This document shows positions 1 to 64,000 of a stretch of 64,000 nt of DNA, one piece after another (position 1 is the stretch's first letter; each line of letters begins with the position of its first letter). The translations under genes were made by a program, and so were the position numbers. The DNA comes from Pristionchus mayeri (Eukaryota > Nematoda > Chromadorea > Rhabditida > Neodiplogasteridae). Location of the stretch: positions 20,678,365 to 20,742,364 of the forward strand of contig BTRK01000006.1 in NCBI GenBank assembly GCA_036245805.1, given 5' to 3'. The notes under the pieces are model-generated. The model was not told the origin of the DNA and did no database searches. It saw only the letters and a list, made by a program, of their open reading frames with translations.

Positions 1-10
1 AGGTGACCTA

Positions 11-73
11 TGGCTAATTATCGATTGTTATACGGTAGCTGACCCAATGCTAATTATCGATTGGTATACGGTA
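11..73. repeat. Two-copy imperfect direct repeat
   Basis: Two copies of a ~25-bp segment (core GCTAATTATCGATTG, ending TATACGGTA) lie about 36 bp apart at the left edge of the window. They differ by one base in the core. Nothing else supports a function; it may be the end of a longer tandem array that begins outside the window. Confidence 0.6.
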
Positions 74-325
74 ATGGACCGATACCCTTCTATTCTCATC
101 AATCCCTCCTATCCCTATTTCGCAATCCGAACAGACGGAACACGCACACAGCGCTTTATATATAGGTATTGATTTTTGATGTAATAAACAATATTATCAC
201 TAGCCTTTATAATTGGTTTGTTAGCGGAGGTTCGTGAATAGATAATTCATTTCGAGCTGGTGTATGAAGCTATAAAGAAAAACTTCAAATATTGAAGAGA
301 TTCAAGGACAACGGTAAAATAATAG

Positions 326-840
326 GGGGGGCGGACAATCCGGCAACGGACAATCCGGCAACGGGACGCCCTTCGCTGGAGATTCGAGCTAGCCACTTGA
401 GTGTTGTTTCATTGTAACCAGTATGTGCTACCCTACCTTTGCATATACAATTCTCGTTGCAATTCGATCATGAGTTTCACTCCATATCCATGAAAAGGGG
501 TTCATGGTCCAAAATTGAGAATTTGAGTGGAAAATCATGGTTAGATAAACACCAAATATCGTAACTAATCGAAACTCATGTTACCGGGATAAAGTAGTTC
601 CTGGAATACTGGAATATGAATTGGTTACGATGTTTGGTATTTATCTAACCATGATTTTCCACTCAAATTCTCAATTTTGGACCATGAACCCCTTTTCATG
701 GATATGGAGTGCAACTCATGATCGAATTGCAACGAGAATTGTATATGCAAAGGCACATACTGGTTATAATGAAACAACACCCAAGTGGCTAGCTCGAATT
801 TCCAGCGAAGGGCGTCCCGTTGCCGGATTGTCCGCTCCCC
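326..840. mobile_element. Foldback (long-TIR) non-autonomous DNA element, 515 bp
   Basis: Bases ~326-565 and ~626-840 are inverted copies of each other, leaving only a short centre of about 60 bp, so the whole element can fold into one hairpin. The ends are GGGGGGCGGACAATCCGG and its complement. An 8-bp direct repeat AATAATAG (318-325 and 841-848) flanks it and fits a target-site duplication of hAT-type length. The left arm has an extra 15-bp duplication of GGACAATCCGGCAAC. It carries no transposase; the open frames inside are translations of the palindrome. The superfamily assignment is inferred from the duplication length only. Confidence 0.8.
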
Positions 841-848
841 AATAATAG

Positions 849-1945
849 TAGTATTGCAAGAAGGAAAAGGCAAATGAAATCGTAAAGTAAGCGATTAAAC
901 GAAGGCTGAATGTGAGAAGGATGGAGGAGAGAAGGAGAAGAGTGGCGAAAAGGGAGGGGCGAAACGCTAATGAGGACTCTAATGAGCAGATCTCATGTCG
1001 ATTCAAGTGCTATTTCCTCGCTGAAGTAACGCAAAGTGGGATTTCAAACTAGGGACCTTCGCTCGCTACGCGGGGTTGTGTGGGTCTTGACTCTCCAGAA
1101 CCGTATTCCTAGGCAGAAAATCCGTTGGAATCAAAGCCAATGCAAGCTGGGAAGGATAGTGATTGCTTCTATTGAGAGACGCGCTCACAGGATAATGACC
1201 ATGAGTACCTCCATAACAGGGGGAGTCGGAGCCATCTGGCTCTGCTCTACTGCTTTGGCAGAGATTCCATACCACATCTTTCGAAATATAGAGGCCATCG
1301 CCTTGTATTGCCTTGTATTACCATCTCAAGGTATTCTTATTCTGGTGATACTACTGTTCATATATCCGTCCTATCAATGCCCACAGAGTGACGCGCTTGG
1401 AAAATCCGGAAGAGAAAAATAAACGAATATTTATTCATTGAAAACAGCTGTAATATAAGTAGATGATTTTTCGATATTTCTTCAGTGTTCTTCACTGTTC
1501 CTCATCACTCAGAGGAATGTTTACGAAGGATCCATTTCCATCTCCTGCAACTTCTCGCCCTTCCCTTCCCTCTCCTCTCTCTTCCTCTTCCTCACCTGCT
1601 CCAATCTCTCCTCCAATGGGCGTCTCTGGGTATCTACCGAGTACCGAACGGCGTGTGCTTCGATTGGACTCAGTCCGAGACCTCTCTGATAGATTGGGGG
1701 CGAGTTCTTGATGGCCAGGCTCAGGGTTCACAGAGACGGCAGGAGACACTAAGATGGGATAAATTGGACGATGGAGGAGAGAAGATACCAACTGTTTGCG
1801 GGAGTACTTCTTCGAGAGGTGTCATTCAAATGAGCACGTTGAGATTGGGTGGCTTGAGCATCTTCGTTATTATCTCCTCCACCAGTGTGGGGCCTATTCC
1901 TCAAAAGTTTTCACAGTTCTCAGTGAATCTCCCGTCCGAGCAGTC
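849..1945. other. Stretch without a recognised gene
   Basis: Several open frames of 69-203 codons overlap here on both strands, but none shows a recognisable domain or a convincing splice-bounded exon. The composition becomes pyrimidine-rich from about 1540. I see no RNA gene. It lies downstream of the channel gene that ends at 2117 on the minus strand. Confidence 0.5.
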
Positions 1946-2022
1946 GTCTGACTCTCTTCAGTTTGCACGCTCTCTCGTCTCTCTGGCCGGCGAGAGAGCG
2001 TGCAAACTGAAGAGAGTCAGAC
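1946..2022. repeat. Near-perfect 32-bp inverted repeat (hairpin) with 13-nt loop
   Basis: The arms 1946-1977 and 1991-2022 are exact reverse complements around a 13-nt spacer. The core of the left arm is CTTCAGTTTGCACGCTCTC. It lies about 95 bp beyond the stop codon of the minus-strand channel gene, so it may be in that gene's 3' end. A diverged half-arm (CTCTTCAGTTTGCATACTA) recurs alone near 5187, which suggests a dispersed palindromic repeat family rather than a unique regulatory hairpin. Confidence 0.85.
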
Positions 2023-2116
2023 CATTGCTCTCCCGTCCACTCACGCGCACTGTTTCCTCAAAACTTCCATTGCTATGTGCTCGGCCTGTCTGTTAACCTG
2101 AAGAGAGAGAGAGAGG

Positions 2117-4548
2117 TCATTTCATCTCAAAGCGATTCCACTCCTCCACCTCATAGTCCTTTCCTTTCTTGTCCCGATCTTCTTTCTTGGAGCAGGTGTG
2201 ATACCAATACCTTACTGCCTGAAATGGTGCATGCTTCAAGGAGCATCCTATTCGAGTACCTTGATCAGCAAAACGATGACTTCAATGACAGTGAGAGCTG
2301 AGAATCCGAGACAGAGACCAGCTGATCCCCCGATGGAACCTGCATTGTGAGAGTGGGGAGGGGAGGGGGGAGGGGGATCTCGACTGACTCAGTAGTGAGA
2401 CTATCGATGGAGTAACGACTTCTGAAGAATAAACGAGCGAACTCAGCTCTCTGTAGTAGATCGAGACCACTACGAAATTCTTCCTTAAATCATGCATTGC
2501 TCCATAATTCCTCCATGGCTTCACTAACGAGATATATGTTGTTGAATTATCTGGGTACAGCTCTTTCAACGCATTAACGGCTTCTTGCGATAAGGGACCT
2601 CCGTATGAATTATACGATTGGTAGTTATATCTGAGAAGGTGAATATAATTGCAAAGGTAGCGACCACCATCTGACTTAGTGCAATCTGCTTCACAGTGGG
2701 AGCATTCCGTGTTATTCTTTAACGCCTCTGGAATAAAATGATGCTAATTTAATCGATGACTCAAATCAATCCCACTTTTCATCTCCTCGTTTTTAGTACA
2801 ATTGACGCCATTCATTGGATTGCACGTCTTGTACTCTGAAGAGGAGAGGAAGGGGGAGGGGGGGGGGTATCAACTACCTCTGTGGATATCGAAGACGAGT
2901 GGAGCACACTGACAGGTTCTGTTGTAGAGTCTGAAGGAGTGAATGAAGGGGGAAGTCTTCGATTTCTCACTCGGCGATGCACTTCGATCGGCATTCTCTC
3001 ACTTGCACTCCCTTCCCATCACTCGTGCACCCACTTTCGAGAGCATACTGAAAGAGGAATGGACAATCAATCATGTTAAATGGAAGGGCGACCTGAGTGA
3101 ATTGAATGCCTGAGTATATTGACTGGCCCGGAGCGACCGAAATTGGCTGTAAAAGAGAAGAGATTTCTTGAAAGGCGCGTCTCATTCATACTTTGGAAGA
3201 ACGATACGAGTGCATGTGAGAATCCTCGAGGAAGATTCTGGAAGAGATTGAGATTGAAGGGAATCTAAAACTTGAAAAGAAACCGGAATCCATCATTGAG
3301 TGTGAATTTGAGTATTTGGCTGGCATCGATTGGCATGGGGACGGCATCGTCAGCTTGAGCATCGAGGATGAGTTGAAGACTGAAGGAGGGGACGATGAAA
3401 GGGAGAGATTCCCCCATCCTCACCCTCCGTTCTCTGTCTCTGTTGTCTGATCCTGCTCAATTGTGATGGAGTGACACAACCCAAATTCAGTGGGACTCGT
3501 GCTGAACTGCCTACAAGAGAGGAGTAGCCTAATTGAGGGGATCTTCTATGTTCTCTTTCACTCATTTAATTCTCACTTATTATCACAACAATTAAATTCT
3601 TCGCCTGCGAATGAGCACCGTTTGAACAAATCCTCGCATTTGAAACTGCACATTTTCAATGCTCAATTTCAAGTTCAACCATTCACCATACCCTGTCTTA
3701 TTGAAAAAACCACGAAACGTAAAATCAGTCCCTGTCCTCCACACATAGTGTTGAAATTTATCTTGTTGTTCATACAATTCCTGCACTGATTTTCGGATCA
3801 TCTGAATTGATTTTCCTCTTTCGTTCACCTTCTCTCTCACCATGGGATCTCGATTAGACAGAAGGATGTATCTCTCCACTTCCTGAGTTAGATTACCAGT
3901 CGAGTTGTAGTCTGCAGTTGTATCTTCTACGAGAGTTCATTGCATTCCAACTCACGTTGCGTCACATAACTCCTCTTGATGGGATGGTTGTTACAGAATG
4001 TTATTTTGGGTAGTCTCATTCCGTTGTACCGAACCGTGTGTTTCACCTCAAGGATTACTGTAGTGAGAGGAGAATCTTATCGAGAACTGACCTTCACGGA
4101 TCCCTCGTCGTTCATGAACTCTCGAATGTTCAAAGTGATGAGTGCAACCATGACACCGAAGCAGGCGAGTAAGGCGAATATCCAGAATATCTGAGGGGAG
4201 GGAGCATCCGAGGGGAATTCATTCGATGGAATACCTTCTGGGGGATTCCCTTCGTCTCCCAGACTCTCCTGATACCATGCATTGCAGTGACTTCTGAAGA
4301 AGAGTGAGGAGGAGGAGGGAGCATCTAGACTGGTCACTCACTCACGAATAGTCTTCCTTCTCTCTTCAATCCTAAGGGCAGGCAGCCACATTCTCAAAGA
4401 AATATCTTAGATGATATTAAGGGGACAAAGGGCTCACCTAGTAAGTTCTGCAGTTTTTCCAGTAGTGTCTTGTCCTCTGAATACGGTATATTTTATATTG
4501 AAGGGGGAATGGAGCACTTTTAGTTGTTTCTTGCCCATCTCCTTCCAT
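2117..4548 (-). CDS. DEG/ENaC-family (degenerin / acid-sensing-like) cation channel subunit, 15 exons
   Basis: Plasma-membrane sodium/cation channel subunit of the degenerin/ENaC/ASIC family; members assemble as trimers. My model has exons 4518-4548, 4438-4476, 4235-4293, 4092-4190, 3956-4046, 3619-3926, 3424-3506, 3284-3379, 3192-3237, 2971-3146, 2878-2930, 2776-2835, 2389-2727, 2260-2339 and 2117-2218. Every phase closes and the sum is 554 codons including TGA. Family marks are a His-Gly pair (residues 29-30) before TM1 (about 44-63), TFCN (92-95), a GLQLILD-type palm strand, an APGQSIYSGIQF segment, a Cys-rich region (CQC, CSHCEADC), LRKNF before TM2, and the GGSAGLCLGFS start of TM2 with the G-x-S selectivity filter near 505-507. 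The start ATG lies 10 nt behind a TTCAG acceptor, suggesting trans-splicing. The borders of exons 5-7 are the least certain. I cannot assign the subfamily or name an orthologue. Confidence 0.88.
2355..2376 (+). other. G-quadruplex-type motif inside a 49-nt intron of the channel gene
   Basis: Four G-runs of 4, 4, 6 and 5 are separated by single A residues on the plus strand, which is the template strand of the gene. In the pre-mRNA the same tract is the C-rich polypyrimidine tract before the TM2 exon. A second G-rich tract (2851-2867) sits in the intron before exon 12. They most simply serve as polypyrimidine tracts; folding on the template strand is a possibility only. Confidence 0.6.
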
Positions 4549-4559
4549 TGCGCGACGTC

Positions 4560-5570
4560 TGAAGAGAATCTGGAGATCGACGATGACGTGCGAATTTCGT
4601 CCTTCGACCACTTCTCCGATTGATGGAGACTCGAAATGAATGGAGAATGATCTCTCGATCCATTTATTGGCGAGGAATCGCCATTTGCATTTCTCCATCA
4701 ATTTTATTCGAGAACAACAACATTTTTTTACATTTATTGTTGAAATGAAAGCCATCCATTTATTACATAACCTAAAATGCAGTTTGTTCGTCTGTTATGA
4801 CTACAAGCTTCGATGGAAAGAAGGTGCACAGTGGACTGGTGATTGAATTGCGTAAAAATCAAATTTACTATCTTGTTTTAGGTTGAATCACCAGTTGAGA
4901 AGATTTGGAATCCTACTCAATCATGGACTGTAGTATAGTCACGGTAATTCAGATCAGAGAGCATTTAGGAGAACTGATTTGAATAAACGAGAGAGGTGCA
5001 TAATAGAGAAATATAATTTCATTTGTCTTCCAGTATATTGCTCTCAATGTTTTCATATGCGATTCGTGTTTCATACCATTATATTAATTATTGCTGCCTT
5101 ATTTTTCCATTTATGGGTAAAGGGGCAATCTGTCAGTTCTTCTTCTAGGGTAGACCAAATATGAGGTGATTGATAGAATCATCCTCTTCAGTTTGCATAC
5201 TATCTCGCGTATCAGGTAAAGAGTGAAAGTATGGGTTGATCACTCCATTCGTGTTTTTGAGTCTCATCTCGTTCGACTCTTTCGGTTATCACTCTTAGCC
5301 AGACGCCTACTATGCTTTTCTCATCACAACACTACATAAACTGATTAGTGATCTATGCACAACTGACTTCTTTCGCCTTCATCACTGCACCATTAAATGA
5401 TGCCGACTCACTCTTGATCGATTCCTTTTTTGTCATTGGGTATTTGAGGTCAATCGGGAAGAGACAAGCACACTTTTTCTCATCTTCCCGGCTATTTTAG
5501 AAGAGACTAAGCAGGACCGGATTGTAGATTCCATCCTTACACTTCTTTAGACTTTTACAACAAATTAGCT
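4560..5570. other. Upstream flank of the channel gene, no gene recognised
   Basis: AT-rich intergenic sequence upstream of the minus-strand channel gene. I find no splice-bounded coding segment or RNA gene. A diverged half of the 1946-2022 palindrome occurs at about 5187-5210. The promoter of the channel gene should lie here, but no specific motif is visible. Confidence 0.5.
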
Positions 5571-5572
5571 TA

Positions 5573-6486
5573 TTAGGTTGTTGCAAAAGTCCTATGGAAT
5601 TTTGATATTTTGCATTCCATCTTCCTGTTGGATTGATAGATGAATTTCGGGATATTTATTACTAATGAGGCCTTGCATACTCTTTCATATGCGCACCCTG
5701 TCATCATTGCCCAATCAGAGAGGCGAGAACAGGATCCAGTTAAAATTACGAAAATTCATCCATCGAAAACGCAACATTTTTCAATATTCAGTTTCCTCTG
5801 AAGCATGAACGCTCAATTCATGGTGGTTATATGAAGCTCCCATCTTTACCCTATACATAATTTTTCTTATGGATCCGGGAAGTTAGATCCTTTTGAGGAA
5901 TGAAATGATCTGCAAAATAACTGAATGTTGCATTTCTGTGTTCATTTTGCATATTTCTGAAAAATGACGAATTCAGATTTTCTGAAAGGGGAAACAAGAA
6001 GGCCCCAACATTTCTTATGAGGATGTAGCCTCTTCGTGGGAGCATACAGCGCACACATGACGGAGCCTGTATGCTTGGTCTTCCATTCAGAAAAGCAGGT
6101 ACAAGTCACATGCAGCCTGGGTCTGCTCATATTTTTGCTATCATGTAATTTGGTTTAAACCCACTCACTTGACAGGTCTAACCTATTTTTTGAAACAACA
6201 TCAATGGTACTTCTCACCCAACATTATGAAGTTGTTTCATGAATTTTCCCTTCAAATATCTAGATAAATAAATTTAAATCTAAATTTTGTGCTTTTTTTG
6301 CAATTGGGTTAATCATAATTGCTTGCGTTGGTTGCTCGATTGGTTTGATTGAAATATAAGTGAGCAAAGTTCAAGCATATCCCTAAACAACACCACGTTT
6401 GTTGGCCATTGAGATTTGATACAAGCGAGTTATGATCGTTCAAAGTACTGACACAAAAAAACCACAAGACTTTTGCAACAGCCTAA
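5573..6486. mobile_element. Internally deleted mariner-family element, 914 bp
   Basis: The left end TTAGGTTGTTGCAAAAGTC and the right end GACTTTTGCAACAGCCTAA are inverted repeats of the mariner type (TTAGGTTG start) and both are flanked by TA (5571-5572, 6487-6488), the usual mariner target duplication. A full-length mariner is about 1.28 kb with a ~345-codon transposase. This copy is shorter and has no long open frame, so it is non-autonomous. Its termini differ from those of the two other mariner families in this window. Confidence 0.8.
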
Positions 6487-6488
6487 TA

Positions 6489-8616
6489 CTTGAACATATG
6501 GAATTTTTGCTTACACTAATTGGCGGGTAAGTGCCATGAAATATTCATTCCGTGAGCAGTAATCCCATAACAAGTGTTCTTATGTTTCTTCGCTTAAGTC
6601 TGCCCAGTCACATTTCAAAAGATGTGAACTGATAAGCACTTATCATGCACTTCTCGCGGAGTGAGAAAGGGCTCGTGAAGTCTTCGTCGGTTTCTTTCCC
6701 TCGATTCATGACTTCAGAGATGAGAAGGCAGAGGGATCAGATAACACCAGCATACTGATAATTATTCTAAATTTATCGAATGCGAATGCGCATACACATA
6801 CCGTATGCGACATACGTATCTGTCGTATGGCTGGTCTTCAAGCCATGCATTCAACCGTGTAATTTCGTTGCGTTGTTACTACTGCAGGCTATTTTCTCCT
6901 GTATAATAACAAATAATAATTTGTGACGCCTCTCTCGTTCGCTTGTAATTCTTGCTTTCGAAGGGGATGATTTCTTCCCCTCGCTCAGAGAAAGAATGGA
7001 TACGGTTAGTGACCACTCGATAAGCGAGGTTCAAGATCGCATTAATTTCGCTGAATCTGCTCGTGACTCTCTCCATTCCGCGTGTTCTCTCGTCTCTCTG
7101 ACCAGTCCGCAATGAGAAGGCAGCGCGCATATTTGTGAGCAGACGTAAGCAGAGATTCGCCTCTTCTCCCTTCCTTATCTCGTCTCTGTGAACTGATCCG
7201 ACCTTCGCCCCTCTCGATTCCATCTCATCTACCCGTTCTAATCTCACATCTCCCACACGTTTCAATCGATGTATCGTCTACTTTCAGTTTATTCTCCCTC
7301 CACCCCCAAATTGGCTACCTAATCGCATTGCTTCTCTTGCATATCCATTAAGCACTTGTCAGTTACCTCCTCTGATAACAGTCTACCTTCATGTTATACA
7401 TCTTCACTCTCATAATCGAACCAATCCCCCCCCCTTTCTCACTTCTCATTTGCAGCCGCGGCTTCTCCCAATATCCGCTCTCTCCACCTGAATTGGAATC
7501 CAATTGCGCTCCAGAAATCTCATTTCCTAGAGCTTCTCTTGCAACTAACCTCACATCGGGGGCAATTGCTATATCGCCTCTGACTACAGAGTAGCGTCAT
7601 TTTATCTCTCGCCATATCATCTCTCTCTCTCTCTTTCTCTTTAGTTGAACTCATCGGTTCATCGAAAGATCTCTCACACACCAACACACACACTCACTCT
7701 CTCTCTCTCTCTCGCAGGTTAAAATGATCTATAGATAGTGTGAAAAATATAGAGAATCAAACTGAAATTCTCTCCACCTCTCAACACCTTCAGAACAACA
7801 GTTCGCTCTGCAGCTCAATCACTCTTTGCTGACCTTGGAACACTATCGGGGAGAAGTAAGATCAGAGATGAGGGGAAGATCAACACCTCTCGCCCTTTCC
7901 CTTTCACCCCCGTTCTCTCGCACTCCTTCTCCTTTCCCGATGCGTATCTCCCCCCATCACTAACAATCTCTTTCGATCTCCCTCTCGCTTCCTTCATAGC
8001 CGACGAGTAAGTAGTAGTATCTCAAGGTGATTCCCAATTAGAAGCCGCGGTTTCTGCTGGAATGCCAGATCCCTCTCGTAGTCTCACCCACTCTCTCGTT
8101 CTCTTTCCCTTCCCTTCTCCTGGAGTGATCTCTCGAATATATCCCCGTCAGTTTCTCCTTTCGTATCTCCTTTGAACTCGTTGAACCGCCCTGCAAACGC
8201 TCCCGCTCCCCCTCTTCCTCCTTGCTAACCACCGATCTACCCGTCTGATTGCTTTCCAAACGGAATTCTATTTGACCCGTTGCAATGTAGCTGCGCATTT
8301 CAATCTCTTCTTATCTCCCTTTAGATTCTTCATTGTTTACTCGATTTTCCCTTGATAAGAATGGAAGCCGCGCTTGATTGTTATTTTCACGCATAATCTG
8401 TCAGTCAGGAGGCGATGATTCCCCCTTCCCTCTCACTTGAATCCCTTACCAGATCATCTCTGCATTCTCTTTCTTTCCAATCCGCTCTCTGATGTTTCAC
8501 ACTTGATCAACAAGTTCGAAAATATCCGTGAGAGCATTTATCGTGCTAGCATGCACCGATCAGTTTTTGTGTGTCGATCTTCTTCGTCCTTCCTCTTCCT
8601 CATTCACTCTCTTCAG
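6489..8616. other. Pyrimidine-rich intergenic region upstream of the 8.6-kb gene
   Basis: The plus strand is rich in C and T, with CT microsatellites around 7617-7642 and 7697-7713. Open frames of 60-128 codons occur on both strands but mostly mirror the biased composition, and none has a domain I recognise. Part of it is probably the promoter or 5' untranslated region of the gene starting at 8617. An upstream coding exon (for example behind the acceptor at about 7455) cannot be excluded. Confidence 0.45.
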
Positions 8617-10595
8617 ATGCAATTGATTGGAGAAACGTACGATGAATGGAAACAGCGAATGACGCAAGAGAAGATGCAGAGAGTGGCGAATCCCGAGTAC
8701 GAGAGCACCCTTCCTCCTCCCATTAAGGGACCCTACTGGGGTGGACAGGTACGATATGCCTTTTTTTCGTAGCTATATCACTCAGTTGATTCCGATGAAA
8801 GAACTGATCAATAAGTGATTGTAGATAAAACATAACGAAAGAAACGAAATGTAATCCAGGGTCTTCGTATGATGTAGTTGGCAACGTTTCACAAGGTTCT
8901 TTGTCCGAATGAGCAGTAAAATGTCTCCATGTATATCCAAAATAGTCTGATGGAGAGTTGAAATAGAAGGGAGAATGCGTGCAAAGTAAGCACAGACGAG
9001 ATAAACCTTCGCTAGACTACGAATTGCATCCAGTTTCCATCTATGCCCCAATTAACGGGGCTTCAACTGAGTTTCGCTAGCCAATTTGATTATTCTAGGA
9101 AAAAGTGAGAACTGATGAGGATTCCTGATTAATGATCAACCAATTGCAGCCTCCGTCTCTCTCTGACGCGAAGGACGAACGAGAAGGGACGAGATGGGAG
9201 TACTTCCCCAGCATTCCTCCATTCAAGCTCCTCCTCGATAAGAACAACAGACCATTGCTATCGAAGGAGAAAGTGCAAGCACACTATCATCCGTGAGTAA
9301 CTTCAACTCATTACAATGAATAAAAATGAATTCAGCAAAAATAAAAATAAAATTTCAGTGTGCCAGCCAACCCGCATTGCATCGTCTCAGCATCTCCTTC
9401 CTCCGTCAACTCCTTCCTTCCCATCTCCTCCCAAACCCCCTCCTTCTCCTCCACCTCATTCTCTGATGTCGCTCACCTTGCTCATTCCACCACACATGCC
9501 ATCTCCACCCCATCCAATCCTTTAAATCCTCCTCACGCATCCTCCTCCTCCTACTCCTACTCCTCTTCCACTTCTCCACATAGCGACCTCAAGCTTAAAA
9601 TTACCCGAAAACTGGCATCCGAAGCAAAATCTCGTGGCACTTCTATCAATTCAGCAGTTACCACTCCCTCTTACACCCCTCTTTCCTCTCTGCCCCTATC
9701 TTCCCCAGCATCTTCCATTCTCCCACCCTCCTCTACACCCACCTTCAAAGGTCCTCATAACCCTCTAACCGACTCACAAGGTTATTACCAGCCATCCTCT
9801 AGTGTGAAATACCCCCGCCATCCCTCCACTGATCCCACCACCCTCTCCCATCCTCACTCCATTCCAGCTCCTCCTAAGCTATCGCCATCTTCTTCATACC
9901 CTCTCTTCTCAACTACTGTAACCACCTCGACCCACTCAATTCTACCCTCTTCCAATACCATCTCTCACTCTCCTCGGTCAAGTGGCAAACCCTCTGGCAC
10001 TTCTGTCGTTTCTTCACCCAAAAAAGCGACCAAGCGTCGTCCCACTCCCGCCATCAATGACCACCTCTCCACTAATAATAAAGTACCTAGAAAATCCTCA
10101 ATTCCTTCCATTGATTGCGCCATCATCACCAATCATACTCCCTCAACTCTAGAGGCCTATTTCAATGCATCATCTTACTATCCCACTAATCACAACTCAG
10201 CTTCACTAGCAGCTCCGTCACCCATGCCCTCCTCTCATTCTTCCACAGCCTCCCATCATTCCTTGTGCACTGGCCCCTCCACAGACTCCCCATCCTCTTC
10301 TTACGCCTCCTCACCCACCCCCGCAAATGCATACGGTCCCCTTTACATGTACTCGTATCTGTCGTTGCTTCCCTATCCCCAGCTGGCTTCCTACCTTGAT
10401 TCAGTCCGATCTTCGGTACTACTCAAGAGAATATTGAAGAATGAGAAAAGGCTGCATCATGGTCTTCCAATTCGCCTCTCTAAATCCTCTCCTCGAGCAG
10501 TAGAAAATACCTCGATCCCCTGCAGTCCTAAGGGCACTTCATTTCATTCCCAAACTGCGTCATCCGTACCTCAATTCGTAATAAATTATACCTGA
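8617..10595 (+). CDS. Unrecognised Ser/Pro/Thr-rich protein, three exons, 503 aa
   Basis: Exons 8617-8748, 9150-9292 and 9359-10595 join in phase (44 codons; 47 codons plus 2 nt; 1 nt plus 412 codons to TGA), with GTACG and GTGAG donors and TTGCAG and TTTCAG acceptors. The first 92 residues are compact, with many charged and aromatic residues (for example YDEWKQRM and WEYFPSIPPFKLLL), and could form a small domain I do not recognise. The rest is low-complexity Ser/Pro/Thr-rich with a basic cluster KKATKRR near residue 313 that could be a nuclear localisation signal. The ATG directly follows a CTTCAG acceptor, so it is either a trans-spliced start or an internal exon with upstream exons unseen. 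I infer a possible nuclear or regulatory protein, with low certainty. Confidence 0.72.
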
Positions 10596-11461
10596 GTATA
10601 AAATTCCTTACAATGAATATTCAGAAGTTCCCTTACAATCAGTGACCATTCCGTTCTAATATTCCTCGTTAGCATCTGTTTCCATTCCTCGCCTATTTAT
10701 TTTGTTGTCCAGATAAATAATGTTGATATTCAATCAGTGTAAAGGAAAAGCTTTGTGAAAGGGGCTAACTAAACTTGGGGCTAGATATCCCTCGTTTCCA
10801 CTTTTCCATTATGGAAATTTAGACATAAAAATAACAACTAAAAATCTGATGATTTTTTTCTTGAACTACAACATATTGATGAAAACAAAAGGAAGACGAT
10901 GCACGAGAAAACTCAGAATGGATGAAGTTTGTTTTGTCAGAATGGAATTCGTGAACTGTAAAACGAGTTTCGAAAAGGGCTCACTCTTATCTTGTCAAAT
11001 GCTAAGTTGATTAACGAAAGCGAGACAACTGTATGCGACCTTGTCTCCCAAAATATGTAGTCTTGAAGATTAGAGTTCGAAATTTGGGTAATCAATCGTT
11101 TCTTCATCTCCTTTAGCAATTTGACAACGAAATTAACTGTCTTTGGGAGTACAGGGGATCAAGGAATTGGTGGGAGCTCACACTCTCTTCCGGTCGAGTG
11201 GCGAGAGTAAGAGACAATTATCCGAGTTGCGAACTCTATTGATGCAAAACAGGGAAGCAATAGGTTGCACCTTCGGTGTTCTCACTTCGTAAAGAATGTT
11301 CAGGACTTGTTTTTTCCCGATCAAACACAAAATATTTGTTGATCAGTATTTTTAAATTGGGCTATTAGTGATAGAGGGTGAAACGAAAAAAATAAATACT
11401 GTGAAAAATGGGATTTATATTTCTCTGAATTATGTAATTTTTTATTCATTACATCATAAGA
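10596..11461. other. Convergent intergenic region
   Basis: This lies between the plus-strand gene ending at 10595 and the minus-strand gene ending at 11462, so it holds both 3' untranslated regions. AT-rich stretches with AATAAA-like hexamers are present, but I cannot pick a definite cleavage site. No other gene or RNA is seen. Confidence 0.5.
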
Positions 11462-12806
11462 TCATTCCATACTCTCATTCACTTCTAAATGTTTTATGGA
11501 GAAAGCTTGATAGTTTGTTCGAGTGTTCGCTATCTTCACTACATATTCTCCGATCTGAGTTTTAAATTCTTCAGCTGATCCGATCGTCGTGATGAAAAAC
11601 ATTTTCTTCCCCGTGTGATGCAAATACTGGAATAAATTATATTTATTCTTTACAATTATTCGATGATTCAACTTAAATACCTGAATAAACTTGTCCGCTT
11701 CATTCATCGTGAGAAAAGGAGCCTTTTGAGTGCTTCGATTCGAACAAGTGATCACTAGTTTCTTGCATTTTCCATGCGTCATTTGTGTGACCATTGGAAA
11801 CATCTCAGGTGTGCTGTCACTATAGCTATTCAAGCTGATTGTGATGTCCTTGACCAATTCAGATAAGAGTAGGAAAATACAAACGCCTTCTTAAAATGTA
11901 AATAAAATTAATGTGAGGATGTTTCCACTATAACCGATGTTGCGGTAGCCCTATCTAATTGTGACAAATATAAATAAAGTAATACAAAAATGGAGATGGA
12001 TCATACCACTTGTCAGTTTCGGTAGTGTATACCACAGGACATCTGGTTGCATGTTTTGAACAAGTTTTAGAGGATTTGATTCTCCGATTGAAATGTCAAC
12101 ATAGGAGATCGTGTTTTGGTCAAGCAAATTCTCAAGAGCTGCTATTAACTCAATGTCTTCTACATCGATACGCAAGCTTCTGATTTGTGCTCTATTGACA
12201 AGTGGCTTTAACATGACTAGGAGCTTCTTTACGTTGGACCAGTTCAAATTAACTTCTATCCTCTAAAATGTATTGGTGCTTTCTTACTATCGTTCTAAGT
12301 ACGCAAAAACAAAAATGACTCACGTAATCCATGGATATACAGTAGATTGTTTCAAGTGCCTTCATAGCATACGCGAAGAAAATTGACCATATTTCAAAGT
12401 CCCTTTTGTTGCTTAGTTCGAGACTAAACAATGTTCCTTGACTCTCGAACTGCAAATACATTTTTTCGGGATGTGGCTAGTCTTGATTAGATTATCCATT
12501 TCAAACCACCAACAAAGGCCTACTTTATCGACAAAAGTCATAGAAAAGTCTTTGGGATCGATCTTCGGGATTCGATATTATGCTCATCTCACCTCGTTGT
12601 TGACCTCGAAAGAGAGTACTTCCGTCGGACGAGCGTACGTAATGGAAAAGCCGTCTGCTTCATCGATAGTCTTCAATGCACTTGGTACCCTTGAAAAGTT
12701 ATTTAATAAATCTCACCTCATACAACAATTCAAAGGGATGCACTTCACAGAAGCTGAAGACATAATCAATGGCGTTAACAGGGAGTCGCGTGAAGTGAAG
12801 GGACAT
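11462..12806 (-). CDS. Nematode F-box-like protein, six exons, 311 aa
   Basis: Exons 12724-12806, 12593-12689, 12324-12449, 12007-12262, 11681-11889 and 11462-11626 sum to 936 nt, i.e. 312 codons with TGA, and all phases match. The N-terminus (HFTRLPVNAIDYVFSF...) has the short Leu-Pro start and hydrophobic spacing of an F-box. The remainder alternates hydrophobic strands such as IRSLRIDVEDIEL and ISYVDISIGE, as in the C-terminal halves of the large nematode F-box families (FTH/DUF38 type). Such proteins are thought to be substrate receptors of SCF ubiquitin ligases and are strongly expanded in nematodes. The first donor is TT|GTATGA, which alone makes the phase fit. The F-box call is by pattern only; an upstream exon in 12808-13056 is possible but not needed. 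Confidence 0.65.
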
Positions 12807-12807
12807 T

Positions 12808-13284
12808 CTACCGATATCCAGAGATGAACCAAGAGGACAATGAACAATGAGACAGATTTCGCATCATTTCTAACCAAGCCACGCTAAGTGGTTTATTGTC
12901 TTGCATGGAAAGTAAACCACGCCAGCCGCATTCCTGACTAAAGTGCACAATGCTTTTGCAATTGCATCTCGCATGCTGAACACCGCCTTTGACGAAGACT
13001 TTGACGGACTCGATAGTTTCACAGTCGCCCATAACGTCCTTTACATGCTCATTCAATCTTCCACTAATTTCTCAATTCAGTAATCCGCACCTCTTTATAT
13101 AAAGTGTTGATTGGACGACGCTCTCTTCAACTCCTGACAACTGCTTTCACACGCGACATCGTGGCTTGGTGCGATGACAAATTCAGTCTCATTCCAGAAC
13201 AGCGCCTAATTTAGTATCAACATCATCTGCTAGCGATTTGTCTGGTACCAAGTCTACGGTCAAATTCTCATTGAGATCAATAAT
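12808..13284. other. Flank of the F-box-like gene
   Basis: An 82-codon open frame lies on the minus strand at 12808-13056, just upstream of the F-box-like gene, with a Cys/His-containing sequence. It has no recognisable domain and ends before the proposed start ATG. It may be 5' untranslated sequence, a decayed duplicate or chance. Nothing else is seen. Confidence 0.35.
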
Positions 13285-14617
13285 ATATCACGGATCTCCT
13301 GTAAAAATGTAGGAAAATGAGATCCTTTTGCGACAGAAAAAAATTTTTGTCTCAATTTCTGCTTGAACTAGGTGGGGTAGGGTATAATGAGAGCGAAGAG
13401 AACGTCTATTCAATTGCTTTTGCGAAATTTGCATATTGAAGGCTTGTAATGACCTACCACTTAAATTGACTGAATCTCGGTCAATTTTTGACGTACAGCG
13501 AGCGAATTTTTTGCAATCACTGGCAAATTGGATGATCTACAAATAACTCAATTAAGGATACAGTCTAAATTCACATCTTCCATGCATTATTTTCAAAATA
13601 CATTTTCAATTCTAAATATCTCGAGATTTTTCTTCAAAGGATACGAATTTTATTGCAGAATATGATTCTCCATGGTCGAATTGAGGTACTCAGATAGTTC
13701 ATTGTTCAAAACTCTGTCCCCCAATACTGATCCTCAGTAGGCAGAGCCCGGACATTGCCAATTTTTTACAAAAACCCTCTTCAGGTCGTATCTCGATTGC
13801 AAAATATGCAAATCTACAAAATTAGACCACTTTTCGATAGCTCTTGAGAAGATCTCCAATAGTGACTTAGGGGTCGAAAGGGTCAAAGTTAACCGTTCTT
13901 GATAAAACGAGTAAAAACTAAAACAGTTTACCATAATGAGAGAATCAGGGAGAAAAATGGTCTAATCACACTATGATTGTATTACCGAGGTTTTTACTCG
14001 TTTTCTCAAGAACGGTTAACTTTGACCCTTTCGACCCCTAAGTCACTATTGGAGATCTTCTCAAGAGCTATCGAAAAGTGGTCTAATTTTGTTGATTTGC
14101 ATATGTTGCAATCGAAATACGAACCGAAGAGTGTTTTTGTCAAAAAAATTGGCAATGTCCGGATTCTGCCGACTGAGGATCTTTATTGGGGGGAAAGAGT
14201 TATGAACAATGAACTATCCGAGTACCTCAATTCGACCATGGAGAATCAGATTCTGCAATAAAATTCGTATCCTGTGAAGAAAAATCACGAGATATTTAGA
14301 ATTGAAAGTGTTTTTCGAAAATAATGCATGGAAAATGCGAATTTAGACCGTATCCTTAAGTGAATTATTTGTAGATCATCCAATTTGCCATCGATCGCAA
14401 AAAATTCGCTCGCTGTACGTCAAAAATTGACCGAGATTCAGTCAATTTAAGTGGTAGGTCATTACAAGCCTTCAATATGCAATTTTTGCAAAAGCAAGTG
14501 AATAGACGTTCTCTTCGCTCTCATTATACCCTACCCCACCTAGTTCAAGCAGAAATTGAGACAACAATTTTTTTCTGTCGTATGTGTTCCTGCAATGTTA
14601 CAGGAGATCCGTGATAT
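13285..14617. mobile_element. Large foldback (long-TIR) element, 1.33 kb
   Basis: Bases ~13285-13920 and ~13990-14617 are inverted copies of one another with scattered mismatches and a centre of roughly 70 bp. The outermost bases are ATATCACGGATCTCCTG and its complement. TA-rich flanks would fit a TA target site, but a clear duplication cannot be fixed because the ends run into ATAT. The two 66-94 codon open frames inside are the same palindrome read from either side, so no transposase is encoded. This is non-autonomous; the driving family is unknown. Confidence 0.85.
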
Positions 14618-15394
14618 TTATAAATTAAATGTCATAAATGGGATGTGGATTTACAGACATTTAAAAAAGGAAAAATATTTGAGAAAATATGATGCAATAT
14701 GTTGAGTTGGTGACGATAGAAAACAATTTCGTAAATAAATTACTGCGACGTTGGTTCTAACAACTTCTCCTGTCCTTTCGTAGTCTGTAATATGAAATGA
14801 GATGAAAAGGCGATACAGGTATTATCTGAGAACGATACTAAGCGTCCGTGAACCCTTCGTTCCACCATCAACACAAGACGATCGTTCATGGCCCAGCTAA
14901 GAGCTACGAGAGAAACATTCTCTTGTGCCTCTCACTTCGACTCCCCCCCCCCCCCCCTGTCTCTCTCGTCAATCGTTCTTCTCTTCAATGCGGCGAGTAG
15001 TACAAACAATTCGTGGAGAAATAAACTTTATTACAAACAAGTGCAGTTACTAACAAGCCTTTAGGAGACGAGTGGTATCACTGCTACCGTAACTCCCGCC
15101 CGCCTACCATAACCTCTCCACTTTCTTCTTTTCTTCCCTCTTCATTTCGCCTCTTCCCACTCGCCCACTCCTTCGCATTTATCCTTGCTCAGAAAGTTGC
15201 TGCCAGTCTGAAAAGGTATGTGGTGATTATGTACAATTTTTACATCAGAAAGCGAGGAAGCCGTTATAACTATTTATGACCATCGTTGCTATAGAATGAT
15301 CCTATTTGGATTCCCCCACCTTCTCTTCAACTGACTACTCATGCTTTCCCCGCAGAACAAGAGTTTCTTATTGTTATTAGAGACGCGCACAACA
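14618..15394. other. Intergenic sequence with a C15 homopolymer
   Basis: No coding exon or RNA gene is recognised. A run of about 15 C occurs at 14943-14957 within a CT-rich patch. An AATAAA near 15020 has no gene assigned to it. Confidence 0.5.
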
Positions 15395-15684
15395 ATATGA
15401 TATTATTGTTTAGTTCATTTAGGCTTATTCAAATTTCATTTGTTTTTGTCTTTGTAAATATGTTAATGTGGTGCGTAAGATATTTGAGGAGTGCCTAGCT
15501 GATGTAGATCACGTCGTATTCCTCTCCTGATTCTAATCTCCAGATGCGCCGGCTCCATTCCGTGTACTTACCCGAAAATAAGAGAACCGGAAAACTAAGC
15601 CCTTTTTGGCTGGGAAAGGGTCTGAGAATCCTATAGGTGTCCTCACTCGACACCCGAGAAGGGCCCTGCGCGGACCCTCCCCAG

Positions 15685-16788
15685 TAGAGTTCTCAATTCG
15701 GGTCGGGTCATTCGGTGTCACTAGCCGATCCGCGAGCGGTGAATGAGAGGGAGAAAAATGCGGGTCGACCCGCATAAGTTGAGGGAGATCCGACACCGGA
15801 GTTCCTAATGCACGTATTTTGTTGTTGTCTGCGCTAATAATTGATCGTGAGAACGTGCATTTTCATAATTTCGACTAATTTCGCTAGTCTCGATCGGTAT
15901 ATCGAGATAAAACAAGTGGAGCGGCATAGCAGCAAAACGGCATGGCTCGAAAGGATAGTTTGGGGTATTGTTGTCAGTTTGTGATACCGTAACCCTACCG
16001 TATCCCAATTCTGTGGGTCAGATATAGTTCCTTAGGAGACACTTTTTATTTAATTACTCGATTGATCCTATAAAATATTCAACCGTGATCTACGGCTACT
16101 GATGATGAATGGATCGGTGGGAATTTTCCAATTGTTTGAACCAAGGAACAGTTTCTGACCTTCCGAACTAGGTAGGATTACGGTACCTCATGCAGATGAC
16201 AATGCAGGATCTCCCAAGCTTCTGGGCCGATTTCCAAGCGAGTTATGATTTGTTGCCGTTTGGTCATGCTCCACATAAAACTACACGAGGGAAGTCTGTC
16301 AGTTCCATGCGTTCTAACTATAAGAACGACAAGTTTTTACACTTCGTATTTAGTGCATTGCTGAACGTCTAACTCGCGAGACCAACATAGAGGACGAATT
16401 TTCGGGTGAATCTGGGCGATGTTCTCAAGCTAGTTAAAGCAAAAAGCGTATTACAAGGATATCCCCTGTTTTTTTTTAATAGTAGAGATTCGATTGGGCT
16501 GAATACATCGCTTAGGGAACGGATGGGTAAAAAACTGAACGAGAAAAGTAGAGCCGCTCCACCTGATTTATCGCGAGAGACTGGTCGAGACGAGCGAAAT
16601 GAGTCGAAATGATGAGAATGCACGTTCTCACGATCAATTATTAGCGCAGACAACAGCAAAATACGTGCATTAGTGAACTCCGGTGTCGGATCTCCCTCAA
16701 CTAATGCGGGTCGACCCGCATTTCCCTCCCACTCATTCCTCGTTCGCGGTGCCCCGCGGTGTCGGTTCGTGTCATTTCTCGAACTCTA
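15685..16788. mobile_element. hAT-like non-autonomous element inserted in the satellite, 1,104 bp
   Basis: Ends are TAGAGTTC and GAACTCTA, with longer imperfect inverted repeats reaching about 200 bp inward (shared blocks such as ATGCGGGTCGACCCGCAT and AACGTGCATT). An exact 8-bp duplication CTCCCCAG (15677-15684, 16789-16796) is created from a sequence present once in every satellite unit, which proves insertion. The 8-bp duplication and YARNG-type end fit the hAT superfamily. No transposase frame is present. Confidence 0.85.
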
Positions 16789-17358
16789 CTCCCCAGTAAC
16801 TACAACGTCTTCTTTCTTCTCCAGCAGCGTCATCGGAGCTTTCTTGTGTTTGCGTATGCCTATGTCCTATTTGATCTCATATTGTTGATAAATGTGTTTA
16901 CAATGTTATTGTTTTGTTCATTTGTTGGCTTATTCAACTTTCATTTGTTTTTGTCTTTGTAAATATGTTAATGTGGTGTGTAAGATATTTGAGGAGTGCC
17001 TAGCTGATGTAGATCACGTCGTATTCCTCTCCTGATTCTAATCTCCAGATGAGCCGGCTCCATTCCGTGTACTTACCCGAAAATAAGAGAACCGGAAAAC
17101 TAAGCCCTTTTTGGCTGGGAAAAGGTCTGAGAATCCTATAGGTGTCCTCACTCGACACCTGAGAAGGGCCCTGCGCGGACCCTCCCCAGTAACTACAACG
17201 TCTTCTTTCTTCTCCAGCAGCGTCATTGGAGCTTTCTTGTGTTTGCGTATGCCTATGTCCTATTTGATCTCATATTGTTGATAAATGTGTTTACAATGTT
17301 ATTGTTTTGTTCATTTGTTGGCTTATTCAACTTTCATTTGTTTTTGTCTTTGTAAATA

Positions 17359-18624
17359 TTAGGTTGGTCATAAAGTTTTGCTCGATTTCGGACCCCAAAT
17401 TTGAGCTAGTATATTCTGTGTGTCTCAAATCGCCTCCTGTTGTCCTCATAATATTATATAGGGGCATGTCCATAGTTTACAACATTAAGGTTATAGTGGG
17501 GCAAGGCTGTCTAATATGGGAGAAATTGAGGTAAGCGGAACGGTGAACTTTTCAGAAAAATTAAGATTTTCTATAAAATAATGGAACTTCATGGATCAAT
17601 TTTTGAGAGGAAGTTCACTAAGTATATTAAGAAGCCCGAGGAGTGCTCTCCCTAGTAGCAAAAACAGAGAGCTGCTGAATTCATTATTTCCTTCGTACAT
17701 GCGGATTAATCCGGACTCAATAGAAAAATCAAAATTTACTTAATCAAATGTCCTGTTTCGGGGATTGACGAGGCTGACAGCTACCTAAGGGCGCTGTTAT
17801 CATCACCTAGTGGACTTTCAATTATGTCGATATTTTAGAACCCACTTGACTTTCTTATCTAAAAAAGTGAAATTTGTCGACAAACTGTTTTTCGACGGAA
17901 ATTGCGAAAAAACCTGATAATGAGGTATTTCAAGCACGGCCTGTCCTAGAAAAAGCAGCGATCTCCAAAATCTTTCCAATTAGTGAGTGATAGGGCAAGA
18001 GTTGTTCATTAATGTGCGCATGAAATAACTGCTCTCAAAACCACAGGGCTGTCGAAAAAATACCAAAAATATGCATTTCGACATTCAAAATTGGGTTACT
18101 AAAAGCTGAAGAACGCTGTTCCTGAATTAAGAGCCGCATCCTCTCTCAAAGATAATTATGACATATGCTGCTAAGGTAGTTTACATTCGTGAATAATTGA
18201 AATCGCGAGTCCCATCGGTATAGATACAGTGAGTCGTAATCTGATCTGGACCCCTACCATGAAAACCCAAATTCGGATTACGCGCTTATTTCTAATAAGC
18301 CCTTTGAAGCAGATCAGTCTCAACATGACCAGTACGATATATGGCCACCGTACTTTACTACTGTAGTTAAAACTGGGCCCTATCTCAGTTCTAAATGAAA
18401 AGATAATCCTTTGAATAATCAGGTCGTTGATCAATCACATGCAGTTTGGTACATCGCCGCATTCTTTTCTTGGCTCGAACAGATCTATCATCGTGTGCGC
18501 TAAAGAGAGTATAAAAGTCCCTATCTACCATTAAAAGATCTAAGTTGATTGGTCAACAACGAACGATGGTAGATGTCGGAATGCACTTTAGTCAAAATCG
18601 AGCAAAACTTTATGACCAACCTGA
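17359..18624. mobile_element. mariner-family element, copy 1 (1,266 bp)
   Basis: The left end TTAGGTTGGTCATAAAGTTT and the right end complementary to TCAGGTTGGTCATAAAGTTT mark a mariner. TA flanks both sides (17357-17358, 18625-18626), at a TA within the satellite unit. The length equals that of an intact mariner (about 1.28 kb), but the interior is full of stops in all frames, so the transposase is dead. It may still be mobilised in trans. Confidence 0.9.
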
Positions 18625-19411
18625 TATGTTAATGTGGTGTGTAAGATATTTTAGGAGTGCCTAGTTGCTGTAGATCACGCCATGTTCCTCTCCTGATTCT
18701 AATCTTCAGATGCGCAGGCTCCATTCCGTGTACTTACCCGAAAATAAGAGAACCGGAAAACTAAGCCCTTTTTGGCTGGGAAAAGGTCTGAGAATCCTAT
18801 AGGTGTCCTCACTCGACACCCGAGAAGGGCCCTGCGCGGACCCTCCCCAGTAACTATAACGTCTTCTTTCTTCTCCAGCAGCGTCATCGGAGCTTTCTTG
18901 TGTTTGCGTATGCCTATGTCCTATTTGATCTCATATTGTTGATAAATGTGTTTACAATGTTATTCTTCGTTCATTTGTTGGCTTATTCAACTTTCATTTG
19001 TTTTTGTCTTTGTAAATATGTTAATGTGGTGTGTAAGATATTTTAGGAGTGCCTAGTTGATGTAGATCACGCCATGTTCCTCTCCTGATTCTAATCTTCA
19101 GATGCGCCGGCTCCATTCCGTGTACTTACCCGAAAATAAGAGAACCGGAAAACTAAGCCCTTTTTGGCTGGGAAAGGGTCTGAGAATCCTATAGGTGTCC
19201 TCACTCGACACCCGAGAAGGGCCCTGCGCGGACCCTCCCCAGTAACTACAACGTCTTCTTTCTTCTCCAGCAGCGTCATCGGAGCTTTCTTGTGTTTGCG
19301 TATGCCTATGTCCTATTTGATCTCATATTGTTGATAAATGTGTTTACAATGTTATTGTTTTGTTCATTTGTTGGCTTATTCAACTTTCATTTGTTTTTGT
19401 CTTTGTAAATA

Positions 19412-20677
19412 TTAGGTTGGTCATAAAGTTTTGCTCGATTTCGGACCCCAAATTTGAGCTAGTATATTCTGTGTGTCTCAAATCGCCTCCTGTTGTCCTC
19501 ATAATATTATATAGGGGCATGTCCATAGTTTACAACATTAAGGTTATAGTGGGGCAAGGCTGTCTAATATGGGAGAAATTGAGGTAAGCGGAACGGTGAA
19601 CTTTTCAGAAAAATTAAGATTTTCTATAAAATAATGGAACTTCATGGATCAATTTTTGAGAGGAAGTTCACTAAGTATATTAAGAAGCCCGAGGAGTGCT
19701 CTCCCTAGTAGCAAAAACAGAGAGCTGCTGAATTCATTATTTCCTTCGTACATGCGGATTAATCCGGACTCAATAGAAAAATCAAAATTTACTTAATCAA
19801 ATGTCCTGTTTCGGGGATTGACGAGGCTGACAGCTACCTAAGGGCGCTGTTATCATCACCTAGTGGACTTTCAATTATGTCGATATTTTAGAACCCACTT
19901 GACTTTCTTATCTAAAAAAGTGAAATTTGTCGACAAACTGTTTTTCGACGGAAATTGCGAAAAAACCTGATAATGAGGTATTTCAAGCACGGCCTGTCCT
20001 AGAAAAAGCAGCGATCTCCAAAATCTTTCCAATTAGTGAGTGATAGGGCAAGAGTTGTTCATTAATGTGCGCATGAAATAACTGCTCTCAAAACCACAGG
20101 GCTGTCGAAAAAATACCAAAAATATGCATTTCGACATTCAAAATTGGGTTACTAAAAGCTGAAGAACGCTGTTCCTGAATTAAGAGCCGCATCCTCTCTC
20201 AAAGATAATTATGACATATGCTGCTAAGGTAGTTTACATTCGTGAATAATTGAAATCGCGAGTCCCATCGGTATAGATACAGTGAGTCGTAATCTGATCT
20301 GGACCCCTACCATGAAAACCCAAATTCGGATTACGCGCTTATTTCTAATAAGCCCTTTGAAGCAGATCAGTCTCAACATGACCAGTACGATATATGGCCA
20401 CCGTACTTTACTACTGTAGTTAAAACTGGGCCCTATCTCAGTTCTAAATGAAAAGATAATCCTTTGAATAATCAGGTCGTTGATCAATCACATGCAGTTT
20501 GGTACATCGCCGCATTCTTTTCTTGGCTCGAACAGATCTATCATCGTGTGCGCTAAAGAGAGTATAAAAGTCCCTATCTACCATTAAAAGATCTAAGTTG
20601 ATTGGTCAACAACGAACGATGGTAGATGTCGGAATGCACTTTAGTCAAAATCGAGCAAAACTTTATGACCAACCTGA
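19412..20677. mobile_element. mariner-family element, copy 2 (1,266 bp)
   Basis: Same length, same satellite TA and, as far as I can read, the same sequence as copy 1. It lies 2,053 bp downstream, which is the element plus exactly two satellite units, so it arose by amplification of the host repeat rather than by a new insertion. Confidence 0.9.
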
Positions 20678-22249
20678 TATGTTAATGTGGTGTGTAAGAT
20701 ATTTTAGGAGTGCCTAGTTGCTGTAGATCACGCCATGTTCCTCTCCTGATTCTAATCTTCAGATGCGCAGGCTCCATTCCGTGTACTTACCCGAAAATAA
20801 GAGAACCGGAAAACTAAGCCCTTTTTGGCTGGGAAAAGGTCTGAGAATCCTATAGGTGTCCTCACTCGACACCCGAGAAGGGCCCTGCGCGGACCCTCCC
20901 CAGTAACTATAACGTCTTCTTTCTTCTCCAGCAGCGTCATCGGAGCTTTCTTGTGTTTGCGTATGCCTATGTCCTATTTGATCTCATATTGTTGATAAAT
21001 GTGTTTACAATGTTATTCTTCGTTCATTTGTTGGCTTATTCAACTTTCATTTGTTTTTGTCTTTGTAAATATGTTAATGTGGTGTGTAAGATATTTTAGG
21101 AGTGCCTAGTTGATGTAGATCACGCCATGTTCCTCTCCTGATTCTAATCTTCAGATGCGCCGGCTCCATTCCGTGTACTTACCCGAAAATAAGAGAACCG
21201 GAAAACTAAGCCCTTTTTGGCTGGGAAAGGGTCTGAGAATCCTATAGGTGTCCTCACTCGACACCCGAGAAGGGCCCTGCGCGGACCCTCCCCAGTAACT
21301 ACAACGTCTTCTTTCTTCTCCAGCAGCGTCATCGGAGCTTTCTTGTGTTTGCGTATGCCTATGTCCTATTTGATCTCATATTGTTGATAAATGTGTTTAC
21401 AATGTTATTCTTCGTTCATTTGTTGGCTTATTCAACTTTCATTTGTTTTTGTCTTTGTAAATATGTTAATGTGGTGTGTAAGATATTTTAGGAGTGCCTA
21501 GTTGATGTAGATCACGCCATGTTCCTCTCCTGATTCTAATCTTCAGATGCGCCGGCTCCATTCCGTGTACTTACCCGAAAATAAGAGAACCGGAAAACTA
21601 AGCCCTTTTTGGCTGGGAAAGGGTCTGAGAATCCTATAGGTGTCCTCACTCGACACCCGAGAAGGGCCCTGCGCGGACCCTCCCCAGTAACTACAACGTC
21701 TTCTTTCTTCTCCAGCAGCGTCATCGGAGCATTCTTGTGTTTGCGTATGCCTATGTCCTATTTGATCTCATATTGTTGATAAATGTGTTTACAATGTTAT
21801 TGTTTTGTTCATTTGTTGGCTTATTCAACTTTCATTTGTTTTTGTCTTTGTAAATATGTTAATGTGGTGCGTAAGATATTTTAGGAGTGCCTAGTTGATG
21901 TAGATCACGCCATGTTCCTCTCCTGATTCTAATCTTCAGATGCGCAGGCTCCATTCCGTGTACTTACCCGAAAATAAGAGAACCGGAAAACGAAGCCCTT
22001 TTTGGCTGGGAAAAGGTCTGAGAATCCTATAGGTGTCCTCACTCGACACCTGAGAAGGGCCCTGCGCGGACCCTCCCCAGTAACTACAACGTCTTCTTTC
22101 TTCTCCAGCAGCGTCATTGGAGCTTTCTTGTGTTTGCGTATGCCTATGTCCTATTTGATCTCATATTGTTGATAAATGTGTTTACAATGTTATTGTTTTG
22201 TTCATTTGTTGGCTTATTCAACTTTCATTTGTTTTTGTCTTTGTAAATA

Positions 22250-23515
22250 TTAGGTTGGTCATAAAGTTTTGCTCGATTTCGGACCCCAAATTTGAGCTAG
22301 TATATTCTGTGTGTCTCAAATCGCCTCCTGTTGTCCTCATAATATTATATAGGGGCATGTCCATAGTTTACAACATTAAGGTTATAGTGGGGCAAGGCTG
22401 TCTAATATGGGAGAAATTGAGGTAAGCGGAACGGTGAACTTTTCAGAAAAATTAAGATTTTCTATAAAATAATGGAACTTCATGGATCAATTTTTGAGAG
22501 GAAGTTCACTAAGTATATTAAGAAGCCCGAGGAGTGCTCTCCCTAGTAGCAAAAACAGAGAGCTGCTGAATTCATTATTTCCTTCGTACATGCGGATTAA
22601 TCCGGACTCAATAGAAAAATCAAAATTTACTTAATCAAATGTCCTGTTTCGGGGATTGACGAGGCTGACAGCTACCTAAGGGCGCTGTTATCATCACCTA
22701 GTGGACTTTCAATTATGTCGATATTTTAGAACCCACTTGACTTTCTTATCTAAAAAAGTGAAATTTGTCGACAAACTGTTTTTCGACGGAAATTGCGAAA
22801 AAACCTGATAATGAGGTATTTCAAGCACGGCCTGTCCTAGAAAAAGCAGCGATCTCCAAAATCTTTCCAATTAGTGAGTGATAGGGCAAGAGTTGTTCAT
22901 TAATGTGCGCATGAAATAACTGCTCTCAAAACCACAGGGCTGTCGAAAAAATACCAAAAATATGCATTTCGACATTCAAAATTGGGTTACTAAAAGCTGA
23001 AGAACGCTGTTCCTGAATTAAGAGCCGCATCCTCTCTCAAAGATAATTATGACATATGCTGCTAAGGTAGTTTACATTCGTGAATAATTGAAATCGCGAG
23101 TCCCATCGGTATAGATACAGTGAGTCGTAATCTGATCTGGACCCCTACCATGAAAACCCAAATTCGGATTACGCGCTTATTTCTAATAAGCCCTTTGAAG
23201 CAGATCAGTCTCAACATGACCAGTACGATATATGGCCACCGTACTTTACTACTGTAGTTAAAACTGGGCCCTATCTCAGTTCTAAATGAAAAGATAATCC
23301 TTTGAATAATCAGGTCGTTGATCAATCACATGCAGTTTGGTACATCGCCGCATTCTTTTCTTGGCTCGAACAGATCTATCATCGTGTGCGCTAAAGAGAG
23401 TATAAAAGTCCCTATCTACCATTAAAAGATCTAAGTTGATTGGTCAACAACGAACGATGGTAGATGTCGGAATGCACTTTAGTCAAAATCGAGCAAAACT
23501 TTATGACCAACCTGA
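22250..23515. mobile_element. mariner-family element, copy 3 (1,266 bp)
   Basis: Same element at the same satellite position. The spacing from copy 2 is 2,838 bp, which equals the element plus four satellite units. Confidence 0.9.
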
Positions 23516-24695
23516 TATGTTAATGTGGTGTGTAAGATATTTTAGGAGTGCCTAGTTGCTGTAGATCACGCCATGTTCCTCTCCTGATTCTAATCTTCAG
23601 ATGCGCAGGCTCCATTCCGTGTACTTACCCGAAAATAAGAGAACCGGAAAACTAAGCCCTTTTTGGCTGGGAAAAGGTCTGAGAATCCTATAGGTGTCCT
23701 CACTCGACACCCGAGAAGGGCCCTGCGCGGACCCTCCCCAGTAACTATAACGTCTTCTTTCTTCTCCAGCAGCGTCATCGGAGCTTTCTTGTGTTTGCGT
23801 ATGCCTATGTCCTATTTGATCTCATATTGTTGATAAATGTGTTTACAATGTTATTCTTCGTTCATTTGTTGGCTTATTCAACTTTCATTTGTTTTTGTCT
23901 TTGTAAATATGTTAATGTGGTGTGTAAGATATTTTAGGAGTGCCTAGTTGATGTAGATCACGCCATGTTCCTCTCCTGATTCTAATCTTCAGATGCGCCG
24001 GCTCCATTCCGTGTACTTACCCGAAAATAAGAGAACCGGAAAACTAAGCCCTTTTTGGCTGGGAAAGGGTCTGAGAATCCTATAGGTGTCCTCACTCGAC
24101 ACCCGAGAAGGGCCCTGCGCGGACCCTCCCCAGTAACTACAACGTCTTCTTTCTTCTCCAGCAGCGTCATCGGAGCTTTCTTGTGTTTGCGTATGCCTAT
24201 GTCCTATTTGATCTCATATTGTTGATAAATGTGTTTACAATGTTATTGTTTTGTTCATTTGTTGGCTTATTCAACTTTCATTTGTTTTTGTCTTTGTAAA
24301 TATGTTAATGTGGTGCGTAAGATATTTTAGGAGTGCCTAGTTGATGTAGATCACGCCATGTTCCTCTCCTGATTCTAATCTTCAGATGCGCAGGCTCCAT
24401 TCCGTGTACTTACCCGAAAATAAGAGAACCGGAAAACGAAGCCCTTTTTGGCTGGGAAAAGGTCTGAGAATCCTATAGGTGTCCTCACTCGACACCTGAG
24501 AAGGGCCCTGCGCGGACCCTCCCCAGTAACTACAACGTCTTCTTTCTTCTCCAGCAGCGTCATTGGAGCTTTCTTGTGTTTGCGTATGCCTATGTCCTAT
24601 TTGATCTCATATTGTTGATAAATGTGTTTACAATGTTATTGTTTTGTTCATTTGTTGGCTTATTCAACTTTCATTTGTTTTTGTCTTTGTAAATA

Positions 24696-25961
24696 TTAGG
24701 TTGGTCATAAAGTTTTGCTCGATTTCGGACCCCAAATTTGAGCTAGTATATTCTGTGTGTCTCAAATCGCCTCCTGTTGTCCTCATAATATTATATAGGG
24801 GCATGTCCATAGTTTACAACATTAAGGTTATAGTGGGGCAAGGCTGTCTAATATGGGAGAAATTGAGGTAAGCGGAACGGTGAACTTTTCAGAAAAATTA
24901 AGATTTTCTATAAAATAATGGAACTTCATGGATCAATTTTTGAGAGGAAGTTCACTAAGTATATTAAGAAGCCCGAGGAGTGCTCTCCCTAGTAGCAAAA
25001 ACAGAGAGCTGCTGAATTCATTATTTCCTTCGTACATGCGGATTAATCCGGACTCAATAGAAAAATCAAAATTTACTTAATCAAATGTCCTGTTTCGGGG
25101 ATTGACGAGGCTGACAGCTACCTAAGGGCGCTGTTATCATCACCTAGTGGACTTTCAATTATGTCGATATTTTAGAACCCACTTGACTTTCTTATCTAAA
25201 AAAGTGAAATTTGTCGACAAACTGTTTTTCGACGGAAATTGCGAAAAAACCTGATAATGAGGTATTTCAAGCACGGCCTGTCCTAGAAAAAGCAGCGATC
25301 TCCAAAATCTTTCCAATTAGTGAGTGATAGGGCAAGAGTTGTTCATTAATGTGCGCATGAAATAACTGCTCTCAAAACCACAGGGCTGTCGAAAAAATAC
25401 CAAAAATATGCATTTCGACATTCAAAATTGGGTTACTAAAAGCTGAAGAACGCTGTTCCTGAATTAAGAGCCGCATCCTCTCTCAAAGATAATTATGACA
25501 TATGCTGCTAAGGTAGTTTACATTCGTGAATAATTGAAATCGCGAGTCCCATCGGTATAGATACAGTGAGTCGTAATCTGATCTGGACCCCTACCATGAA
25601 AACCCAAATTCGGATTACGCGCTTATTTCTAATAAGCCCTTTGAAGCAGATCAGTCTCAACATGACCAGTACGATATATGGCCACCGTACTTTACTACTG
25701 TAGTTAAAACTGGGCCCTATCTCAGTTCTAAATGAAAAGATAATCCTTTGAATAATCAGGTCGTTGATCAATCACATGCAGTTTGGTACATCGCCGCATT
25801 CTTTTCTTGGCTCGAACAGATCTATCATCGTGTGCGCTAAAGAGAGTATAAAAGTCCCTATCTACCATTAAAAGATCTAAGTTGATTGGTCAACAACGAA
25901 CGATGGTAGATGTCGGAATGCACTTTAGTCAAAATCGAGCAAAACTTTATGACCAACCTGA
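24696..25961. mobile_element. mariner-family element, copy 4 (1,266 bp)
   Basis: Same element at the same satellite position. The spacing from copy 3 is 2,446 bp, the element plus three units. From here to 29766 about ten satellite units follow without it. Confidence 0.9.
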
Positions 25962-28900
25962 TATGTTAATGTGGTGTGTAAGATATTTTAGGAGTGCCTA
26001 GTTGCTGTAGATCACGCCATGTTCCTCTCCTGATTCTAATCTTCAGATGCGCAGGCTCCATTCCGTGTACTTACCCGAAAATAAGAGAACCGGAAAACTA
26101 AGCCCTTTTTGGCTGGGAAAAGGTCTGAGAATCCTATAGGTGTCCTCACTCGACACCCGAGAAGGGCCCTGCGCGGACCCTCCCCAGTAACTATAACGTC
26201 TTCTTTCTTCTCCAGCAGCGTCATCGGAGCTTTCTTGTGTTTGCGTATGCCTATGTCCTATTTGATCTCATATTGTTGATAAATGTGTTTACAATGTTAT
26301 TCTTCGTTCATTTGTTGGCTTATTCAACTTTCATTTGTTTTTGTCTTTGTAAATATGTTAATGTGGTGTGTAAGATATTTTAGGAGTGCCTAGTTGATGT
26401 AGATCACGCCATGTTCCTCTCCTGATTCTAATCTTCAGATGCGCCGGCTCCATTCCGTGTACTTACCCGAAAATAAGAGAACCGGAAAACTAAGCCCTTT
26501 TTGGCTGGGAAAGGGTCTGAGAATCCTATAGGTGTCCTCACTCGACACCCGAGAAGGGCCCTGCGCGGACCCTCCCCAGTAACTACAACGTCTTCTTTCT
26601 TCTCCAGCAGCGTCATCGGAGCTTTCTTGTGTTTGCGTATGCCTATGTCCTATTTGATCTCATATTGTTGATAAATGTGTTTACAATGTTATTCTTCGTT
26701 CATTTGTTGGCTTATTCAACTTTCATTTGTTTTTGTCTTTGTAAATATGTTAATGTGGTGTGTAAGATATTTTAGGAGTGCCTAGTTGATGTAGATCACG
26801 CCATGTTCCTCTCCTGATTCTAATCTTCAGATGCGCCGGCTCCATTCCGTGTACTTACCCGAAAATAAGAGAACCGGAAAACTAAGCCCTTTTTGGCTGG
26901 GAAAGGGTCTGAGAATCCTATAGGTGTCCTCACTCGACACCCGAGAAGGGCCCTGCGCGGACCCTCCCCAGTAACTACAACGTCTTCTTTCTTCTCCAGC
27001 AGCGTCATCGGAGCATTCTTGTGTTTGCGTATGCCTATGTCCTATTTGATCTCATATTGTTGATAAATGTGTTTACAATGTTATTGTTTTGTTCATTTGT
27101 TGGCTTATTCAACTTTCATTTGTTTTTGTCTTTGTAAATATGTTAATGTGGTGTGTAAGATATTTTAGGAGTGCCTAGTTGATGTAGATCACGCCATGTT
27201 CCTCTCCTGATTCTAATCTTCAGATGCGCAGGCTCCATTCCGTGTACTTACCCGAAAATAAGAGAACCGGAAAACGAAGCCCTTTTTGGCTGGGAAAAGG
27301 TCTGAGAATCCTATAGGTGTCCTCACTCGACACCTGAGAAGGGCCCTGCGCGGACCCTCCCCAGTAACTACAACGTCTTCTTTCTTCTCCAGCAGCGTCA
27401 TCGGAGCTTTCTTGTGTTTGCGTATGCCTATGTCCTATTTGATCTCATATTGTTGATAAATGTGTTTACAATGTTATTGTTCCGTTCATTTGTTGGCTTA
27501 TTCATCTTTCATTTGTTTTTGTCTTTGTAAATATGTTAATGTGGTGCGTAAGATATTTTAGGAGTGCCTAGTTGATGTAGATCACGCCATGTTCCTCTCC
27601 TGATTCTAATCTTCAGATGCGCAGGCTCCATTCCGTGTACTTACCCGAAAATAAGAGAACCGGAAAACGAAGCCCTTTTTGGCTGGGAAAAGGTCTGAGA
27701 ATCCTATAGGTGTCCTCACTCGACACCTGAGAAGGGCCCTGCGCGGACCCTCCCCAGTAACTACAACGTCTTCTTTCTTCTCCAGCAGCGTCATCGGAGC
27801 TTTCTTGTGTTTGCGTATGCCTATGTCCTATTTGATCTCATATTGTTGATAAATGTGTTTACAATGTTATTGTTCCGTTCATTTGTTGGCTTATTCATCT
27901 TTCATTTGTTTTTGTCTTTGTAAATATGTTAATGTGGTGCGTAAGATATTTTAGGAGTGCCTAGTTGATGTAGATCACGCCATGTTCCTCTCCTGATTCT
28001 AATCTTCAGATGCGCAGGCTCCATTCCGTGTACTCACCCGAAAATAAGAGAACCGGAAAACTAAGCCCTTTTTGGCTGGGAAAGGGTCTGAGAATCCTAT
28101 AGGTGTCCTCACTCGACACCCGAGAAGGGCCCTGCGCGGACCCTCCCCAGTAACTACAACGTCTTCTTTCTTCTCCAGCAGCGTCATCGGAGCATTCTTG
28201 TGTTTGCGTATGCCTATGTCCTATTTGATCTCATATTGTTGATAAATGTGTTTACAATGTTATTGTTTTGTTCATTTGTTGGCTTATTCAACTTTCATTT
28301 GTTTTTGTCTTTGTAAATATGTTAATGTGGTGTGTAAGATATTTTAGGAGTGCCTAGTTGATGTAGATCACGCCATGTTCCTCTCCTGATTCTAATCTTC
28401 AGATGCGCAGGCTCCATTCCGTGTACTCACCCGAAAATAAGAGAACCGGAAAACTAAGCCCTTTTTGGCTGGGAAAGGGTCTGAGAATCCTATAGGTGTC
28501 CTCACTCGACACCTGAGAAGGGCCCTGCGCGGACCCTCCCCAGTAACTACAACGTCTTCTTTCTTCTCCAGCAGCGTCATCGGAGCTTTCTTGTGTTTGC
28601 GTATGCCTATGTCCTATTTGATCTCATATTGTTGATAAATGTGTTTACAATGTTATTGTTCCGTTCATTTGTTGGCTTATTCATCTTTCATTTGTTTTTG
28701 TCTTTGTAAATATGTTAATGTGGTGCGTAAGATATTTTAGGAGTGCCTAGTTGATGTAGATCACGCCATGTTCCTCTCCTGATTCTAATCTTCAGATGCG
28801 CAGGCTCCATTCCGTGTACTTACCCGAAAATAAGAGAACCGGAAAACGAAGCCCTTTTTGGCTGGGAAAAGGTCTGAGAATCCTATAGGTGTCCTCACTC

Positions 28901-30378
28901 GACACCTGAGAAGGGCCCTGCGCGGACCCTCCCCAGTAACTACAACGTCTTCTTTCTTCTCCAGCAGCGTCATCGGAGCTTTCTTGTGTTTGCGTATGCC
29001 TATGTCCTATTTGATCTCATATTGTTGATAAATGTGTTTACAATGTTATTGTTCCGTTCATTTGTTGGCTTATTCATCTTTCATTTGTTTTTGTCTTTGT
29101 AAATATGTTAATGTGGTGCGTAAGATATTTTAGGAGTGCCTAGTTGATGTAGATCACGCCATGTTCCTCTCCTGATTCTAATCTTCAGATGCGCAGGCTC
29201 CATTCCGTGTACTCACCCGAAAATAAGAGAACCGGAAAACTAAGCCCTTTTTGGCTGGGAAAGGGTCTGAGAATCCTATAGGTGTCCTCACTCGACACCC
29301 GAGAAGGGCCCTACGCGGACCCTCCCCAGTAACTACAACGTCTTCTTTCTTCTCCAGCAGCGTCATCGGAGCATTCTTGTGTTTGCGTATGCCTATGTCC
29401 TATTTGATCTCATATTGTTGATAAATGTGTTTACAATGTTATTGTTTTGTTCATTTGTTGGCTTATTCAACTTTCATTTGTTTTTGTCTTTGTAAATATG
29501 TTAATGTGGTGTGTAAGATATTTTAGGAGTGCCTAGTTGATGTAGATCACGCCATGTTCCTCTCCTGATTCTAATCTTCAGATGCGCAGGCTCCATTCCG
29601 TGTACTTACCCGAAAATAAGAGAACCGGAAAACGAAGCCCTTTTTGGCTGGGAAAAGGTCTGAGAGTCCTATAGGTGTCCTCACTCGACACCTGAGAAGG
29701 GCCCTACGCGGACCTCCCCAGTAACTACAACGTCTTCTTTATTCTCCAGCAGCGTCATCGGAGCATTTTTTTTTGAGTTTAAAGAAGGAGTGTCAGCAAA
29801 GTAAAATTTAAACGGTTGGGACTCTTGCACAGAAAAATCGTCCCTATCAAGCGGAAACTGTAGACTTTCCAGACTGAACTTTACGCAGCAATCCTTGCTA
29901 ACCACAGTGTTTGCGACTCCCTGCGCAACTCACTTTCTATTTTCGCTTTTTTTGGTTAAATTCATTCTTCCCGTGATATTTTGTTTCTCTTGTGTGCGTT
30001 TTTTGTCACAACTGATTAATAAATTACCCTAAACGCTGCAGTTGAAAGTGCTAATTTCTTCAAATCTGACAATACGTGATTTGTGCACTTAGGATAGTTC
30101 ACTTTGCTTCCACTTAGTTTTATTTTGCCTTACTCGTTTAAGGGTTACTAAATACTATGTCATTTAATGATAGCTTATTTAAACGCTGAATAAAAATTGG
30201 CCAGTTCACGATTATGTTGATTTTTTTGTAGGCTAAAAGCTGGTTGTTGAAATCCGTTGTTTCATTATTTCGCTTTTTAGTCGTTAAAAGGGCGTTCAGA
30301 GGATGGTTTCTTGTTGCTTCGTTGTTGCTTGTATGTTGTTGTGTTCAATATCCCCTTATTACATTCTTTTTTCATCAG

Positions 30379-30507
30379 ATTGAGCACTCAACATGGGACG
30401 CGTCCGTACCAAGACCGTGTAGAAGGCCTCCAAGGTCATCATCGAGGAGTACTACACCAAGATGACCCATGACTTCCACACCAACAAGCGTATCTGCGAC
30501 CAGATCG
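30379..30507 (+). pseudogene. rps-17: Ribosomal protein eS17 (RPS17) first-exon fragment with premature stop
   Basis: From ATG 30393 the sequence encodes the conserved N-terminus of eS17 (MGRVRTKTV, then after one stop [15 protein letters not shown] and [10 protein letters not shown]). Codon 10, a lysine in the family, is TAG (30420-30422). A good acceptor (TTTTTTCATCAG, ending 30378) lies 14 nt before the ATG and a GTATGT donor follows at 30508, so the piece was copied as genomic DNA and not by retroposition. No second eS17 exon is found downstream. Intact eS17 is about 130 residues and sits in the 40S ribosomal subunit. This copy cannot make it and is best read as a captured fragment. Confidence 0.88.
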
Positions 30508-30753
30508 GTATGTTCCCTTCTTAATATCGTCTGTATGCCCATTTCTTGTTATATTTCACGAGCAAAATAGCCTAGAAAATAATTTATTTACGATTAAATC
30601 GATTAATTCTGAATCCGTTTTTTTCGTCGTTGTTCCCGTGATTCTTCAGAAAATCTAAGGCGTTCTCAGAAAATTACATCTTTCATTGGTTACTTCGTTT
30701 TAAATTAGGGTCTTAAATTTTTTTAAATCGCTCCACTGAGTGGTAGATTAGGC

Positions 30754-31097
30754 CGGCACTGGTATAGAAGCCCGGACCACTTACAAAGGCTTTGTCAGAG
30801 ACTGTCCTAGAAGCCAGATTGGGGCACCGGTAGATAATATGCTGATGCTGTTAGATTGAATGCCTTCATGTAATTTTTTAAATTAAGACCTGAGATATTC
30901 TTATTTTAAGGGATATGATAGCCTAAAAGTAGGTTTTACCGGACTGGGGATACCCCTGATGCATTCATCAGTACCCCAATCTGAACTTTTATGGCAGTGC
31001 TTGGACAGATCATTCCTTTCTTGGAGGGGGCCGGACGGCTACCTTGCCTCTATAGAGATCCTTTTACAGACTGGTCCGGGCTTCTATACCAGTGCCG
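30754..31097. mobile_element. Nested 344-bp MITE
   Basis: The inverted ends begin CGGCACTGGTATAGAAGCCC on the left and the complementary sequence stands at the right, with imperfect pairing continuing inward. ATTAGGC is duplicated on both sides (30747-30753, 31098-31104); the repeat can be read as 8 bp (GATTAGGC) if the left end is trimmed. No coding capacity. It lies within the 2.5-kb element, so it inserted later. Confidence 0.82.
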
Positions 31098-31214
31098 ATT
31101 AGGCTAAAACTATGGTTGATGAACCAACTGAGTAGTGAAGTTGGAAATGAGAGGGGGACGGGATCAGATAATAAAGGAGTACCAAATATTGAATAGGGAA
31201 CATGTCCATTACAG

Positions 31215-31299
31215 ACACTCCCAGTACGATAGCGCCGGGCTACACCATCCGCACGGACTCAACGAGAAGGACAACGACTACTCCATTTTTTCCGGGTAG
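31215..31299 (+). pseudogene. Exon-like fragment of unknown gene
   Basis: After an acceptor-like TCCATTACAG (ending 31214) one frame reads HSQYDSAGLHHPHGL and continues with acidic and aromatic residues to a TAG at 31297-31299. A second frame is also open across the same bases. It resembles a terminal exon of a host gene caught in the same element as the eS17 fragment. No family is recognised. Confidence 0.35.
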
Positions 31300-32307
31300 A
31301 AACTGAGTCAGTCATTATATTGATAGATTCTCCCTTTTAATTTGTTGTTGGATCTTGTTACTCCCAGTTTCTCGTTATTCCCCACTCCACTTGTTGTAAT
31401 TTTTTTTATTTGCTTCTCTCATGTAAATTTGAATATGTATACGGTAGAAGTTCTTGTTCGTGAATTGTTATTGTAATTTTGAAGTAAAATCGATAAATCG
31501 GAAATAACAACAATCCTCGATAGAACACGAGAGACGAATTGAATTACAGTAATCTTCCTAGTAGGGAGCGAGTAGGAACCCCCTCGTCCCTCCCTTTTTC
31601 CGAGTAGGGGGCGAGTATCGCCCTAGTTGGGTGCGAGTGTCGCGGCTCGTTGCGAGTAGAAATCGAGTATATTCCTAGTAAAAAAAAAGCGTGCCTACTA
31701 CTCGGAATTTTACTCGAAAACTACTGGGGCGCGATTACCAGAGAATGAGCTGATCACAATGCATCGAAAGTATGCAAATAGTATCGACCGATTGGATGAA
31801 GAGTCTCCTCATGATCTCTTATGACGTCATGAGAGGTCAACCTCACTTTGCTCTTTGTATTACATTATGTTCTTCTATTTTCGTTCAAATGTTCAACTGT
31901 GCGATAAATCCATTGGAATCTTTTCATAATCAATTGTAAAGCATAATCACATGTATATCATGTATTTTAATGACAATCAAAACATCCTGCAAAATGATGG
32001 TCACCTTCAGGATTTGAACCAGCCTTTCCCTCCCTCATTTGCTATACAAAGTGGACCGAGAAGGGAAGAGGGGGGAAAGGCGAGGGAGGTGAGAAAGTGG
32101 TCAGCCAGAGGGCGCGCTATTCAAAATGAGTGTTTTTCATTAGCATACTGTACTTTCCCTGCCCTGCAAGTAAATTTCGAGCGAGCGAATCTCCCTTCAA
32201 AATGGACCTCAGACTTTCATCTTTTGGGATTCTCTCATCGTTCATGAGACCAATACGCGTATTGTCCCATATGCAATTCTCAACTTTGCTGACACTCCTT
32301 CTTTAAA

Positions 32308-33086
32308 TATTTTCATTATTATTTGTTGCGGTAATTTGTTTGTCATTTGTTCCTTAATTGTCATCAAGAATGCGTTGTTTTGAACAGTTTGTGAGTAAAA
32401 ATTATGCATGGATTCAAGTTATGTTGGAGATCCATAGGCCATGGTCATCAGATACCTCACAGAACGACGAGTGATGTAGTGAAGAAGCATCGCATCCCTA
32501 CTTCTAAGATCCGTTGACGAGATGCGCCAACGTACCTTGCGAGAAGTGGACTCCTGCAAGGAATGTATTACTGTAGATCATGAGGTATGGTATCCACGGG
32601 AGGTGCGTGCCAGATGCCAATATAATGTATTGAGGAGTACTCTACTAATATATATATATAATATATATATATATATATGACGATGAGGCCATAATAATTT
32701 CTAGGATTGTAGGTGCGGCCTGAGGTATTGCCTTATGCATGTATTTTTTTCTTACAATTGTGTTTTATGTAGCGCTGAAGTTTTTTTGGCATGCCGGACA
32801 TATCATGGTAGACGAGGCAAGGACACCCTATTCTAGTGATGAAGGGGTTACGGTATATTTTTCCTAAAGGTCGGGAACGACCACGGTTACGGTGGTACCG
32901 TGGCACGCACAAAGACACGATATTCTTCTTGTTAGTGATACAGTACTTTGTCGTCCGTCGATGGCCCGCAGCTTCTTTGGTCAAACGCCGTCCAGTACCT
33001 TGCACGCTTTGCCATGAAGACACTGCATAAAGCAAGCTTTATTCTGATCTTGATCGGTATATAATGCTGTCTGAACGACAGTTTAC
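32308..33086. other. Low-information region with AT microsatellite
   Basis: An (AT)n tract occurs at about 32647-32679. A 100-codon minus-strand frame (32733-33035) follows a TTTATGCAG acceptor at 33023 and may be a terminal exon of the weak candidate gene next to it. No recognised domain or RNA gene. Confidence 0.4.
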
Positions 33087-33366
33087 CTTGGGCGAGCAGC
33101 ATGAGTGCCGTACACAGCGATGTTACTAGATTTGCTCCCTCGGTGTTGCTTAATCTGAAAAATGGAGTAAAAATGATCACAAACGCTGGGATAGTCCATT
33201 GAGGCAGAGCAACAGCTTTCTTTACTTACTTCTCCATCCTCGTAGTCGACAACGTGGAGCTTCGAAGACTAATGAAACGATTCCTGAAGCATCAATGGTG
33301 CTTATTAGTCAATATTATCTACGCACCTGATTGCGACTTTGATGACGATATCTTCGGGGTACGGTA
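33087..33366 (-). CDS. Candidate exons of an unrecognised minus-strand gene (partial)
   Basis: Two splice-bounded segments read well on the minus strand. Bases 33327-33366, behind a long pyrimidine tract ending ACGAG, give PYPEDIVIKVAIR. Bases 33087-33154, between TTTTTCAG and GTAAAC, give LSNTEGANLVTSLCTALML. They join in phase. No start codon is visible, and the phase does not join to the large gene upstream, which has its own stop and AATAAA. They could be exons of a downstream gene or an alternative 3' end. Weak call. Confidence 0.3.
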
Positions 33367-33623
33367 CTCGTAGGGCAGAGAGGAGCGAAAAGGGAGAGAG
33401 GGGAGAGTGAAGGGGAGAGAACCGCCCAGGACGAGCGAGAAAGGAGTGAATGAACGATTGATCGATTTGGAGGAGTGAGAGGTAATTCGATTAGAGGGAA
33501 TTGTAGGCAAATTGAGACGAGAGAGAATAAAGAGGAGAAGAGACGATAATCCAATCAATCGAAGGGTCGATTAGGGAAACTTTTGCTTTGCATTTTGTTT
33601 AAAAATTCGACAGCTTTTCCGAG

Positions 33624-33629
33624 TTTATT
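33624..33629 (-). terminator. Poly(A) signal AATAAA of the giant gene
   Basis: The minus strand reads AATAAA here, about 63 nt after the proposed stop codon at 33692. The distance fits a short nematode 3' untranslated region. Confidence 0.5.
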
Positions 33630-33691
33630 CAGAATCGGGGGTTTGTAAATATTTCCTGTTTACTCTCGATGGATGTGCATCACTGCAAAGG

Positions 33692-36600
33692 TCACTTCAA
33701 ATCAGCAATGGTCGGGACAATTACCGGGACGATATGAAGCATCACTCCATCTAAAAGCATTTCATGCAAGAAAATGGCGGCAACACGCGCCCGTTCGATG
33801 CCCCCAAATGTGACTGTCATCGCAGATCCGCTCTGAACATAGCATTCAAACACTTATTCGTCATGAGAAAGACAAAAGAAAGGAAAAAATGCTCTCGCAT
33901 TAACATGGTCTCTCTAGCGAGTCGCTCTAAAGGCTAATTTTCTTGCATTACGCAATATTATATTATATTTCCCATTCAGTAGACTAAGCACCTACATCGT
34001 AGACGTGGGTTCCCAGTGCCCCCAGCAGTCGAACGACGTAGTCAAGAAATTCTGTAAATTAGAAATTTGCCTGACACATAACTGGGGGACATCTCACGAG
34101 ATAGACCATTGTGGAATGACCGAAGGACGAACGAAGGAGCGGCAATCTCGTATTCGTTGAGAGGAGCAGCTTAAACAATAAAATGCGTGAGAATTGGTTT
34201 GAAGATGCCCACCCGCTTCCGGGAACTCGCAGAGATAACGCCGCCCGTAGACAAGTCGATTGCGGGCGAGAGTATCCGCAAACTGAACAAGAGCATTTGG
34301 AATTCCAGTAAAATATAGCAACAATCAGCTCATGGAAATGCAAATCCTTCAAAGTAAGGACCACGAAACCTAGACATATGATAACCTAGACGAATTCTGC
34401 ACTTACCGCCGGGTTGGCAGCACGGATCAATACTCGAGGGTTGCCTTCCCGATCAGCGATCAATCGCATCTCGTCGATGCCCGGGAAAACTGTGTTGATT
34501 AGCCGATGTCCCTCGGCAAAATCGATGTGGTCGATCAGCAGGAATACGCCTCAAGATCACAATCTCACATCATAAGTATAGGTCACTGTACTTCGAATTC
34601 TCTGCTGATGCACAGCTGCATCCGGTGCCGCCCTTTGTGAACTCTGTAAGAATGCGATCCAGAAGAAGCATTGAAAACATCCTTTAGAATCTTTCTAAGG
34701 AAAATGTATTAGGTTGACTAGAAAGTTCTGTCGCATTTTGTGGTCTCATTGTCAAGTCAATCCGTTCGTTCTCTTTTCTCTGTCGATATGAGCCGCCCCA
34801 TTTTTCAAGTTAAGGAGAGGTACACAGGGGTGTTTTAGATATGTATTAGATTTGGTAATCCCAATCAGTCTAAACCAGATAATTGCACAAGTTCTCCAAT
34901 TAGTGTTCTTGATTTCACTACATAATTATATTCGTATCATTCTCCGCTTTCAAATCGAAGGCTACATCGATGTTCAAAAATACCATTCTTCGACCAGATA
35001 TGTGGAAAACGCGTTGATTCATACTATTCCCCAACTTTATATATGGATATCATGGATATTGTCTGTGTTCAGTACTACCACAATTTCAAGCTCCAAATCG
35101 AAAGGACCCATCCAAGACGTGATGTTTTCATCCTCCCACTCAACATGGCATGTGCCTTTTCCAAATGATCTTCACTTCCTGGGATGGCCTGCTATGACTA
35201 ATACCTTCTACTGCTCTTAGCATATTCCTTGACCATTGCTCATTTTAACTATCACTTGATCGCGGGTCTGGTTAACTTCTAAGAGGAGCAGGAAATCAAA
35301 GATCAGGAGTCTTTGAAACGCAGTTAGTCAAATTGTTCGAATCATAGCTCTCATAATATTGACAGTGAGGTATCCGTAACGGTATAAATTTGTGGCAGGG
35401 AACTATCCCTAGCATTCCTTATAATACTCAAAGGATGCATCCGTTTGAACTGTATTACTGCGCAAAAGTTTAAATACGAAAAATACGACAAAACTTTCTA
35501 GTCAGCCTGATAGCATGACGCTACAGATAATCACAGTGATTTACAATCATGGTTATGTAAATCAGAAGTAATACGATTTTTTGTAGCTGCTAAAAATATT
35601 AAAAAAGAGCTAACTAGCAAAATAATAGCATACCTCAAAGAGAAGCCGCTGCGTGAGCGACCACAATGCTCGTCGATGAGACCGTGCGGAGCGGAGAGTC
35701 TGCAATGTATCGTGTCTTGCAGCAGGACTAATAAATTGCGTCTATCACCCACCGTTTGATGGACTATCTGAGAGATCTGCTGAGAGAGAATCTAAAAAGT
35801 GATGAATAATGTTTTCAATTAACTAGACAATGACCAAACCTGCCAGAGAGGAACTTGCGCCTGCTGAATATTCGCAAGTGACACGGTTTGAGTAGAGGCG
35901 GTTGTAGTTGATGTCGGAAGCGTGGCAGATGATGTAATGACGACCACTCGGGAAGGAGCGGATGTCTGTGGAAATACTGGGATTCTTTGCAGTATTCTCC
36001 GAACTCACTGTGGATGTCAGTGATGTTGGAAGAGTGGCAGATGATGTAGTGACGACCACTCGGGAAGGAGCCGATGTCTGTGGAAATACTGGGATTCTTT
36101 GCAGTATTCTCCGAACTCACTGTGGATATCAGTGATGTTGGAAGAGTGGCAGATGATGTAGTGACAACCAATCGGGAAGGAGCCGATGTCTGTGGAAATA
36201 CTGGGATTCTTTACAGTATTCTCCGAACTCACTGTGGATATCAGTGATGTTGGAAGAGTGGCAGATGATGTAGTGACGACCACTCGGGAAGGAGCCGATG
36301 TCTGTGGAAATACTGGGATTCTTTGCAGTATTCTCCGAACTCACTGTGGATATCAGTGATGTTGGAAGAGTGGCAGATGATGTAGTGACGACCACTCGGG
36401 AAGGAGCCGATGTCTGTGGAAATACTGGGATTCTTTGCAGTATTCTCCGAACTCACTGTGGACATCAGTGATGTTGGAAGAGTGACAGATGATGTAGTGA
36501 CGACCACTCGGGAAGGAGCCGATGTCTGTGGAAATACTGGGATTCTTTGCAGTATTCTCCGAACTCACTGTGGACATCAGTGATGTTGGAAGAGTGACAG

Positions 36601-39600
36601 ATGATGTAGTGACGACCACTCGGGAAGGAGCCGATGTCTGTGGAAATACTGGGATTCTTTGCAGTATTCTCCGAACTCACTGTGGACATCAGTGATGTTC
36701 GAAGAGTGGCAGATGATGTAGTGACGACCACTCGGGAAGGAGCCGATGTCTGTGGAAATACTGGGATTCTTTGAAGTATTCTCCGAACTCACTGTGGATA
36801 TCAGTGATGTTGGAAGAGTAGCAGATGATGTAGTGACGACCACTCGGGAAGGAGCCGATGTCTGTGGAAATACTGGGATTCTTTGCAGTATTCTCCGAAC
36901 TCACTGTGGATATCAGTGATGTTGGAAGAGTGGCAGATGATGTAGTGACGACCACTCGGGAAGGAGCCGATGTCTGTGGAAATACTGGGATTCTTTGCAG
37001 TATTCTCCGAACTCACTGTGGATATCAGTGATGTTGGAAGAGTGGCAGATGATGTAGTGACGAGCACTCGCGAAGGAGACGATGTCTGTGGAAATACTGG
37101 GATTCTTTGCAGTATTCTCCGAACTCACTGTGGATATCAGTGATGTTGGAAGAGTGGCAGATGATGTAGTGACGACCACTCAGGAAGGAGCCGATGTCTG
37201 TGGAAATACTGGGATTCTTTGCAGTATTCTCCGAACTCACTGTGGATATCAGTGATGTTGAAAGAATGGCAGATGATGTAGTGACGACCACTCGGGAAGG
37301 AGCCGATGTCTGTGGAAATACTGGGATTCTTTGTAGTATTCTCCGAACTCACTGTGGATATCAGTGATGTTGGAAGAGTGGCAGATGATGTAGTGACGAC
37401 CACTCGGGAAGGAGCCGATGTCTGTGGAAATACTGGGATTCTTTGCAGTATTCTCCGAACTCACTGTGGATATCAGTGATGTTGGAAGAGTGGCAGATGA
37501 TGTAGTGACGAGCACTCGGGAAGGAGCCGATGTCTGTGAAAATACTGGGATTCTTTGCAGTATTCTCCGAACCCACTGTGGATATCAGTGATGTTGGAAG
37601 AGTGGCAGATGATGTAGTGACGACCACTCGGGAAGGAGCCGATGTCTGTGGAAATACTGCGATTCTTTACAGTATTCTCCGAACACACTGTGGATATCAG
37701 TGATGTTGGAAGAGTGGCAGATGATGTAGTGACGACCACTCGGGAAGGAGCCGATGTCTGTGGAAATACTGGGATTCTTTGCAGTATTCTCCGAACTCAC
37801 TGTGGATATCAGTGATGTTGGAAGAGTGGCAGATGATGTAGTGACGACCACTCAGGAAGGAGCCGATGTCTGTGGAAATACTGGGATTCTTTGCAGTATT
37901 CTCCGAACTCACTGTGGATATCAGTGATGTTGAAAGAATGGCAGATGATGTAGTGACGACCACTCGGGAAGGAGCCGATGTCTGTGGAAATACTGGGATT
38001 CTTTGTAGTATTCTCCGAACTCACTGTGGATATCAGTGATGTTGGAAGAGTGGCAGATGATGTAGTGACGACCACTCGGGAAGGAGCCGATGTCTGTGGA
38101 AATACTGGGATTCTTTGCAGTATTCTCCGAACTCACTGTGGATATCAGTGATGTTGGAAGAGTGGCAGATGATGTAGTGACGAGCACTCGGGAAGGAGCC
38201 GATGTCTGTGAAAATACTGGGATTCTTTGCAGTATTCTCCGAACCCACTGTGGATATCAGTGATGTTGGAAGAGTGGCAGATGATGTAGTGACGACCACT
38301 CGGGAAGGAGCCGATGTCTGTGGAAATACTGCGATTCTTTGCAGTATTCTCCGAACCCACTGTGGATATCAGTGATGTTGGAAGAGTGGCAGATGATGTA
38401 GTGACGACCACTCGGGAAGGAGCCGATGTCTGTGGAAATACTGCGATTCTTTACAGTATTCTCCGAACACACTGTGGATATCAGTGATGTTGGAAGAGTG
38501 GCAGATGATGTAGTGACGACCACTCGGGAAGGAGCCGATGTCTGTGGAAATACTGGGATTCTTTGCAGTATTCTCCGAACTCACTGTGGATATCAGTGAT
38601 GTTGGAAGAGTGGCAGATGATGTAGTGACGACCACTCAGGAAGGAGCCGATGTCTGTGGAAATACTGGGATTCTTTGCAGTATTCTCCGAACTCACTGTG
38701 GATATCAGTGATGTTGAAAGAATGGCAGATGATGTAGTGACGACCACTCGGGAAGGAGCCGATGTCTGTGGAAATACTGGGATTCTTTGTAGTATTCTCC
38801 GAACTCACTGTGGATATCAGTGATGTTGGAAGAGTGGCAGATGATGTAGTGACGACCACTCGGGAAGGAGCCGATGTCTGTGGAAATACTGGGATTCTTT
38901 GCAGTATTCTCCGAACTCACTGTGGATATCAGTGATGTTGGAAGAGTGGCAGATGATGTAGTGACGAGCACTCGGGAAGGAGCCGATGTCTGTGAAAATA
39001 CTGGGATTCTTTGCAGTATTCTCCGAACCCACTGTGGATATCAGTGATGTTGGAAGAGTGGCAGATGATGTAGTGACGACCACTCGGGAAGGAGCCGATG
39101 TCTGTGGAAATACTGCGATTCTTTACAGTATTCTCCGAACACACTGTGGATATCAGTGATGTTGGAAGAGTGGCAGATGATGTAGTGACGACCACTCGGG
39201 AAGGAGCCGATGTCTGTGGAAATACTGGGATTCTTTGCAGTATTCTCCGAACTCACTGTGGATATCAGTGATGTTGGAAGAGTGGCAGATGATGTAGTGA
39301 CGACCACTCGGGAAGGAGCCGATGTCTGTGGAAATACTGGGATTCTTTGCAGTATTCTCCGAACTCACTGTGGATGTCAGTGATGTTGGAAGAGTGGCAG
39401 ATGATGTAGTGACGACCACTCGGGAAGGAGCCGATGTCTGTGGAAATACTGGGATTCTTTGTAGTATTCTCCGAACTCACTGTGGATATCAGTGATGTTG
39501 GAAGAGTGGCAGATGATGTAGTGACGACCACTCGGGAAGGAGCCGATGTCTGTGGAAATACTGGGATTCTTTGCAGTATTCTCCGAACTCACTGTGGATA

Positions 39601-42600
39601 TCAGTGATGTTGGAAGAGTGGCAGATGATGTAGTGACGACCACTCGGGAAGGAGCCGATGTCTGTGGAAATACTGGGATTCTTTGCAGTATTCTCCGAAC
39701 TCACTGTGGATGTCAGTGATGTTGGAAGAGTGGCAGATGATGTAGTGACGACCACTCGGGAAGGAGCCGATGTCTGTGGAAATACTGGGATTCTTTGTAG
39801 TATTCTCCGAACTCACTGTGGATATCAGTGATGTTGGAAGAGTGGCAGATGATGTAGTGACGACCACTCGGGAAGGAGCCGATGTCTGTGGAAATACTGC
39901 GATTCTTTACAGTATTCTCCGAACTCACTGTGGATATCAGTGATGTTGGAAGAGTGGCAGATGATGTAGTGACGACCACTCGGGAAGGAGCCGATGTCTG
40001 TGGAAATACTGGGATTCTTTGCAGTATTCTCCGAACTCACTGTGGATATCAGTGATGTTGGAAGAGTGGCAGATGATGTAGTGACGAGCACTCGGGAAGG
40101 AGCCGATGTCTGTGGAAATACTGCGATTCTTTACAGTATTCTCCGAACTCACTGTGGATATCAGTGATGTTGGAAGAGTGGCAGATGATGTAGTGACGAC
40201 CACTCGGGAAGGAGCCGATGTCTGTGGAAATACTGGGATTCTTTGCAGTATTCTCCGAACTCACTGTGGATATCAGTGATGTTGGAAGAGTGGCAGATGA
40301 TGTAGTGACGAGCACTCGGGAAGGAGCCGATGTCTGTGGAAATACTGCGATTCTTTACAGTATTCTCCGAACTCACTGTGGATATCAGTGATGTTGGAAG
40401 AGTGGCAGATGATGTAGTGACGACCACTCGGGAAGGAGCCGATGTTTGTGGAAATACTGGGATTCTTTACAGTATTCTCCGAACTCACTGTGGATATCAG
40501 TGATGTTGGAAGAGTGGCAGATGATGTAGTGACGATCACTCGGGAAGGAGCCGATGTCTGTGGAAATACTGGGATTCTTTGCAGTATTCTCAGAACTCAC
40601 TGTGGATATCAGTGATGTTGAAAGAATGGCAGATGATGTAGTGACGACCACTCGGGAAGGAGCCGATGTCTGTGGAAATACTGGGATTCTTTGTAGTATT
40701 CTCCGAACTCACTGTGGATATCAGTGATGTTGGAAGAGTGGCAGATGATGTAGTGACGACCACTCGGGAAGGAGCCGATGTCTGTGGAAATACTGGGATT
40801 CTTTGCAGTATTCTCCGAACTCACTGTGGATATCAGTGATGTTGGAAGAGTGGCAGATGATGTAGTGACGACCACTCGGGAAGGAGCCGATGTCTGTGGA
40901 AATACTGGGATTCTTTGTAGTATTCTCCGAACTCACTGTGGATATCAGTGATGTTGGAAGAGTGGCAGATGATGTAGTGACGACCACTCGGGAAGGAGCC
41001 GATGTCTGTGGAAATACTGCGATTCTTTACAGTATTCTCCGAACTCACTGTGGATATCAGTGATGTTGGAAGAGTGGCAGATGATGTAGTGACGACCACT
41101 CGGGAAGGAGCCGATGTCTGTGGAAATACTGCGATTCTTTACAGTATTCTCAGAACTCACTGTGGATATCAGTGATGTTGAAAGAGTGGCAGATGATGTA
41201 GTGACGACCACTCGGGAAGGAGCCGATGTCTGTGGAAATACTGGGATTCTTTGCAGTATTCTCCGAACTCACTGTGGATATCAGTGATGTTGGAAGAGTG
41301 GCAGATGATGTAGTGACGACCACTCGGGAAGGAGCCGATGTCTGTGGAAATACTGCGATTCTTTACAGTATTCTCCGAACTCACTGTGGATATCAGTGAT
41401 GTTGGAAGAGTGGCAGATGATGTAGTGACGACCACTCGGGAAGGAGCCGATGTCTGTGGAAATACTGCGATTCTTTACAGTATTCTCAGAACTCACTGTG
41501 GATATCAGTGATGTTGAAAGAGTGGCAGATGATGTAGTGACGACCACTCGGGAAGGAGCCGATGTCTGTGGAAATACTGGGATTCTTTGCAGTATTCTCC
41601 GAACTCACTGTGGATATCATTGATGTTGGAAGAGTGGCAGATGATGTAGTGACGACCACTCGGGAAGGAGCCGATGTCTGTGGAAATACTGGGATTCTTT
41701 GCAGTATTCTCCGAACTCACTGTGGATATCAGTGATGTTGGAAGAGTGGCAGATGATGTAGTGACGACCACTCGGGAAGGAGCCGATGTCTGTGAAAATA
41801 CTGGGATTCTTTGCAGTATTCTCCGAACTCACTGTGGATATCAGTGATGTTGGAAGAGTGGCAGATGATGTAGTGACGACCACTCGGGAAGGAGCCGATG
41901 TCTGTGGAAATACTGGGATTCTTTGCAGTATTCTCCGAACTCACTGTGGATATCAGTGATGTTGGAAGAGTGGCAGATGATGTAGTGACGACCACTCGGG
42001 AAGGAGCCGATGTCTGTGGAAATACTGGGATTCTTTGCAGTATTCTCCGAACTCACTGTGGATATCAGTGATGTTGGAAGAGTGGCAGATGATGTAGTGA
42101 CGACCACTCGGGAAGGAGCCGATGTCTGTGGAAATACTGGGATTCTTTGCAGTATTCTCCGAACTCACTGTGGATATCAGTGATGTTGGAAGAGTGGCAG
42201 ATGATGCAGTGACGACCACTCGGGAAGGAGCCGATGTCTGTGAAAATACTGCGATTCTTTACAGTATTCTCCGAACTCACTGTGGATATCAGTGATGTTG
42301 GAAGAGTGGCAGATGATGTAGTGACGACCACTCGGGAAGGAGCCGATGTCTGTGGAAATACTATGATTCTTTGCAGTATTCTCCGAACTCACTGTGGATA
42401 TCAGTGATGTTGGAAGAGTGGCAGATGATGCAGTGACGACCACTCGGGAAGGAGCCGATGTCTGTGGAAATACTATGATTCTTTGCAGTATTCTCCGAAC
42501 TCACTGTGGATATCAGTGATGTTGGAAGAGTGGCAGATGATGCAGTGACGACCACTCGGGAAGGAGCCGATGTCTGTGGAAATACTGGGATTCTTTGCAG

Positions 42601-45600
42601 TATTCTCCGAACTCACTGTGGATATCAGTGATGTTGGAAGAGTGGCAGATGATGTAGTGACGACCACTCGGGAAGGAGCCGATGTCTGTGGAAATACTGC
42701 GATTCTTTACAGTATTCTCCGAACTCACTGTGGATATCAGTGATGTTGGAAGAGTGGCAGATGATGTAGTGACGACCACTCGGGAAGGAGCCGATGTCTG
42801 TGGAAATACTGCGATTCTTTACAGTATTCTCAGAACTCACTGTGGATATCAGTGATGTTGAAAGAGTGGCAGATGATGTAGTGACGACCACTCGGGAAGG
42901 AGCCGATGTCTGTGGAAATACTGGGATTCTTTGCAGTATTCTCCGAACTCACTGTGGATATCATTGATGTTGGAAGAGTGGCAGATGATGTAGTGACGAC
43001 CACTCGGGAAGGAGCCGATGTCTGTGGAAATACTGGGATTCTTTGCAGTATTCTCCGAACTCACTGTGGATATCAGTGATGTTGGAAGAGTGGCAGATGA
43101 TGTAGTGACGACCACTCGGGAAGGAGCCGATGTCTGTGAAAATACTGGGATTCTTTGCAGTATTCTCCGAACTCACTGTGGATATCAGTGATGTTGGAAG
43201 AGTGGCAGATGATGTAGTGACGACCACTCGGGAAGGAGCCGATGTCTGTGAAAATACTGCGATTCTTTACAGTATTCTCCGAACTCACTGTGGATATCAG
43301 TGATGTTGGAAGAGTGGCAGATGATGTAGTGACGACCACTCGGGAAGGAGCCGATGTCTGTGGAAATACTGGGATTCTTTGCAGTATTCTCCGAACTCAC
43401 TGTGGATATCAGTGATGTTGGAAGAGTGGCAGATGATGCAGTGACGACCACTCGGGAAGGAGCCGATGTCTGTGAAAATACTGCGATTCTTTACAGTATT
43501 CTCCGAACTCACTGTGGATATCAGTGATGTTGGAAGAGTGGCAGATGATGTAGTGACGACCACTCGGGAAGGAGCCGATGTCTGTGGAAATACTATGATT
43601 CTTTGCAGTATTCTCCGAACTCACTGTGGATATCAGTGATGTTGGAAGAGTGGCAGATGATGCAGTGACGACCACTCGGGAAGGAGCCGATGTCTGTGGA
43701 AATACTATGATTCTTTGCAGTATTCTCCGAACTCACTGTGGATATCAGTGATGTTGGAAGAGTGGCAGATGATGCAGTGACGACCACTCGGGAAGGAGCC
43801 GATGTCTGTGGAAATACTGGGATTCTTTGCAGTATTCTCCGAACTCACTGTGGATATCAGTGATGTTGGAAGAGTGGCAGATGATGTAGTGACGACCACT
43901 CGGGAAGGAGCCGATGTCTGTGGAAATACTGCGATTCTTTACAGTATTCTCCGAACTCACTGTGGATATCAGTGATGTTGGAAGAGTGGCAGATGATGTA
44001 GTGACGACCACTCGGGAAGGAGCCGATGTCTGTGGAAATACTGCGATTCTTTACAGTATTCTCAGAACTCACTGTGGATATCAGTGATGTTGAAAGAGTG
44101 GCAGATGATGTAGTGACGACCACTCGGGAAGGAGCCGATGTCTGTGGAAATACTGGGATTCTTTGCAGTATTCTCCGAACTCACTGTGGATATCATTGAT
44201 GTTGGAAGAGTGGCAGATGATGTAGTGACGACCACTCGGGAAGGAGCCGATGTCTGTGGAAATACTGGGATTCTTTGCAGTATTCTCCGAACTCACTGTG
44301 GATATCAGTGATGTTGGAAGAGTGGCAGATGATGTAGTGACGACCACTCGGGAAGGAGCCGATGTCTGTGAAAATACTGGGATTCTTTGCAGTATTCTCC
44401 GAACTCACTGTGGATATCAGTGATGTTGGAAGAGTGGCAGATGATGTAGTGACGACCACTCGGGAAGGAGCCGATGTCTGTGGAAATACTGGGATTCTTT
44501 GCAGTATTCTCCGAACTCACTGTGGATATCAGTGATGTTGGAAGAGTGGCAGATGATGTAGTGACGACCACTCGGGAAGGAGCCGATGTCTGTGGAAATA
44601 CTGGGATTCTTTGCAGTATTCTCCGAACTCACTGTGGATATCAGTGATGTTGGAAGAGTGGCAGATGATGTAGTGACGACCACTCGGGAAGGAGCCGATG
44701 TCTGTGGAAATACTGGGATTCTTTGCAGTATTCTCCGAACTCACTGTGGATATCAGTGATGTTGGAAGAGTGGCAGATGATGTAGTGACGACCACTCGGG
44801 AAGGAGCCGATGTCTGTGGAAATACTGCGATTCTTTACAGTATTCTCCGAACTCACTGTGGATATCAGTGATGTTGGAAGAGTGGCAGATGATGTAGTGA
44901 CGACCACTCGGGAAGGAGCCGATGTCTGTGGAAATACTGCGATTCTTTACAGTATTCTCAGAACTCACTGTGGATATCAGTGATGTTGAAAGAGTGGCAG
45001 ATGATGTAGTGACGACCACTCGGGAAGGAGCCGATGTCTGTGGAAATACTGGGATTCTTTGCAGTATTCTCCGAACTCACTGTGGATATCATTGATGTTG
45101 GAAGAGTGGCAGATGATGTAGTGACGACCACTCGGGAAGGAGCCGATGTCTGTGGAAATACTGGGATTCTTTGCAGTATTCTCCGAACTCACTGTGGATA
45201 TCAGTGATGTTGGAAGAGTGGCAGATGATGTAGTGACGACCACTCGGGAAGGAGCCGATGTCTGTGGAAATACTGGGATTCTTTGCAGTATTCTCCGAAC
45301 TCACTGTGGATATCATTGATGTTGGAAGAGTGGCAGATGATGTAGTGACGACCACTCGGGAAGGAGCCGATGTCTGTGGAAATACTGGGATTCTTTGCAG
45401 TATTCTCCGAACTCACTGTGGATATCAGTGATGTTGGAAGAGTGGCAGATGATGTAGTGACGACCACTCGGGAAGGAGCCGATGTCTGTGAAAATACTGG
45501 GATTCTTTGCAGTATTCTCCGAACTCACTGTGGATATCAGTGATGTTGGAAGAGTGGCAGATGATGTAGTGACGACCACTCGGGAAGGAGCCGATGTCTG

Positions 45601-48600
45601 TGAAAATACTGCGATTCTTTACAGTATTCTCCGAACTCACTGTGGATATCAGTGATGTTGGAAGAGTGGCAGATGATGTAGTGACGACCACTCGGGAAGG
45701 AGCCGATGTCTGTGGAAATACTGGGATTCTTTGCAGTATTCTCCGAACTCACTGTGGATATCAGTGATGTTGGAAGAGTGGCAGATGATGCAGTGACGAC
45801 CACTCGGGAAGGAGCCGATGTCTGTGAAAATACTGCGATTCTTTACAGTATTCTCCGAACTCACTGTGGATATCAGTGATGTTGGAAGAGTGGCAGATGA
45901 TGTAGTGACGACCACTCGGGAAGGAGCCGATGTCTGTGGAAATACTATGATTCTTTGCAGTATTCTCCGAACTCACTGTGGATATCAGTGATGTTGGAAG
46001 AGTGGCAGATGATGCAGTGACGACCACTCGGGAAGGAGCCGATGTCTGTGGAAATACTGGGATTCTTTGCAGTATTCTCCGAACTCACTGTGGATATCAG
46101 TGATGTTGGAAGAGTGGCAGATGATGTAGTGACGACCACTCGGGAAGGAGCCGATGTCTGTGGAAATACTGCGATTCTTTACAGTATTCTCCGAACTCAC
46201 TGTGGATATCAGTGATGTTGGAAGAGTGGCAGATGATGTAGTGACGACCACTCGGGAAGGAGCCGATGTCTGTGGAAATACTGCGATTCTTTACAGTATT
46301 CTCAGAACTCACTGTGGATATCAGTGATGTTGAAAGAGTGGCAGATGATGTAGTGACGACCACTCGGGAAGGAGCCGATGTCTGTGGAAATACTGGGATT
46401 CTTTGCAGTATTCTCCGAACTCACTGTGGATATCATTGATGTTGGAAGAGTGGCAGATGATGTAGTGACGACCACTCGGGAAGGAGCCGATGTCTGTGGA
46501 AATACTGGGATTCTTTGCAGTATTCTCCGAACTCACTGTGGATATCAGTGATGTTGGAAGAGTGGCAGATGATGTAGTGACGACCACTCGGGAAGGAGCC
46601 GATGTCTGTGAAAATACTGGGATTCTTTGCTGTATTCTCCGAACTCACTGTGGATATCAGTGATGTTGGAAGAGTGGCAGATGATGTAGTGACGACCACT
46701 CGGGAAGGAGCCGATGTCTGTGGAAATACTGGGATTCTTTGCAGTATTCTCCGAACTCACTGTGGATATCAGTGATGTTGGAAGAGTGGCAGATGATGTA
46801 GTGACGACCACTCGGGAAGGAGCCGATGTCTGTGGAAATACTGGGATTCTTTGCAGTATTCTCCGAACTCACTGTGGATATCAGTGATGTTGGAAGAGTG
46901 GCAGATGATGTAGTGACGACCACTCGGGAAGGAGCCGATGTCTGTGGAAATACTGGGATTCTTTGCAGTATTCTCCGAACTCACTGTGGATATCAGTGAT
47001 GTTGGAAGAGTGGCAGATGATGCAGTGACGACCACTCGGGAAGGAGCCGATGTCTGTGAAAATACTGCGATTCTTTACAGTATTCTCCGAACTCACTGTG
47101 GATATCAGTGATGTTGGAAGAGTGGCAGATGATGTAGTGACGACCACTCGGGAAGGAGCCGATGTCTGTGGAAATACTATGATTCTTTGCAGTATTCTCC
47201 GAACTCACTGTGGATATCAGTGATGTTGGAAGAGTGGCAGATGATGCAGTGACGACCACTCGGGAAGGAGCCGATGTCTGTGGAAATACTATGATTCTTT
47301 GCAGTATTCTCCGAACTCACTGTGGATATCAGTGATGTTGGAAGAGTGGCAGATGATGTAGTGACGACCACTCGGGAAGGAGCCGATGTCTGTGGAAATA
47401 CTGCGATTCTTTACAGTATTTTCCGAACTCACTGTGGATATCAGTGATGTTGGAAGAGTGGCAGATGATGTAGTGACGACCACTCGGGAAGGAGCCGATG
47501 TCTGTGGAAATACTGGGATTCTTTGCAGTATTCTCCGAACTCACTGTGGATATCAGTGATGTTGGAAGAGTGGGAGATGATGTAGTGACGACCACTCGGG
47601 AAGGAGCCGATGTCTGTGAAAATACTGGGATTCTTTGCAGTATTCTCCGAACTCACTTTGGATATCAGTGATGTTGGAAGAGTGGCAGATGATGTAGTGA
47701 CGACCACTCGGAAAGGAGCCGATGTCTGTGGAAATACTGGGATTCTTTGCAGTATTCTCCGAACTCACTGTGGATATCAGTGATGTTGGAAGAGTGGCAG
47801 ATGATGTAGTGGCGACCACTCGGAAAGGAGCCGATGTCTGTGGAAATACTGGGATTCTTTGCAGTATTCTCCGAACTCACTGTGGATATCAGTGATGTTG
47901 GAAGAGTGGCAGATGATGTAGTGACGACCACTCGGGAAGGAGCCGATGTCTGTGGAAATACTGGGATTCTTTGCAGTATTCTCCGAACTCACTGTGGATA
48001 TCAGTGATGTTGGAAGAGTGGCAGATGATGTAGTGACGACCACTCGGGAAGGAGCCGATGTCTGTGGAAATACTGGGATTCTTTGCAGTATTCTCCGAAC
48101 TCACTGTGGATATCAGTGATGTTGGAAGAGTGGCAGATGATGTAGTGACGACCACTCGGGAAGGAGCCGATGTCTGTGAAAATACTGCGATTCTTTACAG
48201 TATTCTCCGAACTCACTGTGGATATCAGTGATGTTGGAAGAGTGGCAGATGATGTAGTGACGACCACTCGGGAAGGAGCCGATGTCTGTGGAAATACTAT
48301 GATTCTTTGCAGTATTCTCCGAACTCACTGTGGATATCAGTGATGTTGGAAGAGTGGCAGATGATGTAGTGACGACCACTCGGGAAGGAGCCGATGTCTG
48401 TGGAAATACTGGGATTCTTTGCAGTATTCTCCGAACTCACTGTGGATATCAGTGATGTTGGAAGAGTGGCAGATGATGTAGTGACGAGCACTCGGGAAGG
48501 AGCCGATGTCTGTGGAAATACTGGGATTCTTTGCAGTATTCTCCGAACTCACTGTGGATATCAGTGATGTTGGAAGAGTGGCAGATGATGTAGTGACGAC

Positions 48601-51600
48601 CACTCGGGAAGGAGCCGATGTCTGTGGAAATACTATGATTCTTTGCAGTATTCTCCGAACTCACTGTGGATATCAGTGATGTTGGAAGAGTGGCAGATGA
48701 TGCAGTGACGACCACTCGGGAAGGAGCCGATGTCTGTGGAAATACTGGGATTCTTTGCAGTATTCTCCGAACTCACTGTGGATATCAGTGATGTTGGAAG
48801 AGTGGCAGATGATGTAGTGACGACCACTCGGGAAGGAGCCGATGTCTGTGGAAATACTGGGATTCTTTGCAGTATTCTCCGAACTCACTGTGGATATCAG
48901 TGATGTTGGAAGAGTGGCAGATGATGTAGTGACGACCACTCGGGAAGGAGCCGATGTCTGTGGAAATACTGGGATTCTTTGCAGTATTCTCCGAACTCAC
49001 TGTGGGTATCAGTGATGTTGGAAGAGTGGCAGATGATGTAGTGACGAGCACTCGGGAAGGAGCCGATGTCTGTGGAAATACTGGGATTCTTTGCAGTATT
49101 CTCCGAACTCACTGTGGATATCAGTGATGTTGGAAGAGTGGCAGATGATGTAGTGACGACCACTCGGGAAGGAGCCGATGTCTGTGGAAATACTGGGATT
49201 CTTTGCAGTATTCTCCGAACTCACTGTGGATATCAGTGATGTTGGAAGAGTGGCAGATGATGTAGTGACGACCACTCGGGAAGGAGCCGATGTCTGTGGA
49301 AATACTGCGATTCTTTACAGTATTTTCCGAACTCACTGTGGATATCAGTGATGTTGGAAGAGTAGCAGATGATGTAGTGACGACCACTCGGGAAGGAGCC
49401 GATGTCTGTGGAAATACTGGGATTCTTTGCAGTATTCTCCGAACTCACTGTGGATATCAGTGATGTTGGAAGAGTGGCAGATGATGTAGTGACGACCACT
49501 CGGGAAGGAGCCGATGTCTGTGGAAATACTGGGATTCTTTGCAGTATTCTCCGAACTCACTGTGGATATCAGTGATGTTGGAAGAGTGGTAGATAATGTA
49601 GTGACGACCACTCGGGAAGGAGCCGATGTCTGTGGAAATACTGGGATTCTTTGCAGTATTCTCCGAACTCACTGTGGATATCAGTGATGTTGGAAGAGTG
49701 GCAGATGATGTAGTGACGACCACTCGGGAAGGAGCCGATGTCTGTGGAAATACTGGGATTCTTTGCAGTATTCTCCGAACTCACTGTGGATATCAGTGAT
49801 GTTGGAAGAGTGGCAGATGATGTAGTGACGAGCACTCGGGAAGGAGCCGATGTCTGTGGAAATACTGGGATTCTTTGCAGTATTCTCCGAACTCACTGTG
49901 GATATCAGTGATGTTGGAAGAGTGGCAGATGATGTAGTGACGACCACTCGGGAAGGAGCCGATGTCTGTGGAAATACTATGATTCTTTGCAGTATTCTCC
50001 GAACTCACTGTGGATATCAGTGATGTTGGAAGAGTGGCAGATGATGCAGTGACGACCACTCGGGAAGGAGCCGATGTCTGTGGAAATACTGGGATTCTTT
50101 GCAGTATTCTCCGAACTCACTGTGGATATCAGTGATGTTGGAAGAGTGGCAGATGATGTAGTGACGACCACTCGGGAAGGAGCCGATGTCTGTGGAAATA
50201 CTGGGATTCTTTGCAGTATTCTCCGAACTCACTGTGGATATCAGTGATGTTGGAAGAGTGGCAGATGATGTAGTGACGACCACTCGGGAAGGAGCCGATG
50301 TCTGTGGAAATACTGGGATTCTTTGCAGTATTCTCCGAACTCACTGTGGGTATCAGTGATGTTGGAAGAGTGGCAGATGATGTAGTGACGAGCACTCGGG
50401 AAGGAGCCGATGTCTGTGGAAATACTGGGATTCTTTGCAGTATTCTCCGAACTCACTGTGGATATCAGTGATGTTGGAAGAGTGGCAGATGATGTAGTGA
50501 CGACCACTCGGGAAGGAGCCGATGTCTGTGGAAATACTGGGATTCTTTGCAGTATTCTCCGAACTCACTGTGGATATCAGTGATGTTGGAAGAGTGGCAG
50601 ATGATGTAGTGACGACCACTCGGGAAGGAGCCGATGTCTGTGGAAATACTGCGATTCTTTACAGTATTTTCCGAACTCACTGTGGATATCAGTGATGTTG
50701 GAAGAGTAGCAGATGATGTAGTGACGACCACTCGGGAAGGAGCCGATGTCTGTGGAAATACTGGGATTCTTTGCAGTATTCTCCGAACTCACTGTGGATA
50801 TCAGTGATGTTGGAAGAGTGGCAGATGATGTAGTGACGACCACTCGGGAAGGAGCCGATGTCTGTGGAAATACTGGGATTCTTTGCAGTATTCTCCGAAC
50901 TCACTGTGGATATCAGTGATGTTGGAAGAGTGGTAGATAATGTAGTGACGACCACTCGGGAAGGAGCCGATGTCTGTGGAAATACTGGGATTCTTTGCAG
51001 TATTCTCCGAACTCACTGTGGATATCAGTGATGTTGGAAGAGTGGCAGATGATGTAGTGACGAGCACTCGGGAAGGAGCCGATGTCTGTGGAAATACTGG
51101 GATTCTTTGTAGTATTCTCCGAACTCACTGTGGATATCAGTGATGTTGGAAGAGTGGCAGATGATGTAGTGACGAGCACTCGGGAAGGAGCCGATGTCTG
51201 TGGAAATACTGGGATTCTTTGCAGTATTCTCCGAACTCACTGTGGATATCAGTGATGTTGGAAGAGTGGCAGATGATGTAGTGACGACCACTCGGGAAGG
51301 AGCCGATGTCTGTGGAAATACTGGGATTCTTTGCAGTATTCTCCGAACTCACTGTGGATATCAGTGATGTTGGAAGAGTGGCAGATGATGTAGTGACGAC
51401 CACTCGGGAAGGAGCCGATGTCTGTGGAAATACTGCGATTCTTTACAGTATTTTCCGAACTCACTGTGGATATCAGTGATGTTGGAAGAGTAGCAGATGA
51501 TGTAGTGACGACCACTCGGGAAGGAGCCGATGTCTGTGGAAATACTGGGATTCTTTGCAGTATTCTCCGAACTCACTGTGGATATCAGTGATGTTGGAAG

Positions 51601-54600
51601 AGTGGCAGATGATGTAGTGACGACCACTCGGGAAGGAGCCGATGTCTGTGGAAATACTGGGATTCTTTGCAGTATTCTCCGAACTCACTGTGGATATCAG
51701 TGATGTTGGAAGAGTGGTAGATAATGTAGTGACGACCACTCGGGAAGGAGCCGATGTCTGTGGAAATACTGGGATTCTTTGCAGTATTCTCCGAACTCAC
51801 TGTGGATATCAGTGATGTTGGAAGAGTGGCAGATGATGTAGTGACGACCACTCGGGAAGGAGCCGATGTCTGTGGAAATACTGGGATTCTTTGCAGTATT
51901 CTCCGAACTCACTGTGGATATCAGTGATGTTGGAAGAGTGGCAGATGATGTAGTGACGAGCACTCGGGAAGGAGCCGATGTCTGTGGAAATACTGGGATT
52001 CTTTGCAGTATTCTCCGAACTCACTGTGGATATCAGTGATGTTGGAAGAGTGGCAGATGATGTAGTGACGACCACTCGGGAAGGAGCCGATGTCTGTGGA
52101 AATACTATGATTCTTTGCAGTATTCTCCGAACTCACTGTGGATATCAGTGATGTTGGAAGAGTGGCAGATGATGCAGTGACGACCACTCGGGAAGGAGCC
52201 GATGTCTGTGGAAATACTGGGATTCTTTGCAGTATTCTCCGAACTCACTGTGGATATCAGTGATGTTGGAAGAGTGGCAGATGATGTAGTGACGACCACT
52301 CGGGAAGGAGCCGATGTCTGTGGAAATACTGGGATTCTTTGCAGTATTCTCCGAACTCACTGTGGGTATCAGTGATGTTGGAAGAGTGGCAGATGATGTA
52401 GTGACGAGCACTCGGGAAGGAGCCGATGTCTGTGGAAATACTGGGATTCTTTGCAGTATTCTCCGAACTCACTGTGGATATCAGTGATGTTGGAAGAGTG
52501 GCAGATGATGTAGTGACGACCACTCGGGAAGGAGCCGATGTCTGTGGAAATACTGGGATTCTTTGCAGTATTCTCCGAACTCACTGTGGATATCAGTGAT
52601 GTTGGAAGAGTGGCAGATGATGTAGTGACGACCACTCGGGAAGGAGCCGATGTCTGTGGAAATACTGCGATTCTTTACAGTATTTTCCGAACTCACTGTG
52701 GATATCAGTGATGTTGGAAGAGTAGCAGATGATGTAGTGACGACCACTCGGGAAGGAGCCGATGTCTGTGGAAATACTGGGATTCTTTGCAGTATTCTCC
52801 GAACTCACTGTGGATATCAGTGATGTTGGAAGAGTGGCAGATGATGTAGTGACGACCACTCGGGAAGGAGCCGATGTCTGTGGAAATACTGGGATTCTTT
52901 GCAGTATTCTCCGAACTCACTGTGGATATCAGTGATGTTGGAAGAGTGGCAGATGATGTAGTGACGACCACTCGGGAAGGAGCCGATGTCTGTGGAAATA
53001 CTGCGATTCTTTACAGTATTTTCCGAACTCACTGTGGATATCAGTGATGTTGGAAGAGTGGCAGATGATGTAGTGACGACCACTCGGGAAGGAGCCGATG
53101 TCTGTGGAAATACTGGGATTCTTTGCAGTATTCTCCGAACTCACTGTGGATATCAGTGATGTTAGAAAAGTGGCAGATGATGTAGTGACGACCACTCGGG
53201 AAGGAGCCGATGTCTGTGGAAATACTGGGATTCTTTGCAGTATTCTCCGAACTCACTGTGGATATCAGTGATGTTGGAAGAGTGGCAGATGATGTAGTGA
53301 CGACCACTCGGGAAGGAGCCGATGTCTGTGGAAATACTGGGATTCTTTGTAGTATTCTCCGAACTCACTGTGGATATCAGTGATGTTGGAAGAGTGGTAG
53401 ATAATGTAGTGACGACCACTCGGGAAGGAGCCGATGTCTGTGGAAATACTGGGATTCTTTGCAGTATTCTCCGAACTCACTGTGGATATCAGTGATGTTG
53501 GAAGAGTGGCAGATGATGTAGTGACGAGCACTCGGGAAGGAGCCGATGTCTGTGGAAATACTGGGATTCTTTGTAGTATTTTCCGAACTCACTGTGGATA
53601 TCAGTGATGTTGGAAGAGTGGCAGATGATGTAGTGACGACCACTCGGGAAGGAGCCGATGTCTGTGGAAATACTGGGATTCTTTGCAGTATTCTCCGAAC
53701 TCACTGTGGATATCAGTGATGTTGGAAGAGTGGTAGATAATGTAGTGACGACCACTCGGGAAGGAGCCGATGTCTGTGGAAATACTGGGATTCTTTGCAG
53801 TATTCTCCGAACTCACTGTGGATATCAGTGATGTTGGAAGAGTGGCAGATGATGTAGTGACGAGCACTCGGGAAGGAGCCGATGTCTGTGGAAATACTGG
53901 GATTCTTTGTAGTATTCTCCGAACTCACTGTGGATATCAGTGATGTTGGAAGAGTGGCAGATGATGTAGTGACGACCACTCGGGAAGGAGCTGATGTCTG
54001 TGGAAATACTGCGATTCTTTACAGTATTCTCCGAACTCACTGTGGATATCAGTGATGTTGGAAGAGTGGCAGATGATGTAGTGACGAGCACTCGGGAAGG
54101 AGCCGATGTCTGTGGAAATACTGGGATTCTTTGTAGTATTCTCCGAACTCACTGTGGATATCAGTGATGTTGGAAGAGTGGCAGATGATGTAGTGACGAC
54201 CACTCGGGAAGGAGCCGATGTCTGTGGAAATACTGCGATTCTTTACAGTATTTTCCGAACTCACTGTGGATATCAGTGATGTTGGAAGAGTGGCAGATGA
54301 TGTAGTGACGACCACTCGGGAAGGAGCCGATGTCTGTGGAAATACTGGGATTCTTTGCAGTATTCTCCGAACTCACTGTGGATATCAGTGATGTTAGAAA
54401 AGTGGCAGATGATGTAGTGACGACCACTCGGGAAGGAGCCGATGTCTGTGGAAATACTGGGATTCTTTGCAGTATTCTCCGAACTCACTGTGGATATCAG
54501 TGATGTTGGAAGAGTGGCAGATGATGTAGTGACGACCACTCGGGAAGGAGCCGATGTCTGTGGAAATACTGGGATTCTTTGTAGTATTCTCCGAACTCAC

Positions 54601-57600
54601 TGTGGATATCAGTGATGTTGGAAGAGTGGTAGATAATGTAGTGACGACCACTCGGGAAGGAGCCGATGTCTGTGGAAATACTGGGATTCTTTGCAGTATT
54701 CTCCGAACTCACTGTGGATATCAGTGATGTTGGAAGAGTGGCAGATGATGTAGTGACGAGCACTCGGGAAGGAGCCGATGTCTGTGGAAATACTGGGATT
54801 CTTTGTAGTATTTTCCGAACTCACTGTGGATATCAGTGATGTTGGAAGAGTGGCAGATGATGTAGTGACGACCACTCGGGAAGGAGCCGATGTCTGTGGA
54901 AATACTGGGATTCTTTGCAGTATTCTCCGAACTCACTGTGGATATCAGTGATGTTAGAAAAGTGGCAGATGATGTAGTGACGACCACTCGGGAAGGAGCC
55001 GATGTCTGTGGAAATACTGGGATTCTTTGCAGTATTCTCCGAACTCACTGTGGATATCAGTGATGTTGGAAGAGTGGCAGATGATGTAGTGACGACCACT
55101 CGGGAAGGAGCCGATGTCTGTGGAAATACTGGGATTCTTTGTAGTATTCTCCGAACTCACTGTGGATATCAGTGATGTTGGAAGAGTGGTAGATAATGTA
55201 GTGACGACCACTCGGGAAGGAGCCGATGTCTGTGGAAATACTGGGATTCTTTGCAGTATTCTCCGAACTCACTGTGGATATCAGTGATGTTGGAAGAGTG
55301 GCAGATGATGTAGTGACGAGCACTCGGGAAGGAGCCGATGTCTGTGGAAATACTGGGATTCTTTGTAGTATTTTCCGAACTCACTGTGGATATCAGTGAT
55401 GTTGGAAGAGTGGCAGATGATGTAGTGACGACCACTCGGGAAGGAGCCGATGTCTGTGGAAATACTGGGATTCTTTGCAGTATTCTCCGAACTCACTGTG
55501 GATATCAGTGATGTTAGAAAAGTGGCAGATGATGTAGTGACGACCACTCGGGAAGGAGCCGATGTCTGTGGAAATACTGGGATTCTTTGCAGTATTCTCC
55601 GAACTCACTGTGGATATCAGTGATGTTGGAAGAGTGGCAGATGATGTAGTGACGAGCACTCGGGAAGGAGCCGATGTCTGTGGAAATACTTGGATTCTTT
55701 GCAGTATTCTCCGAACTCACTGTGGATATCAGTGATGTTGGAAGAGTGGCAGATGATGTAGTGACGACCACTCGGGAAGGAGCCGATGTCTGTGGAAATA
55801 CTGCGATTCTTTACAGTATTTTCCGAACTCACTGTGGATATCAGTGATGTTGGAAGAGTGGCAGATGATGTAGTGACGACCACTCGGGAAGGAGCCGATG
55901 TCTGTGGAAATACTGGGATTCTTTGCAGTATTCTCCGAACTCACTGTGGATATCAGTGATGTTGGAAGAGTGGTAGATAATGTAGTGACGACCACTCGGG
56001 AAGGAGCCGATGTCTGTGGAAATACTGGGATTCTTTGCAGTATTCTCCGAACTCACTGTGGATATCAGTGATGTTGGAAGAGTGGCAGATGATGTAGTGA
56101 CGAGCACTCGGGAAGGAGCCGATGTCTGTGGAAATACTGGGATTCTTTGTAGTATTCTCCGAACTCACTGTGGATATCAGTGATGTTGGAAGAGTGGCAG
56201 ATGATGTAGTGACGACCACTCGGGAAGGAGCTGATGTCTGTGGAAATACTGCGATTCTTTACAGTATTCTCCGAACTCACTGTGGATATCAGTGATGTTG
56301 GAAGAGTGGCAGATGATGTAGTGACGAGCACTCGGGAAGGAGCCGATGTCTGTGGAAATACTGGGATTCTTTGTAGTATTCTCCGAACTCACTGTGGATA
56401 TCAGTGATGTTGGAAGAGTGGCAGATGATGTAGTGACGACCACTCGGGAAGGAGCCGATGTCTGTGGAAATACTGCGATTCTTTACAGTATTTTCCGAAC
56501 TCACTGTGGATATCAGTGATGTTGGAAGAGTGGCAGATGATGTAGTGACGACCACTCGGGAAGGAGCCGATGTCTGTGGAAATACTGGGATTCTTTGCAG
56601 TATTCTCCGAACTCACTGTGGATATCAGTGATGTTAGAAAAGTGGCAGATGATGTAGTGACGACCACTCGGGAAGGAGCCGATGTCTGTGGAAATACTGG
56701 GATTCTTTGCAGTATTCTCCGAACTCACTGTGGATATCAGTGATGTTGGAAGAGTGGCAGATGATGTAGTGACGACCACTCGGGAAGGAGCCGATGTCTG
56801 TGGAAATACTGGGATTCTTTGTAGTATTCTCCGAACTCACTGTGGATATCAGTGATGTTGGAAGAGTGGTAGATAATGTAGTGACGACCACTCGGGAAGG
56901 AGCCGATGTCTGTGGAAATACTGGGATTCTTTGCAGTATTCTCCGAACTCACTGTGGATATCAGTGATGTTGGAAGAGTGGCAGATGATGTAGTGACGAG
57001 CACTCGGGAAGGAGCCGATGTCTGTGGAAATACTGGGATTCTTTGTAGTATTTTCCGAACTCACTGTGGATATCAGTGATGTTGGAAGAGTGGCAGATGA
57101 TGTAGTGACGACCACTCGGGAAGGAGCCGATGTCTGTGGAAATACTGGGATTCTTTGCAGTATTCTCCGAACTCACTGTGGATATCAGTGATGTTGGAAG
57201 AGTGGTAGATAATGTAGTGACGACCACTCGGGAAGGAGCCGATGTCTGTGGAAATACTGGGATTCTTTGCAGTATTCTCCGAACTCACTGTGGATATCAG
57301 TGATGTTGGAAGAGTGGCAGATGATGTAGTGACGAGCACTCGGGAAGGAGCCGATGTCTGTGGAAATACTGGGATTCTTTGTAGTATTTTCCGAACTCAC
57401 TGTGGATATCAGTGATGTTGGAAGAGTGGCAGATGATGTAGTGACGACCACTCGGGAAGGAGCCGATGTCTGTGGAAATACTGGGATTCTTTGCAGTATT
57501 CTCCGAACTCACTGTGGATATCAGTGATGTTAGAAAAGTGGCAGATGATGTAGTGACGACCACTCGGGAAGGAGCCGATGTCTGTGGAAATACTGGGATT

Positions 57601-60600
57601 CTTTGCAGTATTCTCCGAACTCACTGTGGATATCAGTGATGTTGGAAGAGTGGCAGATGATGTAGTGACGAGCACTCGGGAAGGAGCCGATGTCTGTGGA
57701 AATACTTGGATTCTTTGCAGTATTCTCCGAACTCACTGTGGATATCAGTGATGTTGGAAGAGTGGCAGATGATGTAGTGACGACCACTCGGGAAGGAGCC
57801 GATGTCTGTGGAAATACTGCGATTCTTTACAGTATTTTCCGAACTCACTGTGGATATCAGTGATGTTGGAAGAGTGGCAGATGATGTAGTGACGACCACT
57901 CGGGAAGGAGCCGATGTCTGTGGAAATACTGGGATTCTTTGCAGTATTCTCCGAACTCACTGTGGATATCAGTGATGTTGGAAGAGTGGTAGATAATGTA
58001 GTGACGACCACTCGGGAAGGAGCCGATGTCTGTGGAAATACTGGGATTCTTTGCAGTATTCTCCGAACTCACTGTGGATATCAGTGATGTTGGAAGAGTG
58101 GCAGATGATGTAGTGACGAGCACTCGGGAAGGAGCCGATGTCTGTGGAAATACTGGGATTCTTTGTAGTATTCTCCGAACTCACTGTGGATATCAGTGAT
58201 GTTGGAAGAGTGGCAGATGATGTAGTGACGACCACTCGGGAAGGAGCCGATGTCTGTGGAAATACTGCGATTCTTTACAGTATTCTCCGAACTCACTGTG
58301 GATATCAGTGATGTTGGAAGAGTGGCAGATGATGTAGTGACGAGCACTCGGGAAGGAGCCGATGTCTGTGGAAATACTGGGATTCTTTGTAGTATTCTCC
58401 GAACTCACTGTGGATATCAGTGATGTTGGAAGAGTGGCAGATGATGTAGTGACGACCACTCGGGAAGGAGCCGATGTCTGTGGAAATACTGCGATTCTTT
58501 ACAGTATTTTCCGAACTCACTGTGGATATCAGTGATGTTGGAAGAGTGGCAGATGATGTAGTGACGACCACTCGGGAAGGAGCCGATGTCTGTGGAAATA
58601 CTGGGATTCTTTGCAGTATTCTCCGAACTCACTGTGGATATCAGTGATGTTGGAAGAGTGGCAGATGATGTAGTGACGACCACTCGGGAAGGAGCCGATG
58701 TCTGTGGAAATACTGGGATTCTTTGCAGTATTCTCCGAACTCACTGTGGATATCAGTGATGTTGGAAGAGTGGCAGATGATGTAGTGACGACCACTCGGG
58801 AAGGAGCCGATGTCTGTGGAAATACTGCGATTCTTTACAGTATTTTCCGAACTCACTGTGGATATCAGTGATGTTGGAAGAGTGGCAGATGATGTAGTGA
58901 CGACCACTCGGGAAGGAGCCGATGTCTGTGGAAATACTGGGATTCTTTGCAGTATTCTCCGAACTCACTGTGGATATCAGTGATGTTGGAAAAGTGGCAG
59001 ATGATGTAGTGACGACCACTCGGGAAGGAGCCGATGTCTGTGGAAAAACTGGGATTCTTTGCAGTATTCTCCGAACTCACTGTGGATATCAGTGATGTTG
59101 GAAGAGTGGCAGATGATGTAGTGACGAGCACTCGGGAAGGAGCCGATGTCTGTGGAAATACTGGGATTCTTTGTAGTATTTTCCGAACTCACTGTGGATA
59201 TCAGTGATGTTGGAAGAGTGGCAGATGATGTAGTGACGACCACTCGGGAAGGAGCCGATGTCTGTGGAAATACTGGGATTCTTTGCAGTATTCTCCGAAC
59301 TCACTGTGGATATCAGTGATGTTAGAAAAGTGGCAGATGATGTAGTGACGACCACTCGGGAAGGAGCCGATGTCTGTGGAAATACTGGGATTCTTTGCAG
59401 TATTCTCCGAACTCACTGTGGATATCAGTGATGTTGGAAGAGTGGCAGATGATGTAGTGACGACCACTCGGGAAGGAGCCGATGTCTGTGGAAATACTGG
59501 GATTCTTTGTAGTATTCTCCGAACTCACTGTGGATATCAGTGATGTTGGAAGAGTGGTAGATAATGTAGTGACGACCACTCGGGAAGGAGCCGATGTCTG
59601 TGGAAATACTGGGATTCTTTGCAGTATTCTCCGAACTCACTGTGGATATCAGTGATGTTGGAAGAGTGGCAGATGATGTAGTGACGAGCACTCGGGAAGG
59701 AGCCGATGTCTGTGGAAATACTGGGATTCTTTGTAGTATTTTCCGAACTCACTGTGGATATCAGTGATGTTGGAAGAGTGGCAGATGATGTAGTGACGAC
59801 CACTCGGGAAGGAGCCGATGTCTGTGGAAATACTGGGATTCTTTGCAGTATTCTCCGAACTCACTGTGGATATCAGTGATGTTAGAAAAGTGGCAGATGA
59901 TGTAGTGACGACCACTCGGGAAGGAGCCGATGTCTGTGGAAATACTGGGATTCTTTGCAGTATTCTCCGAACTCACTGTGGATATCAGTGATGTTGGAAG
60001 AGTGGCAGATGATGTAGTGACGACCACTCGGGAAGGAGCCGATGTCTGTGGAAATACTGGGATTCTTTGTAGTATTCTCCGAACTCACTGTGGATATCAG
60101 TGATGTTGGAAGAGTGGTAGATAATGTAGTGACGACCACTCGGGAAGGAGCCGATGTCTGTGGAAATACTGGGATTCTTTGCAGTATTCTCCGAACTCAC
60201 TGTGGATATCAGTGATGTTGGAAGAGTGGCAGATGATGTAGTGACGAGCACTCGGGAAGGAGCCGATGTCTGTGGAAATACTGGGATTCTTTGTAGTATT
60301 TTCCGAACTCACTGTGGATATCAGTGATGTTGGAAGAGTGGCAGATGATGTAGTGACGACCACTCGGGAAGGAGCCGATGTCTGTGGAAATACTGGGATT
60401 CTTTGCAGTATTCTCCGAACTCACTGTGGATATCAGTGATGTTAGAAAAGTGGCAGATGATGTAGTGACGACCACTCGGGAAGGAGCCGATGTCTGTGGA
60501 AATACTGGGATTCTTTGCAGTATTCTCCGAACTCACTGTGGATATCAGTGATGTTGGAAGAGTGGCAGATGATGTAGTGACGAGCACTCGGGAAGGAGCC

Positions 60601-63600
60601 GATGTCTGTGGAAATACTTGGATTCTTTGCAGTATTCTCCGAACTCACTGTGGATATCAGTGATGTTGGAAGAGTGGCAGATGATGTAGTGACGACCACT
60701 CGGGAAGGAGCCGATGTCTGTGGAAATACTGCGATTCTTTACAGTATTTTCCGAACTCACTGTGGATATCAGTGATGTTGGAAGAGTGGCAGATGATGTA
60801 GTGACGACCACTCGGGAAGGAGCCGATGTCTGTGGAAATACTGGGATTCTTTGCAGTATTCTCCGAACTCACTGTGGATATCAGTGATGTTGGAAGAGTG
60901 GTAGATAATGTAGTGACGACCACTCGGGAAGGAGCCGATGTCTGTGGAAATACTGGGATTCTTTGCAGTATTCTCCGAACTCACTGTGGATATCAGTGAT
61001 GTTGGAAGAGTGGCAGATGATGTAGTGACGAGCACTCGGGAAGGAGCCGATGTCTGTGGAAATACTGCGATTCTTTTCAGTATTTTCCGAACTCACTGTG
61101 GATATCAGTGATGTTGGAAGAGTGGCAGATGATGTAGTGACGACCACTCGGGAAGGAGCCGATGTCTGTGGAAATACTGGGATTCTTTGCAGTATTCTCC
61201 GAACTCACTGTGGATATCAGTGATGTTGGAAGAGTGGCAGATGATGTAGTGACGACCACTCGGGAAGGAGCCGATGTCTGTGGAAATACTGGGATTCTTT
61301 GCAGTATTCTCCGAACTCACTGTGGATATCAGTGATGTTGGAAGAGTGGCAGATGATGTAGTGACGAGCACTCGGGAAGGAGCCGATGTCTGTGGAAATA
61401 CTGGGATTCTTTGTAGTATTCTCCGAACTCACTGTGGATATCAGTGATGTTGGAAGAGTGGCAGATGATGTAGTGACGACCACTCGGGAAGGAGCCGATG
61501 TCTGTGGAAATACTGCGATTCTTTGCAGTATTCTCCGAACTCACTGTGGATATCAGTGATGTTGGAAGAGTGGCAGATGATGTAGTGACGAGCACTCGGG
61601 AAGGAGCCGATGTCTGTGGAAATACTGGGATTCTTTGCAGTATTCTCCGAACTCACTGTGGATATCAGTGATGTTGGAAGAGTGGCAGATAATGTAGTGA
61701 CGACCACTCGGGAAGGAGCCGATGTCTGTGGAAATACTGCGATTCTTTACAGTATTTTCCGAACTCACTGTGGATATCAGTGATGTTGGAAGAGTGGCAG
61801 ATGATGTAGTGACGACCACTCGGGAAGGAGCCGATGTCTGTGGAAATACTGGGATTCTTTGCAGTATTCTCCGAACTCACTGTGGATATCAGTGATGTTG
61901 GAAGAGTGGCAGATAATGTAGTGACGACCACTCGGGAAGGAGCCGATGTCTGTGGAAATACTGCGATTCTTTACAGTATTTTCCGAACTCACTGTGGATA
62001 TCAGTGATGTTGGAAGAGTGGCAGATGATGTAGTGACGACCACTCGGGAAGGAGCCGATGTCTGTGGAAATACTGGGATTCTTTGCAGTATTCTCCGAAC
62101 TCACTGTGATTCTTTGCAGTATTCTCCGAACTCACTGTGGATATCAGTGATGTTGGAAGAGTGGCAGATGATGTAGTGACGAGCACTCGGGAAGGAGCCG
62201 ATGTCTATGGAAATACTGGGATTCTTTGTAGTATTCTCCGAACTCACTGTGGATATCAGTGATGTTGGAAGAGTGGCAGATGATGTAGTGACGACCACTC
62301 GGGAAGGAGCCGATGTCTGTGGAAATACTGGGATTCTTTGCAGTATTCTCCGAACTCACTGTGGATATCAGTGATGTTGGAAGAGTGGCAGATGATGTAG
62401 TGACGACCACTCGGGAAGGAGCCGATGTCTGTGGAAATACTGCGATTCTTTACAGTATTTTCCGAACTCACTGTGGATATCAGTGATGTTGGAAGAGTGG
62501 CAGATGATGTAGTGACGACCACTCGGGAAGGAGCCGATGTCTGTGGAAATACTGGGATTCTTTGCAGTATTCTCCGAACTCACTGTGATTCTTTGCAGTA
62601 TTCTCCGAACTCACTGTGGATATCAGTGATGTTGGAAGAGTGGCAGATGATGTAGTGACGAGCACTCGGGAAGGAGCCGATGTCTATGGAAATACTGGGA
62701 TTCTTTGTAGTATTCTCCGAACTCACTGTGGATATCAGTGATGTTGGAAGAGTGGCAGATGATGTAGTGACGACCACTCGGGAAGGAGCCGATGTCTGTG
62801 GAAATACTGGGATTCTTTGCAGTATTCTCCGAACTCACTGTGGATATCAGTGATGTTGGAAGAGTGGCAGATGATGTAGTGACGACCACTCGGGAAGGAG
62901 CCGATGTCTGTGGAAATACTGGGATTCTTTGCAGTATTCTCCGAACTCACTGTGGATATCAGTGATGTTGGAAGAGTGGCAGATGATGTAGTGACGACCA
63001 CTCGGGAAGGAGCCGATGTCTGTGAAAATACTGGGATTCTTTGCAGTATTCTCCGAACTCACTGTGGATATCAGTACTCTCCTCATGATGGGGTGATGAG
63101 TCTAGTTTACTCTCCTCCTCTCACATATTTGCCCCACATCTACATCTGACGAGAGAGGGTGCTGTAGGGATATGAGGGGAGTTTAGGTGAGGAGACTAGA
63201 AGCTTACCCCGTCAGCACTTATCTCAACATTAACTACTTTAAACGCAAATCTCGATGTTCAACGGTACCCAAGATAAGCACACATCCAAAAAGTATCCGA
63301 AAAAATATACACTTTGATCGGTTAAAATTCGTCTCAAAGTCAGGGTGACCTGATGTAACCCTTCCCGACCTTCGGCTCTTTCGTTAGGAGGGGGCAACTC
63401 TGAGCAACCATAAATACGATATTGCAATGCTTACTGAGTTTGTACTCGTGCCTGGTTTCTCCTGCATCCGTTCGCCTCCGAACGTCATGTTCAAGTCGAA
63501 TGCATCATCCTTAAAGTGTATATCCAATTGCCTCTTGAATATGTGAACATCGTGCAAGTAAGTTTTGGAAAACGAAGATATTGTGAAGTAATGAATCTCA

Positions 63601-63956
63601 ACCATTCCATACTCGTATCCTGACTGCCCATGGTGAAGTCATGCTGGGAGTGACTATTCACTGAGTTCATCTTAATCTCATCTCTTCATTCACTCCCATC
63701 CCCTGCCAGCTCTCACCGGTTCATCCTCCTGCTCTACTTCCGGCTGTAGCTGCTGCAGCTGCGGCACTACAGCCACACGTGGGATTGCAATGACAGCACT
63801 CTGCTGCGTGAGACGAGCCGCTCGCCGTGCAACCTTCTGCTCTCTGCTGTATCTCTCCGCTGCCCGTGCGGCGAAGGTGGCGCCCGAAGTAGCCATTGAG
63901 GTGGCTAGCCGAGTCCGCATCGATGGACCATCTGGACGGAGGCACTGGAGGCGAGA
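33692..63956 (-). CDS. Giant gene with 241 tandem 69-nt micro-exons encoding a mucin-like Ser/Thr repeat protein (5' end outside window)
   Basis: Unique 5' exons are 63717-63956 (80 codons, Arg/Ala/Gln-rich) and 63435-63623 (63 codons). Then come 241 repeat exons of 69 nt, all phase 0 (62951-63019 down to 36009-36077). The 3' exons are 35840-35965 (42 codons, the first 18 being a diverged repeat), 35753-35791, 35634-35699, 34592-34643, 34407-34549, 34213-34282, 34098-34169, 33996-34051 and one from 33832 to the stop at 33692-33694. All phases close. AATAAA (minus) at 33624-33629 marks the 3' end. The product is at least ~5,930 aa: a central ~5,540-aa PTS-type domain and a C-terminal ~200-aa globular part (FLLIDHIDFAEGHRLINTV, RNRLVYGRRYLCEF) that I do not recognise. 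Three repeat exons hold TGA and one lacks its acceptor. The alternative is one 27.5-kb intron removing the array, also in frame. Confidence 0.65.
34709..35510. mobile_element. Internally deleted mariner in an intron of the giant gene, 802 bp
   Basis: The ends TTAGGTTGACTAGAAAGTT and (as complement) TCAGGCTGACTAGAAAGTT are flanked by TA (34707-34708, 35511-35512). It sits in the intron 34644-35633; without it that intron would be about 190 nt. On the plus strand, a stretch around 35150-35210 reads LHFLGWPAMTNTFYCS, faintly like the LGWE...HPPYSPD region of mariner transposases, so it is a decayed deletion copy. It is a third mariner family in the window. Confidence 0.85.
37129..38653 (-). other. 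Three repeat exons with in-frame TGA (CGA to TGA)
   Basis: Exons 37129-37197, 37801-37869 and 38585-38653 have CTCAGG in place of CTCGGG on the plus strand, which turns codon 6 (CGA, Arg) into TGA. The change is a CpG transition. The spacing of 6 and 7 units shows one mutation spread by block duplication. Each exon is 69 nt and phase 0/0, so skipping it would keep the frame. They lie near the 3' end of the array as transcribed. Confidence 0.85.
40377..40446 (-). other. Repeat exon with destroyed acceptor (AG to AA)
   Basis: The plus strand has GATGTTTGTGG instead of GATGTCTGTGG, so on the minus strand the intron ends CACAA rather than CACAG. It is the only unit in which I saw the acceptor dinucleotide lost. 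If spliced as modelled, this exon should be skipped, with no frame loss. Confidence 0.8.
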
Positions 63957-64000
63957 CTGAAAGAGAACAATTTAGAGGGTATTGAGATATGAACAATTGA
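63957..64000 (-). other. Intron 5' of the first visible exon of the giant gene
   Basis: The minus strand shows a pyrimidine-rich tract ending TTCTCTTTCAG at 63957, a strong acceptor. The giant gene therefore has at least one more exon beyond the right edge of the window, including its start codon. Confidence 0.6.

Follow-up and report, generated by a model that had tools for sequence, protein, structure and literature searches.

A single-locus tandem array of 241 112-bp units in Pristionchus mayeri, possibly an exon-plus-intron repeat inside a gene

The minus strand of a 64,000-nucleotide stretch of the Pristionchus mayeri genome (the window, in whose coordinates positions are given below) carries a tandem array of 27,054 bp that runs from 63019 to 35966 and consists of 241 complete 112-bp units, as delimited by the unit register and by matches to a 25-base unit probe. 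The array is real and unusual, and its strand and number of units are those given by a first-pass annotation of this DNA. Among the 240 steps from unit to unit, 238 measure 112 bp and two measure 143 bp (units at 62541-62683 and 62062-62204). This addition of 31 bp, an identical duplication in each of the two, is the sole kind of length change in the array, and we here assign the extra bases to the intron part of the unit. Units depart from the consensus at 0-4 positions (at 8 in each 143-bp unit, whose ends are out of register) and fall into 47 distinct types. Blocks of unit types are duplicated over lengths of up to 16 units, versus up to 7 units in 200 shuffled orders. Such block duplications are the usual mark of a VNTR and, in the one assembly seen, suggest that copy number varies between individuals.

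Across the 290.8-Mb genome the 25-base probe, with up to two mismatches allowed, found 241 places, and all 241 lie in the window, placing every copy at one locus, with the proviso that more diverged copies elsewhere could escape a probe of this stringency. The many loci expected of a dispersed or pericentromeric satellite were not seen. Dispersed repeats flank the array on both sides: one at 63133-63402, with 29 other matches at 69-84% identity, and one from 35300 to about 35513, with at least 39 other matches at 88-95% identity (40 of 101 candidates scored). Other tandem arrays noted were a 393-bp array in the window, 228/455-bp and 126-bp arrays in another stretch (L003) and a small 63-bp array in a third (L028). 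In the same genome, what we take to be the nematode SL1 sequence occurs at 465 exact places, and there is an Rfam match to mir-8364, a miRNA named in a paper on Pristionchus pacificus.

Each unit consists of a 69-nt and a 43-nt part, the latter beginning with GTGAGT and ending in TTTCCACAG, as had been proposed. GT is present in all 241 units and AG in 240; the acceptor is lost (AG>AA, 40446-40447) at the end of the intron of unit 201. The exon-like part is 69 nt in every unit. The array alternates exon-like and intron-like stretches with GT and AG almost always intact, an arrangement expected of an exon-intron VNTR of the LPA KIV-2 type. For comparison we used this genome's myosin and kinesin genes, from which we inferred 27 introns, some probably wrong. 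Nine of the 27 measure 41-49 nt; short introns are, indeed, normal in this genome, in line with the earlier remark that 43 nt is a usual size for a nematode intron. On matrices trained on this set, the donor of the array reaches 6.2 bits, a value that five or six of the 27 training donors do not exceed. The array acceptor scores 1.3 bits, and 25 of the 27 training acceptors score higher; at the two ends of the array the acceptor scores are 2.2 and 0.9 bits. Base composition and pyrimidine content of the array intron are inside the training range.

We then asked how often such a split arises by chance, with the array's own scores as thresholds. Of 3000 112-mers of each kind (shuffled, Markov or genomic; either strand), 7.8-8.2% had an in-frame split, and a second run found an equally good one in 852 of 12000 random genomic 112-mers, again on either strand. 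Since about 7-8% of random 112-mers also split in frame, the split is by itself not strong evidence, and the impression of design conveyed by the first-pass annotation is much weaker than it appears. This chance rate favours a plain non-coding minisatellite, located in an intergenic region or a long intron, in which GT, AG and open frames occur by chance and unequal exchange has multiplied a unit that contains no exon.

Read without splicing, the array offers open frames of up to about 107 codons among those listed; 112 is not divisible by 3, and the long unbroken frame across repeats that is typical of mucin-type arrays was not found. Within the 69-nt part, every one of the 241 units has a stop in frame 1 and none has one in frame 2 (IGSFPSGRHYIICHSSNITDIH plus a split Asn codon); the Ser/Thr-rich frame 0 (TSAPSRVVVTTSSATLPTSLIST) is free of stops in 238 of them. 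It had been claimed that only one of the three frames is open and that all 241 micro-exons read in frame. With frames 0 and 2 both open the first claim is wrong, and the second fails, in the frame for which it was made, at an in-frame TGA in units 218 (38636-38638), 225 (37852-37854) and 231 (37180-37182). All three are the same CGA>TGA change, copied along inside a repeated block, and this multiplication of the TGA speaks for a minisatellite. In frame 2 the repeat carries an NIT sequon for N-glycosylation in 235 of its 241 copies and at least one Cys in 226. Predicted tryptic peptide types of the repeat are HYIICHSSNITDIHNIGSFPSGR in frame 2 and VVVTTSSATLPTSLISTTSAPSR in frame 0.

Codon usage separates the two open frames. 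On a synonymous codon score trained on 1647 codons (GC3 0.71), frame 2 reaches +12.1 over 23 codons, where the 99th percentile of open 22-codon background windows is 10.5; per codon it scores 0.53, versus 0.44 in the training genes. The codon usage of frame 2 is, thus, gene-like, at the level of real genes per codon, and is unusual against the background, which speaks against a minisatellite. Frame 0 scores -5.7 against a background median of -6.4, and its codon usage is at background level. A cruder score that includes amino-acid content points in the same direction (+10.3 for frame 2 and -13.6 for frame 0). The probability that the best open frame reaches 12.1 was 0.0002 for a shuffled exon and 0.018 for Markov sequence, and 1 of 12000 random genomic 112-mers combined the split with a per-codon score like that of frame 2, a joint criterion that was picked after the frame 2 score had been seen. 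A toy Viterbi gene finder, which over-fitted short exons, took frame 2 for the array in both runs; its array-entry scores (13.5 for frame 0, 11.0 for frame 2 and 15.1 for frame 1, with -14 to 105 in eight control stretches) were not used for the choice of frame. Frame 2, not the Ser/Thr frame 0, appears to be the better-supported frame.

The variants within the array, counted in 239 units with the two 143-bp units left out, tell a different story, one that suits a minisatellite. They number 43; the exon part holds 26 of them and the intron part 17, a nearly even density per base. Of the 26 exon variants, 4 are synonymous in frame 0 (8.7 expected), 8 in frame 1 (7.0 expected) and 8 in frame 2 (6.8 expected, P 0.37); the synonymous excess that would mark purifying selection was not found among these 26 variants in any of the three frames. 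At GT/AG one variant was observed and 1.5 were expected, so that variants look neutral both in all frames and at the splice sites. Indels, however, lean the other way. None was found in the exon part of the array, versus the 26 substitution variants there. The neighbouring 393-bp array (15 copies), the one among the other tandem arrays with which we made the comparison, shows 18 substitution variants along with 3 gap intervals, two of them at alignment edges, from which arithmetic gives an expectation of very roughly 1.5-4 exon indels. As the gaps in the 393-bp array are few and two lie at edges, the absence of exon indels is only weak evidence against a minisatellite.

Downstream on the minus strand, the last copy is diverged and runs on into unique sequence, as the first-pass annotation had described, and together they form a possible exon (35840-35965; donor CAG/GTTTGG, 5.1 bits). 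This exon is open in frames 0 and 2; unspliced, frame 2 would run to a TAG at 35825-35823 and frame 0 to a TAA at 35821-35819. The unique tail scores -0.9 in frame 2, near zero. The diverged copy differs from the unit at four of 57 nt, and three of these differences are synonymous in frame 0 and one in frame 2, a pattern that mildly favours frame 0. Two further possible exons follow, both with phase 0/0. The first, of 27 nt (35753-35779, minus strand; sites of 8.6 and 7.6 bits), reads QISQIVHQT in frame 0 and has no stop in frame 2 either; the second, of 66 nt (35634-35699, minus strand; 8.7 and 8.8 bits), reads TLRSARSHRRALWSLTQRLLFE in frame 0, is open in frame 1 too and hits a stop at the exon end in frame 2. 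Further minus-strand pieces, belonging to a probable gene, extend as far as the stop at 33694, and an AATAAA lies at 33629; no other is present between the last exon and that position.

Upstream, the array is preceded by a partial first unit (63020-63074, minus strand), made of a 12-nt exon end (CTGATATCCACA) and one 43-nt intron. For the exon to which that end would belong, the sole acceptor tried was the one at 63101; the resulting 39-nt exon (63101-63063) fits frames 0 and 2 and was dropped on account of its acceptor score of -7.5 bits. The first-pass annotation had placed an upstream exon at 63435-63623 (minus strand) and held that both flanking exons read in the frame of the array. This stretch is indeed open for 63 codons, but its splice sites are weak (on the 27-intron matrices, about 0 bits for the acceptor and 1.8 bits for the donor), and the last exon, being open in both frames, fits either. 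Codon support for 63435-63623 is unclear: its synonymous score is -22.4 against a background median of -13.1, and its cruder total score is over the median and under the 95th percentile.

A better candidate is a 240-nt exon at 63717-63956 (minus strand; acceptor 9.4 bits, donor 7.9 bits), open for 80 codons with phase 0/0. In a second frame it is open for 77 codons, with a stop just before the donor, and this frame continues in phase from a signal-peptide-like exon (MRLLSLLLFSLLLFSMSGVSPRTPARPD) that lies 5' of it, outside the window (L001:602-686, minus strand; donor 8.1 bits). The latter has a moderate acceptor-like site of 3.5 bits beside its ATG and a synonymous codon score of +15.3, the highest among the pieces tried. 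It ends with one leftover base, the phase that frame 2 requires; a strong alternative acceptor for it is that at 63956, in the frame that stops before the array. Flanks and codon usage, taken together, pull both ways on the frame.

Three assembled pieces had no match in Pfam. A further Pfam search, with four proteins, gave seven matches for the frame-2 piece and three for the frame-0 piece, none of which reached its curated cut-off; the strongest, to a GRF-like zinc ribbon (PF23549, E 0.0005, 20.1 bits against a cut-off of 27), rests on 10 repetitive residues and was rejected. General protein searches with the pieces at E 1, 0.01 and 0.1 found nothing in a database whose nematode content is uncertain, and ferritins, which appeared from E 0.07 when the downstream pieces were searched against PDB sequences, were taken as chance. 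In the same genome, exon 63956-63717 in its second reading, frame-0 pieces (E up to 0.1) and frame-2 unique pieces (E up to 1) matched at the array locus only; downstream gene pieces had two matches away from it, with E-values of 0.23 and 0.93. None of the pieces tried, as predicted here, has a significant homologue or paralogue, which is in keeping with a minisatellite.

We tentatively read the array as a single-locus intragenic VNTR whose 112-bp unit is an exon plus an intron of an orphan minus-strand nematode gene, and put the probability of this at roughly 0.45. The exon-plus-intron unit is plausible, backed by the short introns of the host, the kept splice dinucleotides and the one frame with gene-like codons. 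Features of the DNA that speak for it are the sequence and register of the units, their phases, the GT and AG, the donor score within the training range, the codon usage of frame 2, the phase of the signal-peptide-like exon, the lack of exon indels and the block structure; the weak acceptor, the lack of a synonymous excess, the near-zero frame 2 score of the last exon's tail, the differences of the last copy, the downstream exons that fit frame 0, the rival acceptor at 63956, the poor acceptor at 63101, the absence of an AATAAA before 33629 and the lack of a homologue speak against it.

The partial 5' unit and the diverged last copy suggest how such an array could have begun, namely by tandem duplication of a 12-nt exon end, the 43-nt intron behind it and 57 nt at the start of the exon that follows, in which case the unit would have begun as real coding sequence. 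Such a duplication would have fused a 69-nt exon between identical splice sites, 12 and 57 both being multiples of 3. Block-wise unequal exchange, a mechanism suggested by the blocks observed, may then have raised the copies to 241. Because 69 is divisible by 3 and all copies share the same phase, neither gain or loss of units nor exon skipping would shift the frame; copy number could thus grow without a cost to the frame, and skipping would be likewise harmless. If the array is transcribed, spliced and translated, its units would be joined as 23-aa repeats, for which frame 2, mostly with a sequon and usually with one Cys, is better supported.

We give the exon-intron VNTR a narrow edge over a plain minisatellite, whose probability is almost the same: besides the chance rate of the split, the neutral variants, the copied TGA and the lack of a homologue, it is favoured by the weak acceptor and by the dispersed repeats on both flanks of the array, and it is opposed by the codon usage of frame 2 and the missing exon indels. 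The model of the first-pass annotation, one Ser/Thr-rich frame 0 protein with all 241 micro-exons joined from 63435 to 35965, is improbable. Segments 63956-63717, 63623-63435, 35965-35840, 35779-35753 and 35699-35634 can all be read for it in phase 0/0, and it draws on the synonymous differences of the last copy. Units 218, 225 and 231, however, would end translation before the last exon, with at least 10 exon junctions downstream; moreover, the background codon usage of frame 0, its shortage of synonymous variants and the weak sites of its upstream exon all count against it. The earlier observation is, thus, partly confirmed and its interpretation partly supported: the exon-plus-intron unit holds up as plausible, whereas the Ser/Thr frame, the joining of all 241 units and the upstream exon are disfavoured. 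That the copy number is an assembly artefact, from over- or under-expansion of a smaller VNTR, is very unlikely, for although 27 kb is longer than many single sequencing reads, the 47 unit types in their ordered, non-random map and the block duplications look like a real VNTR.

Several known systems resemble parts of this arrangement. The KIV-2 unit of LPA contains exons and introns. KIV-2 is a protein-coding intragenic VNTR with 1-40 units of 5.6 kb each (PMC11462820), and its copy number alters the protein (PMC11462820, PMC11201333, PMC6314250). The array, in its putative gene, is alike in being a VNTR within a gene and differs in its 112-bp unit, its one 69-nt exon-like part, its 241 copies and the lack of a kringle or other known domain. 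The aphid megacycle gene has more than 100 microexons, and bicycle exons start at codon position 2 (PMC9168663). The likeness lies in the many small internal exons of the same phase, and frame 2 exons would start likewise; bicycle exons are, however, diverged and found across aphids, whereas the candidate exons of the array are near-identical and have no known relatives, so that the analogy is one of structure only. Schistosome micro-exon genes (MEGs) have similarly short exons (3-81 bp) and encode secreted proteins, but their introns reach 5 kbp and the account consulted mentions no tandem array of one unit (PMC10526429). The CeRep25B minisatellite, a 24-base family on chromosomes III and II found in introns of Caenorhabditis elegans and linked to alternative splicing (PMC4039745), is likewise a nematode tandem repeat, though a clustered intronic family and not a single-locus exon-like unit. 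In human genes with internal tandem repeats, minisatellite expansion alters exon-intron structure or the protein (PMC2812944); these, compared here in outline, are genes of segmental duplications. In P. pacificus, tandem repeats are reported in coding exons, with no gene like the 241-unit one in the part of the report consulted (PMC9297572).

We recognised no published account of such an array in the open PMC literature, the scope of our search, with subscription journals outside it. The first-pass annotation had stated that no described gene is like this one; since LPA KIV-2 and megacycle are known, that statement needs qualifying, and what stands is that hundreds of near-identical exons are not described for either in the accounts seen.

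It is doubtful that the locus is an expressed gene in which some 241 near-identical exons of 69 nt, with introns of 43 nt between them, are spliced into a single mRNA that encodes a secreted protein about 5,600 aa long. Such a protein would begin with a signal peptide and go on in 23-aa repeats, the majority of them carrying an NIT sequon and one Cys, and the phase-neutral units would leave the repeat number free to drift. To our knowledge, no gene has more near-identical micro-exons than this one would have. If the array is not spliced, it shows that a tandem repeat can readily mimic a micro-exon gene and mislead annotation. If it is spliced, its hundreds of identical donors and acceptors, 112 nt apart, would put splice-site pairing to an extreme natural test, and the locus would be a test case for the growth of a gene by a phase-neutral exon-intron unit.

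Folding of the minus-strand RNA of the main-array unit (window positions 35966-63019) was better than that of 200 shuffled sequences (z = -2.83; 0 of 200), and part of this fold is a hairpin, AATACTG/CAGTATT, within the intron part of the unit. An Rfam match to mir-8364, scoring above the gathering threshold, was found on both strands at 1953-2015.

As a rough neutral control we used the 392-394-bp tandem repeats at 15456-29884, which are arranged in groups about 1,660 bp apart (21 anchors); 15 aligned copies contained 18 substitution variants. A further tandem array, with a period of 228/455 bp and about 14 copies of 228 bp, lies elsewhere in the same genome (L003, 5794-9037). The segment at window positions 35300-35513 is a portion of a high-copy dispersed element with at least 39 other matches (88-95% identity).

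Four minus-strand pieces at 33629-34549, whose phases appear to agree, probably represent the 3′ end of a gene, with a stop at 33694 and AATAAA at 33629; they gave no significant match in Pfam, PDB, protein or same-genome paralogue searches. On the plus strand, 9351-10592 comprises 414 codons without a stop, rich in Ser, Pro and Thr. Outside the window, in the stretch L001, a gene-like minus-strand segment (1514-2130) contains the signal-peptide-like MNSSILIALLFVASAAAQC and, after it, Gly/His/Tyr-rich pieces, and has AATAAA 47 bases past its stop.
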